Positions 1 to 64,000 of a DNA stretch of 64,000 nt are shown in pieces (position 1 is the first letter of the stretch; every line of letters begins with the position of its first letter). The position numbers were made by a program, and so were the translations under genes. Location of the stretch: assembly GCF_001425705.1 (NCBI RefSeq), contig NZ_LMDC01000012.1:601294-665293 (forward strand), in the 5' to 3' direction. The notes beneath the pieces were generated by a model that did no database searches, had not been told where the DNA came from, and saw nothing but the letters and a program-made list of their open reading frames with translations. This DNA comes from Pelomonas sp. Root1217. GTDB lineage: Bacteria; Pseudomonadota; Gammaproteobacteria; Burkholderiales; Burkholderiaceae_C.

Positions 1-480
1 TCCAAGCGCCCCGACTCGCCCGCTGTGGCGCACGCCGCCGTTCGCGCCGCGGTGGCGGCGGCGCGCCAGCGGTTGCCCGACACGCCGCTGTTCGCCGGCG
101 GCAAGTCCTTCGGTGGCCGCATGACCTCGCAGGCCCAGGCGGCCGAGGCGATGCCGGGCGTGCGCGGGCTGGTGTTCGTGGGCTTTCCGCTGCACCCGGC
201 CGGCAAGCCGGGCATTGACCGGGCGGCGCACCTGGCGCAGGTCGCCGTACCAATGCTATTCCTGCAGGGCACGCGCGACGAGCTGGCTGAACTGGCGTTG
301 CTGCAGGGCGTCGTCCAGGGCCTGGGCGATCAGGCCACGCTGCACATCGAGGATGACGCCGACCACGCCTTCCAAGTCAGGGCGCGCAGCGGGCGCAATG
401 ATGCGCAGGTGGTGCAGGCCTTGGCGGACGCGACGGCGGCATGGTTCCTAGCGCAAGCCCCTGGGGCGCGCGGCGGGTGA
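1..480 (+). CDS. Alpha/beta hydrolase of the KANL3/Tex30-like family, 5' end missing
   Basis: The reading frame is open from the first base, so the true start lies upstream and only the last 159 residues are visible. The motif GGKSFGGR carries the presumed nucleophile serine in a G-x-S-x-G-like elbow. It is followed by the strand GLVFVGFPLHPAGKPG and, later, by FLQGTRDEL (acid residue) and DADHAF (catalytic histidine). This order fits small dienelactone-hydrolase-like cytoplasmic hydrolases. The substrate cannot be told from sequence. It ends 17 bases before psuK and may share a transcript with it. Confidence 0.85.
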   Translation, partial: SKRPDSPAVAHAAVRAAVAAARQRLPDTPLFAGGKSFGGRMTSQAQAAEAMPGVRGLVFVGFPLHPAGKPGIDRAAHLAQVAVPMLFLQGTRDELAELALLQGVVQGLGDQATLHIEDDADHAFQVRARSGRNDAQVVQALADATAAWFLAQAPGARGG

Positions 481-497
481 CTTCCTAGAATCGGGCA

Positions 498-1406
498 ATG
501 AACACCTCCGCCGCCCCCATAGTCTGTATCGGCGGCCTCAATATCGACCGCAAGCTCAGGCTGCTGTCCAACTCCCTGCACGGCTCGTCCAACCCTTGCG
601 AGTCACATGAAACCCCTGGTGGCGTCGTGCGCAACGTCGCCGAGAACCTGGCGCGGCTGGGCCTGCCGGTCGCGCTGGTTGCCACGGTGGGCGACGACGC
701 TGGCGGGCGCATGCTGCTGGAGCAGGCCGCACAGGTCGGCATTGACACGCGCGCGGTCATCCGGCTGCGTCGCCATGCCAGCGACAGCTACACCGCCGTG
801 CTCGCGCCAGACGGCAGCCTGGAACTGGGCCTGGCCTCAATGCCGCTGGTCGAGAGCCTGAACCCCTGGGCGCTGGCGGCCAGCAAGTCCATGCGCGCCA
901 GCGCCGCCCTCGTCGTGGCCGATGGCAACCTGCCCACGGACGCCTGGCCCTTGCTGCTCGGCGAGGCGCGAGCCAGCGGCATTCCGCTGGTGGGCGTGGC
1001 GGTGTCCGAAGCCAAGATGGAAAGACTGCCAGAGCACCTGGACGGCCTGCACCTGCTCGTCATGAATGCCGGTGAACTGGCCACCATCGCGGCAGACGCG
1101 AACGAGGCCTTCGATGCATTGCACGCACGCGGTGTCGGCTGCGTGCTGGTCTCCAAGGGCGCCGACGGCTTGCTGCTCAGCACGCCGGGCCGCGCACCAC
1201 GCCACTGGCCGGCGCCGCAGGTGCATGTCGTGGACGTGACCGGTGCCGGCGACGCGCTGTCGGCCGGCGTCTGCGCCTCGCTGCTGCGCGCGCCCGACGA
1301 CTTCGACGCCGCCGCCCGGCTGGGCCTGGACCTCGCTGCACTGACGCTGCAGACCGAGGACAGCGTCCACCCCGAACTGACCCCCCGCTTTCTGGAAGAA
1401 CGATAG
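498..1406 (+). CDS. psuK: PfkB-family sugar kinase, probable pseudouridine kinase
   Basis: This 302-residue protein is a PfkB/ribokinase-family kinase. The N-terminal sugar-binding motif is GGLNIDRK, and the C-terminal signature VDVTGAGDALSAG contains the catalytic aspartate and the anion hole. PfkB kinases alone are hard to assign. The partner 3 bases downstream is an unmistakable pseudouridine-5'-phosphate glycosidase, so this kinase most likely phosphorylates pseudouridine to pseudouridine 5'-phosphate, the first step of pseudouridine salvage in the cytoplasm. The ATG at 498 is the first start that keeps the conserved N-terminal strand. Confidence 0.9.
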   Translation: MNTSAAPIVCIGGLNIDRKLRLLSNSLHGSSNPCESHETPGGVVRNVAENLARLGLPVALVATVGDDAGGRMLLEQAAQVGIDTRAVIRLRRHASDSYTAVLAPDGSLELGLASMPLVESLNPWALAASKSMRASAALVVADGNLPTDAWPLLLGEARASGIPLVGVAVSEAKMERLPEHLDGLHLLVMNAGELATIAADANEAFDALHARGVGCVLVSKGADGLLLSTPGRAPRHWPAPQVHVVDVTGAGDALSAGVCASLLRAPDDFDAAARLGLDLAALTLQTEDSVHPELTPRFLEER

Positions 1407-1409
1407 AAG

Positions 1410-2318
1410 ATGAACGAACTGATCCAGCTCTCGCCCGAGGTCGCCGCCGCCCACGAGGAGGGCCGGCCCATCGTGGCCCTCGAATCGACCATCATTGCCC
1501 ACGGCATGCCCTGGCCGCAGAACCTGCAGACGGCGCGCGAGGTCGAGGACGTCATCCGCATCGAGGGCGCCGTGCCGGCCACGATCGCCGTCATCGGCGG
1601 GCGCATCCGCGTCGGCCTGACCGACGCCGAACTGCAGCAGCTGGCCCAGGCGCCCGACGCCATGAAGCTCAGCCGCCGGGACCTGCCCTTTGCCATCGCC
1701 ACGGGCAGGCTCGGTGCCACGACGGTGGCCGCGACGATGATCTGCGCCCACCTGGCCGGCATCGAGGTCTTCGTCACCGGCGGCATTGGCGGCGTGCATC
1801 GCGGCGGGCATGAGAGCTTCGACATCTCGGCCGACCTGCAGGAGCTGGCGCGCACGCCGGTGGCGGTCGTCTGCGCGGGCGCCAAGTCCATCCTCGACCT
1901 CGGCCTGACGCTGGAATACCTGGAGACCCACGGCGTGCCGGTGCTGTCGGTCGGCCAGGACAATTTTGCTGCCTTCTTCACGCCCGACAGCGGCTTGAAG
2001 GCGGACTTCCGCATGGACGATGCCGAGAGCCAGGCCCGGTTCATCCGCGCCAAATGGTCGCTCGGCCTGAACGGTGGTGTCGTCGTCAGCAACCCGGTGC
2101 CGGCAGCCCAGGCCATGCTGCGCGAGGAAATTGACGCGATCACGGCCCAGGCTCTGGCGGAAGCCGACACGCAAGGCATCACCGGCAAGGCCATCACCCC
2201 GTTCCTGCTGGCGCGCATCAAGGCGCTGACGGGCGGCCGCAGCCTGACGACCAACATCGCCCTCGTGAAGCACAACGCGATCGTCGGCGCGCGGTTGGCG
2301 CGCGCGCTGAAGAACTGA
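1410..2318 (+). CDS. psuG: Pseudouridine-5'-phosphate glycosidase
   Basis: PsuG splits pseudouridine 5'-phosphate into uracil and ribose 5-phosphate, breaking a C-C glycosidic bond. The 302-residue protein has the family hallmarks ALESTIIAHGMPWPQN near residue 25, GGIGGVHRGG near residue 128 and KSILDLG near residue 157. Length and motif order match the family. It follows the kinase with only 3 bases between stop and start, so the two form a psuK-psuG operon. A nucleoside hydrolase at 54025 would complement it in nucleoside breakdown, though it is far away. Confidence 0.96.
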   Translation: MNELIQLSPEVAAAHEEGRPIVALESTIIAHGMPWPQNLQTAREVEDVIRIEGAVPATIAVIGGRIRVGLTDAELQQLAQAPDAMKLSRRDLPFAIATGRLGATTVAATMICAHLAGIEVFVTGGIGGVHRGGHESFDISADLQELARTPVAVVCAGAKSILDLGLTLEYLETHGVPVLSVGQDNFAAFFTPDSGLKADFRMDDAESQARFIRAKWSLGLNGGVVVSNPVPAAQAMLREEIDAITAQALAEADTQGITGKAITPFLLARIKALTGGRSLTTNIALVKHNAIVGARLARALKN

Positions 2319-2416
2319 AAACGCGCAAGCCGGGGCGAGCCAGCAATCTGCGAGCAAAACGGGGCAGGTAAGCTGACTCGTTTTTGCCGTCAATCCCCAT
2401 TACTTTTGGCAGCCTC

Positions 2417-3610
2417 ATGCGCGCGACCTCCTCCCTGAACCTTTGTGGCCTGCTCCTGGCCGTCGCGGCCGCCCTGGCGGGCTGTGGGCGCAAGGCGGAT
2501 GCGGAAGGGGGCGGTGCGCAAGCTGCTTCGCCTGGTCGTGCCGCGAGTGCGCCGGCGCAGACGGTGGGGGTCGTCAAGGTGCAGCAGGCCGACGTGCCCA
2601 TCACCGTCGAGGCCAGCGGCACCGTCACGGCGCTGCAAAGCGTGGACCTGCGTGCGCAGACGACCTCCACGGTGGCCCAGGTCCTGGTCAAGGACGGCCA
2701 GAACGTCAGAAAGGGCGATCTGCTGTTCCGCTTCGACGACCGCGCCGACCGCGCCGGCCTGGAAAAGGCTCGCGCTCAGCTCGCCCGCGACCGCGCCGCG
2801 CTGGCCGACCTGGAGCGCCAGCTCAAGCGCGCCCGCGAGCTGGTGGCGCAGAACTTCATCGCCCAAAGCGCCGCCGACACGGCCCAGGCCAATCTCGACG
2901 CCGGCATCGGCCTGGTCAGGAGCGACGAGGCTGCGGTGCAGGCGGCCCAGGTCACGACGGGCTACAACGAGCTGCGCGCGCCCATCAGCGGCCGCGTCGG
3001 CATCGTCAGCGTCTTTGCGGGCAGCCTGGTGCAGCCCAGCGCCACGGCCGCCCCCCTGGTCAACATCGCCCAGCTGGACCCGATCAGCATCGCCTTCAAC
3101 CTGCCCGAGACGCAGCTGGGCTCGCTGATGGAGGCCACTCGCAATGGCCGGCTGGACGTCGAGGCGCTGCCACCCCCCGGCGCGGCGCGCGGCGCTTCGG
3201 CCGCAAAGGGCCATGTCACCGTCGTCGACAACTTCGTCGACACGACGACCGGCACCATCAAGGTCAAGGCCGAGTTCGACAACAAGGCCCAGGCGCTGTG
3301 GCCGGGCCAGTACCTGCGCGTGCGTGTGACGCTGCGCACCCTCAAGGGCGCCACCGTCATCCCGCAGGTGGCCGTCATCATGCGAGGCAACGAGCGCTTC
3401 GTCTATGTCGTAGCACCCGACAACACAGCCAAGCTGGTACCGGTGCAGGTGCGCACCGGCATGGGCGAGCAGGTCGTCGTCGAGGGCCTGACGGTGGGTC
3501 AGCAGGTTGTCGTGGACGGCAAGCAGAACCTGCGGCCCGGCACGCTGTTGAAAGTCCAGGCGCCCGTGGTGAAACCGGCGGACGTGGCTGCTTCCGGAGC
3601 TGCCGCATGA
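2417..3610 (+). CDS. RND efflux periplasmic adaptor (membrane fusion protein), lipoprotein
   Basis: This is a MexA/AcrA/MdtA-type adaptor of 397 residues. I place the start at the ATG at 2417, because it gives a clean lipoprotein signal with lipobox LAGC (cysteine 23). A TTG at 2384 would put eleven polar residues before it. A lipoyl/barrel-sandwich domain follows (EASGTVTALQSVDLRAQ), then an alpha-helical hairpin (about residues 115-170) and a beta-barrel with KGHVTVVDNFVDTTTGTIKV. It links an inner-membrane pump to an outer-membrane channel. Its stop overlaps the pump start (ATGA). No outer-membrane factor gene is adjacent. Confidence 0.93.
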   Translation: MRATSSLNLCGLLLAVAAALAGCGRKADAEGGGAQAASPGRAASAPAQTVGVVKVQQADVPITVEASGTVTALQSVDLRAQTTSTVAQVLVKDGQNVRKGDLLFRFDDRADRAGLEKARAQLARDRAALADLERQLKRARELVAQNFIAQSAADTAQANLDAGIGLVRSDEAAVQAAQVTTGYNELRAPISGRVGIVSVFAGSLVQPSATAAPLVNIAQLDPISIAFNLPETQLGSLMEATRNGRLDVEALPPPGAARGASAAKGHVTVVDNFVDTTTGTIKVKAEFDNKAQALWPGQYLRVRVTLRTLKGATVIPQVAVIMRGNERFVYVVAPDNTAKLVPVQVRTGMGEQVVVEGLTVGQQVVVDGKQNLRPGTLLKVQAPVVKPADVAASGAAA

Positions 3611-6600
3611 AGTTGACGGAGCTTTTCATCCGCAGACCGGTGATGACCGTCCTGCTGAACATCTCGCTGGTCATCGGTGGGCTGGCGGCCTGGAGCCGCA
3701 TCCCCGTTGCCGCGCTGCCGTCCTACAACACGCCCATCATCAACGTGCAGGCCGTGCTGCCCGGCGCCTCGCCGGACACCATGGCTTCGTCCGTAGCCCT
3801 GCCGCTGGAGAAGCAGTTCTCGACCATTGCCGGCCTGCAGACGATCTCGTCGGTCAACACGCTGGGTAATACCTCGCTGACGCTGGAGTTCGATTCGGCG
3901 CGCAATATCGACGCCGCCGCCGTGGACGTGCAGGCCGCGCTATTCCGCTCGCTGCGCGCGCTGCCGGCCGAAATGACGACGCCGCCGAGCTACCGCAAGG
4001 TCAACCCGGCCGACGCGCCGGTGCTGCTCGTGGCGCTGACCTCGCCGTCCATCAACCTGTCCGAACTGAACGACTACGCGGAGAACCTGCTGTCGCCGGG
4101 ACTGTCCACCATCGACGGCGTGGCCCAGGTGTCCATCTTCGGCCAGAAGCGCTTCGCGGTGCGGATCAAGGTCAGGAACGAGCTGCTGAACCAGCGCAAC
4201 ATCACGCTGGAGGAGCTGCAGGCCGCCATCCGCGGCGCCAATGCCAACACGCCGGTGGGTGTGCTGGATGGCGCGCGCCAGACGCTGACCATCCAGGCCA
4301 ACAAGCAGCTGAAGAACGCCAGCGAGTTCGGCGCCGTGGTGGTCGCGTCGCGCAACGGCGCGCCGGTCTATCTGCGCGACGTGGCCGACGTGCAGGACAG
4401 CTTCGAGACCGTGAAGAGCTTCGGCAGCTTCCAGGGCGAGCGCTCCATCGTGCTGGCCATCCAGCGCCAGCCCGACGCCAACACGGTGCAGGTGGTGGAC
4501 AAGGTCAAGGCCATGCTGCCGCGGTTTGCGGCTCAGATGCCGGCCTCCATCCAGATGGACACGCTCAACGACCGCTCGGTGTCCATCCGCGAGTCGCTGC
4601 ACGACGTCTACTTCACGCTGGCGCTGACGGTCGTGCTGGTCGTGATGGTCATCTTCATGTTCCTGCGCCGCGCCGTCGCGACGCTGATCCCGACGCTGTC
4701 GCTGCCGATCTCGCTGATCGGCGCGCTCACCCTCTTGTTCGCGCTCGGCTATTCGCTGGACAACATCTCGCTGCTGGGCATCACGCTGGCCGTGGGCCTG
4801 GTGGTAGACGACGCCATCGTCATGCTCGAGAACATCGTGCGCCACATCGAGGACGGCATGGCGCCCTTCGAGGCGGCCATCCGCGGTGCGCGCGAGATGG
4901 CCTTCACCATCATGTCGATCTCGATCTCGCTGGTGGCGGTGCTGATCCCGATCTTCTTCATGCCGGGCGTCATCGGCCTGCTCTTCCACGAGTTCGCCGT
5001 CGTCGTGTCGCTGTCCATCCTGGTCTCGGCCGTCGTGTCGCTGACCCTCGTGCCCATGCTGTGCAGCCGGCTGCTCAAGCATCACGAGGCCCACGAAGAG
5101 GGCTGGCTGGGCCGCCATTTCGAACGCGGCTTCAACGGGGTGCTGGGCGGCTACACGCGCACGCTGGACCTCGCGCTGCGCCACCGCTGGTGGGTCATCG
5201 GTCTCGCCGTCATCAGCTTCGCAGCCACCATCGGCTTCTACATCGCCATTCCCAAGGGCTTCTTCCCCGAGGAAGACATCGGCCAGATCCGCGGCAACAC
5301 GGAGGCGGCGGAAGACATCTCCTTCGGCGCGATGACGGCGCTGCAGGAGAAGGTCGCCGCCATCGTGCAGGCCGACCCGGCCGTGGCCAGCGTGTCGGCC
5401 GGCATCGGCGGCGGCGGCAATGCGAGCAACTCGGGCCGCCTGTTCATCAACCTCAAGCCCCGCAAGGACCGCCCCGCCATGACGCAGGTGCTGGAGGGCC
5501 TGCGCAAGAAGCTGCGCGCCGTGCCCGGCATTGCCGTCTACCTCAGCCCGGTGCAGAACCTGCAGCTGGGCGGGCGCCCGAGCAAGAGCCGCTACCAGTA
5601 CACGCTGCAGTCGGTGTCGTCGGGCGAACTGAACTCCTGGTCCGTCAAATTGCAGGACCGGTTGCGCGAGGACAAGCGCTTCCGCGACGTGACCAGCGAC
5701 TCTCAGCTGCGCGGCCTGCAGGCCAACCTCATCATCGACCGCGAGCGCGCGTCCGTGCTGGGCGTTCAGATGGGCGACCTGCGCAACGCGCTCTACGACG
5801 CCTTCGGCGAGCGCCAGGTGTCCAGCATCTATGCCGAGAGCAACACCTACCAGGTCATCATGGAGGCCAGCGACCCCGACCGCGCCAGCGAGGAGGCCTT
5901 CGACAAGATCTACCTGCGCGGCCGCGGCGGCGTGCAGGTGCCGCTGAGCGCCTTTGCCACCGTGCAGCGCGGGCTCGGCCCCACGGCCGTCAACCACCAG
6001 GGCCAGCTGCAGGCCATCACGATCAGCTTCAACCTCGCCCCCGGCGTGCCGCTGGGCGACGCGACCGGTGCACTGGAAGGCTATACCCGCGAGATCCACC
6101 TGCCGGCCAGCGTCATCACCAGCTATGGCGGCGACGCGGCGGTGTTCCGCGACTCGCAAGGCGGCCAGCTGCTGCTGATCGGCCTGGCGCTGGCGGTCAT
6201 CTACGTGCTGCTGGGCGTGCTCTACGAGAGCTACATCCACCCCATCACCATCCTGGCCGGCCTGCCGTCCGCGGCGGTGGGGGCGCTGATCACGCTGCAG
6301 CTCTTCGGCATGGAGCTGACCATCATCGCCACCATCGGCATCGTCATGCTGATCGGCATCGTCAAGAAGAACGCCATCATGATGATCGACTTCGCGCTGG
6401 ACGTGCAGCGCAGTCAGGGGCTCAAGCCGGCCGAGGCGATCCGCCAAGCCGCGATCCTGCGCTTTCGCCCCATCATGATGACGACGCTGGCCGCGCTGAT
6501 GGGCGCGCTGCCCATCGCGCTGGGCCTGGGTGCCGGCGCCGAGCTGCGCCAGCCGCTGGGCCTGGCCGTGGTGGGCGGGCTGATCCTGTCGCAGGCCGTG

Positions 6601-6702
6601 ACGCTCTACGTCACGCCGGTCATCTACCTGGCGCTGGACCGCTTCAGCGGCAAGGGCCCTGACGTGCGCGAAGTCGCCGAGTTCGCCAGCAAGGCGGTTT
6701 GA
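3607..6702 (+). CDS. RND multidrug efflux pump, HAE-1 family (MdtB/MdtC/MuxB-like)
   Basis: This 1031-residue inner-membrane proton/drug antiporter starts at the ATG overlapping the adaptor stop. The same frame is open far upstream, but that part is antisense-like and not pump sequence. Twelve transmembrane helices are expected and the pattern fits: TM1 at residues 10-30, a large periplasmic loop, TM2-6, a second loop and TM7-12. The proton-relay aspartate pair is present in TM4 as GLVVDDAIVMLENI. The N-terminus MKLTELFIRRPVMT is typical of the MdtB/C branch. Substrates cannot be predicted. It ends one base before the convergent phosphatase gene. Confidence 0.95.
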   Translation: MKLTELFIRRPVMTVLLNISLVIGGLAAWSRIPVAALPSYNTPIINVQAVLPGASPDTMASSVALPLEKQFSTIAGLQTISSVNTLGNTSLTLEFDSARNIDAAAVDVQAALFRSLRALPAEMTTPPSYRKVNPADAPVLLVALTSPSINLSELNDYAENLLSPGLSTIDGVAQVSIFGQKRFAVRIKVRNELLNQRNITLEELQAAIRGANANTPVGVLDGARQTLTIQANKQLKNASEFGAVVVASRNGAPVYLRDVADVQDSFETVKSFGSFQGERSIVLAIQRQPDANTVQVVDKVKAMLPRFAAQMPASIQMDTLNDRSVSIRESLHDVYFTLALTVVLVVMVIFMFLRRAVATLIPTLSLPISLIGALTLLFALGYSLDNISLLGITLAVGLVVDDAIVMLENIVRHIEDGMAPFEAAIRGAREMAFTIMSISISLVAVLIPIFFMPGVIGLLFHEFAVVVSLSILVSAVVSLTLVPMLCSRLLKHHEAHEEGWLGRHFERGFNGVLGGYTRTLDLALRHRWWVIGLAVISFAATIGFYIAIPKGFFPEEDIGQIRGNTEAAEDISFGAMTALQEKVAAIVQADPAVASVSAGIGGGGNASNSGRLFINLKPRKDRPAMTQVLEGLRKKLRAVPGIAVYLSPVQNLQLGGRPSKSRYQYTLQSVSSGELNSWSVKLQDRLREDKRFRDVTSDSQLRGLQANLIIDRERASVLGVQMGDLRNALYDAFGERQVSSIYAESNTYQVIMEASDPDRASEEAFDKIYLRGRGGVQVPLSAFATVQRGLGPTAVNHQGQLQAITISFNLAPGVPLGDATGALEGYTREIHLPASVITSYGGDAAVFRDSQGGQLLLIGLALAVIYVLLGVLYESYIHPITILAGLPSAAVGALITLQLFGMELTIIATIGIVMLIGIVKKNAIMMIDFALDVQRSQGLKPAEAIRQAAILRFRPIMMTTLAALMGALPIALGLGAGAELRQPLGLAVVGGLILSQAVTLYVTPVIYLALDRFSGKGPDVREVAEFASKAV

Positions 6703-7176
6703 TCAGGCGAACTTGAGGCGGCCTTCGCGGGCCGCCATCTGCAGGCTGCCGGCCGCGCGCTCCAGCATGCCGATGACGGCATCGAAACCGGCGACCGGGC
6801 CGAAGTAGGGGTCGGGAATGTCCTGGCCGGCCAGCTCGGGCACGAAGTCGGTCAGCAGCAGGATCCTGGCGTGATGCTCGGGCGCCGCCTTCTTGCGCAG
6901 CGCGTCCACATGCTCGGCCTCCATCGCCAGCACAAGGTCGTATTGGCCGAGCTGCTCGGGCTCGACACGGCGCGAGCGCCATTTGCGGTCGAGGCTGTAG
7001 TTGTGCCGGCCGAGGGCCGCCGCGGCACGCGCGTCCACCGGGCCGCCACGTGGGTCGGCATGCACGCCAGCGGAGGCGATGGTCTTGAACATCTCGCCGA
7101 GCTTGGCCTTGAAGATGGCCTCGGCCATTGGCGAGCGGCAGATGTTGGCGGTGCAGATGAGCAGGATGGCGGCCAT
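6703..7176 (-). CDS. Low-molecular-weight protein-tyrosine phosphatase
   Basis: The 157-residue protein begins at the ATG at 7176, giving the classic N-terminus with the phosphate loop CTANICRS (C-x5-R) at residues 9-16. The general-acid aspartate lies in DIPDPYFG near residue 125. Length and layout are those of bacterial low-Mr phosphotyrosine phosphatases (Wzb/YwlE-like). No kinase or exopolysaccharide genes are nearby, so its substrate may be a protein-arginine or protein-tyrosine phosphate elsewhere. It lies downstream of rpe on the same strand, separated by an inverted repeat. Confidence 0.93.
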   Translation of the reverse strand: MAAILLICTANICRSPMAEAIFKAKLGEMFKTIASAGVHADPRGGPVDARAAAALGRHNYSLDRKWRSRRVEPEQLGQYDLVLAMEAEHVDALRKKAAPEHHARILLLTDFVPELAGQDIPDPYFGPVAGFDAVIGMLERAAGSLQMAAREGRLKFA

Positions 7177-7234
7177 GTCAGCTGTCCATGTTGCTGCACG
7201 CCGCCCGCAGCTTCTGAAGCGGGGAGAAAAATGC

Positions 7235-7305
7235 AACCACAGAGGCACAGAGGCACCGAGACAGGTCTTCTCTTTGCGTGCTCTGTGCCTCTGTGTCTCT
7301 GTGGT
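7235..7305. repeat. Long imperfect inverted repeat of CACAGAG units
   Basis: Left arm 7236-7262 and right arm 7279-7304 pair almost perfectly. The left arm reads ACCACAGAGGCACAGAGGCA and the reverse complement of the right arm reads ACCACAGAGACACAGAGGCA, differing at one of the first 20 positions. The spacer is about 16 bases. Each arm also contains short tandem CACAGAG/GCACAGAGG units. It lies between rpe and the phosphatase gene and would form a long hairpin in a transcript of either strand. No strong T-run follows, so it is not a plain terminator. It resembles the small CACAGAG-type palindromic repeats scattered in many environmental bacterial genomes (recollection, not checked). Confidence 0.75.
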
Positions 7306-7322
7306 CGTATTCGGATTTCACA

Positions 7323-8027
7323 TCAGACCTTTGCCAGTTCGGCACGCATCGCGTCGATGACGGCCTTGTAGTCGGGCTTGCCGAAGATGGCTGAGCCGGC
7401 GACGAAGGTGTCGGCGCCCGCCGCGGCGATATCGCGGATGTTGTCGACCTTGACGCCGCCGTCGATCTCCAGGCGGATGTCGCGGCCTGTCTCGAGATGA
7501 TGGGCCTTGATGATCTCGCGCGCCTTCTTCAGCTTCTGCAGCGCCGTCGGGATGAAGCTCTGACCGCCAAAGCCCGGGTTCACGCTCATCAGCAGGACCA
7601 CGTCGACCTTGTCGATGACCCACTCCAGCACATCCAGCGGCGTGCCCGGGTTGAACACCAGTCCGGCCTGCCTGCCCTCGGCCTTGATGAGCTGCAGCGT
7701 GCGGTCCACATGGGCGCTGGCTTCGGGGTGGAAGGTGACCACATCGGCACCGGCGCGGCAGAAGGCCTGGGCCAGGCTGTCGACCGGCTGCACCATCAGG
7801 TGCACGTCGATGACGGCCGGCGTGCCGTCGGGCTTCACGGCGTGCTTGCGCAGCGCCTCGCAGACCATCGGTCCGAAGGTCAGGTTGGGCACGTAATGGT
7901 TGTCCATCACGTCGAAGTGGATCCAGTCGGCACCGGCGGCGAGCACGGCCTTCACTTCCTCGCCCAGGCGGGCAAAGTCGGCGGACAGCAGGCTGGGGGC
8001 GATGCGGTATTGCGGTGCGGCGGGCAT
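7323..8027 (-). CDS. rpe: Ribulose-phosphate 3-epimerase
   Basis: Rpe interconverts ribulose 5-phosphate and xylulose 5-phosphate in the pentose phosphate and Calvin pathways. The 234-residue TIM barrel shows all expected motifs: [29 protein letters not shown] with the first metal ligands, [17 protein letters not shown], and the phosphate-binding [10 protein letters not shown]. The ATG at 8027 leaves only a short N-terminal extension. In many Burkholderiales rpe is followed by gph and the trp genes. Here it is followed by a tyrosine phosphatase instead. Confidence 0.97.
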
Positions 8028-8061
8028 AGCGGGCGATTCTAGGCAGCCCGCTCGCGCGCCG

Positions 8062-8682
8062 TCAGCGGCCCGGCCGCTTGAAGCTGTCGCGCGCCTGCTG
8101 CGCTTCCTTCCAGTGGTGGCAGCCGGGCTGGTGGTCGTTGATCAGCCCCATGGCCTGGATCAGCGCGTGCATGGTCGTCGGGCCGACGAATTTCCAGCCG
8201 CGCTTCTTCAGGTCCTTGGAGAGGGCCTCGGAAGGCGCCGACGTGGCCAGGTTGTGGGCCACGGAGTTCTGGGGCGGCTCGAAACGCCACAGATAGGCGG
8301 CCAGAGAGCCCTCAGCAGCCACCAGCTCCACGCAGCGCGCGGCGTTGTGGATGGCCGCCTCGATCTTGCCGCGGTGGCGCACGATGCCGGCGTCCAGCAG
8401 CAGGCGGTTCACGTCCCGCTCGCCGAAGCGCGCCACCAGGTTGTAGTCAAAGCCCGCAAAGGCCGCACGAAACGCCTCGCGCTTGTTCAGGATGGTCCGC
8501 CACGACAGGCCGCTCTGGAAGCCCTCCAGGCACAGCTTCTCGAACAGGCGGAAGTCGTCGGCAACGGGCTGGCCCCATTCCTCGTCGTGATAGCGCAGGT
8601 AGAAATCGTCGCCGGGCGCGGCGGCGCACCAGGCGCAGCGCGGGCGGCCGTCGGGGGGCAGGTAGAGGGGGCGGGTCGGCAT
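8062..8682 (-). CDS. tag: DNA-3-methyladenine glycosylase I
   Basis: Tag removes 3-methyladenine from alkylated DNA. The 206-residue protein aligns by eye with E. coli Tag along its length: [22 protein letters not shown] at the N-terminus (first zinc ligands), [43 protein letters not shown] and the C-terminal zinc-binding NDHQPGCHH. Two extra histidines follow the last cysteine. It is 35 bases upstream of rpe on the same strand and could be cotranscribed with it. Copy A of the dispersed repeat lies just upstream. Confidence 0.96.
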
Positions 8683-8760
8683 CGGGAAGCTGCTCCTTGC
8701 GAAGTGCCGAGTGTCGACTCACACGAGCACTGACGTGTCAGCTGCACACTCGCATTTTGC

Positions 8761-8978
8761 GGGCCGAGCGCCGGGCCGCTCCCTAGCCGGCCCGCGCTGG
8801 CGATGTGCTTGCGGTTCAATGCCGCAAGCATCGCCGTCCCCTCGGGGGCTGAGGCCGGACACGGAAAGTCCTTTGGACTTGCCGTGCCTGCCGAAGGGCA
8901 GCCGCTCTGTCGGCTGCGCGGTCTGCTAGACCGACCAGGCGCGCCCGCGTTCAGCGGGGCGGGACTGGGCGAGGGGCT
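8761..8978 (+). repeat. Stem-loop-rich intergenic repeat, copy A
   Basis: This 218-base element fills the space between tag and the binding-protein gene on the complementary strand. Read on the plus strand it holds a hairpin at 8773-8794, a long stem with loop TCAAT centred at 8818 (GCTTGCGGT/GCCGCAAGC plus ATCGCC flank), a CCCC/GGGG hairpin near 8830-8837, a hairpin around AAGTCC/GGACTT at 8866-8880, GCAGCCG/CGGCTGC at 8899-8918, GGTCT/AGACC near 8920-8932 and a last stem with loop GTTCA near 8950. It is close to copy B at 34501 over its whole length. Its right end, GGCGAGGGGC, overlaps the stop codon of the 8977-9723 gene. Confidence 0.85.
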
Positions 8979-9723
8979 AACGGTATTTGTCAGCAAGTTG
9001 GCGCAGCGTGCCGTCCTTCTCCAGCTTGCGCAGCGCCTGGGTCAGGCGTTCCTCGTGGGCGGCGGGCAGGTCGGCACGCAGCGCAAGGAACTGCGGCTCC
9101 TCCTGGAAGGCGGTGCGGCCGAACTTGAGCTTGTCGCCCAGCTTGCTCTGCGCCACATGGCGCCGCAGGTTGATGTCCTGGCCGTAGATGGCGTCGGCGC
9201 GGCCCATGACCAGCATCTGCAGGGCCTCGCGCTCGGAGCCCACCTCGGCGACGGCCACATTGGCCGACACCAGTCGGCGCGCCAGCGCCGTGCCGCGCAT
9301 GACCAGCACCGGCTTGCGGCGGCTCAAGGCAGCCAACTGGGCCAGGGAATCGGGGTTGCGCGGGTCGTCGGCGCGCTGCACGACCACGTGGCGGACGGTA
9401 TACAGCGCCACCGGCGCATAACGCCACTGTTTCTCGCGCTCGGGCGACTTCAGCAGGCAGAAGAAGGCATCGACGAGCCCCTCGGCCAACGAGCGTTCCA
9501 CGCGCTTGAGCGGCACCAGCTGGTCCAGGCCCGTGAAGTGCAGGCCCGGGTCCTGCCGCTCGACGGCGCGCAGGATTTCCAGGCACAGCCCCGGCTTGAG
9601 CGGGCCGCCGTCGGGGTCGTATTTCACTGTCGAGCTGGCCTGCTGGACTGTGCGCAGCGTCAGCTCCTGGGCCGGCGCCGCCAGGCTCAGCAACGCACTC
9701 AACAACCAGGGCCAGCGCAGCAC
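8977..9723 (-). CDS. Periplasmic solute-binding protein, SBP_bac_3 (amino-acid-type) fold
   Basis: The 248-residue protein has a short signal peptide ending near PAQELTLR and the bilobal pattern of family 3 solute-binding proteins: GLCLEILRAVERQDP, a central hinge, GTALARRLVSANVAVAEVGSEREALQMLVMGRADAIYGQDINL, and a C-terminal RQLADKYR. No permease or ATPase genes are adjacent, so it may serve a distant transporter or act as an orphan sensor-type protein. The ligand is unknown. Its TAG stop is fused to repeat copy A. Confidence 0.85.
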   Translation of the reverse strand: MLRWPWLLSALLSLAAPAQELTLRTVQQASSTVKYDPDGGPLKPGLCLEILRAVERQDPGLHFTGLDQLVPLKRVERSLAEGLVDAFFCLLKSPEREKQWRYAPVALYTVRHVVVQRADDPRNPDSLAQLAALSRRKPVLVMRGTALARRLVSANVAVAEVGSEREALQMLVMGRADAIYGQDINLRRHVAQSKLGDKLKFGRTAFQEEPQFLALRADLPAAHEERLTQALRKLEKDGTLRQLADKYR

Positions 9724-9784
9724 TTAGGATCACGTATCCCGAAAAACATGCGGCAGCATAGCCTTCGACACCGAAAATCCCCTG

Positions 9785-10159
9785 ATGGCCCACCCCCGTT
9801 TCAGTTGCAGCGTCACTGTGCAGTCCCTGCCCGAGCAGACCCATCTCGAGCAAGGTCTGTACGCCTTCAGCTACACGATCACGATCGAGAACACCGGCGA
9901 CGTGCTGTCCCAGCTTATCGGCCGGCACTGGGAGATCACCGACGCGCGTGGCCAGATGCAGGTCGTCGACGGCCTGGCCGTCGTCGGCCACCAGCCGGTG
10001 CTGGCGCCGGGCCAGAGCTTCCAGTACAGCTCGTGGGCGCAGATCGGCACCCCTCAGGGCACCATGCGCGGGCGCTTCCTGTGCGTGACCGAGGGCTGCG
10101 AGGTTTTCCATACCGAGGTCGACGAGTTCCTGCTCGCCGACAGTGCATCCCTCCATTGA
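9785..10159 (+). CDS. apaG: ApaG protein (DUF525)
   Basis: ApaG is a small beta-sandwich protein linked in enterobacteria to Ap4A metabolism and to Co2+/Mg2+ resistance, with no settled biochemical role. The 124-residue protein has the family core: YAFSYTITIENTGD, LIGRHWEITDARG, VDGLAVVGHQPVLAPG and FQYSSWAQIGTPQGTMRG. It starts 61 bases after the divergent binding-protein start. Its stop overlaps the TTG start of the next gene, an arrangement common in betaproteobacteria. Confidence 0.96.
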   Translation: MAHPRFSCSVTVQSLPEQTHLEQGLYAFSYTITIENTGDVLSQLIGRHWEITDARGQMQVVDGLAVVGHQPVLAPGQSFQYSSWAQIGTPQGTMRGRFLCVTEGCEVFHTEVDEFLLADSASLH

Positions 10160-12123
10160 CCTGGGACCTCACCGCCCTCCTGAACGCGGCCGACCCGCAG
10201 GCCGTACTCGCCGAGCGCAATCTGTGGCTGGTGCGCCTGCTGGAATGGCTGCGGCACGCGCCGCGTGAAGAGGCCTCGTTGGGCACGCCGCTGCCCATCG
10301 TGCGCCTCAAGCACCTGCTCAACGTGCTGGAGCGCCACCCCGAGCACGCCTGGGCCTTCGCCAATGTCATCGGCGGGGTCTGGAATGATGTCGACGCGGT
10401 GGCATTGTTTGCCGAGGTGGGCTTTGCACCGCGCATGGCGCTGTGGCATGAGTTCCTCGGCCGGCTGCGCCGCCGCCTGTTGCCGGCCACGACCGACACG
10501 CGCGACCTCGCGGCACTGTTCGAGCTGCTCTTCCCTGACGAGGCCGACGAGGACTGGATCGCCGCCATCGACGATGAGCTGCTGGTGCGGTTGGGCCTGC
10601 TGTTTGCCGCCACGCCCGACGACGGCTGGCGCGTCGAGGCCAACGCCGCGATCACGGTGCTGGTCAGCAGCGTGCATGCCGCCGGCCTGGCCGGTCCGCT
10701 GCGGGTGCGTATGGATGCGGAGCTGGTGCAGGACAAGCCTTTCCACCAACTGCCTGCCGCCTGGGCGGCCGTCGAGCGCGCGCTGGCTGGCGCCAATGAC
10801 GATGGGATCGCACTGGCCTCGGCCATGCAATACCTGCATGCGCTGCTCGACCGCTGCCGTGCCGCCGCGCTGACGGTGCCCGAGCACCTGGAAGCGCATG
10901 GCGTGTCGGTGGACCTGATGTTCTCCGTCGAGCAGCTCACCGCGCGGCTGGACCGCATCGATGCGCTGCTGGCCTGCCTGCTGTCCCACGAACCCCAGCG
11001 CGAGCTGTTGCGCCTGGTGTCGGGCCTGGTGCGCGTCGTGCACGAGCGGCGCAGCCTGCGCACGCTGTTCGCGCGCCACTACTCGCTGATGGCGCGCAAG
11101 GTGGCCGAGCGCAGCGCCGAGACGGGCGAGCACTACATCACCCGCAACCGCGAGGAATACCGCGACATGCTGCGTCGCGCGGCCGGTGGCGGCGCGGTGC
11201 TGGCCGGCACCACCTTCCTGAAGTTCGGCATCGCCCTGCTCGGCTTCACAGCCTTCTGGGGCGGCTTCTGGGCGGGCGTGAACTACGCGGCCTGCTTCGT
11301 CCTTATCCACCTGCTGCACTGGACGGTGGCGACCAAGCAGCCGGCGATGACGGCGCCCGCCATGGCGGACAAGTTGCTGCACATCGACCGCGACGACGCC
11401 ATCGTCGCCTTCGTCGACGAGGTGACCCACCTGGTGCGCTCGCAGGTGGCCGGCATCATTGGCAACCTCGTCGTCGTGGCGCCGCTGGTGCTGGCGGTGC
11501 AGGGCCTGTGCTGGCTGGCCTTCGGCGCGCCGCTGGTGGGCGTGCGCGACGCCGAATACGTGCTGCATTCGCTGAGCCTGTTCGGCCCCTCGCTGCTGTT
11601 CGCCACCTTCACCGGCACGCTGCTGTTCGCGTCCAGCATGATCGCCGGCTGGGTGGAGAACTGGTTCGTCTTCCACCGCCTGGACAGCGCCATCGCCTGG
11701 AACCCGCGCATCATCGCGACGCTGGGCCAGACGCGCGCGCAGCGCTGGTCGCATTGGTGGCGGGCCAACATTTCCGGCCTGACGGCCAACATCAGCCTGG
11801 GCCTGATGCTGGGTCTGGCGCCGGCGCTGTTCGGCTTCGTCGGCCTGGGCCTGGAGGTGCGCCATGTGACGCTGTCCACCGGTCAGCTCGCCGCCGCCGT
11901 AGGTGCGCTGGGTGTCGGCGTCATGACGACCTGGGCCTTCTGGTCCTGCGTGCTGTGCATCGCCGGCATCGGCATGCTCAATGTCGGCGTCAGCTTCTTC
12001 TGCGCCTTCAAGGTGGCGATGCGCTCACGCGGCGTGCGCCTGGCCGACCGCAAGCGCGTCTATGCCGCCATCCGCGCGCGGCTGCGGCGCCAGCCCTTGA
12101 GCTTCCTGATCGCGAGGAGTTAG
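10156..12123 (+). CDS. Gcr-family 'site-specific recombinase' membrane protein (SpecificRecomb, PF10136)
   Basis: This 655-residue protein belongs to the family named after Neisseria Gcr. The start is inferred as the TTG at 10156 overlapping the apaG stop; residues begin MTWDLTALLNAADPQ. No ATG in frame lies near, and further upstream the frame crosses sequence antisense to another gene. The N-terminal half is helical and soluble. The C-terminal half has several hydrophobic segments (for example residues 340-385, 435-470, 485-510 and 545-635). Despite the family name, no tyrosine or serine recombinase catalytic motif is visible, so recombinase activity is doubtful. It follows apaG directly. 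Confidence 0.85.
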   Translation: MTWDLTALLNAADPQAVLAERNLWLVRLLEWLRHAPREEASLGTPLPIVRLKHLLNVLERHPEHAWAFANVIGGVWNDVDAVALFAEVGFAPRMALWHEFLGRLRRRLLPATTDTRDLAALFELLFPDEADEDWIAAIDDELLVRLGLLFAATPDDGWRVEANAAITVLVSSVHAAGLAGPLRVRMDAELVQDKPFHQLPAAWAAVERALAGANDDGIALASAMQYLHALLDRCRAAALTVPEHLEAHGVSVDLMFSVEQLTARLDRIDALLACLLSHEPQRELLRLVSGLVRVVHERRSLRTLFARHYSLMARKVAERSAETGEHYITRNREEYRDMLRRAAGGGAVLAGTTFLKFGIALLGFTAFWGGFWAGVNYAACFVLIHLLHWTVATKQPAMTAPAMADKLLHIDRDDAIVAFVDEVTHLVRSQVAGIIGNLVVVAPLVLAVQGLCWLAFGAPLVGVRDAEYVLHSLSLFGPSLLFATFTGTLLFASSMIAGWVENWFVFHRLDSAIAWNPRIIATLGQTRAQRWSHWWRANISGLTANISLGLMLGLAPALFGFVGLGLEVRHVTLSTGQLAAAVGALGVGVMTTWAFWSCVLCIAGIGMLNVGVSFFCAFKVAMRSRGVRLADRKRVYAAIRARLRRQPLSFLIARS

Positions 12124-12227
12124 TCCTCGCGCCGCTCGCCCTTCTTGCGGCCCGAGAACATGGTCCACCAGATGATGAAGACAAAGATCGCGAGCGCGCC
12201 AAGGGCTTCGAGGGCGAGGAGCAGCAT
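12120..12227 (-). CDS. Putative 35-residue single-span membrane protein
   Basis: On the minus strand an ATG at 12227 opens a 35-codon frame. It encodes one hydrophobic helix (about residues 3-24, including AIFVFIIWWTMF) followed by a basic, charged tail, GRKKGERRED. This positive-inside pattern is what a real small membrane protein looks like. Its start shares bases with the plus-strand mltA start (CATG at 12225-12228), and its stop overlaps the preceding recombinase-family stop. No clear ribosome-binding site is seen, which lowers confidence. Confidence 0.45.
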   Translation of the reverse strand: MLLLALEALGALAIFVFIIWWTMFSGRKKGERRED

Positions 12228-13320
12228 GGGGTGGTGGGCGCGTGGAGGGCTGGCGGCGATTCTAGGAAGCCTGGCCGCCTGCTCGTCGCCGCCCCTGCAG
12301 CCGCCGACCCCGGCACCCGTGACACCGACGGCACTCAAGGCCGCGCCGCGCTGGACCACCGCCGACTGGAAGGAACTGCCGGGTTGGGGGAGTGATGACC
12401 TGCTGGCTGCCTGGCCGGCCCTGCTGGCCAGCTGCCAGCGCCCCGCGCCGGGCTGGGCCGAGTTCTGCGCCCGCGCCGCGCTGCAGGCGCCTGCCGACCC
12501 GCTGGAGGCCGCGCTCTTCCTGATGAAACATCTGCGCCCCTGGCGGCTGCAGGCCGATGGCGGCGAGGCGACGGGCCTGCTGACCGGCTATTTCGAGCCC
12601 CAGCTCGCAGCCAGCCGCACGCGCCAGGGTGCCTTCCAGTGGCCGCTGCATGCCCTGCCCGCCGATGCCGCGCTGCGCCGCACCCCGCGCCGCGACATCG
12701 ACGCCAACCCGCGCTTCGCCGCGCTGGAACTGGCCTATGTCGATGATCCGTTTGCGCTGCTGCAACTGCAGATCCAGGGCTCGGGCCGCCTGGTCATGCG
12801 CGATGCGGCGGGCGCCGAGCGCATCAGCCGCGTCGCCTATGCGGGCCACAACGACCAGCCCTTCCAGTCGGTCGCGCGGGCCTTGCTGGACCGCGGCGAA
12901 GTGAGCGACGCGACGCCGCGCACCTTGAGCGACTGGGCGCGCCGCAACCCGGCCAAGGTGCACGACGCCTTGGCCGTCAACCCGCGCGTCGTCTACTTCC
13001 GCGAGGAGGCCCTGCCCGATGCGAGCCTGGGCCCCCGCGGTGCCCAGGGCGTGCCGCTGACACCAGGCCGTTCCGTCGCCATCGACCGCAGCTACATCGC
13101 ACTGGGCACGCCGCTGTGGCTGGACAGCACCGCGCCGCTATCGACGACCCCACTGCGCCGCCTTGTGCTGGCTCAGGATGCGGGCAGCGCCATCCAGGGC
13201 GCCGTGCGCGCGGACCTGTTCTGGGGCTGGGGCGAGGACGCTGCACTGCAGGCCAGTCGCACCAAGCAGGCGCTGCGGCTGTGGGCGCTGTGGCCCGACG
13301 GGATTACTCCGAGACCTTGA
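12226..13320 (+). CDS. mltA: Membrane-bound lytic murein transglycosylase A
   Basis: MltA cleaves peptidoglycan glycan strands to 1,6-anhydromuropeptides at the outer membrane. The ATG at 12226 has a good ribosome-binding site (GAGGAG at 12216-12221) and yields a 364-residue lipoprotein with lipobox LAAC. The motifs GLLTGYFEPQL, LQLQIQGSGRLV, RVAYAGHNDQPF and, near the C-terminus, LVLAQDAGSAIQGAVRADLFWG (the 3D-type barrel with the catalytic aspartate) identify the family. The 3' end overlaps the convergent DUF427 gene by 17 bases. Confidence 0.95.
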   Translation: MGWWARGGLAAILGSLAACSSPPLQPPTPAPVTPTALKAAPRWTTADWKELPGWGSDDLLAAWPALLASCQRPAPGWAEFCARAALQAPADPLEAALFLMKHLRPWRLQADGGEATGLLTGYFEPQLAASRTRQGAFQWPLHALPADAALRRTPRRDIDANPRFAALELAYVDDPFALLQLQIQGSGRLVMRDAAGAERISRVAYAGHNDQPFQSVARALLDRGEVSDATPRTLSDWARRNPAKVHDALAVNPRVVYFREEALPDASLGPRGAQGVPLTPGRSVAIDRSYIALGTPLWLDSTAPLSTTPLRRLVLAQDAGSAIQGAVRADLFWGWGEDAALQASRTKQALRLWALWPDGITPRP

Positions 13321-13585
13321 CGCCTTTCCAGAAGGCGTAGCGGCCCTTGATCTCGGCTGCGGCGGGCAGCGGGTCGGCGTAGTACCAGACCGCATCCGGG
13401 TTCATCTCGCCGTTGACGAACAGGCTCAGGTACTGCGCCTGGCCCTTCCAGGGGCAGCCGCTGCGGTGGTTGGAGAAGGTCGTGTATTCCTTCTTCAGCG
13501 ATTCGGCCGGGAAATAGTGGTTGCCTTCGACGACCACCGTGTCGTCGCTCTCGGCGATGGTCGCGCCGTTCCACACTGCTTTCAT
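13304..13585 (-). CDS. DUF427 family protein
   Basis: The start at 13585 gives a 93-residue protein beginning MKAVWNGATIAESDDTVVVE. It contains the family core EGNHYFPAESLKKEY and SGCPWKGQAQYLSLFVNG, followed by AVWYYADPLP and RYAFWKGV. DUF427 proteins are small beta-rich proteins of unknown function, common in bacteria and fungi. The start faces the 13610 gene across 24 bases, so the two share a tiny divergent promoter region. Confidence 0.92.
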   Translation of the reverse strand: MKAVWNGATIAESDDTVVVEGNHYFPAESLKKEYTTFSNHRSGCPWKGQAQYLSLFVNGEMNPDAVWYYADPLPAAAEIKGRYAFWKGVKVSE

Positions 13586-13609
13586 CTCTGGCTCCGTGAA
13601 AATGGGTTG

Positions 13610-13849
13610 ATGCGACGCTACCACTCCCACCTCGGCCGCGACATCGTCATCACCGGCGGCAGCGCCCGGGATCTCGACCCCGGCCAGTTCGGCGTGCTCG
13701 CCATTGATGGCGGTGCGGGCGGCTGGTCGGTGGTGCACAAGGGCCCCGACGGGGACGTCGACGAACTCAACAACGAGATGCACTTCGAGACGTGGGAGGA
13801 GGCGCTGGCGTTTGTGAAGGAGTTGATCGGGATGATGACCGCACCATGA
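13610..13849 (+). CDS. Hypothetical 79-residue protein
   Basis: The ATG at 13610 opens MRRYHSHLGRDIVITGG, and the protein ends FVKELIGMMTAP. It is acidic in the middle (DGDVDELNNEMHFETWEEA) with an amphipathic C-terminal helix, and it looks like a compact cytoplasmic protein. I do not recognise a family. Its stop overlaps the start of the glutathione S-transferase gene (ATGA at 13846), so translational coupling is likely. The open frame extends further upstream but overlaps the DUF427 gene and mltA. Confidence 0.65.
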   Translation: MRRYHSHLGRDIVITGGSARDLDPGQFGVLAIDGGAGGWSVVHKGPDGDVDELNNEMHFETWEEALAFVKELIGMMTAP

Positions 13850-14493
13850 ACTCTCCCGCTGCCCCGCTCACCCTCTATGGGGCTGCTGCCTCGGGGTCTG
13901 TGGCTGTCGAAGCCGCGCTGACGCTGCTGGGCCTGCCTTACCAACTGATCGAAGGCGCCACCTGGGCCGAGGCTGCTGCGCGTGATCGCGTCGCGCCGAC
14001 GAATCCCATGCGCCAGATCCCGACGCTGGTGCTGGAGGGCGGCGAGGTCATGACCGAAAGCGCGGCCATCCTGATCTATCTGGCCGACCTGCATCCTGAG
14101 GCGCGGCTGGCGCCGGCACCCAACGACCCGCGGCGGCGGCAGTTCCTGCGCTGGATGCTTTATGTGTCATCGGCCATCTACTCGCTGCACTGGATCAAGC
14201 CGGACGTGAAGCGCATCGGTGCGCCAGACAGCGCGCGAGATGCCGTAGTTAATGCGGTGCATGAGCGCATCGCGTTCTGCTGGTCCAACATGGATCGCCA
14301 GCTGACGCCGGGGCGTTATCTGCTGGGTGATGAGCTGACTGCGCTCGATCTCTACGTCGCCGTCATTTCGCGCTTCGGGCCTTGGCGCGAGCGCTTCTAT
14401 GAGTCTGCGCCGGGCATGACGACAGCCGTGCGGCGCGTCGACGAGGAGCCACGGTTGGCGGCGCTGTGGCGTGAACGTTTTCCGGAAGATTGA
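13846..14493 (+). CDS. Glutathione S-transferase family protein
   Basis: The 215-residue protein starts at the ATG overlapping the previous stop. The N-terminal thioredoxin-like domain has LTLYGAAASGSVAVEAAL, then the cis-proline motif NPMRQIPTLVLEGG and the glutathione-contact motif MTESAAILIYLADLHP. The all-helical C-terminal domain has YLLGDELTALDLYVAVISRFGPW, with the usual N-capping aspartate. The substrate is unknown. It sits in a run of small genes in the same direction (13610-15173). Confidence 0.93.
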   Translation: MNSPAAPLTLYGAAASGSVAVEAALTLLGLPYQLIEGATWAEAAARDRVAPTNPMRQIPTLVLEGGEVMTESAAILIYLADLHPEARLAPAPNDPRRRQFLRWMLYVSSAIYSLHWIKPDVKRIGAPDSARDAVVNAVHERIAFCWSNMDRQLTPGRYLLGDELTALDLYVAVISRFGPWRERFYESAPGMTTAVRRVDEEPRLAALWRERFPED

Positions 14494-14503
14494 GGAGCAA
14501 GCC

Positions 14504-14935
14504 ATGGCTGCGAACCGCATGTCCAAGTTCGACGTCTTCATTGGCACCTGGAACACAAGCGGCGAGGTGCTGGAGACCGACGCTGGCCCTGCAAGCACAC
14601 TGACTGCAACCGACACCTATCGCTGGCTGCCGGGCCGGCACTTCATCGTGCACGAGGTCGATGCACGCTTTGACGGCAAGCCCACGCGCTCGATGGAGGT
14701 CATGGGCTTCGACACGAGCAAGCAGCAGCATTTCGCGCGGTCGTTCGATGACCAGGGCGTGGCCGAGGCCTATGTCGTCGAACTCCATGGCAGGCGCTGG
14801 ACGATCAGCGGCAAGACAGCCAGGTTCAACGGCGGCTTCGATGCAGGGAGAAACCGGCTGACGGGATTCTGGGAGCTCAAGGGCCGAAGGGGCCGGTGGC
14901 AGCCATGGATCAAGCTCGAACTGGCGCGTGCCTGA
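14504..14935 (+). CDS. DUF1579 family protein
   Basis: The ATG at 14504 is preceded by GAGGAGCAAGCC, a good ribosome-binding site, and gives 143 residues. The sequence KFDVFIGTWNTSGEV near the N-terminus, YRWLPGRHFIVHEVDARF and FNGGFDAGRNRLTGFWE match the lipocalin-like pattern of DUF1579, whose members are uncharacterised. It lies 10 bases after the GST gene and is probably cotranscribed with it. Confidence 0.8.
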   Translation: MAANRMSKFDVFIGTWNTSGEVLETDAGPASTLTATDTYRWLPGRHFIVHEVDARFDGKPTRSMEVMGFDTSKQQHFARSFDDQGVAEAYVVELHGRRWTISGKTARFNGGFDAGRNRLTGFWELKGRRGRWQPWIKLELARA

Positions 14936-14945
14936 GGGAGTGGCG

Positions 14946-15173
14946 ATGGCTGCTCAACGTTTTGATGTCTTTGGCCGCCTCTTCGACATCGAACGCAGAG
15001 ACGGCAAATGGGCGGCCCTCGCGGTCGGCAACGACGGCAAGCGCGGTCCGGCCGGCTTCGTGATCCCGGAGTTCGTGGCGGACGAGGAGCTCGAGCAGTT
15101 CCTGTTCGACCTGTTCCATGAGCAGGCCGCTTACAAGAAGGGTGGCATCAGCCGCGTGAGCCGTCAGACCTGA
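14946..15173 (+). CDS. Small conserved hypothetical protein, possibly DUF7661-like
   Basis: The 75-residue protein begins at the ATG at 14946 (GGAGTGGCG upstream). It has RFDVFGRLFDIERRDGKWAAL, then GKRGPAGFVIPEFVADEELEQFLFDLFHEQA. A short beta-rich half followed by an acidic helix resembles the small bacterial family DUF7661, but I cannot confirm this without a search. The last 10 bases overlap the convergent FAD-dependent dehydrogenase gene. Confidence 0.7.
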   Translation: MAAQRFDVFGRLFDIERRDGKWAALAVGNDGKRGPAGFVIPEFVADEELEQFLFDLFHEQAAYKKGGISRVSRQT

Positions 15174-16876
15174 CCGCCCGCCTTCGCCCCCTTGCCCTGC
15201 AGCACCGGCGCATCCGGCATGCCCAGCAGATCTGCCGCCAGCGCCTCGGCGACCTCGATGCCGTCCACGCCGGCGCTCATGATGCCGCCCGCATACCCCG
15301 CCCCTTCGCCAGCCGGGAACAGGCCGCGCACGTTGACGCTCTGGTAGTCCCGCCCACGGTTGATTCGCAGTGGTGACGAGGTGCGAGTCTCGACACCCGT
15401 CAGCACCGCATCCGGCCGGTCGAAGCCGCGGATCTGGCGCGCAAACGCAGGCAAGGCTTCGCGGATCGCCTCCAGGGCGTAAGACGGCAGCGAGCCACGG
15501 CCCTTTTGCTGCAGGTCGGTCAGCGTGACGCCCGGCTTGTAGCTCGGCGCCACATCGCCGAATTCCTTGCTGACCTGGCGCTTGACGAAGTCGCCCACCA
15601 GCGAACCGGGCGCCAGATAGCCGCCGCCGCCCAGCTCGTAGGCGCGGCTTTCCCAGATGCGCTGGAAGGCCATGCCGTCCAGCGGGTTCACGAGGCTGCC
15701 GTCGCGCTTGCCGTCCTGGCGGTAGTCCTCGGGCGTCAGGCCGACGACGATGCCGGCGTTCGCATTGCGCTCGTTGCGCGAGTACTGGCTCATGCCGTTG
15801 GTGACGACGCGATCCGGTTCGCTGGTGGCGGCCACCACCGTGCCGCCGGGGCACATGCAGAAGCTGTAGACCGAGCGGCCGTTCTTGGCGTGGTGCACCA
15901 GCTTGTAGTCGGCCGCACCGAGGATCTCGTTGCCGGCGTGGACGCCGAAGCGAGCCGCGTCGACCAGGCTCTGCGGGTGCTCGATGCGATAGCCGATGGA
16001 AAAGGGCTTGGCTTCCATCTGCACGCCACGGGCATGCAGCATCGTGAAGGTGTCGCGGGCACTGTGGCCGAGCGCAATGACGACATGGGTCGTATCGATC
16101 TGCTCGCCCGATTCGAGCTGCACGCCACGCACCGCGCCGTTCTCGATCAGCAGATCCGTCATCTTCTGCTGGAAGCGGATCTCGCCGCCCAGCGCCTCGA
16201 TGTCGGCCCGCATCTTGATGATCATGCTGACCAGGCGGAAGGTGCCGATGTGGGGCTTGCTGACGAACAGGATCTCGTCCGGCGCGCCGGCCTTGACGAA
16301 CTCGGTCAGCACCTTGCGCGTCAGGTGGCGCGGGTCGGAGATCTGGCTGTAGAGCTTGCCATCAGAGAAGGTGCCGGCGCCGCCCTCGCCGAACTGCACA
16401 TTGCTCTCGGGGTGCAGCTGCTGCTCGCGCCACAGGGCCCAGGTGTCCTGGGTGCGCTCGCGCACGGCCTTGCCGCGTTCCAGCACGATGGGGCGCAGGC
16501 CCATCTGCGCCAGGATCAGCGCGGCGAACAGGCCGCAGGGGCCGAAGCCGACGACGACCGGCCGCGGGCCGGTGTACTCGCCCCGACCCTTTCCAAATTG
16601 GGCCAGGAAGTGGTAGCCGGTGTCGGGCGTCGGTCGGATCTGGTGGTCGCCGGCAAAGCGCGCCAGCAGGGTGGCTTCGTCGACCCCATCAGCCAGCGTG
16701 CAGTCCAGCGTGTAGACGAGCTGGATGTCGCTGCGCTTGCGCGCGTCGTAGCCGCGCCGGAAGACCTGGATGTCAGCCAGCTCGCTGTCGGCGAGCTTCA
16801 GCCGCGCCAGCACGGCAGGGCGCAGGGCCTCCGGAGCATGGGCCAGCGGAAGGCGTAATTCGGTGATGCGGATCAT
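15164..16876 (-). CDS. FAD-dependent dehydrogenase, COG2509 family
   Basis: This 570-residue protein belongs to the uncharacterised FAD-dependent dehydrogenases (COG2509). A roughly 100-residue N-terminal domain (ITELRLPLAHAPEAL...) precedes the FAD dinucleotide-binding motif VVVGFGPCGLFAALILAQMG near residue 108. Later motifs are FGEGGAGTFSDGKLYSQI, FVSKPHIGTFRLV, VIALGHSARDTF, FCMCPGGTVVAATSE and the C-terminal GLFPAGEGAGYAGGIMSAGVDG. The substrate is not known. It appears monocistronic. Confidence 0.92.
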   Translation of the reverse strand: MIRITELRLPLAHAPEALRPAVLARLKLADSELADIQVFRRGYDARKRSDIQLVYTLDCTLADGVDEATLLARFAGDHQIRPTPDTGYHFLAQFGKGRGEYTGPRPVVVGFGPCGLFAALILAQMGLRPIVLERGKAVRERTQDTWALWREQQLHPESNVQFGEGGAGTFSDGKLYSQISDPRHLTRKVLTEFVKAGAPDEILFVSKPHIGTFRLVSMIIKMRADIEALGGEIRFQQKMTDLLIENGAVRGVQLESGEQIDTTHVVIALGHSARDTFTMLHARGVQMEAKPFSIGYRIEHPQSLVDAARFGVHAGNEILGAADYKLVHHAKNGRSVYSFCMCPGGTVVAATSEPDRVVTNGMSQYSRNERNANAGIVVGLTPEDYRQDGKRDGSLVNPLDGMAFQRIWESRAYELGGGGYLAPGSLVGDFVKRQVSKEFGDVAPSYKPGVTLTDLQQKGRGSLPSYALEAIREALPAFARQIRGFDRPDAVLTGVETRTSSPLRINRGRDYQSVNVRGLFPAGEGAGYAGGIMSAGVDGIEVAEALAADLLGMPDAPVLQGKGAKAGGQV

Positions 16877-16900
16877 GGTGTCAGGTCAGTTTCTAGCCGA

Positions 16901-16929
16901 CAAAAACAAACAGGCCCCGCGGGGCCTGT
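16901..16929 (-). terminator. Intrinsic terminator on the minus strand
   Basis: A perfect palindrome, ACAGGCCCCGCGGGGCCTGT (16910-16929), is followed on the minus strand by TTTGTTTTTG. It lies 34 bases past the stop of the small gene at 16963 and just before the FAD-dehydrogenase start, so it most likely ends the small gene's transcript. Confidence 0.85.
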
Positions 16930-16962
16930 GTGAGCAAGATCGTCAGGCGATCAGCCCGTCAA

Positions 16963-17127
16963 TCAACCCGAATGCGGGCGCTTGCCCGGGTTCTTCTTGG
17001 AGCGGGTGTGCGAACCGCGCTCCAGGCTGCGCAGCTGGCCCTTGGGCGCCGTGAAGGTCACGCCCTTGGGGGCTTCGGGACGGGGGGAGGCGCGGCGGTC
17101 CGCTTCGGTGATGATCTTGTTGCCCAT
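16963..17127 (-). CDS. Basic 54-residue conserved hypothetical protein
   Basis: The ATG at 17127 is preceded at the right distance by ACGGAG. The protein starts MGNKIITEADRRASPRPE, continues through GVTFTAPKGQLRSLERGS and ends in a very basic tail with HTRSKKNPGKRP. It is highly basic and lacks hydrophobic segments, so it may bind nucleic acid, though this is inference. It is flanked by its own space upstream and an intrinsic terminator downstream, so it looks like an independent gene. I do not recognise a named family. Confidence 0.75.
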   Translation of the reverse strand: MGNKIITEADRRASPRPEAPKGVTFTAPKGQLRSLERGSHTRSKKNPGKRPHSG

Positions 17128-17193
17128 GATGGCTCCGTAAACAAAAGCCCACAGCAGGGGCGAAACGCAAAACAGCGACGAAAGGCAGGGATT

Positions 17194-19302
17194 TTAGCCT
17201 GTGCGGCTCAACCAGGCTTCAAAGTCCGGCAGGTCCATCGGTTTGGCCAGCAGATAACCCTGGATCAGGTCGCAGCCGCAGGCCGTGATGCAGGCCAGCT
17301 CGGCGGCGTTTTCCACGCCCTCGGCGGTGACCGTCAGGCCCAGGCCCTGGCCGACGCCGACGATGGATTTCAGCAGGGCCTGGCGGCGCGGGTCGCCGTC
17401 CACGTCCTGCACGAAGCTGCGGTCGATCTTGAGCTCGTCCACCGGCAGGTGCTGCAGATATGCCAGCGACGACTGGCCGGTGCCGAAGTCGTCGATGGCC
17501 AGGCTCACGCCCCAGGCCTTCAACGCGTTCAGCACGGCGATGGGGTCGGTGCCGCTGGACATCAGGCCCGTTTCCGTGACCTCCAGTTGCAACTGGCCGG
17601 GATCGACGCGGTATTCGGCCAGCAGCGCGGCCAGGCGGGCCGGCAGGGTCTGGTCCTGGATGTCCAGCGTCGAGATGTTGACGGCGATGCTCATGGGCTC
17701 GCGGCCCTCGGCCTCCCACGCGGCCAGCGTGCGCACGGCGCGCGCCAGCATCCAGTCGGTGATCTGGCGGATGCGGCCGCTGCGCTCGGCAAAGGGCACG
17801 AAGTCACCGGGCGGCAGCCAGCCGCGCTGCGGATGCTGCCAGCGCACCAGGGCCTCGGCGCCGGTGATGCGGCCGGTCTTCAGGCAGCGCTTGGGCTGCA
17901 GGAACTGGCGCAGCTGGTCCTGCTGGATGGCGGTGGCCAGGTCGGACAGCAGGCTCAGGTGCAGGGCGCGCGAGGCCTCGGCACTGGGGTTGAAGACGGC
18001 GACGTCTTGACGCAGCCGCTTGGCCTCGAACATGGCCTGCTCGGCGCGGCGTAGCAGGGCCTCGGTGTCGGCGGCATGCTCGGGCCAGTGCGCCACACCG
18101 AGCGACACGGAAAGGTCCAGGGACTGGCCCTGCCAGCTGAGCTTGTGCTCGACCTCCTCGCGCAGCTGAGCCGCCAGCGCCGCGCCGTGGTCCAGCCGGG
18201 CCACGGGGGCCAGCGCCGCGAAGGTGCCGCCAGCCAGGCGACCATAGGCAGCCACGCCTTCGAAAAGCCCTTCCAGCTTGGCTGCCGCGCCGCGCAGCAG
18301 GGCGTCACCGGCGTCGAAGCCCAGCACGCTGTTGACCGCCTTGAGCCGGTCCACGTCGATGCAGATCAGCACCGCCTGCTGCTCGCGCTCGGGCAGGTTG
18401 GCCAGGAGCCGGTCGCCGTCGGCGATGAAGCGGGCGCGCTGCGGCAGGCCGGTCAGCAGGTCGACGTCGGCCAGGCGGCGCAACTCGGCCTCGCGCTCGC
18501 CGACGGCTGCGGCCATGGTGTTCATCGCCGCAGCCATGTGGCCGAGCTCGTCGGCCGAGTCCACCTCGATGCGGTGGCCGTACTGGCCCTGGGCGATCAG
18601 CTCGGCGCCGTCCTCGGCGCGCTTGAGCGGGATGACGATGGAGCGCGTGACGCCCACCGCCAGCAGCGCCCCGGCGACGAGGGCGCCGATGCACAGGGCC
18701 AGCACGCCGGTGCGGTCGACGTCGATCTGGTCACGCAGCTCGCGGGCCTGGGCGGTGCCGGCGCGCTCCTCGCTGGCCGCGAGCTGGTGGATGGCGCTGA
18801 CGAACAGGGACAGGGCCGATTCCGTGTCGCTGCCCAGCAGGGCGCGGGCGGCCTGGAAGTCGTCGCGCTCGATGAGGTTGCGCACGTCGACATAGCTGGC
18901 GCGGTAGTCGGCCAGGCGCAGGCGCACTTCGGCCAGGCGATCGGTGCGGGGCCCCAGCGGCAGCACCATGGCCAGGCGCTGCATGGCGTCGTCGAGCCGA
19001 TTGTTGGCTGACGCGATCTCGGGGTAGGCCGACACGCGCAACTCGGCGTCGGGGCTCATCAGCACCAGCAGCTTGCGGGCGACGGCCTCGGCGTTGCGGT
19101 TGATCTCGTTGACCGAGTCGCGGATGACGGCCTGGTCGTCGACGATGCGGTTCAGCGCATCCGACAGCCCCGTGAGGCGATAAACCGACAGGGCGGCCAG
19201 CCCCATCAGCAGCAACAGCAGCAGGCCGAAGGCCAGGCCCAGGCGGGTGCGGATGCGCAGCCGCCGCGACAGCCGGCTCAGGGGCCTGTCAAGGCTGCTC
19301 AT
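17194..19302 (-). CDS. Membrane HAMP-GGDEF(degenerate)-EAL protein, probable c-di-GMP phosphodiesterase
   Basis: The 702-residue protein has TM1 at about residues 22-42, a helical periplasmic sensor region, TM2 at about 200-222, then HAMP, GGDEF and EAL domains. The GGDEF signature is replaced by AGGTF (RLAGGTFAAL), so cyclase activity is very unlikely, though the domain could still bind GTP or have a regulatory role. The EAL domain is intact: GAEALVRW, EVTETGL, IDDFGTGQSSLAYL, LKIDRSFV, TAEGVEN and QGYLLAKPM. It should degrade c-di-GMP at the inner membrane. It begins 21 bases after mgsA ends, on the same strand. Confidence 0.92.
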   Translation of the reverse strand: MSSLDRPLSRLSRRLRIRTRLGLAFGLLLLLLMGLAALSVYRLTGLSDALNRIVDDQAVIRDSVNEINRNAEAVARKLLVLMSPDAELRVSAYPEIASANNRLDDAMQRLAMVLPLGPRTDRLAEVRLRLADYRASYVDVRNLIERDDFQAARALLGSDTESALSLFVSAIHQLAASEERAGTAQARELRDQIDVDRTGVLALCIGALVAGALLAVGVTRSIVIPLKRAEDGAELIAQGQYGHRIEVDSADELGHMAAAMNTMAAAVGEREAELRRLADVDLLTGLPQRARFIADGDRLLANLPEREQQAVLICIDVDRLKAVNSVLGFDAGDALLRGAAAKLEGLFEGVAAYGRLAGGTFAALAPVARLDHGAALAAQLREEVEHKLSWQGQSLDLSVSLGVAHWPEHAADTEALLRRAEQAMFEAKRLRQDVAVFNPSAEASRALHLSLLSDLATAIQQDQLRQFLQPKRCLKTGRITGAEALVRWQHPQRGWLPPGDFVPFAERSGRIRQITDWMLARAVRTLAAWEAEGREPMSIAVNISTLDIQDQTLPARLAALLAEYRVDPGQLQLEVTETGLMSSGTDPIAVLNALKAWGVSLAIDDFGTGQSSLAYLQHLPVDELKIDRSFVQDVDGDPRRQALLKSIVGVGQGLGLTVTAEGVENAAELACITACGCDLIQGYLLAKPMDLPDFEAWLSRTG

Positions 19303-19323
19303 GGGCCGACGGCATCTCAGGCG

Positions 19324-19692
19324 TCATGCCGCGCTCCAGCGCGTCAGCAGCAGCCGCGCGGTGGCCACGTTGGTGGCGCAGGGCACGTCGTGCACGTCGC
19401 AGGCGCGTACCAGGGCGTTGATGTCGGGCTCGTGCGGCTGGGGCGTCATCGGGTCGCGCAGGAAGATGACGCCGTCCAGGTCGCCCACCGCCAGCCGTGC
19501 GCCAATCTGCAGGTCGCCCCCCATCGGGCCGCTGAGCATGCGCTCGATGGTCAGGCCATGGGCGGCGTTCAGCCGGGTGCCCGTGGTGCCGGTGGCCATC
19601 AGCTGGCAGCGGCGCAGCAGCGGCAGGAAGTCGGCGACCAGGGAGATCATGGCGTCCTTCTTGCCGTCGTGGGCGATCAAGGCGAGCTTCAT
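19324..19692 (-). CDS. mgsA: Methylglyoxal synthase
   Basis: MgsA converts dihydroxyacetone phosphate to methylglyoxal and phosphate, a bypass of lower glycolysis when sugar phosphates build up. The 122-residue protein has IAHDGKKD at the N-terminus, ATGTTGTRL for phosphate binding, [13 protein letters not shown] with the catalytic aspartate, and [19 protein letters not shown]. The C-terminal half follows the family pattern with [10 protein letters not shown]. The EAL-domain gene follows closely, so cotranscription is likely. Confidence 0.96.
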
Positions 19693-19723
19693 GGTCGGGA
19701 AGGCGGGGAGTTCTGCAAAGGAT

Positions 19724-19752
19724 TGACGTTACACGCAAGACGTGACCATAAA
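19724..19752 (+). promoter_or_regulatory. Candidate sigma-70 promoter
   Basis: TTGACG (19724-19729) and CATAAA (19747-19752) are separated by 17 bases. They lie in the 193-base gap between mgsA and the gene at 19886, pointing at the latter and leaving a leader of about 125 bases. The -10 box matches the consensus at four of six positions. Confidence 0.45.
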
Positions 19753-19885
19753 TGCGCAAGACTTGGCACATTGCTGCTTTGGCGGCGCTGTTACTCAGCG
19801 TACCGGGTCATCAGCCTGCTGCCATGGGCTGGCAGCGGGTCCGGTCAGCATCGTCCCTCCTTCTCGCCACCCCGCAAAAAGCGCC

Positions 19886-20680
19886 ATGAACTTCCGCCAG
19901 CTCCACCAGGGCCCTGTGCTCCTGAAGATCGCCAACGTCTGGGACGCCGGCAGTGCCGTCCTGGTCCAGGCCTTGGGCGTGCCGGCCCTGGCCACGACCA
20001 GCGCCGGCCTGGCCTGGGCTCTGGGCTACCCGGACGGCAACCACCTACCTGTCGACGAGCACGCCGCGGCGCTGCGCCGTATCGCCCGCGTCGCCCGCGT
20101 GCCGCTGTCGGCTGACAGTGAGGCCGGCTACAGCGACGACCCGGCGGTGGTGGCCGACAACGTCCTGAAGTTCGCCGAGGCCGGCGCCGTTGGCATCAAT
20201 CTCGAAGACGGCGCCGGTGCGCCCGCCCTGCTGTGCCGCAAGATCGAGGCCATCAAGGCCGCCGCGGCGCGGGCCGGTGTCGATATCTTCATCAATGCGC
20301 GTTGCGATGTCTGGCTGAAGAACCTGGCGCCCGGCCGGGCGGTCGAGGAGGTGCTGCTGCGGGCGCGCGACTATGCGGCGGCCGGCGCCGATGGCCTGTT
20401 CGCCCCTGGCGTGACGGCCGTGGCAGACATCGAGGCCCTGGTGGGCGGCCAGCCCCTGCCGTTGAACGTGATGGCGCGGCCGGTGCTGCCGGGCCTTGAC
20501 GAACTCCAGCGCCTGGGTGTGCGCCGCATCTCGGCCGGCAGCGCCCTCGCCGAGGCGGCCTGGGGCCGGGCGCAGCGTGCGGCGACGAGCTTCCTTGAGC
20601 ATGGTGCTGGCGCGGAGCTGTTCGACGGCGCGGCGCCCTATCCGCAGATCAACGGCGCCCTGGCTTCGGCTCAAGGCTGA
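19886..20680 (+). CDS. Isocitrate lyase/PEP mutase family protein, probable oxaloacetate decarboxylase-type
   Basis: The 264-residue protein starts at the ATG at 19886 (MNFRQLHQGPVLLKIANVWDAGSA). It has the ICL/PEPM-superfamily barrel: LATTSAGLAWALGYPDG, LSADSEAGYSDDP (metal-binding acids), GAVGINLEDG and DIFINARCDVW. The KKCGH loop of true isocitrate lyases is absent, so it belongs with the short 2-methylisocitrate-lyase-like or oxaloacetate-decarboxylase-like branch. The exact substrate is unclear. It converges on and overlaps the next gene by 10 bases. Confidence 0.88.
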   Translation: MNFRQLHQGPVLLKIANVWDAGSAVLVQALGVPALATTSAGLAWALGYPDGNHLPVDEHAAALRRIARVARVPLSADSEAGYSDDPAVVADNVLKFAEAGAVGINLEDGAGAPALLCRKIEAIKAAAARAGVDIFINARCDVWLKNLAPGRAVEEVLLRARDYAAAGADGLFAPGVTAVADIEALVGGQPLPLNVMARPVLPGLDELQRLGVRRISAGSALAEAAWGRAQRAATSFLEHGAGAELFDGAAPYPQINGALASAQG

Positions 20681-21294
20681 ATCGACACCCGCAGCTGCAG
20701 TTCGCGCTCGGGCCGGCCGGCCGCGTCGCCGCTGCTCAGCGTGCCCTTGGGGGCGGGCGAGGCCACGCTGCCACTGCGCGCGACGGTCTGCCAGCGGTCC
20801 AGCGGTAGCTGCAATGTCGACTGGAAGGCATGGTCGTGCTGGTCAATGTCGAAATCGACCTGCACCGGCGCCTTGCCACCGGGCCAGTTGGGCGTGACGG
20901 TGAAGCTCTGCGTCATGTGGCGCTCCGCGCTGCGCGGGCTGGCGTAGACACGCTGCGGCGTGCGGGTCGTCGGGTCGATTTCGACCACCGCGTCCACCCA
21001 TTGCAGCGGCTCGCGCGTCGTCAGCGTCAGCGTGGCGCGCCGGCCGTTCAGCACAGTCAGGCGCTGGATCTGCTGGGGCGCCGGCGCTGCGGTTGAAGTG
21101 ACGACGCCGGCGCCGCGCGGCGAGATCGAGCCCGCCGTGCCGACGACGACCGCCCCGTCACGCACGGCGGCCTGGGCGGCCGGCGGCAGGTTGGAGTCCA
21201 CCCAGCGCAGCTCGACGATGAGCGGCACCGCCGGCGGCGCGGCGGCGGCCCATGGCGAGGCCAGGGTCAGCAGGAGCAGGGGGCGGCGCTTCAT
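20671..21294 (-). CDS. Secreted hypothetical protein
   Basis: The 207-residue protein has a short signal peptide (LLLLTLASPWAAAA). The mature part is rich in beta strands: LIVELRWVDSNLPP, VVVGTAGSISPRGAG, QIQRLTVLNGRRATLTLTT, then FTVTPNWPGGKAPVQVDFDI. The middle reminds me weakly of the last beta-domain of secretin-like proteins, but no pore-forming region exists. No function is assigned. The neighbouring EamA gene on the same strand ends upstream of it by 10 bases, so both may form one unit. Confidence 0.75.
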   Translation of the reverse strand: MKRRPLLLLTLASPWAAAAPPAVPLIVELRWVDSNLPPAAQAAVRDGAVVVGTAGSISPRGAGVVTSTAAPAPQQIQRLTVLNGRRATLTLTTREPLQWVDAVVEIDPTTRTPQRVYASPRSAERHMTQSFTVTPNWPGGKAPVQVDFDIDQHDHAFQSTLQLPLDRWQTVARSGSVASPAPKGTLSSGDAAGRPERELQLRVSIQP

Positions 21295-21304
21295 GCGCCC
21301 CAGC

Positions 21305-22216
21305 TTATTCCTGTGCCGGCTTGACCCTTGCCGCCAAAAGCCGCGGTCCGAACAGGTTGATCGCCAGACCGGCCAGCACCAGGGCGGCGGCGATCAGCTT
21401 CCAGGCCGGCAGCGGCTCGCCCAGCAGCACCGCGGCCGAACCCATGCCGAACACCGGCACCAGCAGGGCCATGGGCACGATGCGCCCCGCCGGGTGGCGG
21501 GCCAGCAGCCAGCTCCAGACGCCGTAGCCGAACAAGGTGTTGCCGATCGACTGCCACAGCACGGCCGCCCAGGTGCCCAGGTCGGATGCCGCCAGGCCGG
21601 CAGCCATCTGCTGCGGCCCGTCGATCAGCAGCGCCAGCAGCAGCAGCGGCGGCACCGCGAAGGCGCTGCTCCAGACCACGTAGGCCAGCATGTCGATGCG
21701 GCCGGCGCGCTGCGTCAGCAGGTTGGCGCAGGCCCAGGAGAAGGCGGCGGCCAGGATCATGACCAGGCCCAAAGGCGTTGTCGTGCCGTCGGTGTGGGAG
21801 GCGATGACGGCCACGCCGCAGGCCGCCAGCACCAGGCCCAGCCACTGCGCGCCCAGCACCTTCTCCTTGCGGATGCGCACGGCCAGCAGCAGCGTGAAGA
21901 AGACCTGGGTCTGCACCACCAGCGAGGCCAGGCCGGGCGAGATCTGGCTGCGCATGGCCAGGTAGAGCAGCCCGAACTGGCCCACGCCGATCAGCACGCC
22001 GTAGGCACCCAGGTTGCGCCAGTCCACCGCGGGCCGGCGCAGGAAGAAGCAGGCCGGCACCAGCGCGAAGCTGAAGCGCAGCACGGCCAGCGTCATCGGC
22101 GGCAGGGTGTGCAGCGCGTACTTGATGACGACGAAATTGCTGCCCCAGATCGCGACGACGGCCAGGGCGAGCAGGAAGTGGCGCAGCGGCAGGGTCTGTG
22201 CGGAGGGGGATGACAT
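21305..22216 (-). CDS. EamA-family (DMT) exporter
   Basis: The 303-residue protein has ten predicted transmembrane helices in two EamA repeats. The first starts AVVAIWGSNFVVIKYAL; the second contains ILAAAFSWACANLLTQRAG and ends MGSAAVLLGEPLPAWKLIAAALVLAG. The pattern resembles the O-acetylserine/cysteine exporter branch, but substrate choice in this superfamily cannot be read from sequence. It is divergent from the LuxR-type gene with 39 bases between starts, so that regulator could control it. Confidence 0.88.
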   Translation of the reverse strand: MSSPSAQTLPLRHFLLALAVVAIWGSNFVVIKYALHTLPPMTLAVLRFSFALVPACFFLRRPAVDWRNLGAYGVLIGVGQFGLLYLAMRSQISPGLASLVVQTQVFFTLLLAVRIRKEKVLGAQWLGLVLAACGVAVIASHTDGTTTPLGLVMILAAAFSWACANLLTQRAGRIDMLAYVVWSSAFAVPPLLLLALLIDGPQQMAAGLAASDLGTWAAVLWQSIGNTLFGYGVWSWLLARHPAGRIVPMALLVPVFGMGSAAVLLGEPLPAWKLIAAALVLAGLAINLFGPRLLAARVKPAQE

Positions 22217-22255
22217 GGGGGGAGTCTAGAAGGAGGCACTTCTACAATTTTTCGC

Positions 22256-23872
22256 ATGGAGTTCCTCGTTCCCGCCACCGCGCTGGCCGGCCTCGAAGCG
22301 GCCGCGCCGGGCGGCGAGGCGGCAGCGCTGACCGAACTGGCCTGGCAACTGCGCCAGCGCGACAGCCGCCGCGCACTGGCCCTGTGCGATCAGGCGCTGG
22401 CCGGGCCCGGCCTCTCACCCTCGTTGCGGGCGCGGCTGGCGCTGGCACGCTGCGAAATCGCCGCGCTGCTGGGCCGGCTCGACGAGGCCGAGAGTCTGCT
22501 GGCCGAGGCGCGGCGAGACCCGGCGCTGGACGGCGACGCCTTGCTGGCCGAGGCCGTCGTCGCCAAGGCGCGCGGCCAGCGCGAACGGGAGCTGGATGCC
22601 TATGCCCGTGCCGCCGCCTGCCATGCTCGCGGGCCCGACCCGCGGCGCCAAGCCATTGCCCGGGCCTGGCTGGCCTACGAGCAGGCCTTCGCGGCGCCCG
22701 CCGATGCGGATGCGGCCGCGGCCGAGCCCGCTGCGGCCGCCTTTGCCGATGCGGCGCTGGCACTGCCCCTGTCCCGCCGCGACCCGGCGCGCGCGGCGGC
22801 GCTCTTCCTGCGCGCGGCCGATGCGGCCCGCCACTGGGGCTTGCTGCGGCATGCGCTGGTCTGCACCATCAATGCCGGCACGGCGTTGCAGGGCCTGGGT
22901 GAGTTCGACCGCGCCGCCGCCTGCTATGACCAGGCGACGCTGGAGTCGCGCGCGGCGGGCTGGCCGGCGTTGATCGGTGCCTGCGAGACGCGGCTGGGTG
23001 CGCTGCTCAAGGAGATCGGCCGTCACGATGAGGCCCTGGTGCTGCTGGGCGACGCGCTGGCGTCGCTGGCGGGCGTGCCGCCCGGCATCAACAAGGCCAA
23101 TGCCTGTGCCGAGCTGGCCCAGACCCTGCTGGCCCTGGGCCGCGGCGTGGAGGCGGTCGGCCCGATGACCGAGGCGATCGCGATGTACCGCGCGGCGCAC
23201 TCGACCGACAACCTGACCGTCAACCTGCTGGGGCTGGCGCGGGCGCTGTCGGCGGCGGGCCAGGTGCACGCGGCGCTGGCGGCGCTGCTGGAAGCGGAGC
23301 AGCTGATCGCGCGCCATGGCTTCAACGCGCTGGTCGTTGGCGTGCAGGAGGCGCTGACCGAGATCCACCGACGCCACCCGCGCCTGGCGCCGCCGCCCGG
23401 CCTGGTGCTGCCGAACGCGACCCTGCACCACGGCGAGGCGACCTTGGCCGAGGGGCTGAAGATCGTCGGCTGGAAGGCGCCGGCCTCGCTGCATGTGGCC
23501 CTGGCCGAGGACTGGGCCGCTGCCGGCGACATGGGCCGGGCCTATGGGCATGCCCGCCAGGCCCTGGCACTGAAGGACGGCGAGGCCGATCGCATGCGGC
23601 TCAGCCAGACGCCGGCCGCGCTGCGCCGCGGGCCGCTGCCCCAGGGCGCGGACGCGACGGGGACCGAGCGCCTGCTCAGTCCCAAGGAGCGCGAGGTGCT
23701 GGTGCTGGTGGCGCGCGGCTATGCAAACAAGGAGATCGCCACGGCGCTGGCGGTCAGCGACGAGACGGTCAAGACCCACCTGAAGAAGATCTACGCCAAG
23801 CTGGAAGCCGGCTCGCGCAAGCACGCGGTGACGCGAGCGCGGGCGCTGGGCGTCATCGGCGTGGCGGGCTGA
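22256..23872 (+). CDS. LuxR-family transcriptional regulator with a large helical repeat domain
   Basis: The 538-residue protein has an alanine-rich helical N-terminal part of about 450 residues that reads like degenerate TPR repeats (for example RAALFLRAADAARHWGLL and ACYDQATLESRAAGWPAL). A C-terminal LuxR-type helix-turn-helix follows: LSPKEREVLVLVARGYANKEIATALAVSDETVKTHLKKIYAKL. There is no ATP-binding P-loop as in MalT-type regulators. The signal and targets are unknown. The divergent exporter gene is the nearest candidate target. Confidence 0.9.
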   Translation: MEFLVPATALAGLEAAAPGGEAAALTELAWQLRQRDSRRALALCDQALAGPGLSPSLRARLALARCEIAALLGRLDEAESLLAEARRDPALDGDALLAEAVVAKARGQRERELDAYARAAACHARGPDPRRQAIARAWLAYEQAFAAPADADAAAAEPAAAAFADAALALPLSRRDPARAAALFLRAADAARHWGLLRHALVCTINAGTALQGLGEFDRAAACYDQATLESRAAGWPALIGACETRLGALLKEIGRHDEALVLLGDALASLAGVPPGINKANACAELAQTLLALGRGVEAVGPMTEAIAMYRAAHSTDNLTVNLLGLARALSAAGQVHAALAALLEAEQLIARHGFNALVVGVQEALTEIHRRHPRLAPPPGLVLPNATLHHGEATLAEGLKIVGWKAPASLHVALAEDWAAAGDMGRAYGHARQALALKDGEADRMRLSQTPAALRRGPLPQGADATGTERLLSPKEREVLVLVARGYANKEIATALAVSDETVKTHLKKIYAKLEAGSRKHAVTRARALGVIGVAG

Positions 23873-23885
23873 CCGGGTTTTTCCT

Positions 23886-23917
23886 CCCCTCGCTCGGGGG
23901 TCCCCCACCGCGGGGGA
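23886..23917. other. Two adjacent G/C hairpins downstream of the LuxR gene
   Basis: CCCC/GGGG around TCGCTC (23886-23899) and TCCCCC/GGGGGA around ACCGC (23901-23917) lie 14-45 bases after the regulator stop. There is no T-run after them, so termination is only a possibility. The rest of the 186-base gap up to 24059 shows no further feature. Confidence 0.4.
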
Positions 23918-24058
23918 TGGGCGGCACCGGGAGGCGGCCGCACAGTGGCTTCACCCCGGATCAGGCGAACACCGAGCGGGGCCGGCGACATGAACGCCGG
24001 CCCGGCAGGCGCAGCGCTGTCCGCCTCGCAACGAACCGCCTCACGCGACGTGTCCGCC

Positions 24059-24694
24059 ATGAATCGACCTCCCCTTTCCGCGCTGCGGCGCTTGGCCCTG
24101 CTGGGCGGCCTCGCCGCGCTGCTGCCCGCCGCCCACGCCACCCAGCTGGTGCACCAGAACCTCAAGCAGATGATCGCCGCCGCCGACGTCATCGTCAGCG
24201 GCGATGTCGCCAAGGTCGGCGACGGCATCGACCACGGCCTGCCCTTCACCGAGGTCACGCTGAAGGTCAAGGAAAGCGTCAAGCGCGACATGGCCCTCAA
24301 CAGCAGCTACAAGTTTCGCCAGTACGGCCTGCTGAAGACCCGCAAGATGGGTGACGGCCGCTACATGCTGCCCGCCAAGATTGAGGGTATGGCGAGCTGG
24401 AAGGTGGGCGAGAAGGTCACCATCTTCATGAACAAGCCCGCGCTGCGCACCGGGCTGGTCACGCCGGTCGGTCTGGCCCAGGGCAAGTTCACCTCCAGCG
24501 GCTCCAAGCTGGCCAATGGCTTCAACAACCGCGACCTTTTCAAAGGCATGACGGTTGACCCCAGCGTCCTGAACGCCAACGAGGCCGCCATGCTGGCCAA
24601 CCAGTCTGGCGGCGCGGTAGAGGGCGGGGTGCTGAACCACTTCGTCAAGCGTGCCATCTCGGAACAATGGATTGAAAAGGGAGTGATGCGCTGA
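24059..24694 (+). CDS. Secreted protein of unknown function, partner of the metalloprotease gene
   Basis: The ATG at 24059 gives 211 residues with a signal peptide ending LLPAAHA. The mature protein has ADVIVSGDVAKVGDG, LPFTEVTLKVKESVKRDM and a beta-rich core with EKVTIFMN. This fits a group of secreted proteins with a strand motif of the IVxGxV type that I recall beside matrixin-like protease genes, but I cannot name a domain. The stop overlaps the protease start by one base (TGATG at 24692), so the two are coupled. Possible roles are chaperone, inhibitor or substrate of the protease; this is inference. Confidence 0.75.
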   Translation: MNRPPLSALRRLALLGGLAALLPAAHATQLVHQNLKQMIAAADVIVSGDVAKVGDGIDHGLPFTEVTLKVKESVKRDMALNSSYKFRQYGLLKTRKMGDGRYMLPAKIEGMASWKVGEKVTIFMNKPALRTGLVTPVGLAQGKFTSSGSKLANGFNNRDLFKGMTVDPSVLNANEAAMLANQSGGAVEGGVLNHFVKRAISEQWIEKGVMR

Positions 24695-27297
24695 TGAAGA
24701 GGCTCAAGACTTCGCTGGCCGCCGCGCTGCTGGCCACCCTCTCGGTCGCACTGACGTCGGCAAACGCTGCCGGTCCCCTGCTGCTGACCGACCACCCGAA
24801 AAACCCGCAACCCCAGCGCTGGGACACCAGCAAGACTGTCCAGGTCTACACCGACATCGGCCCGCTCACTTACAAGAACGACGGCTCGGTGTTCCTGAAC
24901 AACGCCCAGGCCGACAAGATCACCGCCTTCGCGGTCAGCCAGTGGAGCAATGTGGCGACCTCGACCTGGAAAGCCACGATCGACCCTAAGAAGTTCAAGA
25001 AGTTCAACCAGGTGCCCAGCATCGGCGTGGACGTCAAGGACGGCGAGACCGCCATGAAGCTCTACGGCCAGTACAACGAGGGCGGCCTGTACGTCATCTA
25101 CGACCAGACCGGCGCGGTGATCGAAGAAGTCTTCGGCGCGCCCAAGGATCAGGTGCTGGGCATCGCCTTCGCCGAGATCGCGGAGGACCGCGACGGCGAC
25201 GGCTACCCGGAAACCATCGTCAAGGCGACGGCCGTGATGAACGGCTATGTCGTGGCCCACGAGGCGCTCGACCCCGAGAACCCCTGGATGCCGCCGCCGG
25301 ACATCGACGGCAAGCGCATCGCCGGCGTGTTCACGCACGAGTTCGGCCACGCGATCAATCTGTCGCACTCGCAGGTCAATGGCCAGATGGCCTATTTCAG
25401 CGACCTGGACTTTTACCCTCTGCACCCCGGTGTGCCCGGCTGCGTGAAGCCGCTCGCGTCCTGGAACTACTACGACCCGAGCGCCAGCAAGATCGATCCG
25501 AAGTACATCGAGACGATGTTCCCCTTCATCAATCCGGACACGGTGAACGCGCAAGGCAAGAACCCCGGGCTGGAAATGAGCACGGTCGATCGTCCCGATG
25601 ACATCGCGGCGATCTCGGATCTCTACCCGACCGCGGCCTATTCGAAGACGCGCGGCTCCATCGCCGGCACGCTCTATCTGAAGGATGGCCGCACGCCTTA
25701 TGGCGGCATCAACATCATTGCCCGCAATGTCAGTGCCCCGCTGGGCGATGCGATCTCGGCGCAGTCCGGCGACAAGACGCAGGGCAAGATCGGACCGGAC
25801 GGGCGCTTCCGCATCAACAATCTGAAGCCGGGCGCCAGGTACAAGCTCTACACCGAGGAGATCGTGGCCGGCGGCTATCCGACCGAGCCGACCGCCCTGG
25901 TATCGGAAGCGGAGTACTGGAACACCAACGAGCAGTCGATCGCAGCCAGTGACCTGGCTTGCACGGCCAGCGCCATCACCGCGGAAGCCGGCGTCACCAA
26001 GACCGCCAATTTCTACTTCAATGGCTACAAGGATGGCGTGCAGTACACCCCGGTGACCTACGGCTACCTGGGCAGCCTGTCCAAGGACGGCGAGCGCGCC
26101 GCCGGCACGATCGACAGCATTCCCTTCGTCTGGGACTCGAAGAAGGGCATCGAATGGTCACCCGAGGGCGTGCTGGGCGTGAATTCCAGCATCACCCGCG
26201 ATGGCCGCAAGATGATCGTGCAGGCCGACCTGAACAAGAACGTGATCGGCTACTACGACGACGGCACGCCGGTGACAACCAACTCGGCCACGATCTGGGA
26301 CACCCGGACCGGCCGCCTGACCGACCTGGGCAACCTGAACGGCGACACCTGCGGCGGCGGCAGCCAGATCGGCTATTCGGCCAGCTATGGCTGGGCGCTG
26401 GATGCGACCGGCAGCACGGCCGTGGGCACCGCCTACCTCGACAAGAACGGCGACGGCTTCTGCGAGGGCGGCTTTTTCGGCGACACCTTCGTCGGTGGCG
26501 AGATCGTGCCCTTCATCTGGACCGAAAAGGGCGGTATCAAGCCCTTGAGCATGGCGGGCATCGACACGGCCAATGAACCCTGGCACCGCGCCCATGCGGT
26601 GTCCGGCAATGGCCGTGTCGTACTGGGCAACAGCAACTTCATGAAGGCCTACGCCTGGATCGACCAGGGCAAGCCGATCGATCTTTACAAGGTTGCCGGT
26701 GCCGTCGATGCCTACGCGATGACGCCGGATGGCAGCCGCGTGGCGCTGCAGACCGAGAAAGACGGCCTGGTGTTCTGGGATGCGACCAAGGGCACCGGCA
26801 AGAACGCCTTCACGAAGACCAAGGTGTTGAAGTGGTGCGAGGACTTCCCGCTGCTGGGCATGGACGTCAGCTGCGAGACCGAGGGCGCGGCCTATATCCA
26901 GGAGAACTTCGGCCCGATCCCGATCACATCCAGCGACATCAGCGACGACGGCAAGGTGCTGATCGCCCAGGCCGGCGTCTGGTTCAGCGGCATCCACGGC
27001 ATGCTGTGGATCGAGGACATCGGCTGGATCAAGCTCAGCGACTTCTTCCGCACCCAGGGTGTGGCCGAGGCCTATCGCTACGGCATGGACGGCACGGCCT
27101 CGATCAATGGCAAGGGCAACGAGATGGTCGGCGGCATTCCGGGCGTCCCGATGACCTGGTATGTGGACATGAAGAAGGCCTTCGTCTGCAAGCACGGCAA
27201 TTCGACGGAGGTCGGCTTCCCGGGCGAGTTCGTGGATGAGGTGAAGCGCGGTGCCCGCATGGGCCGCTGCGAGCACCTGCGACCATCGGACCGCTAG
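24694..27297 (+). CDS. Secreted matrixin-like zinc metalloprotease with C-terminal HAF-like repeats
   Basis: The 867-residue protein has a signal peptide ending SANA. The zinc site HEFGHAINLSH (HExxHxxxxxH) lies at about residues 215-225. The usual glycine of the third spacer is asparagine here. A SxMxP-type Met-turn is not obvious, but a Met turn could be ETMFPF. After a short carboxypeptidase-regulatory-like segment (GSIAGTLYLKDGRTPYGG), the C-terminal half has repeated units of the HAF type, such as SKDGERAAGTIDSIPFVWD and ATGSTAVGTAYLDKNGDG. It is likely exported. It overlaps the convergent diguanylate cyclase gene by 4 bases. Confidence 0.8.
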   Translation: MKRLKTSLAAALLATLSVALTSANAAGPLLLTDHPKNPQPQRWDTSKTVQVYTDIGPLTYKNDGSVFLNNAQADKITAFAVSQWSNVATSTWKATIDPKKFKKFNQVPSIGVDVKDGETAMKLYGQYNEGGLYVIYDQTGAVIEEVFGAPKDQVLGIAFAEIAEDRDGDGYPETIVKATAVMNGYVVAHEALDPENPWMPPPDIDGKRIAGVFTHEFGHAINLSHSQVNGQMAYFSDLDFYPLHPGVPGCVKPLASWNYYDPSASKIDPKYIETMFPFINPDTVNAQGKNPGLEMSTVDRPDDIAAISDLYPTAAYSKTRGSIAGTLYLKDGRTPYGGINIIARNVSAPLGDAISAQSGDKTQGKIGPDGRFRINNLKPGARYKLYTEEIVAGGYPTEPTALVSEAEYWNTNEQSIAASDLACTASAITAEAGVTKTANFYFNGYKDGVQYTPVTYGYLGSLSKDGERAAGTIDSIPFVWDSKKGIEWSPEGVLGVNSSITRDGRKMIVQADLNKNVIGYYDDGTPVTTNSATIWDTRTGRLTDLGNLNGDTCGGGSQIGYSASYGWALDATGSTAVGTAYLDKNGDGFCEGGFFGDTFVGGEIVPFIWTEKGGIKPLSMAGIDTANEPWHRAHAVSGNGRVVLGNSNFMKAYAWIDQGKPIDLYKVAGAVDAYAMTPDGSRVALQTEKDGLVFWDATKGTGKNAFTKTKVLKWCEDFPLLGMDVSCETEGAAYIQENFGPIPITSSDISDDGKVLIAQAGVWFSGIHGMLWIEDIGWIKLSDFFRTQGVAEAYRYGMDGTASINGKGNEMVGGIPGVPMTWYVDMKKAFVCKHGNSTEVGFPGEFVDEVKRGARMGRCEHLRPSDR

Positions 27298-28406
27298 TCG
27301 TTGCTGATGCAGTTGCGGCCCTGGGCCTTGGCCTGGTAGAGCAGGCGGTCGGCACGCTCCAGGGTCTGCGCCAGCGTCTCGCCGCGGCGGTGGCCGGTCA
27401 GCCCGATGGAGACGGTGACGGCCAGCCGGCTGCCGCCGAAGGCGATGTCTAGCGCGGCAGTGTGGTGGCGCAGCCTCTCCATGCCGCCCACCGCAGGCGG
27501 CATGGCCGTGTCGGGCAGCAGCACGAGGAACTCCTCGCCGCCCCAGCGGGCCAGCACGTCCGTCGCGCGCAGGGCGGCCTGGCCGGCCTGGGCGAAGGCG
27601 CAGAGCACGGCGTCGCCGGCGGCATGGCCGTGCACGTCGTTGATGCGCTTGAAGTGGTCGAGGTCCACGAGGGCGATGCAGAAGTCGTGGTGGTGGCGCA
27701 GCGAGCGCAGCAGCTCCTGGTCCATCAGCGCCTGCATCTGGCGGCGGTTGGGCAGGCCGGTGAGCTCGTCGCGGGTGGCAATGGCCTGCAGCTGGGCCAG
27801 CGCGCGGCCCAGCTCTTCGCGCTGCTCGCGCAGGCGGCGGCGGATGCGGCTCAGGCGCGCAGTCAGCGTCGCCACGGCGGGCAGCATGCAGGCCAGCATC
27901 AGGAAGTGGCCCACCTCCACCGCGGGCGGATAGCGCTCGGGCTGGCGCAGGGCCATCACGGCCATGACCGCGCCGAACAGGCCCAGCGCGAACAGGCTCA
28001 GCGCATAGGCATTGCGCGCGCGCAACTGGAACATGCCGAACATCAGGATCAAGGTCAGCACGGGAAAGACGGCGCCGCGCAAAGGCCCGGCCTGCGCATA
28101 GCCGATGGCCGCGGCCGTGATGGCGAAGGCGATCTGCAGGCTGGTCAGCGAGGGGTCGCGAAAGCGCAGCGACCAGCCGCTGCGGATGGCGGCAAAGACA
28201 GCCGCCATGCCGCCCAGCGAGACGGCGGTCCAGCCCCACAGCAGCAGCCCCTGTTCGCCGCCGCCGATGCGCACGGCGTAGTGCAACACGATGATGCTGA
28301 CGACCATCAGCGCGGACGCGAGCGAGGTCTGGCGCAGCCGGATGCGCTGGGCGGGGTCCAGGCCCAGCCACAGGTCGCCAAGCCGTTGGAGGTGCGACAT
28401 CACCAT
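27294..28406 (-). CDS. Membrane diguanylate cyclase
   Basis: The 370-residue protein has about six hydrophobic segments within residues 28-190, a linker coiled coil (LREQREELGRALAQLQA) and a C-terminal GGDEF domain. The domain starts RDELTGLPNRRQMQAL and has FCIALVDLDHFKRINDVHGH and an intact signature RWGGEEFLVLL. The RxxD inhibitory site upstream of GGEEF is not evident (ATDVLARW). It should make c-di-GMP at the inner membrane. The ATG at 28406 is used; a second ATG two codons later is equally possible. Confidence 0.93.
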   Translation of the reverse strand: MVMSHLQRLGDLWLGLDPAQRIRLRQTSLASALMVVSIIVLHYAVRIGGGEQGLLLWGWTAVSLGGMAAVFAAIRSGWSLRFRDPSLTSLQIAFAITAAAIGYAQAGPLRGAVFPVLTLILMFGMFQLRARNAYALSLFALGLFGAVMAVMALRQPERYPPAVEVGHFLMLACMLPAVATLTARLSRIRRRLREQREELGRALAQLQAIATRDELTGLPNRRQMQALMDQELLRSLRHHHDFCIALVDLDHFKRINDVHGHAAGDAVLCAFAQAGQAALRATDVLARWGGEEFLVLLPDTAMPPAVGGMERLRHHTAALDIAFGGSRLAVTVSIGLTGHRRGETLAQTLERADRLLYQAKAQGRNCISND

Positions 28407-28485
28407 GGCGCCAAGCCTAACGCCGGCCGCGGTGCCGGGCCTTGCCTGCGGGCGCGCCGGCCGCGATCTTGTTCACGCCCGGCGG

Positions 28486-28713
28486 TCAGGACACATAGCC
28501 GTTCAGCAGCGCCTGCGCCCAGTCGGGCCGCCCGTTGCGCTGCGCCAGGGCCGCCATGGCGCGGTGGTCGCCAGCCAGTGCTCGCAATCGCTGCGCGGCG
28601 TGCCGTGGCAGACGAAGACCTCGGGCGACGATGCCGCGGCGGGCGATGTCGGCGACGACGGCTTCCTGGGCCGGCACGTTGCCATGGATGTCGGAGACGA
28701 GAGCGATGCGCAT
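28486..28713 (-). pseudogene. Metallophosphoesterase remnant with two internal deletions
   Basis: Read from 28713, the frame starts MRIALVSDIHGNVPAQEAVV, the N-terminus of YfcE-like metallophosphoesterases with the D-x-H metal motif. After about 27 codons the similarity shifts frame to VFVCHGTPRSDCEHWL, a mid-protein motif of the same family. It then shifts back to DHRAMAALAQRNGRPDWAQALLNG, its usual C-terminus. Only 75 codons remain of a family normally around 240-250 residues. The best reading is a gene that lost two internal segments. The residual frame is open, but the product would lack most metal ligands. Confidence 0.75.
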
Positions 28714-28717
28714 GGCT

Positions 28718-29215
28718 TCATCCCCGCAGATGTCCCAGCGGCAAGACGCCACTGGCCTTGACCTCGCCGAGGGAGAAGCTGGTGTGGATGTCCTTCACGT
28801 TGGGCAGGTTCAGCAACGTGTCGATGGAGAAACGCGAGAAGGCGTCCAGGTCGGTGGCCATGACCTGCAGCTCGAAGGTGCCTGCGCCGGAGATGTAGTG
28901 GCAGGCGATGACCTCGGGCAGCTGGCGGATGGCGTCCTCCAGCGGCTTGGTGGCGGCCCCCGCGCTGCGCTCGGCGTCCACGCGCACGAAGGCCAGCACG
29001 CCCAGGCCGAGCTTGCGGCGGTCGATCTCGGCGCGGTAGCCGGTGATGTAGCCCTGTTCCTCCAGCCACTTGACGCGCCGCCAGGTGGGCGCGGCCGACA
29101 GACCGATGCGCTGGGCCAGCTCGGCATTGGACAAACGGGCATCGGCCTGCAGCGCGGCCAGGATGGCGATGTGGTGGCGGTCAAGGGCGTCGGAGGTGGT
29201 GTCTTCAGAACTCAT
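28718..29215 (-). CDS. Lrp/AsnC-family transcriptional regulator
   Basis: The 165-residue protein has the N-terminal helix-turn-helix LDRHHIAILAALQADARLSNAELAQRIGLSAAPTWRRVKWLEEQGYI and a C-terminal RAM (ligand-binding) domain with ACHYISGAGTFELQVMATD. Such regulators usually sense amino acids. It is divergent from the indolepyruvate oxidoreductase gene, and by position it is the best candidate regulator of that gene, which acts on aryl-pyruvates from aromatic amino acids. Confidence 0.93.
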   Translation of the reverse strand: MSSEDTTSDALDRHHIAILAALQADARLSNAELAQRIGLSAAPTWRRVKWLEEQGYITGYRAEIDRRKLGLGVLAFVRVDAERSAGAATKPLEDAIRQLPEVIACHYISGAGTFELQVMATDLDAFSRFSIDTLLNLPNVKDIHTSFSLGEVKASGVLPLGHLRG

Positions 29216-29431
29216 GGTTTGCCCTGATCAGCGAAGTGGCGATGAGATTGAAACGAATTTTGCATCTTTGGGAAAGAAGATTGCTGGGCGAGTCGATTTC
29301 GAGCGCAATTGAGAAAGCACTGCGCGCCCCCATTTCCCTACACTGACCGGTCCGGCCATACTGGCCCATGGCCCGCGCGCCTGCCTCACAAGGGCCGGCC
29401 CTCTCGGGCCGCCACTCAGGAGCCCCACCCG
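29216..29431. promoter_or_regulatory. Divergent promoter region between the Lrp-type and oxidoreductase genes
   Basis: This 216-base gap contains a stretch at about 29241-29315 that is much richer in A and T than its surroundings (runs such as GAATTTTGCATCTTTGGGAAA and GAAGATT). That is the kind of flexible DNA Lrp-type octamers wrap. No exact operator can be called. The part nearer 29432 is G/C-rich with no further structure seen. Confidence 0.5.
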
Positions 29432-32400
29432 ATGAACGCCCCGCTGCCCGAACACGTCTTGCGCGCCCTACAGACGGTCTCCCTCGACGACAAGTACGCG
29501 CTCGATTCCGGCCGTGCCTTCATGAGCGGCGTGCAGGCCCTGGTGCGCCTGCCCATGCTGCAGCGCACGCGCGATGCACTGGCCGGACTGAACACGGCCG
29601 GCTTCATCAGCGGCTATCGCGGCTCGCCGCTGGGCACCTATGACCAGGCGCTGATGGCCGCCAAGAAGCACCTGGCCAAGCAGAACATCGTCTTCCAGCC
29701 CGGCGTCAACGAGGAACTCGGCGCGACCGCCGTCTGGGGCACGCAGCAGCTCGATCTCTTCCCCGAGAAGGCCAAGTTCGATGGCGTCTTCGGCCTCTGG
29801 TACGGCAAGGGCCCGGGCGTGGACCGCTGCATCGACGTGTTCAAGCACGCCAACATGGCCGGCACCAGCAAGCACGGCGGCGTCATCGCCATCGCCGGCG
29901 ACGACCACATCGCCAAGAGCTCCACCGCTGCCCACCAGAGCGACCACGTCTTCAAGGCGGTCGGCTTCCCGACCTTCTTCCCCAGCAGCGTGCAGGACAT
30001 CCTCGACATGGGCTTGCACGCCTTTGCGATGAGCCGCTTCTCGGGCGTGTGGGCGGGCATGAAGACCATCCAGGAGATCGTCGAGAGCTCTAGCTCGGTC
30101 AGCGTCGACCCCGACCGCGTCAACATCATCCTGCCCGAGGATTTCCAGATGCCGGCCGGTGGCTTGCACATCCGCTGGCCGGACCCGCCGCTCGAGCAGG
30201 AGTCGCGGATGATGAATTACAAGTGGTACGCCGCGCTGGCCTACATCCGCGCCAACAAGCTCAACTACAACGTCATCGAAGGCCAGAACGACCGCTTCGG
30301 CATCATCACCAGCGGCAAGGCCTTCAACGACACGCGCCAGGCGCTGCACGACCTGGGCCTGGACGACGACACCTGCCGGCGCATCGGCATCCGCCTGCAC
30401 AAGGTCAACGTCGTGTGGCCGCTGGAGGCGCAGATCACGCGTGACTTCGCCAAGGGGCTGCAGGAGATCCTGGTCGTCGAGGAGAAGCGCCAGATCATCG
30501 AATACCAGGTCAAGGAAGAGCTCTACAACTGGCGCGCCGACGTGCGCCCCAACGTGCTCGGCAAGTTCGACGCCGGCGACGGCGGCGAGGGTGGCGAGTG
30601 GAGCGTGCCCAACCCGAGCGAGCACTGGCTGCTGCGTCCGCAGGCCGACCTGACGCCGGCCATCATTGCCCGCGCCATCGCCAAGCGGCTGAAGAAGCTC
30701 GGCGTGGACAGCGACGTCGTGGCCCGCCTGGATGCCCGCCTGGCCATCATCGACGCCAAGGAAAACGCGCTGAAGGCCGAGGAGAAGACCGCCGGCGGCG
30801 CTGACCGCACGCCCTGGTTCTGCTCGGGCTGCCCACACAACACCAGCACCCGCGTGCCCGAGGGCTCGCGCGCCGTCGGCGGCATCGGCTGCCACTACAT
30901 GGTGACGTGGATGCCCGGCCGCAACACGGCCACCTTCACGCAGATGGGCGGCGAGGGCGTGCCCTGGGTCGGCCAGGCGCCGTTCACCGACGAGAAGCAC
31001 ATCTTCTCCAACCTGGGTGACGGCACCTACTTCCACAGCGGCAGCCTGGCCATCCGCCAGAGCATCGCCGCGGGTGTCAACATCACCTACAAGATCCTCT
31101 ACAACGACGCCGTCGCGATGACCGGCGGCCAGCAGGTCGGCGAGCGGCCCGAGGGCCACACCGTCATCCAGATCATGAACAGCGTGATCTCGGAGGGCGT
31201 GAAGAAGCTGGTCATCGTCACCGACGAGCCCTTCAAGTACGAAGGCGTGGCGCTGGCGCCGGGCGTCACCGTGCACCACCGCGACGAGCTGGACGAGATC
31301 CAGCGCCAGTTCCGCGAGATCGAAGGCACCACGGTCATCATCTACGACCAGACCTGTGCCACCGAAAAGCGCCGCCGCCGCAAGCGCGGCAAGCTGGTGG
31401 ACCCGGCCAAGCGCGTCGTCATCAACGAGCTGGTCTGCGAAGGCTGCGGCGACTGCTCGGTACAGTCCAACTGCCTGTCCATCGAGCCGCTGGAGACCGA
31501 CTTCGGCCGCAAGCGCCAGATCAACCAGAACACCTGCAACAAGGACTACTCCTGCGTGAAGGGCTTCTGCCCGAGCTTCGTCACGGTGGAAGGCGGCGAG
31601 CTGAAGAAGCCCAAAAAGGAGGCGCGCAAGAGCCCCTTCGACGCCGCGCTGCCGCAACTGGCGATGCCCGTCGTGCCCAACCCCGACAAGGCCTGGGGCA
31701 TCGTCGTCGGCGGCGTCGGTGGCACCGGCGTCATCACCATCGGCCAGCTGCTGGGCATGGCCGCCCACCTGGAAGGCAAGGGCGTCATCACGCAGGACGC
31801 CGCGGGCCTGGCGCAAAAGGGCGGTGCGACCTGGAGCCACATCCAGATCGCCAACTCACCGGAAGCGATCTTCTGCACCAAGGTCGGCACGGCGGAGGCC
31901 GACCTCGTCATCGCCTGCGATGCCATCGTGGCCGCCAACAAGGCGACGCTGGCCGTCATGCGCGAGGGCCGCACCTATGTGGCGCTGAACACGCACGGCT
32001 CGCCGACGGCGACGCTGGTCAACGACGCCAACTGGAGCTTCCCCGGCGCCGCCTGCGAGGCGGCCGTGGGCAACGCCGTGGGCCGCGACCACCTGGGTTC
32101 CTTCGACGCTGAGGAAGTGGCCGTCAAGCTGGTGGGCGATTCTCTCTACACCAACCCGCTGATGCTGGGCTATGCCTGGCAGCAGGGCCGCATCCCGCTG
32201 AGCTACGACGCGCTGATGCGTGCCATCGAGCTCAACGGCGTGCAGATCGACAACAACAAGATCGCGTTCGAGTGGGGCCGCCGCTGCGCGAGCGACCTGA
32301 AGAGCGTGCAGGCGCTGTATGCGGCGCAGCAGGTCATCCAACTGGTCAAGCGCCAGGGTGTGGACGAGATCATCACCAAGCGCGTCGACTTCCTGACCGG

Positions 32401-32977
32401 CTACCAGAACGCCGCCTACGCGGCCGAGTACAAGGCCTTCGTCGACAAGGTGCGGGCGGCCGAAGCGAAGCTGGGCGGCACCACCAAGCTGACCGAAGCC
32501 GTGGCGCGCTACCTGTTCAAGCTGATGGCCTACAAGGACGAGTACGAGGTGGCGCGCCTGCACACCGACATGGGCTTTGCCGAGAAGGTGGCCGGCATGT
32601 TCGAGGGCAACTACAAGCTGGTGCACCACCTCGCGCCGCCGCTGCTGGCCAGGAAGAACAACAAGGGCGAGCTGGTGAAGCAGCAGTTCGGCCCCTGGAT
32701 CCGCCCGGCCTTCGGCCTGCTGGCGAAGATGAAGGGTCTGCGCGGCACGGCCTTCGACATCTTCGGCTACACCGCCGAGCGCAAGATGGAGCGCCGCTGG
32801 ATCGCCGACTACCGCGCCGGTGTCGACAAGGCGCTGGCCGGGTTGACGGCCGAGACGCTGCCCACCGCAGTTGAGCTGGCCCGTGTGCCGGAAGACATCC
32901 GCGGCTACGGCCATGTGAAGGAGCGCCACGAGAAGGTTGCCCGCGCCAAGTGGGAGGCGCTGCTGACCAAGGTCTGA
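29432..32977 (+). CDS. Fused indolepyruvate ferredoxin oxidoreductase
   Basis: This 1181-residue enzyme oxidatively decarboxylates aryl-pyruvates to acyl-CoA, passing electrons to a ferredoxin. The ATG at 29432 gives MNAPLPEHVLRAL. The N-terminal half is IorA-like (GFISGYRGSPLG, PGVNEELGATAVWGTQQ; thiamine-diphosphate part with FCSGCPHNTST and GGIGCHYM). A cysteine-rich Fe-S segment at about residues 668-712 reads CEGCGDCSVQSNC and CVKGFCPSF. The IorB-like part follows (VVGGVGGTGVITIGQLLG), then a C-terminal DUF6537-type domain. One-chain forms are common in proteobacteria. It probably acts in aromatic amino-acid breakdown under the divergent Lrp-type regulator. Confidence 0.94.
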   Translation: MNAPLPEHVLRALQTVSLDDKYALDSGRAFMSGVQALVRLPMLQRTRDALAGLNTAGFISGYRGSPLGTYDQALMAAKKHLAKQNIVFQPGVNEELGATAVWGTQQLDLFPEKAKFDGVFGLWYGKGPGVDRCIDVFKHANMAGTSKHGGVIAIAGDDHIAKSSTAAHQSDHVFKAVGFPTFFPSSVQDILDMGLHAFAMSRFSGVWAGMKTIQEIVESSSSVSVDPDRVNIILPEDFQMPAGGLHIRWPDPPLEQESRMMNYKWYAALAYIRANKLNYNVIEGQNDRFGIITSGKAFNDTRQALHDLGLDDDTCRRIGIRLHKVNVVWPLEAQITRDFAKGLQEILVVEEKRQIIEYQVKEELYNWRADVRPNVLGKFDAGDGGEGGEWSVPNPSEHWLLRPQADLTPAIIARAIAKRLKKLGVDSDVVARLDARLAIIDAKENALKAEEKTAGGADRTPWFCSGCPHNTSTRVPEGSRAVGGIGCHYMVTWMPGRNTATFTQMGGEGVPWVGQAPFTDEKHIFSNLGDGTYFHSGSLAIRQSIAAGVNITYKILYNDAVAMTGGQQVGERPEGHTVIQIMNSVISEGVKKLVIVTDEPFKYEGVALAPGVTVHHRDELDEIQRQFREIEGTTVIIYDQTCATEKRRRRKRGKLVDPAKRVVINELVCEGCGDCSVQSNCLSIEPLETDFGRKRQINQNTCNKDYSCVKGFCPSFVTVEGGELKKPKKEARKSPFDAALPQLAMPVVPNPDKAWGIVVGGVGGTGVITIGQLLGMAAHLEGKGVITQDAAGLAQKGGATWSHIQIANSPEAIFCTKVGTAEADLVIACDAIVAANKATLAVMREGRTYVALNTHGSPTATLVNDANWSFPGAACEAAVGNAVGRDHLGSFDAEEVAVKLVGDSLYTNPLMLGYAWQQGRIPLSYDALMRAIELNGVQIDNNKIAFEWGRRCASDLKSVQALYAAQQVIQLVKRQGVDEIITKRVDFLTGYQNAAYAAEYKAFVDKVRAAEAKLGGTTKLTEAVARYLFKLMAYKDEYEVARLHTDMGFAEKVAGMFEGNYKLVHHLAPPLLARKNNKGELVKQQFGPWIRPAFGLLAKMKGLRGTAFDIFGYTAERKMERRWIADYRAGVDKALAGLTAETLPTAVELARVPEDIRGYGHVKERHEKVARAKWEALLTKV

Positions 32978-32998
32978 CCGCGCGCCGCGCCTTGACGT

Positions 32999-33508
32999 TC
33001 AGGGCCTGATCGTCGAGTGCTGCAGCACGATCAACCAGCGGCCGTCGATGCGCTGGTAGGCGAAGCTGTAGCGTGCCGGCTTCTCCTTCGTCACGCTGCC
33101 GACCTGCTCGCTGAACTCGTAATCGCCGGAGCGCACGGCGGTGTCGCCGAACAGCTGCAGATTGCCGATGATTCAGCGCATGCGTGCCGTCGGCCGCTGC
33201 GCCATCTGGTCGAAGAACACCGGCAGCTCCGATCCGCTCAAGGGCACGGCCGAGTACTCGTCGTCGGTGATCAGCGCGCCGGGGGCGTACAGCTGCTGCA
33301 GCCGCCGCGGGTCGCGGTTGTTGTAGGCGTCCTTCCAGTCTTCCAGCGCCTGCATCAGGTCGGGGAGGCAATGGGCGTCGGGATGGGCGCAGGGCAGCGG
33401 TGGCGACACCTGCACGCTTCGCGTCGTCGAGCAGCCGCTTCCAACCACCATGAGCAGCACACAGGCCGCCGCAGCGAGCGGCCGGCGCATCTTCAGAATC
33501 ATTGCCAT
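32999..33508 (-). pseudogene. SnoaL/DUF4440-like lipoprotein gene with in-frame TGA
   Basis: The ATG at 33508 starts a lipoprotein (signal with lipobox VGSGC, then CSTTRSVQV) followed by a nuclear-transport-factor-2-like domain: ALEDWKDAYNNRDPRRLQQLYAPGALI and PVFFDQMAQRPTARMR. A TGA at 33173-33175 stops it after 111 codons. In the same frame the domain continues without interruption as IIGNLQLFGDTAVRSGDYEF and RYSFAYQRIDGRWLIVLQHS, ending with a TGA at 32999-33001. The uninterrupted homology on both sides shows a recent nonsense mutation (or a sequencing error) in a 169-codon gene. The truncated product lacks the last beta strands of the fold. Confidence 0.85.
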
Positions 33509-33626
33509 GTCGAGCTTCCCTGTCTTGTGACGCGGATTGTGAATCTGCCCCTCGCGGGGCATTCCCTGAACAGGCCGCGACGGGGTTTGCCTAGACTGCG
33601 GGCCTTTTCTGCAGGGAGAAACAACG

Positions 33627-34502
33627 ATGAAGACCATGCTGCGCGGCCTGCTGGCCGCCATCGGCCTGTGCGCCGGCCTGGCCCACGCGGCCGACACGCC
33701 GCCGGAGAACCCGGCCTGGACCGAGGCCAAGGCCGTTGCCAAGGCCGGTCCGGCGGACATCGCCATCGCCGGCCAGGCCACGCTGCACCTGCCGGCCGAC
33801 CGCGTCTTCATTCCCCAGCCGCAGGCTGGCAAGCTGCTGACGGCCATGGGCAATCCCGGCCAGCACACCGAGCTGGCCGGCCTTGTCTTTCCCAAGGGCG
33901 AGGGCGAATGGTTCGCCACGCTGCGCTACATCGCCTCCGGCTACGTGAATGACGGCGACGCCAAGGAGTGGAAGGCCGACGAGCTGCTGTCCAGCTACAA
34001 GGAAGGCACCGAAGCCAGCAACGAGGAGCGCAAGAAGATGGGCGTGACGCCCCTCGAAATCATCGGCTGGGCCGAGCCACCCGCCTACGAAGCCACCCAG
34101 CACCGCCTCGTCTGGGCCATGAGCTCCAAGGAAAAGGGCGCGCCGGCCGATGCGGCCTTGGGCGTCAACTACAACACCTATGCCCTGGGCCGCGAGGGCT
34201 ATCTGAGCCTGAACTTCATCACCGGCCTGAAGGACCTGCCGGCGCAGAAGCCTGATGCCAAGGCCCTGCTCGGCGCGCTGGAGTTCGACAAGGGCAAGCG
34301 CTACGAGGATTTCGACTCATCGACCGACCACGTCGCCGAGTACGGCTTGGCGGCGCTGGTCGTGGGCGTCGGCGCCAAGAAACTCGGCCTGCTGGCTGTG
34401 GCCTTCGCCTTCATCGCCAAGTTCGCCAAGATCATCTTCATCGCGGTCGTCGCCTTCGGCGCGGCCATCACCAAGTTCTTCAAGCGCAAGCCGACTGTAT
34501 GA
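33627..34502 (+). CDS. DUF2167 membrane protein
   Basis: The 291-residue protein has a cleavable signal (LCAGLAHAADTPP), a beta-rich periplasmic part with FATLRYIASGYVNDGDAKEW and LEIIGWAEPPAYEATQHRLVWAMSS, and two C-terminal hydrophobic helices (about residues 240-280) ending in KFFKRKPTV. This is the DUF2167 family, of unknown function. It precedes a site-2 protease gene in the same direction, a neighbourhood I recall for this family. Repeat copy B starts at its stop codon and separates the two genes. Confidence 0.9.
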   Translation: MKTMLRGLLAAIGLCAGLAHAADTPPENPAWTEAKAVAKAGPADIAIAGQATLHLPADRVFIPQPQAGKLLTAMGNPGQHTELAGLVFPKGEGEWFATLRYIASGYVNDGDAKEWKADELLSSYKEGTEASNEERKKMGVTPLEIIGWAEPPAYEATQHRLVWAMSSKEKGAPADAALGVNYNTYALGREGYLSLNFITGLKDLPAQKPDAKALLGALEFDKGKRYEDFDSSTDHVAEYGLAALVVGVGAKKLGLLAVAFAFIAKFAKIIFIAVVAFGAAITKFFKRKPTV

Positions 34503-34717
34503 GCCCCTCGCCCAACCTCGCGTCGCTGAACGCGAGCGAGTCTGGTCGGTCTTGCAGACCGCGCAGCCGGCAGAGCGGCTGCTCTTCGGCAGGCACGCCA
34601 AGTCCACAGGACTTGCCGTGTCCGACCTCAGCCCCCGGGGGGACGGCGATGCTTGCGGCATTGAGCCGCAAGCACATCGCCCACGGGCCGGCTTGGGAGC
34701 GGCCCAGCGCTCGGCCC
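34501..34717 (-). repeat. Stem-loop-rich intergenic repeat, copy B
   Basis: This 217-base element is copy A in opposite orientation, with most positions identical. The TCAAT-loop hairpin is perfect here (GCTTGCGGC/GCCGCAAGC; 34649-34671), as are the GGGCCG/CGGCCC, CAAGTCC/GGACTTG and GCAGCCG/CGGCTGC stems. The end reading GCCCCTCGCCCA on the plus strand starts directly after the TGA of the DUF2167 gene. It fills the space up to 18 bases before the site-2 protease start, inside what looks like an operon. Confidence 0.85.
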
Positions 34718-34734
34718 ACGTCGAGAGCTGTCAC

Positions 34735-35454
34735 ATGATCAAGCTGCTGCTTCTGCTGTTCACGGGCGCCAAGTTCGGCAAGCTGCTCGTTACCGGCGGC
34801 AGCATGCTGGTGTCGCTGGTTGTCTACGCGTGGATCTATGGCTGGCGCTACGCAGCCGGCTTCATCGCACTGCTGTTCGTCCACGAGATGGGCCACTTCA
34901 TCGCCGCGCGCTACAAGGGCCTGAACGTCGGCGCGCCGACCTTCATCCCCTTCGTCGGCGCCTGGGTCGAATTGAAGGACATGCCGCACGACGCGCAGAC
35001 CGAGGCCTTCGTCGGCTTGGCCGGGCCACTGCTCGGCACCGTTGGCGCCACGGTCACCTACCTGATGGCGCGCAGCTGGGACGCTGACTGGCTGCTGGCG
35101 GTGTCCTACAGCGGCTTCTTCCTGAACCTGTTCAACCTGATCCCGATCTCGCCCTTCGATGGCGGCCGCATCACGGCCGTGCTGTCGCCGCGCATCTGGC
35201 TGCTGGGCGCGCCCATGCTGGTGGCGCTGTTCTTCTGGCGGCCCAGCCCCATGCTGATCCTGATGGCGCTGCTCGCCTGGCCGCAGCTCATCAAGGCCTG
35301 GCGGCATCGCAGCGACAGCGCCGAGGCGCAGACCTACTACGCCGTGCCGGCCGCCGTGAAGTGGGAGTACGCGACCTACTATCTCGTGCTGGCCGCCTAT
35401 CTTGCCGTCATGTGTCACGACGTGCATGAAATGCTCGCCGTCATGCGGGGCTGA
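34735..35454 (+). CDS. Site-2 protease family zinc metalloprotease
   Basis: The 239-residue membrane protein has the catalytic motif HEMGH at about residues 50-54 within a transmembrane helix (LLFVHEMGHFIAARYKGL) and the second motif FNLIPISPFDGGR (NxxPxxPxDG type) near residue 140. It belongs to intramembrane site-2 proteases that cut membrane-embedded regulators. It has at least five hydrophobic segments. Unlike RseP it has no PDZ domain. The DUF2167 protein upstream is the likely functional partner. Confidence 0.9.
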   Translation: MIKLLLLLFTGAKFGKLLVTGGSMLVSLVVYAWIYGWRYAAGFIALLFVHEMGHFIAARYKGLNVGAPTFIPFVGAWVELKDMPHDAQTEAFVGLAGPLLGTVGATVTYLMARSWDADWLLAVSYSGFFLNLFNLIPISPFDGGRITAVLSPRIWLLGAPMLVALFFWRPSPMLILMALLAWPQLIKAWRHRSDSAEAQTYYAVPAAVKWEYATYYLVLAAYLAVMCHDVHEMLAVMRG

Positions 35455-35515
35455 CACGAGCAAGCAGGCCCCAGGGCGCACTACGATCCAGCAGCACCCC
35501 GTGCCTGGAGTTCCC

Positions 35516-36313
35516 ATGACTCGCACCTGCCTGCTGCTGGCCTTGTGCCTGTCCGCCCTGCTGGCGTCGCCGGCCAGCGCGGAACGGCAGCTGCGCGCCT
35601 GTGCGCATCCGGCCGCCCAGCCGATGAGCTGGGAGCAGCAGGGCCGGCTGCACGGCGTCTGCGTCGAAGTCGCGCGTCGTGCCTTTGCGGCCGCCGGCTG
35701 GACGCTAGCCGTCGAATCGGTCGGGCCCTGGTCGCGCTGCCAGGCCCTGGTCGAGCGTGGCGAGGTGGACGTCATGGTCTGTGCCTTCGATACCCCGAAG
35801 CGGCGCGAGTACGCCGTGGTCGTGGAGCCGGCGCTGGCGCGCAACGAGGGTGCAATCTTCGTGCGGCGCGACAACCCGCTGCGCTTCGAGGGCTGGACCG
35901 ATCTCGCCGGCCTTCGCATCGGCGTGGGGTTGGGCGTCAGCCTGGGAACGGAGGTGGACCAGCAACTCGCCCGCCACGCCCAGGTGGACAACGCGCTCAG
36001 CGAGGAGCTGAACCTGCGCAAGTTGCTGCTGGGTCGGCTGGATGCGGTTGCCACGGCGCGCGAGTCGGGCGAGCAACTGCTGCGCGCCGTGGGCTGCGAA
36101 CAGGAGGTGCGCGTCCTGCCGCGCGGCCTCGGCGCCGCCGGGCTGTACCTGCAGATATCGCGGCAGTCGCCTGGCGTGACGGCCGCTGCGCAGGTGCGGG
36201 ACTATCTGCTGCAGCCCGGCTATGCGGCCCAACTGCAGCTGCTGCACCGCCAGCAGGCCGAGCTCTACCGTCAGCAGAACCCGCCGCGCGAGGCGGGGCG
36301 CTGCCGGCGTTGA
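35516..36313 (+). CDS. Periplasmic solute-binding protein, SBP_bac_3 fold
   Basis: The ATG at 35516 gives 265 residues with a clear signal peptide (LLALCLSALLASPASA). The mature protein has RACAHPAAQPMSWEQQGRLHGVCVEVARRAFAAAGW, DVMVCAFDTPKRREYAVVVEPAL and LAGLRIGVGLGVSLGTEV, the lobe pattern of family 3 binding proteins. Three or more cysteines suggest disulfides. No transporter genes adjoin it. It differs clearly from the similar-fold protein at 8977. Confidence 0.85.
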   Translation: MTRTCLLLALCLSALLASPASAERQLRACAHPAAQPMSWEQQGRLHGVCVEVARRAFAAAGWTLAVESVGPWSRCQALVERGEVDVMVCAFDTPKRREYAVVVEPALARNEGAIFVRRDNPLRFEGWTDLAGLRIGVGLGVSLGTEVDQQLARHAQVDNALSEELNLRKLLLGRLDAVATARESGEQLLRAVGCEQEVRVLPRGLGAAGLYLQISRQSPGVTAAAQVRDYLLQPGYAAQLQLLHRQQAELYRQQNPPREAGRCRR

Positions 36314-36402
36314 AGGCAGCGGCAAGCAAGGCTTCACCAGTGAAGTGCGGTGGCCACGCGCCGCCGGCCTAGACTGCCCCTGCACCATGCGCCTGGACGA
36401 TA

Positions 36403-37314
36403 TTGACCCCGACACCCGCTCCGGCTGCCGCTGACCACCGCCGCTGGCTGGGCCTGCTGCTGGCGGTGCTCGGTGCCATCGGCTTCTCGGGCAAGGCCAT
36501 CATCGTCAAGCTGGCCTATCGCCATGGCGTGGATGCCATCACGCTGCTGATGTGGCGCATGCTGCTGGCGCTGCCGTTCTTCCTCGCGATGGCCTGGTGG
36601 GCCGGGCGCGGCGAGCCGGCGCTGACGCGTCGCGACTGGCGCGACATCGGCGTGCTGGGCTTCACCGGCTACTACCTGGCAAGCTACCTCGACTTCGCCG
36701 GCCTGGCCTACATCACGGCCAGCCTGGAGCGGCTGATTCTTTACCTGAACCCGACGCTGGTGCTGCTGCTCTCGGTGGTCTTCTTCCACCACAAGCTGCG
36801 GGCGCGGCAGGTGCTGGCGATGGCGGTCAGCTATGCCGGCGTGGTGGCCGTGTTCGCGCACGAGCTGAGCTTCGAAGGCAGGAACACGGCCCTTGGCGCC
36901 GCCTTGGTGTTTGGCAGTGCCATCAGCTATGCGGTTTATCTGGCGCTGAGCGGCAAGGTCGTGCAGCGCCTAGGCTCGCTGCGGCTGGCTGGCCTAGCCA
37001 GCACGGTGGCCTGCGCGCTGTGCATCACGCAGTTCGCGTTGCTCAAACCGCTGTCGGCGGCGGCCGTCCCCGAGCCGGTGCTGTGGCTGTCGCTGCTGAA
37101 CGCCACGGCCTGCACGGTGGCGCCGGTGCTGATGGTGATGATGGCCATCGCGCGCATCGGCGCGCCGCTGTCGTCGCAGGTCGGCATGGTGGGCCCGATG
37201 AGTACGCTGATCATGGGCGTGGTCATACTCGGCGAGCCGATGAACGCCTGGATCGTCGTCGGCACGGTGCTCGTGCTGGGTGGTGTCTTTCTCGTCAGCG
37301 CAAGGAAAAGTTAG
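36403..37314 (+). CDS. EamA-family (DMT) transporter
   Basis: The 303-residue protein has ten hydrophobic helices in two repeats, starting LLLAVLGAIGFSGKAIIVKLAYRHG and with ITASLERLILYLNPTLVLLLSVVFF in the first repeat and VGPMSTLIMGVVILGEPMNAWIVVG in the second. The only start in frame near the N-terminus is the TTG at 36403. An ATG at 36387 is in another frame and stops after 15 codons. Either TTG is used or the original ATG start has been lost by a small indel. The substrate is unknown. Its stop overlaps the end of the convergent TRAP gene by 4 bases. Confidence 0.85.
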   Translation: MTPTPAPAAADHRRWLGLLLAVLGAIGFSGKAIIVKLAYRHGVDAITLLMWRMLLALPFFLAMAWWAGRGEPALTRRDWRDIGVLGFTGYYLASYLDFAGLAYITASLERLILYLNPTLVLLLSVVFFHHKLRARQVLAMAVSYAGVVAVFAHELSFEGRNTALGAALVFGSAISYAVYLALSGKVVQRLGSLRLAGLASTVACALCITQFALLKPLSAAAVPEPVLWLSLLNATACTVAPVLMVMMAIARIGAPLSSQVGMVGPMSTLIMGVVILGEPMNAWIVVGTVLVLGGVFLVSARKS

Positions 37315-39182
37315 CGGCCATACAGATAACCAGGCAACCAAAGCGTCATCTCCGGCCACACGTACATGAACACCATGCACAGGATGACGATGAGCATGTA
37401 GGGCATCATGCCCGCGAAGATCTGGTTCAGCGTCACATGCGGCGGGCACACGCCCTTCAGGTAGAAGGCCGACATGGCCACCGGTGGGCTCAGGAAGGCG
37501 GCCTGCAGGTTCACGAACACCAGTACGCCCCACAGCATCGGGTCGATCTGGAAGTGCGCCAACAGCGGCAGGAAGATGGGCACGAAGATGACGATGATCT
37601 CGGTCCACTCCAGCGGCCAGCCCAGCACGAAGATGATGGCCTGTGACAGCAGCATGAACTGCAGCGGCGTCAGGTCCATGGACAACACCCAGCGCTCCAC
37701 CAGCGCCTGCCCGCCCAGCAGCGCGAACACGGCCGAGAACAACGCCGAGCCTACAAACAGCCAGCACACCATGGCGGTGGTCTTGGCGGTCAGAAACACC
37801 GCCTCGCGGGTCTTCTTGAAGGTCAGCGCGCCAGCCTGCCAGGCCATCAGGAAGGCGCCCGCCGCACCCACTGCAGCCGATTCGGTGGCGGTGGTGATGC
37901 CGAACAGGATGACGCCCAGCACCACCAGCGTCAGGATGCCCAGCGGCATCACCGACGACACCAGCATGGTGAGGATCTCGTACTGCTCGGCGTCGAAGCG
38001 CCAGTAGTACCAGGCCAGCAGCAGGGCCGTCAGCACGCAGACGATGGCGAAGCCCGTGTAGAAGTTCTTCGGTACGGCCTCGGGTCGGGGTGCTTCGCTG
38101 ACTGCGCCACCCATGCGCTGCAGCGGCTCGTCGGCGGTGGGCTTGGCTGCGCCCGGTTCGGCCAGGGCACCGGGCGGTTCCTGCAACCCGCCGCTGGCCC
38201 CTGGCGGTTCGGCCAGGCCGCCCGATGGGCTCGGCGGCTCCTGCAGCCCGCCGGCTGCGGCCGGCGCATCCAGCTTCTGCACCGCCGCGGGCGCATTGAC
38301 CTCGGTCTTTTGCGTGTAGATGGTGACGTACCACCAGGTCGTGCCCAGGCAGACCAGGGCCAGCCACACGGGTATCAGGGCGCGAAGCAGGCAGGCCAGC
38401 AGCCGGCCCCAGCCCATGGGTGCGCCTGAAGGAGACAGCACCGCCTTCAGCAGTGCCCACAGCATGCGCGGCGAGTAGCGCTCTGCAAGCGCCGCGACGG
38501 CCGGCGAGATCGGCGCACGCTGCTGCTCCGGCGGCAACTGCGGCGCGACCTTCGGGTTGATCATGCACCAACCGATCACGTAGACCAGGTACAGGAAGGC
38601 CAGGAAGAAGCCCGGGAACATCGCCGCCGCGTAGAGCTTGACGACCGACTGCCCGGCCACGGCTGCGTAGACGATGATCATCACGGACGGCGGGATCAGG
38701 ATGCCCAGCGTGCCGCCGGCCGTGATGACGCCCGCGGCCAGGCGCGTGTCGTAACCGGCCTTCAGCATGGGCCGCATTGCGATGACGCCCATCAGCACGA
38801 CGACGGCGCCGACCAGGCCGCTGGCGATGCCCCAGAAGGTGCAGATGACCAGCGTCGTGACGGCCAGCGAACCGGGCAGGCGACGGAAGGCCAGTTGCAC
38901 GCTGTGGAACATCTTGTCCACCAGCGCACCGCGTTCCATCACATAGCCCATCAGCACAAAGAGCGGTATCGACAGTAGCGTGTCGTTGTTCATCGCGCCG
39001 TAGGCGCGCTGCACCATCAGGTCGAAGATGCGGTTGTCCAGCCAGGGCTGGCCGGGGTCATAGAAGGCGACGAAGCCGAACAACATGCCCAGCCCCATCA
39101 GCGTGAACGCCGTCGGGAAACCCAGCAGGATGACGACCACGATGAGGCTCAGCATGGTCAGGCCGAGAGCGGCGTTACTCAT
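37311..39182 (-). CDS. dctM: TRAP transporter large permease subunit (DctM)
   Basis: The 623-residue subunit starts at the ATG at 39182, within ATGAGTAA that overlaps the small-subunit stop. It has the DctM pattern: LIVVVILLGFPTAFTLMGLGM, the periplasmic-facing GTLGILIPPSVMIIVYA, and a C-terminal part with FLSPPVAMSAFYLKGV. Between residues about 235 and 420 an extra stretch adds two hydrophobic segments and a low-complexity linker with GGLQEPP/GGLAEPP units. It makes the protein about 190 residues longer than plain DctM proteins. It works with the small subunit and the binding protein upstream. Confidence 0.94.
   Translation of the reverse strand: MSNAALGLTMLSLIVVVILLGFPTAFTLMGLGMLFGFVAFYDPGQPWLDNRIFDLMVQRAYGAMNNDTLLSIPLFVLMGYVMERGALVDKMFHSVQLAFRRLPGSLAVTTLVICTFWGIASGLVGAVVVLMGVIAMRPMLKAGYDTRLAAGVITAGGTLGILIPPSVMIIVYAAVAGQSVVKLYAAAMFPGFFLAFLYLVYVIGWCMINPKVAPQLPPEQQRAPISPAVAALAERYSPRMLWALLKAVLSPSGAPMGWGRLLACLLRALIPVWLALVCLGTTWWYVTIYTQKTEVNAPAAVQKLDAPAAAGGLQEPPSPSGGLAEPPGASGGLQEPPGALAEPGAAKPTADEPLQRMGGAVSEAPRPEAVPKNFYTGFAIVCVLTALLLAWYYWRFDAEQYEILTMLVSSVMPLGILTLVVLGVILFGITTATESAAVGAAGAFLMAWQAGALTFKKTREAVFLTAKTTAMVCWLFVGSALFSAVFALLGGQALVERWVLSMDLTPLQFMLLSQAIIFVLGWPLEWTEIIVIFVPIFLPLLAHFQIDPMLWGVLVFVNLQAAFLSPPVAMSAFYLKGVCPPHVTLNQIFAGMMPYMLIVILCMVFMYVWPEMTLWLPGYLYGR
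38155..38252 (-). repeat. Coding tandem repeat in dctM (GGLxEPP units)
   Basis: Within dctM the encoded peptide repeats as GGLQEPPSPS, GGLAEPPGAS, GGLQEPPGA and LAEPG. The units are matched at DNA level by blocks such as GGCGGCTCCTGCA and GGCGGTTCGGCCAGG. The repeat lies in a hydrophilic loop between two hydrophobic segments. Confidence 0.8.
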
Positions 39183-39840
39183 GCGAGGTGTCTCCGGTAG
39201 CGCGCTGGCGCGCGATGTCGTCGATGTTCTTGGCGCGGTCGATGGCCTCGCGGGCCGCGTCGGCATCCACATGCGTGCTGGCCGCCAGCTGCTGCTCGAC
39301 GACGTCGATCTCCTCGGCATCCTTGAGCCGCGGCGTCCACTCACCCGTGCGGATGCACACGATGCAGCGCAGGATCTCCGACAGGCCCTGCATCATGACC
39401 ATCGCGCCGGCGATGGGGATGATGGCCTTGAAGGGGTAGACCGGCAGCGGCGTGGCGTTGAACGTCGTCTCGCGGATGGCCAGCGAGTCGCCGAAATAAG
39501 TCCAGCCGCTCCAGGTCAGCGCGCCGATGCCGGGCAGGAAGAAGACGACATAGAGCACCAGGTCCAGCCAGGCCTGCGTGCGCGGCTGCAAGCGGCCATA
39601 GATGAAATCGCCACGCACATGGCCGTCATGCGCCAGCGCGTAGGCGCCACCCATCATGAACAGCGTGCCGTAGAGCATGTTGCTGGCGTCGAAGATCCAG
39701 GCCGTCGGCATGTTCAGTGCGTAGCGCTTGAACACCTCGGCCACCACCAGCAGCATCAGCACAACGATCAGCCAAGCAAAGGCCTTGCCGACCCAGGTGC
39801 TGATGCTGTCGGCCGTGTGAAGAACTCTTTGTACCGTCAT
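39175..39840 (-). CDS. dctQ: TRAP transporter small permease subunit (DctQ)
   Basis: The 221-residue subunit has four hydrophobic helices (about residues 15-38, 50-75, 90-115 and 135-155). It shows the DctQ motifs FAWLIVVLMLLVVAEVFKRYALN, NMLYGTLFMMGGAYALAHDGHVRGDFIY and WLDLVLYVVFFLPG. A hydrophilic C-terminal tail of about 60 residues is unusually long. It lies between the binding-protein gene and dctM, overlapping the latter by 8 bases. Confidence 0.92.
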   Translation of the reverse strand: MTVQRVLHTADSISTWVGKAFAWLIVVLMLLVVAEVFKRYALNMPTAWIFDASNMLYGTLFMMGGAYALAHDGHVRGDFIYGRLQPRTQAWLDLVLYVVFFLPGIGALTWSGWTYFGDSLAIRETTFNATPLPVYPFKAIIPIAGAMVMMQGLSEILRCIVCIRTGEWTPRLKDAEEIDVVEQQLAASTHVDADAAREAIDRAKNIDDIARQRATGDTSHE

Positions 39841-39880
39841 CGACCAGCCCCCATGTGTTGACCAAGCAGCACCCGCGGAA

Positions 39881-39949
39881 CCGGCTTTGCCGGGCCGCTG
39901 GGTGCGCCCCCTTGAGGGGGAGCGCCGAAGGCGCTACGGGGGTGGGCTA
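39881..39949 (-). repeat. Second family of stop-codon-linked hairpin element
   Basis: On the minus strand the sequence starts TAGCCCACCCCCG, where TAG is the stop codon of the binding-protein gene. Three hairpins follow: AGCGCC/GGCGCT around TTC (39921-39935), CCCCC/GGGGG around TCAA (39907-39920) and CCGGC/GCCGG around AAA (39881-39893). It fills most of the 106-base gap before dctQ. The sequence is unrelated to copies A-C. I recall similar GCGCCTTCGGCGC / CCCCCTCAAGGGGG elements in Comamonadaceae-type genomes, unchecked. Confidence 0.7.
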
Positions 39950-41056
39950 TTTCCGGGCGAAGTAGTGGTTCCAGGCCATCTTGAAGTCGACCAGGTAGTC
40001 GTTCTGCCACTGCCCGGCGCGCTGGGCGAAGGCGCGCTGGCTGTCCAGCACCTTCTTGAACAATGGGTTCTCGGCCGATTTCTTGGCGATCACCTTGTCC
40101 CAGCTGTCCAGCTGGTTGCGCAGGATGGCGTCGGGTGTCTTGTAGAAGGCCACGCCCGCCTTCTTCATCTCGGCGTAGTCTTTGGAATTGCGGTCGATGG
40201 CCTTCCAGCTCATGTCAGCGCTGGACGCCTGCACTGCGTAGTCGATGATCTTCTTCAGCTCGCCCGGCAGCGCGTTGTACTTGGCCTTGTTGAACAGGAT
40301 CTCGAACTGCTCGGTGCTCTGGTGAAAGCTCTGCAGCATGCAGTTCTTGGCCACGTCGGGGAAGCCAAGGATGCGGTCGCTGGTGGCGTTGTTGAACTCG
40401 GCCGCATCGATGAGGCCGCGATCCAGCGCCGCGACGATCTCGCCGCCCGGCAGCGGGTTCACGGCCGCGCCCTGTTCGGTGTAGAGGTCTACTGCCAGGC
40501 CCACGGTGCGGAACTTGACGCCCTTCATCTGGTCCAGGTTGGCCACCGGCTTCTTGAACCAGCCATAGGGTTGTGTCGGCATCGGCCCGTACAGGAAGGA
40601 CACCACCTCCATGCTGATGGACTTGTAGATCTCTTCGAGCAGGTCCTCGCCGCCGCCGTAGTTGTGCCAGGACAGCAGCATGTTCGGGTCCATGCCGAAG
40701 CCCGGGCCGGAGCCCCACAGCGCCAGCGCCGAGTTCTTGCCGTAGTGGTAGGCCACCACGCCGTGGCCACCGTCCAGCGTGCCCTTGTTGACGGCCTCCA
40801 GCAGCTGGAAGGCCGGCACGACGGAGCCCGCGGGCAGCACCTCGATCTTCAGGCGGCCGCCGGCCATGTCGTTGACCTTCTTGGCGAAGTCCTGGGCGTA
40901 CTCGTGGAAGATGTCCTTGGCCGGCCAGGTCGACTGGAAGCGCAGGCTGGTCGTCTGCGCCGTCGAGATCATGGGCGCCGCGAGGGCGGCGCCCCCGGCC
41001 GTCGTGGCTGCTGCCGTCTTGATAAAGCGGCGGCGTGCGCTGGGTTTCTGGGTCAT
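39947..41056 (-). CDS. dctP: TRAP transporter substrate-binding protein (DctP family, TakP-like)
   Basis: The 369-residue protein starts with a Tat-type signal (ARRRFIKTAAATTAGGAALAAP). The mature part has LRFQSTWPAKDIFHEYAQDFAKKV, LPAGSVVPAFQLLEAVNKGTLDGGHGV and the ligand-site stretch GLAVDLYTEQGAAVNPLPGGEIVAALDRGLIDAAEFNN. HGVVAYHYGKNSALALWGSGPGFGM resembles the TakP branch that binds 2-oxo acids or lactate through a bound cation. Binding of a monocarboxylate is therefore likely but not proven. It heads the TRAP operon. Confidence 0.93.
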   Translation of the reverse strand: MTQKPSARRRFIKTAAATTAGGAALAAPMISTAQTTSLRFQSTWPAKDIFHEYAQDFAKKVNDMAGGRLKIEVLPAGSVVPAFQLLEAVNKGTLDGGHGVVAYHYGKNSALALWGSGPGFGMDPNMLLSWHNYGGGEDLLEEIYKSISMEVVSFLYGPMPTQPYGWFKKPVANLDQMKGVKFRTVGLAVDLYTEQGAAVNPLPGGEIVAALDRGLIDAAEFNNATSDRILGFPDVAKNCMLQSFHQSTEQFEILFNKAKYNALPGELKKIIDYAVQASSADMSWKAIDRNSKDYAEMKKAGVAFYKTPDAILRNQLDSWDKVIAKKSAENPLFKKVLDSQRAFAQRAGQWQNDYLVDFKMAWNHYFARK

Positions 41057-41269
41057 GGGCTGTCTCCGTTTTGGTGATGCGCCTCGTACAGAACCTGCGA
41101 CCAGGCGCTGGCCGCTGGGGCCGACTGTCTGGCTGGGTGCCGTCCAGGCGCAACTGGGTCAAACCCACGGGATGCCCAAGGCGCCCCGGTGCCGTTCAAA
41201 ATCGCTGAACATTGGCGACAACCCGAATGAACCGCTCCCCGGTCTGCCGGGAACACACTGCGAGCCCAT
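41057..41269. promoter_or_regulatory. Divergent intergenic region, TRAP operon / cytochrome b561 operon
   Basis: These 213 bases separate the starts of dctP (minus) and the cytochrome b gene (plus), so promoters for both operons must lie here. I see no box pair close to consensus and no strong palindrome. Confidence 0.4.
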
Positions 41270-41806
41270 ATGAGCCCTGCCACCCGCTACACCCCCATCG
41301 CCATCGCGCTGCACTGGCTGCTGGCGCTGGCCATCGTCGGCGCCTTCAGCGTGGGCCTGTACATGACCAGCCTGCCGTTCTCGCCGACGCGGCTCAAGCT
41401 CTACAACTGGCACAAATGGGCCGGCGTCACCATCCTGACGCTGTCCGCCTTGCGCCTGCTGTGGCGCCTCACCCATCGCCCGCCAGCCGACATCCCCATG
41501 CCGGCCTGGCAGCTGCGCGCCGCCCATGTGACGCACAACCTGCTCTATGTGCTGTTCTTCGCCGTGCCGCTGTCCGGCTGGGCCTACAGCTCGGCGGCGG
41601 GCTTTCCCATCGTCTGGTTCGGCGTGCTGCCGCTGCCCGACTTCGTGCCCAAGGACAAGGAACTCGCCGAGACGCTGAAGCTGGTGCACCACTTCGCTGC
41701 CTACGGCCTGGGCCTGCTCGTCGCCGGGCATGTCGGCGCCGCCGTCAAGCACCACTTCATCGACCGCGACAGTCTGCTGGGCCGCATGGGCCTGGGTCGC
41801 AACTGA
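41270..41806 (+). CDS. Cytochrome b561 family protein
   Basis: The 178-residue protein has four transmembrane helices and the conserved haem-binding histidines: ALHWLLALAIVGAF in helix 1, NWHKWAGVTILTLSALRLLWR in helix 2, HVTHNLLYVLFFAVPLSGWAYS in helix 3 and LVHHFAAYGLGLLVAGHVGAAVKHH in helix 4. It is a CybB-type diheme quinol oxidase, probably passing electrons to a periplasmic partner. Two YceI genes follow in the same direction, a common combination. Confidence 0.94.
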   Translation: MSPATRYTPIAIALHWLLALAIVGAFSVGLYMTSLPFSPTRLKLYNWHKWAGVTILTLSALRLLWRLTHRPPADIPMPAWQLRAAHVTHNLLYVLFFAVPLSGWAYSSAAGFPIVWFGVLPLPDFVPKDKELAETLKLVHHFAAYGLGLLVAGHVGAAVKHHFIDRDSLLGRMGLGRN

Positions 41807-41826
41807 ACCGCACCTGAAAGGACTTC

Positions 41827-42360
41827 ATGAAACGCCTGCTCATCCCCCTGCTGATCGCCAGCAGCGCCCTGTCCGCCCAGGCAGCCACGCTGCAGCCCGA
41901 GAAAAGCGACCTCAGCTTCACCTTCAAGCAGATGGGCGTGCCGGTGGACGGCAAGTTCAAGAAGTTCGAGGCCCAGCTCGATTTCGACGCCAAGAAGCCC
42001 GAGGCCGGCAAGATCGCCTTCACGGTCGACCTGGGTAGCGTGTCCCTGGGTGACGCCAGTTTCGACGCCGAACTTGCCAAGGCGCCCTGGTTCGACACCA
42101 AGCGCAACGGCAAGGCGACATTTGTGTCCAGCGGCATCAAGGCCACCGGCCCCGGCAAGTACGACGTGGCCGGCAAGCTGACCATCAAGGGCGCCGGCCG
42201 CGACGTCGTCGTGCCCATCACCCTGGCCTCCGGCGTGGCCAGTGGCAGCGTGGCCATCAAGCGCCTCGATTTCAAGATCGGTGACGGCGAATGGGCCGAC
42301 ACCTCCATGGTCGCCAACGACGTGACCGTGAAGTTCAAACTGGCCTTTGCTGGCATCTAG
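41827..42360 (+). CDS. YceI family periplasmic protein (first of a pair)
   Basis: The 177-residue protein has a signal peptide (LLIASSALSAQA) and a YceI lipocalin-like barrel that binds isoprenoid-type lipids in characterised members: LSFTFKQMGVPVDGKFKKFEAQLDFD, VDLGSVSLGDASFDAEL, PWFDTKRNGKATFVSSGI and YDVAGKLTIKGAGRDVVVPI. It starts 20 bases after the cytochrome b gene. The downstream YceI paralogue is clearly different in sequence, so the pair is not a recent duplication. Confidence 0.94.
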   Translation: MKRLLIPLLIASSALSAQAATLQPEKSDLSFTFKQMGVPVDGKFKKFEAQLDFDAKKPEAGKIAFTVDLGSVSLGDASFDAELAKAPWFDTKRNGKATFVSSGIKATGPGKYDVAGKLTIKGAGRDVVVPITLASGVASGSVAIKRLDFKIGDGEWADTSMVANDVTVKFKLAFAGI

Positions 42361-42412
42361 GCTGGCCTGTAATCTCAACCCTTTCCTTCCCCACTCCCCG
42401 GAGACCTTCCCG

Positions 42413-42982
42413 ATGAAGAAAGCCCTGCTGCTCACCGCCCTGTTGGCCGCTGTTGGCGCCGCTCAAGCCCAGAGCGCCACCTACGCCATCGACCCCAGCC
42501 ATACCGCGGTCACCTTCGAAGCCAAGCATTTCGGCACCAGCACGCTGCGCGGCCGCTGGGACAAGAAGGAAGGCACGGTCACGCTGGACAAGGCGGCCAA
42601 GACCGGCAAGGTCGAGTTCACCATCGACATGGCCTCCCTGACCACCGGCACGGCCCCCTTCGACGGCCACCTGAAGAGCAAGGATTTCTTCGCTGTGGAG
42701 GAGTTCCCGACGGCCAAGTTCGTCGGCGACAAGTTCACGTTCAATGGCGACAAGGTCGCCAGCGTGGCCGGCGAGCTGACGCTACGCGGCAAGACCAACC
42801 CGGTGACGCTGACGGCCACCAACTTCAACTGCTACGAGAATCCGCGCCTGAAGCGCGAGGTCTGCGGTGGCGACTTCGAGACCACCATCCAGCGCAGCCA
42901 ATGGGGCATCGTCTATGCGATGCCGGCCGTCACGCCCGACGCCATCCGCCTGCTGGTCCAGGTCGAGGCCATCAAGCAGTAA
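42413..42982 (+). CDS. YceI family periplasmic protein (second of a pair)
   Basis: The ATG at 42413 gives 189 residues with signal LLAAVGAAQA. The barrel has YAIDPSHTAVTFEAKHFGTSTLRGRW, FTIDMASLTTGTAPFDGHLKSKDFFAVEEFPTAKF and LRGKTNPVTLTATNFNCYENP, with two cysteines (NCYENP and REVCGGD). It matches classical YceI better than its upstream neighbour. An intrinsic terminator follows 20 bases after the stop and closes the operon. Confidence 0.95.
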   Translation: MKKALLLTALLAAVGAAQAQSATYAIDPSHTAVTFEAKHFGTSTLRGRWDKKEGTVTLDKAAKTGKVEFTIDMASLTTGTAPFDGHLKSKDFFAVEEFPTAKFVGDKFTFNGDKVASVAGELTLRGKTNPVTLTATNFNCYENPRLKREVCGGDFETTIQRSQWGIVYAMPAVTPDAIRLLVQVEAIKQ

Positions 42983-43002
42983 ACCCGCTGCTTTCCCTCT
43001 TG

Positions 43003-43026
43003 AAGCCCGCCTCTGGCGGGCTTTTT
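43003..43026 (+). terminator. Intrinsic terminator after the YceI operon
   Basis: Stem AAGCCCGCC (43003-43011), loop TCT, stem GGCGGGCTT (43015-43023), then a T-run to 43026. The following 170 bases up to 43197 must hold the promoter of the kinase operon, but no clear boxes were found. Confidence 0.95.
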
Positions 43027-43196
43027 GCTGGGTGATTCGTGAACTATTGCCAGGCCCTTCACGGGGCCGTCATGCGGGGCGGCACGGCCTGTCGCAGCCC
43101 CATGCAGTTCGTCATACGTCCCGGCCGGAGCGTCGCGCCGTGCCCACGCCGCCCAAAGCCCCTGCGTAAAGTGGCTTCCAACGACAGACCCCGGCC

Positions 43197-44639
43197 ATGA
43201 CTCCCTCCTTCTCCCCCAGCCCCCAGCAAAAGCTCTGGATCGAGCGCTGGCAGCGTTTTTCCGCCACGGTGGTGCGGTATTTCCACATCTATGCCGGCTG
43301 GCTGGTCGGCATCAGCTGGAAGCGCTTCGTGCTGCTGTCGCTGGCACTGCTGATCGGCGTCAATGTGCTGAAGAACCTGCCTCCGTTCACCTGGCGCATC
43401 AGCGAGCAGGTCGAGGAGCATGACCACGGTGCCGTGCGCCGTCAGGCCAAGCTCGAGGCCGAGGCTAAGAAGGCCGCCGACCAGGCCCGCAGGGCGGTCG
43501 ACAGAGCCGAAAAGGACGGCAAGAAGGTGGCCGACAAGGGCGTTCACTACGAGGTCAAGATCGACGAGCGTGGCGTGCGCATCCAGCCCGTGCGCTCCGC
43601 AGCCTCGGCAGCCAGCGGCGCCGATGGCGAGAACGGTGAGCCCAAGGCCGACGAGCCACCGGCCATCGCCATCGACTTCCCCAAGAGCGCCCGTCCCGAG
43701 GACATCCGCGCGGCCATCGAGCAGGCCAAGGAGCAGCTCAGCCAGCTCAAGCAGGAGGCGGAGGAGGTCAAGGACGCCCAGCAGGCTGCCGCTGAGGCAC
43801 AGACCGCGCTGCAGGAGGCCGTCGAGGAGGCCGCCAACGCCCAGAACCGCCGCCGCGTCACCATCGTGCATGCCGGCGACTCGCTGGTCGACCTGGCCAT
43901 CCTGTGGATCCTGGCCTCGGCCGTCATCAAGGCGATGTACAAGGGCCGCATCCAGGCCGAAGTCAAGGCGGCCCAGGCGGCCGAAAACGCCGAGAGCGAG
44001 GCGCTGAAGCGCCAGGTCATCGAGGCCCGCATGGCTGCCATGCAGGCCCAGGTCGAGCCGCACTTCCTGTTCAACACGCTGGCCTCCATCGACCACCTGA
44101 TCGAGACCGACCCGCCGCGCGCCAGTCAGATGCAGAAGAACCTGATCGCACTGCTGCGGGCTTCCATGCCCACCATGCGCGAGGCCAATGCCACCGCGAC
44201 CCGTGACCTGGGCCGCGAGCTGGCTGTCATCCGGCCCTATCTCGAGATCCTCAAGGTGCGCATGGAAGAGCGCCTGCAGACCGAGATCGACGTGCCCGAG
44301 GGCCTGCTGTCCGCAGAATTCCCGCCCATGATGATCCAGGGCCTGGTCGAAAACGCCATCAAGCATGGCCTGGAGCCCAAGGCCGAGGGCGGCACGCTCA
44401 AGGTCAAGGCCGAGATCGTGCATGGCAAGCTGGCCGTCACGGTCGCCGACACCGGCCTGGGCTTCGGACGCGCCGCCACCAGCGGCACCGGCGTGGGCCT
44501 GGCCAATATCCGCGAACGCCTGCAACTGCTGCACGGCAACCGCGCCAGCGTCACCGTCACCGAGAACCAACCCAGTGGCACGGTCGTCACGATCACCGTG
44601 CCCTATCGCAGCCGCAACGACGAAGGAGTCGCAGCATGA
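43197..44639 (+). CDS. LytS/YehU-type sensor histidine kinase with a long coiled-coil extracytoplasmic region
   Basis: The 480-residue kinase has TM1 at about residues 43-60, a charged helical segment of about 165 residues (AKLEAEAKKAADQARRAVDRAEKDG, later EQAKEQLSQLKQEAEEVKDAQQAA), TM2 at about 227-245 and a His_kinase (PF06580) domain with QAQVEPHFLFNTLASIDHLIE, where the histidine is phosphorylated. The ATPase follows: MMIQGLVENAIKHGLEP and GVGLANIRERLQLLHG. Its partner is the LytTR regulator at 45059. A small membrane protein is encoded between them and overlaps this stop (ATGA). Confidence 0.92.
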   Translation: MTPSFSPSPQQKLWIERWQRFSATVVRYFHIYAGWLVGISWKRFVLLSLALLIGVNVLKNLPPFTWRISEQVEEHDHGAVRRQAKLEAEAKKAADQARRAVDRAEKDGKKVADKGVHYEVKIDERGVRIQPVRSAASAASGADGENGEPKADEPPAIAIDFPKSARPEDIRAAIEQAKEQLSQLKQEAEEVKDAQQAAAEAQTALQEAVEEAANAQNRRRVTIVHAGDSLVDLAILWILASAVIKAMYKGRIQAEVKAAQAAENAESEALKRQVIEARMAAMQAQVEPHFLFNTLASIDHLIETDPPRASQMQKNLIALLRASMPTMREANATATRDLGRELAVIRPYLEILKVRMEERLQTEIDVPEGLLSAEFPPMMIQGLVENAIKHGLEPKAEGGTLKVKAEIVHGKLAVTVADTGLGFGRAATSGTGVGLANIRERLQLLHGNRASVTVTENQPSGTVVTITVPYRSRNDEGVAA

Positions 44640-45040
44640 AAACCTTGTTCAAGATCCTGTTCATCGGCACCGCGTTGATGGTGCTGATGGCAATGTTCGG
44701 CGGCTTTGCGCTGCTGCACCACCATGGCGGCCCGGACATGCACATCGTGCTGGACGACGGCGAGTTCTTCCTGGGCGGCAGCGATGTCGGCGACTGGCTG
44801 GGCGCGACCATCGGCCTGTTCGTCGCCGGGATCATCTGCGTCATCGTCGTGCCACTGGTGCTGCTGCTGGGCGTGGCCCTGCCGCTGCTCATCGTCGGCG
44901 GCGTGCTGGCCCTGGTCGTCGCCAGCCTGCTGGGCGTCGGTGCCGTGCTCGGCTCGCCGCTGATCCTGCTCGGCCTGCTGCTCTTCGTCGTCATGCGCAA
45001 CCGCCGCCGCGCGAACGCTGCCAGGTCGACGCCTGTCTGA
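44636..45040 (+). CDS. Small membrane protein between sensor kinase and response regulator
   Basis: The 134-residue protein has a first helix (about residues 5-27), an exposed segment with HHHGGPDMHIVLDDGEFFLGG, then a long hydrophobic stretch (about 55-120) that makes two or three helices, and a basic tail MRNRRRANAARS. Its start overlaps the kinase stop. No family is recognised. Its position suggests an accessory component of the two-component system, such as a sensor helper. The histidine- and acid-rich loop could bind metal; this is inference. Confidence 0.75.
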   Translation: MKTLFKILFIGTALMVLMAMFGGFALLHHHGGPDMHIVLDDGEFFLGGSDVGDWLGATIGLFVAGIICVIVVPLVLLLGVALPLLIVGGVLALVVASLLGVGAVLGSPLILLGLLLFVVMRNRRRANAARSTPV

Positions 45041-45058
45041 GCTAGTAGCATCGTCGGC

Positions 45059-45883
45059 ATGAACACTGCAGCACCCATCCGCGCCGTTCTGGCCGACGAC
45101 GAAAGACTGATGCGCGAGCAACTGCGCGCCCGATTGACCGAGGTCTGGCCGGAGCTGGACATCGTCGCCGAGGCCAAGAACGGCCTTGAGGCGGTCGAGC
45201 TGACCAAGGAGCACAAGCCCGACATCGTCTTCCTCGACATCCGCATGCCGGGCCTGACGGGCGTGGACGCCGCCCGCCAGATCGCCCAGCTGCCTGAGGA
45301 CGACGACTGGCTGGTGCCGGAGATCGTCTTCATCACCGCCTACGACCAGTACGCCGTCGAGGCCTTCGAGCAGGGTGTGGCCGACTACGTGCTCAAGCCC
45401 GCCGAGCGCGAGCGCTTGCAGCTGACGGTGGCCCGCATCAAGAAGCGCCTGGCTCAGCGCGAGGCGCCCTCCAACGACTTCAGCGACAGCGCGCCGGTGC
45501 CGCTGCAGCAGTTGCTGCACAAGCTGTCGGGGCAGATGAACCCGGCTGGCAAGCCGCAATACCTGCAGTGGATCCAGGCCACGGTTGGCCAGGCCATCCA
45601 GATGATCCCGGTCGAGGACGTGCTGTTCTTCATCAGCGACGAGAAGTACACCCGGGTGCAGACGGCCAAGGTCGAGGCCTTGATCCGCAAACCGATCAAG
45701 GAGCTGGTGGACGAGTTGGACCCGCAGGTCTTCTGGCAGATCCACCGCTCCACGCTCGTGAATGCCCGCGCCATCGATGGCATCACCCGCGACTTCCGCG
45801 GCCGCCAGCTGGTGGGAGTGCGCGGCTTAACCGAGAAGCTCGAAGTCAGCCGTAGCTACACCCACCTGTTCAAAGGGATGTAG
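45059..45883 (+). CDS. LytTR-family response regulator
   Basis: The 274-residue protein has a receiver domain (VLADDERLMREQLRARL with the acidic pocket, IVFLDIRMPGLTGVD with the phospho-acceptor aspartate, FITAYDQYAVEAFEQGVADYVLKPA) and a C-terminal LytTR DNA-binding domain (IPVEDVLFFISDEKYTRVQT, FWQIHRSTLVNARAIDGI). It is the partner of the kinase upstream. LytTR regulators bind direct repeats, often in their own upstream regions. Repeat copy C begins 22 bases after its stop. Confidence 0.94.
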   Translation: MNTAAPIRAVLADDERLMREQLRARLTEVWPELDIVAEAKNGLEAVELTKEHKPDIVFLDIRMPGLTGVDAARQIAQLPEDDDWLVPEIVFITAYDQYAVEAFEQGVADYVLKPAERERLQLTVARIKKRLAQREAPSNDFSDSAPVPLQQLLHKLSGQMNPAGKPQYLQWIQATVGQAIQMIPVEDVLFFISDEKYTRVQTAKVEALIRKPIKELVDELDPQVFWQIHRSTLVNARAIDGITRDFRGRQLVGVRGLTEKLEVSRSYTHLFKGM

Positions 45884-45904
45884 CCGGAAGGAACGTGTTT
45901 GGCG

Positions 45905-46040
45905 CGGGCCGCGCGCCGGGCCGCTCCCAAGGCGGCCCGTGGGCGATGTGCTCGCCGGTCAATCCGGTGAGCATCGCCGTCCCCTTGGGGGACCGACTGG
46001 GCTTGCCCGCGTTCAGCAGGGCAAGACCAGGCGAGGGGCA
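45905..46040 (+). repeat. Stem-loop-rich intergenic repeat, copy C (short form)
   Basis: This 136-base element shares both ends with copies A and B but lacks their central 80-90 bases. The first hairpin is CGGGCCGC/GCGGCCCG (45917-45940). The TCAAT-loop stem is GCTCGCCGG/CCGGTGAGC (45950-45972), with different bases but intact pairing. The last stem is CTTGCCCGC/GCAGGGCAAG around GTTCA (46002-46025). The GGCGAGGGGC end is one base from the stop codon of fpr on the other strand. Confidence 0.8.
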
Positions 46041-46041
46041 C

Positions 46042-46818
46042 TCACTTCTCTACAAAAGCGCGCTCGATGACGTAGTCGCCCGGCGTCGTCGTGCTGCCTT
46101 CCTTGAAACCACGGATCTCCAGCATCTCCTGCATGTCCTTCAGCAGCGCGGGGCTGCCGCACAGCATGATGCGGTCGGTCTCCGGGTCCAGCGGTGGCAG
46201 GTCCAGGTCGGCCTGCAGCTTGCCGGTCTGGATCAGGTCGGTGATGCGGCCCATGTTCTTGAAGGGCTCGCGCGTGACCGTCGGGTAGTACAGCAGCTGT
46301 TCGCTGGCGAATTCGCCCAGGAATTCGTGCTGATGCAGGTCGACCGTGAGGTGGTCGTGATAGGCCAGCTCGTTCACATGGCGCACGCCGTGCACGACGA
46401 TGACCTTTTCGAAGCGCTCATAGGTCTCGGGGTCTCGTGCGACGCTGATGAAGGGCGCCAGGCCCGTGCCGCTGCCCAGCAGATAGAGGTTCTTGCCCGG
46501 CAGCAGGTAGTCGATCAGCAGGGTCCCCGTGGGCTTGCGGCCGACGATGATCTTGTCGCCCGGCTTGATGTGCTGCAGGCGTGAGGTCAGCGGGCCGTCC
46601 GGCACCTTGATGCTGAGGAATTCCAGCTGCTCTTCATAGTTGGCGCTGACGATGCTGTAGGCGCGCAGCAGTGGTTTGCCCGTCTCCGTCTTGAGGCCGA
46701 TCATCGTGAAGTGGCCATTGGAAAAACGCAGGGCCTGGTCGCGCGTCGTCGTGAAGCTGAACAGGCGGTCGGTCCAGTGGTGGACGGTCAGGACGGTCTC
46801 TTCGTGGAAGGCACTCAT
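46042..46818 (-). CDS. fpr: Ferredoxin--NADP reductase
   Basis: The 258-residue flavoprotein exchanges electrons between NADPH and ferredoxin or flavodoxin. The FAD-binding motif RAYSIVSANYEEQLEFLSI and the NADP-binding YLLGSGTGLAPFISVARDPETYERF are clear, as is MLCGSPALLKDMQEML. It ends DYVIERAFVEK, the C-terminal form of the bacterial Fpr class with residues stacking on the flavin. It lies 80 bases downstream of soxR on the same strand. In enterobacteria fpr belongs to the SoxRS regulon, so this location is meaningful. Confidence 0.95.
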   Translation of the reverse strand: MSAFHEETVLTVHHWTDRLFSFTTTRDQALRFSNGHFTMIGLKTETGKPLLRAYSIVSANYEEQLEFLSIKVPDGPLTSRLQHIKPGDKIIVGRKPTGTLLIDYLLPGKNLYLLGSGTGLAPFISVARDPETYERFEKVIVVHGVRHVNELAYHDHLTVDLHQHEFLGEFASEQLLYYPTVTREPFKNMGRITDLIQTGKLQADLDLPPLDPETDRIMLCGSPALLKDMQEMLEIRGFKEGSTTTPGDYVIERAFVEK

Positions 46819-46844
46819 GGCGGTCTTGTTGGCGGACGGTTTGG

Positions 46845-46856
46845 CGGGTTAACCCG
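46845..46856. promoter_or_regulatory. Perfect palindrome upstream of fpr
   Basis: CGGGTTAACCCG lies 27 bases before the fpr start in the 80-base soxR-fpr gap. It could be an operator. It does not resemble a SoxR box. Confidence 0.4.
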
Positions 46857-46898
46857 GGTATTTTCGCCGGGAAGTGCTCACCCGCCGTCGCCAAGGGG

Positions 46899-47387
46899 TC
46901 AAGGCGCGGTTTCGATGCGCAGAAGCCTCGCCCCGGCGCCCTCGCTGCGCTTGACGTCCTGCGGGTTGTAAAGCGCGCAGGCCTTCAGCGACAGGCAGCC
47001 ACAGCCGATGCAACCCGTCAGCCGCTCGCGCAGCTGCTGCAGTGCTGCAATGCGCTCATCCAGCAGCGGCGCCCAGCCGGCTGACAGCCGCGTCCAGTCC
47101 GCCTTGGTGGGCGTGCGGCCTTGCGGCAGGGTGGCCAGCGCGGCCTTGATCTGCGGCAGCGTCAGCCCCACCACCTGGGCCGCGCGAATGAAGGCCACGC
47201 GGCGCAGCACGTGGCGCGGGTATTGGCGATGCCCGCCGCTGCTGCGGCCGCCAGCGATCAGCCCCTCGGCCTCATAGAAGCGCAGCGCGCTGGCCGCCAC
47301 GCCGGAGCGCCTGGCCAGCTGGCCGATGGAAAGCGGCGCCGCGGCGTCTGCGAGGCTTGACTTCAAGTCCACTTGAACTTCGAGCAT
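46899..47387 (-). CDS. soxR: Redox-sensing MerR-family activator SoxR
   Basis: The 162-residue protein has the MerR helix-turn-helix LSIGQLARRSGVAASALRFYEAEGLI, a dimerisation helix, and the diagnostic [2Fe-2S] cysteine cluster CIGCGCLSLKAC (CxxCxCxxxxxC) near residue 126. SoxR is activated by redox-cycling compounds. With the ATG at 47387, 18 residues precede the motif; a TTG eight codons in would give 11, closer to E. coli SoxR. The SoxR box lies inside or just before the coding start, so soxR may repress itself. Confidence 0.95.
   Translation of the reverse strand: MLEVQVDLKSSLADAAAPLSIGQLARRSGVAASALRFYEAEGLIAGGRSSGGHRQYPRHVLRRVAFIRAAQVVGLTLPQIKAALATLPQGRTPTKADWTRLSAGWAPLLDERIAALQQLRERLTGCIGCGCLSLKACALYNPQDVKRSEGAGARLLRIETAP
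47357..47387 (+). promoter_or_regulatory. SoxR box in a MerR-type promoter facing the questin-oxidase-like gene
   Basis: A -35 box TTGACT (47357-47362) is followed by the palindrome TTCAAGTCCACTTGAA (47362-47377), which sits in an overlong spacer of 19-20 bases before a poor -10 box (GAGCAT, 47382-47387). An operator inside a 19-20 base spacer is the signature of SoxR/MerR promoters. The sequence fits the known SoxR box pattern (consensus CCTCAAGTTAACTTGAGG). The promoter points to the plus-strand gene at 47418. Confidence 0.8.
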
Positions 47388-47417
47388 GGCGCCATGTTCC
47401 CACAGCCCAGAGCCGCC

Positions 47418-48416
47418 ATGCTGACCAAGACCGCCACGCCAGCGCCCGCCACGCTGGCCCAGTTGCACCACCTGCTCGACGCCGGTGCGGCGCTGTCGCC
47501 CACCTACCGGGGGCGATTGAGCAACCACCTGCCCATGGCCCAGCAGGCCTTGCTGGAGCTGGGCGCCTCGGCGGCGCGGCTGCAGGCCTGGACCGAAAGC
47601 TACGAAGTCCACCTTGAACCGCGCGTCGCTGCTCGCCCAGCCACCGTCACGGTGGCGCGCGACCTGGGTCGGCCGGACAGCGAAAGCGCCTGGAACGCTC
47701 ACTTCGCAGCGCGCATCGCGGCAGTCGGCGCCGGCGGCACATTGCGCGAGGCTTTGCCCTTGTTGCTGCCCGGCGCGGGCGCGATCGCCTTCCATGGCCT
47801 GATCCGCACCGGCCACGCGGCGCTGGCAGGGCACGACGGCGAGCTTGCCGCAGGACTTGCGCATTGGGCGGCCCACTTCCTGCCGCTGCCGACCACGGCC
47901 GAGGGCCCGCCGCTGGAACTGGCCGATTGGCTGCAGGCGCTGAGCAAGCTGTCGCGCCCGGCCTACCCGGCAGGCGCACTGATCCATGGCCGCATGCGGG
48001 CCTGGGGCGAATCGCCGGATTTCGCCGCGGTCGCCGGCCGGCTGCGCCATGGGCCGGACACACTGCGCGACCTGGCGCTGCTGGCGGCCCGCACCTATGC
48101 GGCGACCGGCAATTTCACCGTGCTGCACCTGCTGACGGGCAGCCACGCGATGGCTGTGCTGGAACCCTGGTGGCCCGCGCCCGAACTGGCGCGCGGCTTC
48201 AGCGTCGCCGCGGCAGCCGGCCTGCTGGCCAGTGGCGCCGAGCCGGCGCTGTTGCTTGACCATGCGCCGAGCCGCCCCTGGCCGGCGTTGATCACGGCAG
48301 CCTGTGAGCAGGACGACGCCCACGTCATCAAGCTCACGCACACTGCCTGGCGCCTCGGCCGACGCTGGCCCGACCCGGCCTGGCGCCGCGCCGTGGAGCG
48401 TGCAATTCCATTTTGA
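47418..48416 (+). CDS. Questin oxidase-like protein (DUF4243/PF14027)
   Basis: The 332-residue protein has the N-terminal signature YRGRLSNHLPMAQQALLELGA, then FHGLIRTGHAAL and the C-terminal DDAHVIKLTHTAWRLGRR of the questin oxidase family. Fungal questin oxidase opens an anthraquinone ring in a Baeyer-Villiger-type step; bacterial members are uncharacterised. Starts at 47394 and 47418 are both possible; 47418 is chosen because 47394 would be almost at the predicted transcription start. A SoxR box promoter stands directly upstream, so it is probably induced by redox-active compounds, perhaps quinones. Confidence 0.82.
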   Translation: MLTKTATPAPATLAQLHHLLDAGAALSPTYRGRLSNHLPMAQQALLELGASAARLQAWTESYEVHLEPRVAARPATVTVARDLGRPDSESAWNAHFAARIAAVGAGGTLREALPLLLPGAGAIAFHGLIRTGHAALAGHDGELAAGLAHWAAHFLPLPTTAEGPPLELADWLQALSKLSRPAYPAGALIHGRMRAWGESPDFAAVAGRLRHGPDTLRDLALLAARTYAATGNFTVLHLLTGSHAMAVLEPWWPAPELARGFSVAAAAGLLASGAEPALLLDHAPSRPWPALITAACEQDDAHVIKLTHTAWRLGRRWPDPAWRRAVERAIPF

Positions 48417-48421
48417 TGGAA
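48406..48421. promoter_or_regulatory. Inverted repeat 1 upstream of the XRE-cupin gene
   Basis: TTCCAT and ATGGAA flank TTTG. It overlaps the stop codon of the questin-oxidase-like gene. Its half-site TTCCA is shared with the stronger palindrome 20 bases downstream, which suggests one protein binds both. Confidence 0.55.
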
Positions 48422-48426
48422 AACAA

Positions 48427-48444
48427 ATTCCAGTAAACTGGAAT
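48427..48444. promoter_or_regulatory. Perfect palindrome directly before the XRE-cupin start
   Basis: ATTCCAGTAAACTGGAAT is a perfect 8-base inverted repeat with a 2-base centre that ends 3 bases before the ATG at 48447. It is A/T-rich in a G/C-rich background. It is the likely operator through which the XRE regulator controls its own operon. Confidence 0.75.
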
Positions 48445-48446
48445 GC

Positions 48447-49013
48447 ATGGACATTACGCAACGCATCGGCCACCGCCTGCACGAACTGCGCTCGGCCGCC
48501 GGCCTGTCGCTGGACGCGCTGGCCCAGAAGAGCGGTGTCAGCCGCTCCAACATCTCGCTGATCGAGCGCGGCCAGAGCAGCCCGACCGCTGTCGTGCTCG
48601 ACAAGCTGTCGTCCGCGCTGGGCGTCAGCGTCGCGTCCATGTTCGAGTCCGGTCCGCCGGCGGCGGCACCGTCGCCGCTGGTCCGCGTTGCCGAGCAGCC
48701 GGTCTGGGACGACCCCGCCTCGGGCTACCGTCGCCGCAACGTCTCCCCGCCCGGGGTGTCGCCGTTGCAACTGGTCGACGTCGTCTTTCCCGCTGGCCAA
48801 CGCGTGTCCTTCGAGACCTCGGAACGCGATGCCGACATTCACCAACTCGTCTGGATGATCGACGGTGTCATGGAGATCGGCCATGGCAGCGAGCAGTGGC
48901 AGCTGAACCCAGGCGACTGCCTGGCCATGCGGCTGGATGCGCCCATCCGTTTCCACAATCCTGGAAGCAAGCCGGCGCGCTACCTCGTTGCGCTCACTGG
49001 GGCACGCCCATGA
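48447..49013 (+). CDS. XRE-family regulator with C-terminal cupin domain
   Basis: The 188-residue protein has an N-terminal helix-turn-helix (IGHRLHELRSAAGLSLDALAQKSGVSRSNISLIERGQSSPT) and a C-terminal cupin (VFPAGQRVSFET, HQLVWMIDGVMEIGHG, LNPGDCLAMRLDAPIRFHNPG). This is the SutR/PuuR-like architecture, in which the cupin senses a small molecule. Two inverted repeats lie just upstream. The GNAT gene follows with an ATGA overlap, a pairing common for this class. Confidence 0.93.
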   Translation: MDITQRIGHRLHELRSAAGLSLDALAQKSGVSRSNISLIERGQSSPTAVVLDKLSSALGVSVASMFESGPPAAAPSPLVRVAEQPVWDDPASGYRRRNVSPPGVSPLQLVDVVFPAGQRVSFETSERDADIHQLVWMIDGVMEIGHGSEQWQLNPGDCLAMRLDAPIRFHNPGSKPARYLVALTGARP

Positions 49014-49525
49014 ATATTCGCGAACTCGATGGCGCCGAGGCGCTGGCCCGTGTGGATGAGCTGGCCGAGGTGCTGCGCGACTGCGTCGAAGGCGGGGCGT
49101 CGGTGGGCTTCATGCTGCCGCTGGCGGAGGGCCGGCCGGAGGCCTTCTGGCGCAAGGTCGCTGCGGGCGTAGCCGCTGGCGGGCGGCATCTCTTCGTCGC
49201 TGAGGACGAGGCCGGCCGCATCTGCGGCACCTTGTCCCTCGTCATCGACATGCCGGACAACCAGCCGCATCGGGCCGATGTGTCCAAGATGCTGGTCCAC
49301 CGTCGCGTGCGCCGACAAGGCGTGGCGGAGCGACTGCTGCGCACGCTAGAGCTGAAGGCGCGGGAGTTGGGCAAGACGACGCTGGTGCTGGACACCGTGA
49401 CGGGCAGCGATGCTTCGCGGGTCTACGAAAAACTGGACTGGCAGCAAGCCGGAGACATCCCGAACTACGCCTTGATGCCAGATGGGCCGTTCTGCTCAAC
49501 GACCTATTACTTCAAGCTGCTCTGA
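49010..49525 (+). CDS. GNAT-family N-acetyltransferase
   Basis: The 171-residue protein has the GNAT fold: HLFVAEDEAGRICGTLSLVID, the acetyl-CoA site VSKMLVHRRVRRQGVAERLLRTLELKARELG (R/Q-x-x-G-x-G/A type) and TLVLDTVTGSDASRVYEKLDW. The substrate is unknown. Its start overlaps the XRE-cupin stop, so that regulator likely controls it. The 3' end overlaps the convergent ATPase gene by 14 bases. Confidence 0.92.
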   Translation: MNIRELDGAEALARVDELAEVLRDCVEGGASVGFMLPLAEGRPEAFWRKVAAGVAAGGRHLFVAEDEAGRICGTLSLVIDMPDNQPHRADVSKMLVHRRVRRQGVAERLLRTLELKARELGKTTLVLDTVTGSDASRVYEKLDWQQAGDIPNYALMPDGPFCSTTYYFKLL

Positions 49526-51824
49526 ACCCAATGCCTCTGCGTTCGCGGACCTCCGGTTTCGCCCGATGCTCCGCTTCCAGCTGAGCCAAAAACTCATCCG
49601 GCGTGAAGGCCTCGCCGAGGATCTCGACCTGATTTCGCACAGCAGCAAAGTCGCCATGGGTCAGGCAGTCCATTGACACGAGCCTTGAGCGCTGCTCATC
49701 GGTTGGCACCGCACCCGCCTCGCGCTCGAACATCGCCACCCGCTGCTCAGGCTTCAGCGCCTTGAAGCGGATCTTGAAAGCAAAGCGCCGCAGCGCCGCT
49801 TCGTCGAGGTCGTCAAAGAGATTGGTCGTGCAGATGAAAAGCCCGCTGAAGCGCTCCATGCCGGCCAGCATCTCGTTGACCTCCGACACCTCGTAGTTGC
49901 GCTCCGCGTGCTTGCGACTGCGCAAAAAGCTGTCGGCTTCGTCCAGCAACAGCACGGCGCCTTCGGTCTGGGCCGTTTCGAACATGCGGGCCATGTTCTG
50001 CTCGGTCTCGCCGACGAATTTGCTGGCGATGTCGCTGGCCCGGCGAACCATCAGCGGTCGGCCGAGCGCCTGGGCGATGTGCTCGGCCAGGGCCGTCTTG
50101 CCGCTACCGGGCGGGCCGTAGAAGCACAGCTGGCCTGCGCCCTTGCGGCGCAGAGCCTCGACGATGCGCGGGATCTCGAAGCGGCTTTCGCAGTTCAGCA
50201 GATCCAGCGCATAGCTGGTGACGCAGGGCCGGGCGATGCTGCTGCCATCGTCTCGGCCCAGGGCCTTGTCGGCGTTCAGCAGCTGGCGTTCGATGAGCTT
50301 CTCGGCGTCGTCGGCCGGGCCGGCCAGCTGGGCGAAGCGCACGGCGGTTCGGATCTGCGCGGGCGTCAGGCCCGGGCGCTCGGCCAGCTTGGCGATGAAC
50401 ATCTCGCTGACAGGGACTTCACCCAGCGCCTTGGCCACCAGGCCCTTGCGCGCGCCGGGCGGCGGCGACTTCAGCTCCAGGTGGTACTGGAAGCGGCGTC
50501 GGAAAGCCGGGTCGATCTGCTCGATGCGGTTGGTCACCCAGATGACCGGCACCGGGTTGGTTTCCAGGATCTGGTTGACCCAGGCCTTGCCGCTGACCGA
50601 GTTGCCGACGCCGCCTTCGCCGCTGGCATCCAGCCGGTTCAGCAGCGAGGCCGTGTCGCTGGACAGCGGCGGGAAGACGTCCTCGACCTCATCGAACAGC
50701 AGGGCCACATTGGCGCTGGCCTTCAGGAAGACCTGGCTGATCTGCAGCGAGCGGTAGCGATCGCGGCCCGACAACGAATTGCCGTCGCGGTCGGCGTACT
50801 CGACCTCGTACAGATCCAGCCCCGCAGCTGCGGCAGCCACCTTGGCCAGCTCCGTCTTGCCCGTGCCCGGCGGGCCGTAGAGCAGCACGTTGACGCCGGT
50901 CGCGTGCGTGGTGACGGCCTGGCGCAGCAGGCCTTGCAGCAGGCTCAGGTCATCACTGACGAACTGGAAATCACTGGCGCCTAGCGTGCTCAGTGTGGCC
51001 GGCCGCGTGAAGACGGCCATCAGGTCGTGCGGGCCCTGGTATTCGCGCATCAGCACCGGCGGCAGCTGGTCGCTGACCTTCATCAGATCGGCCAGGTCGG
51101 TGATGTTGTGCTCCGAGATCAGGTTCTCGACCATGCCGATGCGCTCGAGCCGGGAACCGGCGCGCAGCGCCTCGGCCACCTCGCGCTCGTCCACGCCGGC
51201 GACGGCGGCAATGGCCGCGAAGGCTTCCTGGGCGGTGTTGACCTTGAACTCGACCAGCGCCCCGCGCAGCTCACGCTGGTAGCGGGCGAGGGTGCCGTAC
51301 AGCAGGATCGCGCGCTCGGCCGGGTTGAGCTGCAGCAGCGTGCCCAGCGCAGCGATGTTCTTCTCGACCAGCGTGGACTCGCGTTTGAGCTGGCGGTCCA
51401 GGTACTCGCAGGTGGTGGCCAGCAGGGCCATCATGTCCTTGGGCGCATCCTTGACGTATTCGTCGAGGTAGAAGAACAGTGTGGCTTCCGAGAAGGGGCC
51501 GCTCCATTGGCCGAAGCGGTCGAGGAAGGCTTCGTCACTCAGCGCATCGTGGCCGCGCCACAACTCGTTGCCGGCGCAGCGCTGGCCCAGATAGCCGCGC
51601 AGCCTCTGCAGCACGCGGGTGGGCCAGACGAGGTGGCGGCCGGTGAAGGACAGCAGGCCGTTGAAGTCGCGCCGCAGGTTGAAGCGGCCGGCGTGCCTGA
51701 CGGTGAGCGTCAGCACGAACTGCGAGCACATGCGGTCCAGCACCGGAGCGCTGTCCAGGCCGGGCGAGGGCAGCACGCGGGCAGACGCCCGGGAGGCTGT
51801 CTCAGCGGCGACTCGCTTCACCAT
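49512..51824 (-). CDS. Double AAA+ ATPase of unknown role
   Basis: The 770-residue protein has an N-terminal region of about 290 residues with no recognised domain. Two AAA modules follow: Walker A GPPGTGKT at 317-324 with Walker B ALLFDEVEDVF, and Walker A GPPGSGKT at 570-577 with Walker B VLLLDEADSF. The second module is close to the classic FtsH/Cdc48 type (VGETEQNMARMFETA, TTNLFDDLDEAALRRF); the first is more divergent but keeps an arginine-finger-like DPAFRRRF. It may be a protein-remodelling enzyme. No protease domain or protease gene is adjacent. It appears monocistronic. Confidence 0.88.
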   Translation of the reverse strand: MVKRVAAETASRASARVLPSPGLDSAPVLDRMCSQFVLTLTVRHAGRFNLRRDFNGLLSFTGRHLVWPTRVLQRLRGYLGQRCAGNELWRGHDALSDEAFLDRFGQWSGPFSEATLFFYLDEYVKDAPKDMMALLATTCEYLDRQLKRESTLVEKNIAALGTLLQLNPAERAILLYGTLARYQRELRGALVEFKVNTAQEAFAAIAAVAGVDEREVAEALRAGSRLERIGMVENLISEHNITDLADLMKVSDQLPPVLMREYQGPHDLMAVFTRPATLSTLGASDFQFVSDDLSLLQGLLRQAVTTHATGVNVLLYGPPGTGKTELAKVAAAAAGLDLYEVEYADRDGNSLSGRDRYRSLQISQVFLKASANVALLFDEVEDVFPPLSSDTASLLNRLDASGEGGVGNSVSGKAWVNQILETNPVPVIWVTNRIEQIDPAFRRRFQYHLELKSPPPGARKGLVAKALGEVPVSEMFIAKLAERPGLTPAQIRTAVRFAQLAGPADDAEKLIERQLLNADKALGRDDGSSIARPCVTSYALDLLNCESRFEIPRIVEALRRKGAGQLCFYGPPGSGKTALAEHIAQALGRPLMVRRASDIASKFVGETEQNMARMFETAQTEGAVLLLDEADSFLRSRKHAERNYEVSEVNEMLAGMERFSGLFICTTNLFDDLDEAALRRFAFKIRFKALKPEQRVAMFEREAGAVPTDEQRSRLVSMDCLTHGDFAAVRNQVEILGEAFTPDEFLAQLEAEHRAKPEVRERRGIGFRAA

Positions 51825-51918
51825 TCGATGGGCTCCTTGCGCAGCCTGCAGCGGCGGCGCGGACCCATCTTGTATCAGGCTTGGCGGCAGAGCAACGTCA
51901 GATCGGCCCCCTAAACGT

Positions 51919-52200
51919 TCAGTGCATCACGACCGGCTGCTGGCCCATGACGGCATAGCGCTCGATGAAGGCGTCGAGTTCGTCCTCGGAAGGCTCGCCA
52001 TCGTCGATGAGGGCCTGCACGCCTTGCTGGAAGGATTCGGCCAGGGCGCCCTCGATGAAGATTTCCTTGCGGGCGAACTTGTCGACGATCTCAAAACCGC
52101 CTCGGTTCAGCTGCGGGCCGGCCTCCACCGCCTGGAGCTCGGCGTGTGGGACGTCGAACTGGACGACGATGAAGCTGTCGGAGTTGTAAAGCATGTGCAT
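51919..52200 (-). CDS. DUF3567 family protein
   Basis: The 93-residue protein starts MHMLYNSDSFIVVQFDVPHAE and contains GGFEIVDKFARKEIFIEGALAESFQQGV, then an acidic helix and ERYAVMGQQPVVMH. This is DUF3567, a small acidic family nearly restricted to Burkholderiales and well conserved there, so it supports the taxonomic placement. Its function is unknown. It stands alone between the ATPase and DUF3108 genes. Confidence 0.93.
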   Translation of the reverse strand: MHMLYNSDSFIVVQFDVPHAELQAVEAGPQLNRGGFEIVDKFARKEIFIEGALAESFQQGVQALIDDGEPSEDELDAFIERYAVMGQQPVVMH

Positions 52201-52323
52201 GGAGTTCTCCTCAGGGCTTCAGCTGCGGGTGAGGCCTGGTGTTTCAAGCCCCGCTTGGTTCAGATACTGGCAGAACGCCCCGCTGTTCGGGTCATCCCAT
52301 AGCCCAGCAACGTGTAGGAAGCG

Positions 52324-53220
52324 TCAGGAGTTCACGTCGGACAGACGGATCTCGAAACCGCGTGTTTCGGGGTCGCCCTGGCGCAGCCGTACCGGCCAGT
52401 AGCCGCGATTGGGGTCCAGCCAGAGCTCGACACCAGGGTCTCGCTCGCCCAGCGGCAGGCGTCGCAGATGCAGGCTGCCGGCGTCTTCAGGCGTCGCATC
52501 CACGGTCTCGAAGGTCCATTCGCGCAGTTCGCCGCGCAATCCAGCCACCCAGACACGCCAGCGCCCACCCGGTGTTGGGGCGGCCTGCACCAGTGCGGCC
52601 AGTTGCAGCCACCAGGACAGGCGGTCCTGCGCGCCCTCGGGCAGTTCGAGCTGGGCAGGGTTGGCCGAGAAGCTGACGCGCCGCCCTTCGACATCGAAGT
52701 TGATGGCCTGCCGGTCCTGGCCACCGCGCTGCAGCGCGAAGCGTTCGGGAGCCAGGCCTGCACTGCCGGTATGGCCCAGGCTTTCCAGGGCCGGCAGGGC
52801 GCGCTCGCCAACTTGCCGGGTCAGGCGCAGGCTGTAGCGGCCATCGGCTTCGGGGCGCCAGTCCAGCAGCGCCTCGCCGTCCTGGCCGCCCTGGCGAAGG
52901 CGGTAGTGCCAGGCGGCCGGCCCGGCCAGGCGCAGCAGCGGGGCCTCGGGGGCGGCGATGGGGGCTTCAACGACGGGCATCGGCGCCTTGGCGCTGGGGC
53001 GGGGCGAGCGCGCCTGAGGCGAGGGCCGGGTGGATGGGGCGGGCTCGGGCAGAGCCATGGGCAAGGCCGGCGGCTGCAGCAGCGCGACGCTGACGGCCCG
53101 CGCCGGCCGCGCGGCGCTGTCCTCGCGAACCTGCTCACCACCCAGCAGCAGCGCGTGGGCGAGCAGGCTGGCCGCCAGCGCAAACGTGGCGGCGCGGGGG
53201 AAGGGCAGGGCGGCGCGCAT
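52324..53220 (-). CDS. DUF3108 family protein with N-terminal anchor
   Basis: The 298-residue protein has an N-terminal hydrophobic helix (ATFALAASLLAHALLLGG), a proline/alanine-rich linker (about residues 45-95) and a beta-rich DUF3108 domain with WHYRLRQGGQDGEALLDWRPEADGRYSLRL and WLDPNRGYWPVRLRQGD. It is TonB-like in its first part (hydrophobic anchor then Pro-rich stretch) but lacks a TonB C-terminus. It probably sits in the periplasm. The function is unknown. Confidence 0.88.
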   Translation of the reverse strand: MRAALPFPRAATFALAASLLAHALLLGGEQVREDSAARPARAVSVALLQPPALPMALPEPAPSTRPSPQARSPRPSAKAPMPVVEAPIAAPEAPLLRLAGPAAWHYRLRQGGQDGEALLDWRPEADGRYSLRLTRQVGERALPALESLGHTGSAGLAPERFALQRGGQDRQAINFDVEGRRVSFSANPAQLELPEGAQDRLSWWLQLAALVQAAPTPGGRWRVWVAGLRGELREWTFETVDATPEDAGSLHLRRLPLGERDPGVELWLDPNRGYWPVRLRQGDPETRGFEIRLSDVNS

Positions 53221-53254
53221 CGCACAATGCTGCCATCACCCTGAACTCTCGCCC

Positions 53255-54028
53255 ATGAAACTCGCCAGCTACGCCGACGGCTCGCGCGACGGCCACCTCA
53301 TCGTCGTGTCGCGCGACCAGACCCAGGCGCACTACGCCACCGGCATCGCCACGCGCCTGCAGCAAGTGCTCGATGACTGGGGCTTCCTGTCGCCCCAGCT
53401 CGAAGACCTGGCCGTGCAGCTCAACCACGGCAAGCTGCGCCACGCCTTCGCTTTCGAGCCCGAGAAATGTGTCGCGCCGCTGCCACGCGCCTATGGCTGG
53501 GCCGTCGTCGACGCGGAAGGGGGAGTGCGGCGCGAGGCCGGGCATTTCCAGGGCTCGCACCAGCCTTTGAGGGCGCCGGCGGCCTGCGAGCCGGCCCTGG
53601 CCGTCATCGCGGGCGACCTGACGGCAGCGAGTGATGCCGCCTCGGCGCTTGATGCCATGCGCCTGCTGACTTTTGCCGTGGACTGGCGCCTGGACGGCGA
53701 ATTGATCGCCACCCACTGCGCGCCGTTGGCCGTCACGCCTGATGAGTTGGGCGAGGCCTGGGCCGGTGGCCGCCTGCAGGCCCGTCTGGTGGCCCAGCAC
53801 AACGGCGCCAAGCTCGATCCGCGCGACGTGGCTGCCCTGCCCGGTGACGCACTGGCGCGTCTAGCACGATTGCGGGCGCTGCGCGCAGGCCAGTTGGCCG
53901 GCTCAGCCCTGGGCGGGTTGGATCTGCCGCTCGCGCCCGGTGACAGCCTGCGCCTGGACCTCAAATCCACCGAGGGCGCCAGCCTCTTCGGCGCCATCGA
54001 TATCGACCTCGCACCCGCCGCCGTATGA
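53255..54028 (+). CDS. Shortened FAH-like (fumarylacetoacetate hydrolase family) protein
   Basis: The 257-residue protein has the N-terminal FAH-family segment MKLASYADGSRDGHLIVVSRDQTQAH and PLPRAYGWAVV, then a diverged core. The usual stretch containing VNHVELVRKARG and MYQGGSD is missing. The metal-binding ExE of the family (E-A-E-L-A-V) reads E-P-A-L-A-V here. The later part retains LAVTPDELGEAWAGGRL and the C-terminal SLFGAIDIDLAP. Catalysis by the usual mechanism is doubtful. Its stop overlaps the nucleoside hydrolase start (ATGA). Confidence 0.75.
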   Translation: MKLASYADGSRDGHLIVVSRDQTQAHYATGIATRLQQVLDDWGFLSPQLEDLAVQLNHGKLRHAFAFEPEKCVAPLPRAYGWAVVDAEGGVRREAGHFQGSHQPLRAPAACEPALAVIAGDLTAASDAASALDAMRLLTFAVDWRLDGELIATHCAPLAVTPDELGEAWAGGRLQARLVAQHNGAKLDPRDVAALPGDALARLARLRALRAGQLAGSALGGLDLPLAPGDSLRLDLKSTEGASLFGAIDIDLAPAAV

Positions 54029-54966
54029 AGCCTTTGCCCATCATCATCGACACCGACCCCGGCCAGGACGACGCCATCGCGCTGCTGCTGGCCGCTGCCA
54101 GCCCGGAGCTGGAGCTGCTCGGCGTGACGACAGTGGCCGGCAATGTGCCGCTGGCGCTGACGACGCTGAACGCCCGCAAGGTCTTGGAATTGGCCGGTCG
54201 GCGCGACGTGCCCATCTGCGCCGGTGCCGACAGGCCGCTGGACGTGCCCCTGGTCACCGCCGAGCATGTGCATGGCGACACCGGGCTGAACGGCGTCGAA
54301 CTGCCCGAGCCGACGCTGGCCCTGGACCCGCGCCATGCGGTCGCCTTCATCGTCCAGACCCTGCGCGAGCGCGAGGCCGGCACCGTGACGCTGTGCCCGC
54401 TGGGGCCGCTGACCAATATCGCGCTGGCCCTGCGCCAGGCGCCCGACATCGCGGCGCGCATTCGCCGCATCGTGCTGATGGGCGGCGGTTTCTTCGAGGG
54501 GGGCAACGTCACGCCGTCCGCGGAATTCAACATCTATGTCGACCCGCAGGCGGCCCATGAGGTGTTCACGAGTGGCGTGCCGATCACGATGGCGCCGCTG
54601 GACGTCACCCACGAGGCGCTGACGACGGCGGCCCGCATCGAGGCCATCCGCGCCCTGGGCAACCGCGTCGGTGGCGTGGTGGCCGCTTGGATGGAGTTCT
54701 TCGAGCGCTTCGACGAGCAGAAATACGGCCAGGACGGCGGCCCGCTGCACGACCCCTGCGTGATCGCCTGGCTGCTGCGACCCGAGCTGTTCACGGGCCG
54801 CGACTGCAATGTGCGTGTCGAGACCCTGAGCGAGCTGACGCGCGGCATGACGGTCATCGACTGGTGGAGCGTCACCGGCCTGCCGGTCAATGCCCAGGTG
54901 CTGCGCCATGTCGATGCCGACGGATTCTTCGGGCTGCTGACCGAGAGGTTGTCAGCCTTGCAGTGA
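54025..54966 (+). CDS. Nucleoside hydrolase (IUNH family)
   Basis: The 313-residue enzyme hydrolyses the N-glycosidic bond of nucleosides. The calcium-binding motif IIIDTDPGQDDAIALLLA is at the N-terminus, the mid motif VTLCPLGPLTNIALAL and RRIVLMGGGFFEGGNVTPSAEFNIYVDP follow, and PLHDPCVIAWLL holds the late active-site histidine and the last Ca ligand. Specificity (purine, pyrimidine or ribosylpyrimidine) cannot be fixed. It overlaps the preceding FAH-like gene, so the two are coexpressed. Confidence 0.95.
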   Translation: MKPLPIIIDTDPGQDDAIALLLAAASPELELLGVTTVAGNVPLALTTLNARKVLELAGRRDVPICAGADRPLDVPLVTAEHVHGDTGLNGVELPEPTLALDPRHAVAFIVQTLREREAGTVTLCPLGPLTNIALALRQAPDIAARIRRIVLMGGGFFEGGNVTPSAEFNIYVDPQAAHEVFTSGVPITMAPLDVTHEALTTAARIEAIRALGNRVGGVVAAWMEFFERFDEQKYGQDGGPLHDPCVIAWLLRPELFTGRDCNVRVETLSELTRGMTVIDWWSVTGLPVNAQVLRHVDADGFFGLLTERLSALQ

Positions 54967-54989
54967 GGGTCACCGCGCGCGACGAATAG

Positions 54990-55018
54990 ATGATGTGCCA
55001 TAAGGGTGTCGACATCAT
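54990..55018. repeat. Inverted repeat upstream of the GAF-GGDEF gene
   Basis: ATGATGT and ACATCAT flank a 15-base centre in the 151-base gap before 55118. It may be an operator or a weak hairpin. Confidence 0.45.
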
Positions 55019-55117
55019 TTATGCCCGCATGAGACACTGCCCGCTCGAGGGGGACACCGCAGCGCCCGGGGTGGAAAGAGGCGCATCGTCGCGCGACAGC
55101 GCGTCGAGGAGACATCG

Positions 55118-56122
55118 ATGCCGACCAGGGACAAACTGCTGGAGGTCATCGCATTGCAGACCGAGGTGGCCGGACTGGGGCTGGAGCTGGACCTGGACCT
55201 GGGGCGCCTGCTGGATCGCGTGGTCAAACGCACCCTGAGCCTGGTGGATGCGGACGGCGCCGCGCTGGAGATGGCCGAGGGCGATGAGATGGTCTACCGC
55301 GCCGCAGCCGGCATGGCGGAGGGCAGCCTGGGCCTGCGGCTCAAACGCAGTCACAGCCTGTCGGGCCTGTGCGTCGCGCAGGGGCGGGCGCTGTGCTGCG
55401 ACGACGCGCTGCTCGATCCGCGCTGCGACCGCGCCGCCTGCGAGCGCCTGGGCCTGCGCGCCATGGTCGTCGTGCCGCTGCGCCATCACGGCGTGACGGT
55501 GGGCGTGCTGAAGGCCATGTCCAAACGCGCGGGTCATTTCGAAGACCGGCATCTGTCCCTGCTGGGGCTGGTGTCCCAGCTCGTCGCCGCGGCCATGTAT
55601 TTCGCCACCCGCTATGCACCCGGCGAGCTCTTTCACAAGGCGACGCATGACGGGCTGACGGACCTGCCCAACCGCTCCCTCTTCCTGGATCGCCTGCACG
55701 CGTCGCTGGCCCAGGCCCTGCGCGACGGCCAGCCGCTGGCCGTCATGATGCTGGACATGAACGGCCTCAAGTTGATCAATGACGGCTTCGGTCACCGCGC
55801 CGGCGACGCGGCGCTGTTGGAATTCGCGCGCCGCCTGGTGGGCGGCCTGCGCCAGTCCGACGTGGCAGCGCGGCTGGGCGGTGACGAGTTCGGCGTGCTG
55901 CTGCGGCCGCTGGCAGCCGACGGCGGCCTGGAAGCGACGATGCAGCGGCTGGCGGCGCATCTCGACGGCAGCTTCGCGTTCGAGGGCCGGCTGCTTCAAA
56001 TCGGCGCCAGCATCGGCGCGGCTTGCTTCCCCGAGGATGGGGTGGATCTCAGCCGGCTCATCGAGCTGGCCGACCAGCGCATGTACCGCCACAAGCGCGG
56101 CCTGCAGCAGGCCCACGCCTGA
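55118..56122 (+). CDS. Soluble GAF-GGDEF diguanylate cyclase
   Basis: The 334-residue protein has a GAF sensor (about residues 20-165; RVVKRTLSLVDADGAALEMAEGDEMVYRA) and a C-terminal GGDEF domain (DGLTDLPNRSLFLDRL, AVMMLDMNGLKLINDGFGHRAGD, intact signature RLGGDEFGVLL). There is no transmembrane segment, so it acts in the cytoplasm. The GAF ligand is unknown. The inhibitory-site RxxD (RQSD at five residues before the signature) is present, so product inhibition is likely. Confidence 0.94.
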   Translation: MPTRDKLLEVIALQTEVAGLGLELDLDLGRLLDRVVKRTLSLVDADGAALEMAEGDEMVYRAAAGMAEGSLGLRLKRSHSLSGLCVAQGRALCCDDALLDPRCDRAACERLGLRAMVVVPLRHHGVTVGVLKAMSKRAGHFEDRHLSLLGLVSQLVAAAMYFATRYAPGELFHKATHDGLTDLPNRSLFLDRLHASLAQALRDGQPLAVMMLDMNGLKLINDGFGHRAGDAALLEFARRLVGGLRQSDVAARLGGDEFGVLLRPLAADGGLEATMQRLAAHLDGSFAFEGRLLQIGASIGAACFPEDGVDLSRLIELADQRMYRHKRGLQQAHA

Positions 56123-56162
56123 GCCGGTGGCAAGATGGCGCTCTGTCTCACCGGAGCCCGCC

Positions 56163-56840
56163 ATGCAACGCCGCCTCGTCATCGCCAGTGCCCCCGCACT
56201 GCTCCTGTTGCGCCCGGCCTGGGCGCTGAACCTCAGCGAGGGTGATGCCAACGCCGGCATCCGCGCGGCCCTGGAGCGCGGCGCCAATTCGGCGGTGTCG
56301 CTGCTGGGGCGTCCCGACGGCTTTCTTCGCAACCCGCTCGTCAAGATCGAGCTGCCGGGGTATCTGAAGGACGCGGCCAAGCTGCTGAAGGCCACCGGGC
56401 AAGGCAGGAAGCTCGACGAGCTCGTCACAGCGATGAACCGCGCCGCCGAAGCCGCCGTGCCGGCGGCCAAGCCGCTGCTGGTCAAGGCGGTGAAGGACAT
56501 GAGCGTCGAGGACGGGCTGAAGATCCTCAGGGGCGGTGACGACTCGGTGACGCAGTTCTTCGCCGTGAAGACGCGCGAGCCGCTGGGCCTGCAGTTCCTG
56601 CCCATCGTGACCAGGGCGACCGAGAAGGTGTCGCTGGCCGACAAGTACAACGCCGTCGCCAAGAAGGCCGGCGGCTTCGGCCTCGTCAAGGGCGACGAGG
56701 CCAACATCCAGCAATACGTGACGGCCAGGGCGCTGGACGGCCTGTACCGCATCATCGGCGAGGAGGAGAAGAAGATCCGGCAGGACCCGGTGGGTACCGG
56801 CAGCGCCATCCTCAAGAAGGTGTTTGGCGGGCTGGGCTAG
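56163..56840 (+). CDS. DUF4197 family secreted protein
   Basis: The 225-residue protein has a signal peptide (VIASAPALLLLRPAWA) and an all-helical DUF4197 domain with GIRAALERGANSAVSLLGRPDGFLRNPLVKIELP, MNRAAEAAVPAAKPLLVKAVKDMSVEDGLKIL and VTQFFAVKTREPL. The function is unknown. It overlaps the convergent GFA gene by 4 bases at the 3' end. Confidence 0.92.
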   Translation: MQRRLVIASAPALLLLRPAWALNLSEGDANAGIRAALERGANSAVSLLGRPDGFLRNPLVKIELPGYLKDAAKLLKATGQGRKLDELVTAMNRAAEAAVPAAKPLLVKAVKDMSVEDGLKILRGGDDSVTQFFAVKTREPLGLQFLPIVTRATEKVSLADKYNAVAKKAGGFGLVKGDEANIQQYVTARALDGLYRIIGEEEKKIRQDPVGTGSAILKKVFGGLG

Positions 56841-57322
56841 GGCTTGTAGTGCGCCTTGTGCCACTCGGCCAGTGACATGTCGGGATATTCGTCGAAGCGC
56901 GGGTCTTGCGGCAAGCCCTCCACCTCGACCCAATCCGCCTTGGAATCCACCATGCAATGCACGTGCTCGGGTGGCGTGGGCAACGGCGTGTCGATGGCGC
57001 TGGCATGCGGGTGGACGAGCTCGGGCCAGGTCGGGTCCCACAGCCACAGCGCGCTGCCGCACTTCATGCAGAAGTAACGCCGCCCGCTGCTCTTGTGCCG
57101 GCCCTTGCCTTCCTTGTTCGGCAGCTTGGCGCGGTAGATGCGCAGATGCCGCTTGCCCTTGACCTTCATCGTGTGCGTCTGAGCGCCGAGGTTGATCGCA
57201 TAACCGCCGGCGCCGGCCGTCTTGCGACAGATGGAGCAGTAGCAGCGCATGAACGGGACGGGCGAGTCGGCCTCGACCGAGAACTTCACGCTGCCGCAAT
57301 GGCATGAGCCTTCGAGGTGCAT
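56837..57322 (-). CDS. GFA-family zinc protein
   Basis: The 161-residue protein has the zinc-binding CHCGSVKF and CYCSICRKTAGAGG motifs of the GFA (glutathione-dependent formaldehyde-activating enzyme-like) family, and a third site with YFCMKCGSALWLWD. Members are small zinc sheets of largely unknown function, so formaldehyde activity should not be assumed. The C-terminal half reads VHCMVDSKADWVEVEGLPQ. Confidence 0.93.
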   Translation of the reverse strand: MHLEGSCHCGSVKFSVEADSPVPFMRCYCSICRKTAGAGGYAINLGAQTHTMKVKGKRHLRIYRAKLPNKEGKGRHKSSGRRYFCMKCGSALWLWDPTWPELVHPHASAIDTPLPTPPEHVHCMVDSKADWVEVEGLPQDPRFDEYPDMSLAEWHKAHYKP

Positions 57323-57414
57323 TTGCTGACCTTTCTGTGGGATGGCGTGCAGGAGGCCATGATGGCCGACAATCCCGGCCCTTGCCTGTTTGCTGCCGCT
57401 TCGACGGCTTTGCG

Positions 57415-58314
57415 ATGAATTCCGATCTTCCTGATCCCGTCACCCCGTCCGAAGAACCGGCAGCCGCTGTGCCCGCACGTGTGTCCGTGCCCGAGGTTCA
57501 GCCTGAAGCCACGCCCCAAATCGAGAGCGCGACCGAGGCTTCCGCCGACGTCGCGCCGGCTGCTGCGGGCTCGCCCGCTGCGCCGGCCGTAGACGCCACG
57601 GCCGAGCTCAAGGCCCTGTTCCCGGCCCTGTTCACCGGCAAGCCCAAGCCCGTCAAGCTGCGCGTGCAGGCCGACATCCAGGAGCGCGCACCGGGCAAGT
57701 TCAGCAAGGCACAGCTCAGCGCCTTCTTGCGCCGCCACACCGGCAGCACTGGCTATCTGATCGCGCTGACCCAGGCCAAGAGCCGCTTCGACCTCGACGG
57801 CAACCCCGCCGGTGAGATCACGGAAGAGCATCTGAACGCCGCCAAGGAAGAGCTGACTCGCCGCCGCGGCCTGAAGCAGGAGCGCGAGCAGGTGGAGCAG
57901 GAGCGCCACCAGCTCGAGGCGCAGCAGCGCCGCAACCGAGCCCAGCTGCTGTGGGACTTCGAGCGCACGACGCTGACCGAGGCCAACTTCTGCGTGCTCA
58001 AGGGCGTGGTGGCTGAGGAGCTACCGGGCCTGCTGGAGATCGCTCGCAAGGAGCGCGCCGAGGCGCCGCCTGCCCCGCCGCGGGAGGTGCGCCGCGATGG
58101 GCCCCCGCCGCGCCGCGATGACCGACGCCCCGGTGGTGGCGGTCGCCCCGAGGGGCGCTCAGAAGGTCGCCGCGAAGGTGGCCGGCCGCCGCAGCGCCAG
58201 GGGCAGGGCAGGAAGCCCGATCAGCCGCGCCGCGATCAGGCGGCCAAGCCCCAGGTAGCAAAGGCGCAGCCGGCCCAGGAAGCTGAGCCGACCAAGGATC
58301 AGGCGCCCGAGTAA
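57415..58314 (+). CDS. ProQ/FinO-domain RNA-binding protein with long disordered tails
   Basis: The ATG at 57415 gives 299 residues. An Ala/Pro/Glu-rich N-terminal region (residues 1-60) leads to a ProQ/FinO domain (ALFPALFTGKPKPVKLRVQADIQERAPGKFSKAQLSAFLRRHTGSTGYL), a coiled coil (LKQEREQVEQERHQLEAQQRR) and an Arg/Gly-rich tail of about 80 residues (RRDDRRPGGGGRPEGRSEGR). ProQ-type proteins bind structured small RNAs and 3' ends of mRNAs. The long tail is typical of betaproteobacterial versions. The structured 3' repeats in this window would be natural ligands; this is speculation. Confidence 0.93.
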   Translation: MNSDLPDPVTPSEEPAAAVPARVSVPEVQPEATPQIESATEASADVAPAAAGSPAAPAVDATAELKALFPALFTGKPKPVKLRVQADIQERAPGKFSKAQLSAFLRRHTGSTGYLIALTQAKSRFDLDGNPAGEITEEHLNAAKEELTRRRGLKQEREQVEQERHQLEAQQRRNRAQLLWDFERTTLTEANFCVLKGVVAEELPGLLEIARKERAEAPPAPPREVRRDGPPPRRDDRRPGGGGRPEGRSEGRREGGRPPQRQGQGRKPDQPRRDQAAKPQVAKAQPAQEAEPTKDQAPE

Positions 58315-58327
58315 TCGGGCCGCGTCA

Positions 58328-59707
58328 TCAGGCCGAGTAGCGTTGCTCCAGGTAGGCGAGCAAGGTGCGGATCGTCTGCGCCTCGCCGCCCACTGGCCGT
58401 CCGGCGCGAGGCGCGTCGTTCCAGGCGAACAGGTCGACGTGCAGCCAGTCCTGCTGCGGTGGGAGGAAGTCTTCCAGGAACAGCGCGGCGTTGATGGCGC
58501 CAGCCAGCGGGCTCTTGCCGGTGTTGACGATGTCGCCGATCGTGCTCTCGATGCCGGCGTGATACGGCGCCCACAGCGGCATATGCCAGAGCGGGTCGTC
58601 CAGCTTCAGGCCCAGGTCGACGAGGTCGCGGGCCGTGTCCATGTGCTTGGCAAACAGCGCCGGCAGCTGCGCGCCCAGGGCCACGCGCGCGGCGCCGGTC
58701 AGCGTGGCCAGATCGATGACGAGGTCGGGCTTGCCTTCGGCGGCATAGGCCAGCGCATCGCAGAGGATGACGCGCCCTTCGGCGTCGGTGTTGCCGATCT
58801 CGATGTGCAGGCCCTTGCGGGTCTTGATGATGTCGCCGGGCCGGTAGGCGTTGCCCGAGATCGAGTTCTCGACCGCCGGGATCAGCAGTTGCAGGCGCAC
58901 CGGCAGCTTCAAGGCCATGATGAGGGTGGCCAGGCCCAGCGCGTTGGCCGCGCCGCCCATGTCCTTCTTCATCTGGCGCATGCCCTCGCCCGGCTTGATG
59001 TTCAGGCCGCCGGTGTCGAAGCAGACGCCCTTGCCCACCAGGGCCAGCTTGGGGTGCTTGGGATTGCCCCAGTTCAGCTCGATCAGGCGAGGTGAGCGCG
59101 TGCTCGCGCGGCCGACGGCATGGATGCTGGGGAAGTTCTTCCTCAGCAGGGCATCGCCAACGGTTTCCGCATAGGTCGCGTCGTATTGTTTGGCCAGGGC
59201 CTTGGCGGCGGCGGCCAGCTCGGCCGGGCCCATGTGCTCGGCCGGCGTGTTGACGAGATCGCGCGTGGCCGAAATCGCCGCCGCCAGCGCCAGGCCGCGT
59301 TCGGCGTCAGCACCGCCCTTCAGCACCAATGTGGCCGGCGCGCGCTTGGCCGGCTTGTAGAGGTCGAAGCGGTAGCCGCCCAGCTCCCAGGACATGGCAG
59401 CGCCTTCCGACTGCAGGGCCAGGCCGGCGTCATCCAGCTTGTAGACACCTTCCGGCAGGGCCAGCGGCAGGTGGCTCAGCGCAAAGGGGTGGGCGCTGTG
59501 GGCCACGCCGGCAAAGACCTGGGCCAGGCGGCCATCGGCTCCGGGAATCAGGGCGTGGCTGTCCGCCGCACCGACAAAGCCGACCGTCGCCAACCAGGCG
59601 CGGGTGGCCGGTGGCAGGCCGGGGGCCAGGGCCTGGAACGCGGCGCGATCCACGACGGTGATGGGGGTGGCCTTGGCCGGGAGGGTCTTTTTAAGCTGGA
59701 CGGTCAT
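58328..59707 (-). CDS. Leucyl aminopeptidase family (M17) protein
   Basis: The 459-residue cytosolic enzyme removes N-terminal residues from peptides using two metals. The signature NTDAEGRVILCDAL is intact near residue 318, with upstream metal/active-site motifs LVGKGVCFDTGGLNIKPGEGMRQMKKDMGGA and later DLATLTGAARVALG. It is a PepB-like single-chain member. The N-terminal domain diverges from PepA. It is convergent with the ProQ-like gene. Confidence 0.95.
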   Translation of the reverse strand: MTVQLKKTLPAKATPITVVDRAAFQALAPGLPPATRAWLATVGFVGAADSHALIPGADGRLAQVFAGVAHSAHPFALSHLPLALPEGVYKLDDAGLALQSEGAAMSWELGGYRFDLYKPAKRAPATLVLKGGADAERGLALAAAISATRDLVNTPAEHMGPAELAAAAKALAKQYDATYAETVGDALLRKNFPSIHAVGRASTRSPRLIELNWGNPKHPKLALVGKGVCFDTGGLNIKPGEGMRQMKKDMGGAANALGLATLIMALKLPVRLQLLIPAVENSISGNAYRPGDIIKTRKGLHIEIGNTDAEGRVILCDALAYAAEGKPDLVIDLATLTGAARVALGAQLPALFAKHMDTARDLVDLGLKLDDPLWHMPLWAPYHAGIESTIGDIVNTGKSPLAGAINAALFLEDFLPPQQDWLHVDLFAWNDAPRAGRPVGGEAQTIRTLLAYLEQRYSA

Positions 59708-59873
59708 CGCGGAGTCCTGGATTCAAAAAGCGCATTGTCTGCATAGCCGGTGACCGCAGACCACAGGTGCAAAGAAGTGTGTATGGGCTGTCAACCACCC
59801 CCAACCAGCCGGCGTTGTGCCTCCCAATCGCGCCCCACTCGGCGTGAGACGGCCCTCCAAAGGCCAGACAGCC

Positions 59874-60053
59874 ATGATGAAGATTCAGCCCCGCACCGAA
59901 CACCCGCCGCGCCGCCTGCCTCTCCCCGAGGTGGCCTGGAGCGCCGAGGAATCCGTCGAAAAGGGCCGCAAGCACGAGGCCTTCGACACCGGTTTCTACA
60001 GCGGCGAACGCCGCGGCCTTGCTCGCGCCATGCGCCTGGACCGCAAGCGCTAA
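59874..60053 (+). CDS. Basic 59-residue conserved hypothetical protein
   Basis: Two ATG codons at 59874 and 59877 start a protein that begins MMKIQPRTEHPPRRLPLPE, continues VAWSAEESVEKGRKHEAFDTG and ends GERRGLARAMRLDRKR. It is basic, has no hydrophobic segment and carries an evenly spread pattern of charged residues. An intrinsic terminator follows 23 bases after the stop, so it is a stand-alone gene. The family is not recognised. Confidence 0.75.
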   Translation: MMKIQPRTEHPPRRLPLPEVAWSAEESVEKGRKHEAFDTGFYSGERRGLARAMRLDRKR

Positions 60054-60075
60054 AACCCGCCACTCTCCTTTTTGC

Positions 60076-60112
60076 AGCCCGCCGCCCGGCACCGGACGGC
60101 GGGCTTTGTTTT
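60076..60112 (+). terminator. Intrinsic terminator after the small gene
   Basis: Stem AGCCCGCCG (60076-60084), 12-base loop, stem CGGCGGGCT (60097-60105), then TTGTTTT. It separates the small gene from the membrane-protein gene at 60172. Confidence 0.93.
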
Positions 60113-60171
60113 GGGCTGAACGGGAAATCCTCCCGGATTTGCGGGCGTGACAGCGCCGAGAATGCGCCCCC

Positions 60172-60750
60172 ATGAAAGCCGCCCGCCGCTCCATCGCCTT
60201 CTTCTCCGGCCTCCTGCTGTACTGCTTTGGCGCGGGCGCCGCCATGAAGTACGCCAACACCGGCCTGCCGCGCCAGGTCTATGCCCAGCTGGGTGGCCGC
60301 AACAGCCTGCAGGTCATGCTCGGCGAGGCCGTCGCCATTGCGCTGCTGCTCTTCATTGCCGCGCTGATCTGGGGCTATCTGACGCTTCGGCCGCAGCGCC
60401 GCCGCCACCGCCCCTATGTAGCGTGGATGATGTCCGGCGTCGGCGTGGCCTGGGCCGGCTGGCTGATCTTCGGCGCCTTCAGCTTCGCGCTGAAACCGCG
60501 CGCCTACTCGGCGCCCATGCAGAGCATGTTGCTGTCGTCCAGTGCGGCGCCGCTGTTCGGAGCCTTCAACATCTTCGGCGTCGTTGGCGGCGTCTGGCTG
60601 GCCGGCCGGCTGGCCAAGAGGCGCCAGGTGGGCCTGCCCAGCACGCGCTCACGCCGCCATCATGGCGAGGACGAGGCTGCCGCCGATGCCGGCGCCGACA
60701 GCACCGTGTCGACCATCGCGCCGCACTCGGTGTCGCCACCGGCGAACTGA
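60172..60750 (+). CDS. Hypothetical membrane protein
   Basis: The 192-residue protein has four hydrophobic segments (about residues 8-24, 48-70, 82-107 and 120-150) and a polar tail rich in Ser, Ala and Asp. It begins MKAARRSIAFFSGLLLYCFG. No family is recognised. It ends 10 bases before the DTW-domain gene, so the two may be cotranscribed. Confidence 0.75.
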   Translation: MKAARRSIAFFSGLLLYCFGAGAAMKYANTGLPRQVYAQLGGRNSLQVMLGEAVAIALLLFIAALIWGYLTLRPQRRRHRPYVAWMMSGVGVAWAGWLIFGAFSFALKPRAYSAPMQSMLLSSSAAPLFGAFNIFGVVGGVWLAGRLAKRRQVGLPSTRSRRHHGEDEAAADAGADSTVSTIAPHSVSPPAN

Positions 60751-60760
60751 GCCGCGGCGC

Positions 60761-61315
60761 ATGCCCCGCGCGGTCTGCCCGCGCTGCGAGCGCCCGGCCT
60801 CTACCTGCCTGTGCGCCACACTGCCAGCGCCGCTGGCAGTGCGCACCGAACTGCTCATCCTGCAGCACCCCTCCGAGGCGGGCCACGCCAAGAACACCGC
60901 CGCCTTCCTGACGCTCGGGCTGAGCCCGGGCGCTCAGCTGCTGCGCGGCCAAGTCTTCGATCCGGCCCTGGCCGTTGCCGGCACCGCCTTGCTCTACCCG
61001 GGCGACGGCGATCCCGCCACGCCGGGGGATGTCGACCGCCTCATCCTGCTGGACGGCAACTGGCGCCAGAGCCGCCGCCTGCTGGCCGCCAATCCCTGGC
61101 TGGCTGCCTTGCCGCGCTTGAGCCTGCCGGAACGGCCCGGGCGCTATGCGATACGCCGCGCCCATCGGCCCGGCCAGCTGTCGACCGCGGAGGCCGGTTT
61201 GGACGCCCTGGCCCTGCTGGAAGGCGGCGCGGAACGCTTCGCGCCGCTGTGGGCCGCTTTCGACGCCTTCGTGCAAGCGGGCCTGTCGCGGCAGGGTGAA
61301 AGCGGTATGGCCTAG
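60761..61315 (+). CDS. DTW-domain protein, probable tRNA-uridine aminocarboxypropyltransferase
   Basis: The 184-residue protein belongs to the TapT/YfiP family that adds the acp3U modification to tRNA. It has the N-terminal zinc motif CPRCERPASTCLC, then LQHPSEAGHAKNTA and LLYPGDGDP. The family's DxTW motif is DGNW here (LILLDGNWRQSRRLL). The C-terminal part has LPERPGRYAIRRAHRPGQLSTAEAGLDALALLEG. The Asn-for-Thr change is the only oddity. The start was chosen at the ATG at 60761. Confidence 0.85.
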   Translation: MPRAVCPRCERPASTCLCATLPAPLAVRTELLILQHPSEAGHAKNTAAFLTLGLSPGAQLLRGQVFDPALAVAGTALLYPGDGDPATPGDVDRLILLDGNWRQSRRLLAANPWLAALPRLSLPERPGRYAIRRAHRPGQLSTAEAGLDALALLEGGAERFAPLWAAFDAFVQAGLSRQGESGMA

Positions 61316-61324
61316 GATTTCGGG

Positions 61325-63418
61325 ATGTTCTCGTTCCTGCGCCCCCTTCTTCCGGCTCTGCTGGCCGCCCCGTTGCTGGCCTTTGCCGCGCCGCCCGAGG
61401 CGGCCACTGAGCATGTGCAGGCTCGCCTCGTTTCCAGCCAGGCCACGGTCGCGCCGGGCCAGCGTTTCCAGGTGGCGCTGGAACAGAACATCAAGCCGCA
61501 TTGGCATACCTACTGGCTCAACCCGGGCGACTCCGGCCAGGCGACGACGATCGACTGGAGTGGCACCCAGGCCGGGCCCATCCAGTGGCCCACGCCGGCC
61601 ATCCAGGCCATCGGCCCCATCGTCAACTATGGCTACGAAGGCCGCGCGGCCCTGCTCGTTGAGTTGACGGTGCCGGCCGACGCCAAGCCCGGCAGCCGCT
61701 TCAAGCCGGCGGCCGAGGTGAAGTGGCTGGTCTGCAAGGATGTCTGCATTCCCGAGCAGGTGTCGCTGGGGCTGGATCTGCCGGTGGCGGCCCAGGCCAA
61801 GGCCGGTCCCGACGCCGCCCAGATCGAGGAATGGCGCGGCGCGATTCCCAAGCCGGCGTCGTTTGCGGTGCAACTCAAGCCCGCGCCCCAGGGCGTGCGC
61901 CTCAGCGGCCCGACGGCGGGCGTGACCAAGGCCTATTTCTTCGCCGACACCTGGGGCGCCGTCGCCCACAGCGCGCCGCAGGCCTTCAAGGCCGAGGGCG
62001 GCGGCTGGGCCCTGGACATCCCGGCAGGTGACGAACCCCTGGCCGCCGGCAAACCCCTGAGCGGCGTCGTGGTGCTGACGACGGCCGCTGGCGACCAGGC
62101 CTGGGCCATCACGGCGGCCATGCCCGAAGGCGCCGGCAAAGGCCCGGGCCCGGCCGACCTCAGTGCTCCGGCGGCCGAAGCCGCCGCGCCGGTTGCCGCG
62201 CCCGAAAGCGATCTCGGCCTGTTGCCGGCGCTCATGCTCGCCCTGGTCGGCGGACTGATCCTGAACCTGATGCCCTGCGTCTTCCCGGTGCTGTCGATCA
62301 AGGCCCTGGCCCTGGTGCGCGAGGGCAACCACAAAGCCGAGGGACTGGCCTACACGGCCGGTGTGCTCGTCAGCTTCGCGGCGCTGGCGGCGGTGTTGAT
62401 CGCGCTGCGCGCCGGCGGCCAGCAGGTGGGCTGGGGCTTCCAGTTCCATTCACCGGTGTTCGTCCTCATCGTCAGCTATCTGCTCTTCCTGGTCGGGTTG
62501 AACCTGTCGGGCTTCTTCGAATTCGGCGGCAGCTTCACCGGCGTGGGTTCCAGCCTGGCGGCGCGCCAGGGCTTGGCGGGCAGCTTCTTCACCGGTGTGC
62601 TGGCGGCCGTCGTCGCCACGCCCTGCACGGCGCCCTTCATGGGCGCGGCCCTGGCCTTTGCGCTGTCCCAGCCGGCGGCGGTGTTGCTGGCTGTCTTCCT
62701 CGCGCTGGGCCTGGGCCTGGCGCTGCCCTTCCTGCTGCTGGCTTTCTGGCCCGCGGCGCAGCGCTGGTTGCCGCGGCCCGGCGCGTGGATGGACAAGTTC
62801 AAGCAGTTCCTCGCCTTCCCGATGTATGCGGCCGTCGTCTGGCTGCTGTGGGTGCTGGCCCAGCAGGCCGGGCCGGACGGCGTCGCGATGGCGCTGGGCG
62901 GCCTGGTGTTGATCGCCTTCGCGCTGTGGCTGCACCGCGCTGGGAGGGGCGTCGTCAGCGGCGTGGCGATGGTGGCCAGCTTCGTGCTCGCGCTCAGCGT
63001 CATTCACTGGATCAGGCCCGTACCCGCCGACGCTCATGCTGCCGCACCGGGATCTGCCATCGAGGTCTACAGCGCCGAGCGCCTGGCCGAACTGCGCGCT
63101 CAAAACAAGCCGGTCTTCGTCAACATGACGGCGGCCTGGTGCATCTCCTGCCTCGTCAACGAACGCGTCGCGCTGTCGCGCCCCGAGGTCAAGGACGCCT
63201 TCGCCAAGGCCGGCGTGGCCTATCTGAAGGGTGACTGGACGCGCGAGGACCCGAACATCACCGCCGTACTCAAGGCCCATGGTCGCTCGGGCGTGCCCCT
63301 CTACCTCTACTACGCACCGGGCGCCGCCGAGGCCCAGGTGCTGCCGCAAATCCTTACCCCCGGTCTCATCGTCGAGGCCATCTCTGTGCCCCCCGCCTCT
63401 TCCAGGAGTTCGACATGA
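61325..63418 (+). CDS. DsbD/ScsB-like thiol:disulfide interchange protein
   Basis: The 697-residue protein has a signal peptide (ALLAAPLLAFAAPP) and a periplasmic N-terminal domain with VCKDVCIPEQ. The membrane part of about eight helices (about 300-565) has paired cysteines in NLMPCVFPVLS and VVATPCTAPFMG. The C-terminal thioredoxin domain has AAWCISCLVNE. It moves reducing equivalents from cytoplasmic thioredoxin to the periplasm. It resembles the ScsB branch with its large N-terminal domain. Its stop overlaps the start of a thioredoxin-like protein (ATGA), which may be its client. Confidence 0.93.
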   Translation: MFSFLRPLLPALLAAPLLAFAAPPEAATEHVQARLVSSQATVAPGQRFQVALEQNIKPHWHTYWLNPGDSGQATTIDWSGTQAGPIQWPTPAIQAIGPIVNYGYEGRAALLVELTVPADAKPGSRFKPAAEVKWLVCKDVCIPEQVSLGLDLPVAAQAKAGPDAAQIEEWRGAIPKPASFAVQLKPAPQGVRLSGPTAGVTKAYFFADTWGAVAHSAPQAFKAEGGGWALDIPAGDEPLAAGKPLSGVVVLTTAAGDQAWAITAAMPEGAGKGPGPADLSAPAAEAAAPVAAPESDLGLLPALMLALVGGLILNLMPCVFPVLSIKALALVREGNHKAEGLAYTAGVLVSFAALAAVLIALRAGGQQVGWGFQFHSPVFVLIVSYLLFLVGLNLSGFFEFGGSFTGVGSSLAARQGLAGSFFTGVLAAVVATPCTAPFMGAALAFALSQPAAVLLAVFLALGLGLALPFLLLAFWPAAQRWLPRPGAWMDKFKQFLAFPMYAAVVWLLWVLAQQAGPDGVAMALGGLVLIAFALWLHRAGRGVVSGVAMVASFVLALSVIHWIRPVPADAHAAAPGSAIEVYSAERLAELRAQNKPVFVNMTAAWCISCLVNERVALSRPEVKDAFAKAGVAYLKGDWTREDPNITAVLKAHGRSGVPLYLYYAPGAAEAQVLPQILTPGLIVEAISVPPASSRSST

Positions 63419-64000
63419 CCTTGCTTCGCCGCAGCCTGCTCGCCGCCCTGATCCTTCCCGCACTGGCTCACGCCACGGCCAATGTCGACGCGCCCGCGCC
63501 GACTTTCTCCGCCACGACGGCCGACGGCAAGACCGTCAATCTGGCCGACTACAAGGGCAAGACCGTCGTGCTGGAGTGGACCAACCACGACTGCCCGTAT
63601 GTCAGGAAGCACTATGGCGCCGGCAATATGCAGACCCAGCAGAAAGCCGCCGCGGCCCAGGGCGTCGTCTGGCTGCAGGTGATCTCCTCCGCGCCCGGCC
63701 AACAGGGCTTCGTGGACGGTGCTACCGCGCAGAAGCTCAACGCCGACCGCGGCGCAGCGCCCACTGCGACCCTGCTCGACCCCAAGGGCGAGCTCGGCAA
63801 GCTCTACGGCGCGCAGACGACACCACACATGTACGTCATCAAGGCCGATGGCACCCTGGCCTACAAGGGCGGCATCGACAGCCTCGCCACGCCCGACAAG
63901 GCCGACATCGCCAAGGCCGAGCCCTACGTCACCGAGGCCCTGGCAGCGGTGGCTGCGGGCCGCAAGGTCGAGAAGGCGTCGACGCGACCCTATGGCTGCA
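63415..64000 (+). CDS. Periplasmic thioredoxin-like (AhpC/Redoxin) protein, 3' end missing
   Basis: The ATG at 63415 overlaps the DsbD-like stop. At least 195 residues are visible; the frame is still open at the window end. A signal peptide (LLAALILPALAHA) leads to FSATTADGKTVNLADYKGK, the strand VVLEWTNHDCPYVRKHY with a lone cysteine in place of CxxC, LLDPKGELGKLYGAQTTPHMYVI (cis-Pro loop) and, at the cut, ASTRPYGC. It is likely a periplasmic reductant partner of the DsbD-like protein. The C-terminal Cys in RPYGC is typical of this subfamily. Confidence 0.9.
   Translation, partial: MTLLRRSLLAALILPALAHATANVDAPAPTFSATTADGKTVNLADYKGKTVVLEWTNHDCPYVRKHYGAGNMQTQQKAAAAQGVVWLQVISSAPGQQGFVDGATAQKLNADRGAAPTATLLDPKGELGKLYGAQTTPHMYVIKADGTLAYKGGIDSLATPDKADIAKAEPYVTEALAAVAAGRKVEKASTRPYGC

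Follow-up and report, generated by a model that had tools for sequence, protein, structure and literature searches.

Three copies of a palindromic repeat in the window, by which we mean the whole 64,000-nt stretch of Pelomonas sp. Root1217 DNA that was analysed, raise the question of why one and the same end of the element adjoins a stop codon each time, and whether the repeat moves by targeting gene ends or works as an RNA element of the 3'-untranslated region (3'-UTR). The initial annotation had placed copies A, B and C behind genes for a binding protein, DUF2167 and fpr, at 0-2 bases from the stop, and all three were found where it had put them, to a base or two, among the following features:

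8062..8682, minus strand: methyladenine glycosylase gene (Adenine_glyco; Pfam), co-directional, downstream of copy A
8760..8977, minus strand: copy A (L033), long form, 218 nt, left end at 8977, without an ORF bridge
8977..9723, minus strand: SBP_bac_3-like solute-binding protein gene, upstream of copy A (Pfam, 25.8 bits against a cut-off of 26.4)
33627..34502, plus strand: DUF2167 gene (Pfam), upstream of copy B
34499..34738, plus strand: bridging ORF of copy B, 79 codons across the whole repeat
34503..34718, plus strand: copy B, long form, left end adjoining TGA without a gap
34735..35454, plus strand: M50 peptidase gene (Pfam), downstream of copy B, start taken at 34735
45059..45883, plus strand: LytTR response regulator gene, convergent, behind the right end of copy C, its stop 21 nt from that end
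45905..46039, minus strand: copy C, short form, 135 nt, left end 2 nt past a TGA stop (46044-46042)
46042..46818, minus strand: oxidoreductase gene (FAD_binding_6 and NAD_binding_1), upstream of copy C, consistent with fpr

The junctions are as the annotation described them: copy A begins on the final base of its TAG stop (8979-8977), copy B lies flush with its TGA, and in copy C the TGA is followed by GT and then by the repeat. The upstream genes likewise agree, with the binding protein just under the Pfam cut-off. Copy B is a clean case of bridging, in which the ATG of the bridging ORF overlaps the DUF2167 stop (ATGA, 34499-34502) and its stop lies within the ATGA of the next gene (34735-34738); copy A is unbridged and copy C stands between convergent genes.

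The element is a dispersed, hairpin-rich and modular palindromic repeat with a unit of about 118-290 nt and four or more hairpins, and no gene of its own was seen within it. Its modules are M1, a hairpin around GCTGAAC or a shorter CCAAGG..CCTTGG variant; M2, GGTCCCC-NNN-GGGGACG; M3, CGATGCTTGC..GCAAGCACATCG; and M4, the terminal GGGCCGGCT..CGGCCC. Optional long blocks, one between M1 and M2 and another within M4, give rise to unit sizes of about 118, 137, 208, 218 and 270-290 nt. The left end, RCCCCTCGYC, is almost invariant (n = 119 copies), and the right end is CTCGGCCCG, after which comes variable A-rich sequence. The exact end GCCCCTCGCC occurs 88 times genome-wide, some of these outside repeat copies, against 9 occurrences of a reversed-pattern control. 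A covariance-model search of the genome gave at least 136 matches, in which some long copies count as two and which are a lower bound on copy number, the best 150 of 14,653 first-look candidates having been scored. This bacterium carries well over a hundred copies. Searched against Rfam 15, the window and 12 distinct loci gave no match reaching its gathering score, and the two matches listed by E-value both lay far under theirs. In the literature, with subscription journals mostly outside our reach, we found no account of this repeat, of equally strict anchoring or of bridging ORFs.

With an automatic gene finder, the left end lies at +1 to -12 from a same-strand stop codon in 98 of 119 copies. 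When all readable left ends are pooled, 111 of 132 hug a stop; this count adds L024 and L036, which the gene finder called inside a gene and which actually lie at -6 and -10, together with 11 of 13 further copies missed by the left-end pattern (L051 and L065 are among the 11, the second L098 copy and L128 do not hug a stop), and L106 stands outside the tally. The gene ends and start codons are predictions from a home-made codon-usage gene finder trained on the window. Tabulated genome-wide, the distances show the peak at 0-3 bases that the initial annotation had anticipated, with 44 of the 98 anchored copies at +1 to -2, and also an additional mode at -6/-7, made up of 24 of the 98 and often showing TGAnATGRA; the most populated distances are -1 (22 copies), -6 (15) and 0 (11). 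The stops ahead of anchored copies are TGA in 79 cases, TAG in 12 and TAA in 7, and comparison with a 104-kb sample (67, 18 and 11, respectively) indicates that TGA is not clearly preferred. Uniform placement over the 23,976 non-coding positions of those 104 kb, both strands counted, would put 3.5% of left ends near a stop, and weighting by the flank motif raises this to 8.4%, so that the placement, judged unlikely by chance from three copies, is far beyond chance in the genome (98/119 against 8.4%, binomial p = 7e-84). Even in gaps of at most 25 nt, where the motif-weighted expectation is 70%, it stays under the observed share (p = 0.002).

The polarity proposed from the three window copies is equally strong. 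In all 23 copies between convergent genes it was the left end that lay closer, with medians of 2 nt for the left and 21 nt for the right; there is no ribosome-binding site to be spared in such pairs. Of 27 copies drawn from the best-scoring matches in the other species of the genus, 25 are anchored (the exceptions are L339, which may be a gene-finder failure, and L343), and the arrangement also holds in five other genera of the family with 18 of 20 copies (exceptions L360 and L367, the latter perhaps again a gene-finder failure). The claim that the end is always joined to a stop stood as a general rule but was too strong in its wording, given copies in or beside genes. Two 74-nt copies lie in frame within genes, one a Peptidase_S9 and one a Peptidase_M3 gene by Pfam, where they encode peptides of the form SPSP..GDAAALGSGPAGG; the pattern of this intragenic form was found in 1 of 20 genus genomes. 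Four genes read into the repeat and would end at its own TGA 27-28 nt in (L021, L049, L052 and L166). Four copies stand beside the start codon of a divergent gene (L102, L131, L134 and L157), to which L055 and two L114 copies may be added by reading, for up to seven, and about eight belong to no class of exception (L016, the first L025 copy, L053, L113, L138, L140, L128 and the second L098 copy).

The core pattern was found in 20 of 20 genomes of the genus, in 2 of 16 from other genera of the family and in 0 of 24 genomes of other families, and it was absent from 275 other genomes of the class, two of them of the same family; a second, stricter pattern was found in 9 of 150 family genomes, seven of the nine being in other genera. 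With the best 150 candidates scored in each, the genus genomes have from at least 17 to at least 148 covariance-model matches apiece and at least 1,311 in total, where one long copy may give two; named sources with matches are Pelomonas sp. Root1444, a Burkholderiales MAG and, weakly, Roseateles toxinivorans. The initial annotation had suggested that the element moves by targeting gene ends, which is compatible with the finding that filled and empty sites differ between species. Between the genes that we take to be flgJ and flgK, FlgK being supported by Pfam, the repeat is present in 3 of 20 genomes (G000, G012 and G004); in the other 17 none was seen, one of these (L188) having a different sequence there. 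Between the eno gene, its enolase product also supported by Pfam, and what is presumably ftsB, 15 of 18 genus loci were readable: in G000 and G006 the repeat follows the orientation of the genes, G009 carries a reversed copy with its left end against the ftsB start, which reads TCCATG, and 12 lack it, including the close relative G012. The enolase protein terminates at one and the same point (FYNLK or FYNLR) at the filled and empty sites compared, so the repeat sits behind the native eno stop.

The other side of that suggestion is that no mobilising enzyme, clear target duplication or fixed target motif was found. Target-site duplication was considered as the origin of the ATG at the left end and set aside as weakly indicated, the left flank and the next-gene start being barely more alike than shuffled pairs (60 co-directional copies; 5.06 for own pairs vs 4.80 +/- 0.13, with 70 of 2000 permutations reaching this value). 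A Y1 transposase gene is present in 20 of 20 genus genomes, with 40 Y1_Tnp matches. Inspection of 12 of the 40 loci gave no convincing copy (best covariance-model score 16.6 bits), and among the matches listed none lies within 5 kb of either of the two Y1 genes of the bacterium itself; a RAYT was rejected as the driver of spread on the evidence of the 12 loci. Plasmids, searched with the DNA of copy B and with a consensus peptide, yielded nothing.

The bridging ORF, which the initial annotation does not mention, is, we think, the strongest clue to what the repeat may do. Among 114 copies, frame 1 is open throughout the repeat in 94, frame 2 in 87 and frame 0 in 24. Of 64 co-directional copies, 40 have an ORF that opens with an ATG overlapping or following the upstream stop, vs 4 of 26 convergent ones (Fisher p = 5e-5), and the same arrangement occurs in 6 of 42 repeat-free control gaps of 90-330 nt. 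In 22 of the 64 the end of the ATG-started ORF coincides exactly with the next start codon, against none of the 42 control gaps (p = 3e-6), and with any start codon the figures are 27 of 64 vs 2 of 42 (p = 1e-5). The arrangements at the next gene are TGAnATG, TGATG-type or ATGA, and TGAnATG is found at 19 of 64; ordinary genes show it in 2 of 97 cases (p = 4e-7) and control gaps in 1 of 42 (p = 3e-4). Copies with the exact bridge have at both ends the layout of translationally coupled stop/start pairs (NTGA, TGATG or a short gap), 22 of 64 counted from ATG and 27 of 64 from any start; the spacing motifs of such pairs are given in the available part of PMC12548453. Part of the excess of exact endings could stem from TGA being present at next-gene starts. 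A register test that corrects for this by comparing only the two open frames found the start and stop registers to agree in 22 of the 28 copies that were informative (p = 0.002); for other genomes the figure is 8 of 10 (p = 0.055).

Both open frames serve as bridges. In short forms both are open in 36 of 42 co-directional copies, compared with 13 of 24 convergent or far copies (p = 0.008), the latter having internal stops in frames 1 and 2 more often. No three-base periodicity was seen in the variation across copies, by which selection on an encoded peptide was ruled out, and together with the use of two frames this suggests that translation, rather than a peptide, matters. The antisense frames are open too (0.67-0.92), so the openness is partly a property of GC-rich DNA. 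The exact bridge is missing in 37 of the 64 co-directional copies, window copy A among them. For the other genus genomes the ATG contrast, 12 of 24 vs 0 of 4, is not significant alone (p = 0.11), and 9 of 22 co-directional copies that have any start codon are bridged; in other genera the bridge is present in 4 of 8 co-directional copies.

With position, polarity, presence and absence between species, two open frames and the excess of upstream-stop ATGs and of exact ORF ends as observations, the best explanation, judged from sequence, would be that the repeat, which belongs to one betaproteobacterial family, enters, or survives at, the site right behind a stop codon with its left end first, and that bridging makes it tolerable in operons; we give this about an even chance of being right. 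On finishing the first gene, ribosomes would start afresh at the neighbouring start codon (TGAnATGRA or ATGA). Translation in either open frame would then carry them across the repeat, which they would unfold, and they would terminate at the start codon of the second gene (TGAnATG or ATGA), with polarity and re-initiation as known from the available part of PMC12548453. The bridge would keep the coupling and hide bare RNA from Rho, so that transcription could continue, and by making the insertion tolerable it would favour copies close behind the stop. For the anchoring there must be a further source, either the insertion process or a 3'-end role, since convergent copies hug the stop with nothing to couple and mostly lack the bridging ATG. 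A bolder version, which we offer tentatively and consider somewhat doubtful, is that the mobile repeat is a portable bridging mini-cistron that brings or acquires its own start codon, inserts itself behind a stop, is read in that one of its two open frames which restores the register to the next gene and crosses operons without polarity; if true, the adaptation of this selfish element would be to the ribosome and not to a DNA target.

Insertion-site specificity alone might produce a similar picture if a transposase joined the left end to TGRA or ATGRA and gene-breaking copies were purged, leaving stops as the commonest tolerated TGA. The left flank is indeed enriched for TGAA (25/119) and TGGA (11/119), motif weighting predicts 70% for gaps no longer than 25 nt, the start next to the reversed copy reads TCCATG and several copies lie beside divergent starts; yet over all non-coding positions the same weighting yields 8.4% where 98 of 119 were seen, the motif is variable, with the stop at any position from +1 to -12, and the left ATG occurs mainly before a co-directional gene (40/64 vs 4/26), which a DNA target motif would not bring about, so that we regard this as an unlikely account. 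The initial annotation's other proposal, a 3'-UTR RNA element whose hairpins might stabilise the 3' end, aid termination or stall terminating ribosomes, seems to us improbable. Stems M1 and M3 carry compensatory changes, the repeat lies within 15 nt of stops with fixed polarity, and there is published precedent in E. coli, where REPs within 15 nt of a stop are reported, in the available part of the source, to stall terminating ribosomes (PMC12306157). On the mRNA strand of 58 short copies, however, the stem cells (pairs that are Watson-Crick in >60% of copies, counted in copies that share ancestry, so that the cells are not independent) comprise 1927 Watson-Crick, 89 A.C, 9 G.U and 55 other, the reverse of what this proposal would lead one to expect: selection on mRNA hairpins is unlikely because G.U should then be the commoner deviation, and A.C dominates. 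Nor does a T-run follow the right end (T 0.02-0.22 over the six positions past CCCG, in an A-rich flank, n = 114), and the last hairpin was rejected as an intrinsic terminator for this reason. With stems that decay to A.C and hardly to G.U, no T-run, no Rfam match, and long open frames through which co-directional copies can be read and are often bridged, a plain 3'-UTR RNA role is not supported.

The excess of A.C over G.U would be in keeping with a fold in the opposite strand, in the form of either RNA or single-stranded DNA. Folded single strands are recognised by recombinases in the case of attC bottom strands and IS200/IS605 ends, and the repeat might similarly be a single-stranded DNA element, recognised on its opposite strand by an HUH-type or other single-strand recombinase whose end joining would produce the anchoring. 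The 89 A.C to 9 G.U cells are wobble pairs on the opposite strand, the left end is almost invariant and all 20 genus genomes have a Y1 transposase gene. We nevertheless hold this to be very improbable: G>A exceeds C>T about 2:1 in unpaired columns too (26 vs 14), 12 Y1 loci had no convincing copy and, by reading, no attC core was seen. Of 58 short copies, 45 have the more stable fold on the opposite strand, a difference that was dropped as evidence when a simulation with mutation bias alone gave as much or more. Mutation bias accounts for part of the A.C/G.U asymmetry, and we take the asymmetry to speak against a role of mRNA structure more than to prove a role of the opposite strand.

Among known systems, integron attC sites share with the repeat a fixed place behind stop codons; their cores read RYYYAAC ... 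GTTRRRY, and by reading none were found at the repeat ends. The REPs and BIMEs of E. coli are likewise high-copy hairpin repeats between genes, partly within 15 nt of stops (446 of 4,072, or 260 of 496 in an earlier count, in the available part of PMC12306157), whereas here 111 of 132 copies are at stops, with one fixed end and polarity, and can be read through. As defined in the accessible part of PMC3733652, a REP is a single palindrome of 20-40 bp with an unpaired GTAG or CGTC tag; the present repeat is a modular unit of 118-290 nt with four or more hairpins and the left end RCCCCTCGYC, in which no such tag was recognised, and the association with a RAYT (Y1) locus that marks the GTAG class was not seen, no convincing copy being present at 12 Y1 loci. 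QMITE2 of Coxiella burnetii (150-190 bp) is similarly located mainly in 3' untranslated or intergenic sequence, with one case reading into a gene end, but it has terminal inverted repeats and direct repeats of 7-11 nt, which were not seen here, and the text available on it does not describe a bridging ORF (PMC5896051). By reading, the left RCCCCTCGYC and the right CTCGGCCCG are not inverted copies as in a MITE. Rickettsia palindromic elements (RPEs), compared by description, can sit in frame within unrelated genes, nearly half of those in R. conorii being intragenic according to the part of PMC10969869 available; the two 74-nt copies, in the same frame in unrelated genes, recall this, but here the intragenic copies number two and the rest are mostly behind stops. 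ERIC/RU repeats (about 103-168 bp) are also intergenic, contain ORFs and are sometimes intragenic, whereas stop-codon anchoring and operon bridging are not described for them in the available parts of PMC2759123 and PMC10969869. The repeat partly resembles REPs near stops, QMITE2 and RPEs, and has the full set of defining features of none of them.

If the repeat indeed enters or survives right behind stop codons and is tolerated through bridging, the bridge suggests how an insertion could stay in an operon without silencing the next gene. The sharp placement and the constrained reading lead to a testable rule, by which the survival of a repeat in an operon depends on ribosomes being able to cross it. 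Bacterial palindromic repeats are usually explained by tolerance in non-coding DNA, by supercoiling or by RNA stability. The 20 genomes, with at least 1,311 covariance-model matches, offer many natural copies for tests of re-initiation, coupling and Rho polarity, and bridging may explain some of the short hypothetical ORFs that lie between genes in this bacterial group.

Matches to Y1_Tnp, the RAYT-like transposase family associated with REP repeats and considered as a possible mover of the repeat, were present in all 20 genomes of the genus at 1-4 per genome, and a convincing repeat copy was found at none of the 12 Y1_Tnp loci examined in these genomes.

At the eno-ftsB junction of the relative G009 (locus L209), the repeat is reversed and its left end abuts the ftsB start codon. 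At locus L113 the copy lies 67 nt past a stop codon, shortly after a terminator-like hairpin (intrinsic type, with a T-run), the sequence flanking its left end being TGACATGAACCA.

Within the repeat, by reading, position 9 of the left end tended to vary together with the base preceding the CGG of module M2: copies with C at position 9 mostly have T there (GGTCGG), and those with T mostly have C (GGCCGG). The two linked bases do not make a Watson-Crick pair.

At four loci (L021, L049, L052, and L166), the gene's frame enters the repeat at the left end and the predicted gene end is the repeat's own TGA (within GCTGAAC), 27-28 nt inside. Two further copies, each of 74 nt, are intragenic and in frame (coordinates locus-internal):

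L012:1137-1210, (-) strand, in a Peptidase_S9 gene; peptide SPSPLGTAAVPRGDAAALGSGPAGG
L080:1201-1274, (+) strand, in a Peptidase_M3 gene; peptide SPSPTVTSAVPQGDAAALGSGPAGG

In a pattern search of the 20 genus genomes, this pattern of 74-nt in-frame copies was confined to one, the genome under study.
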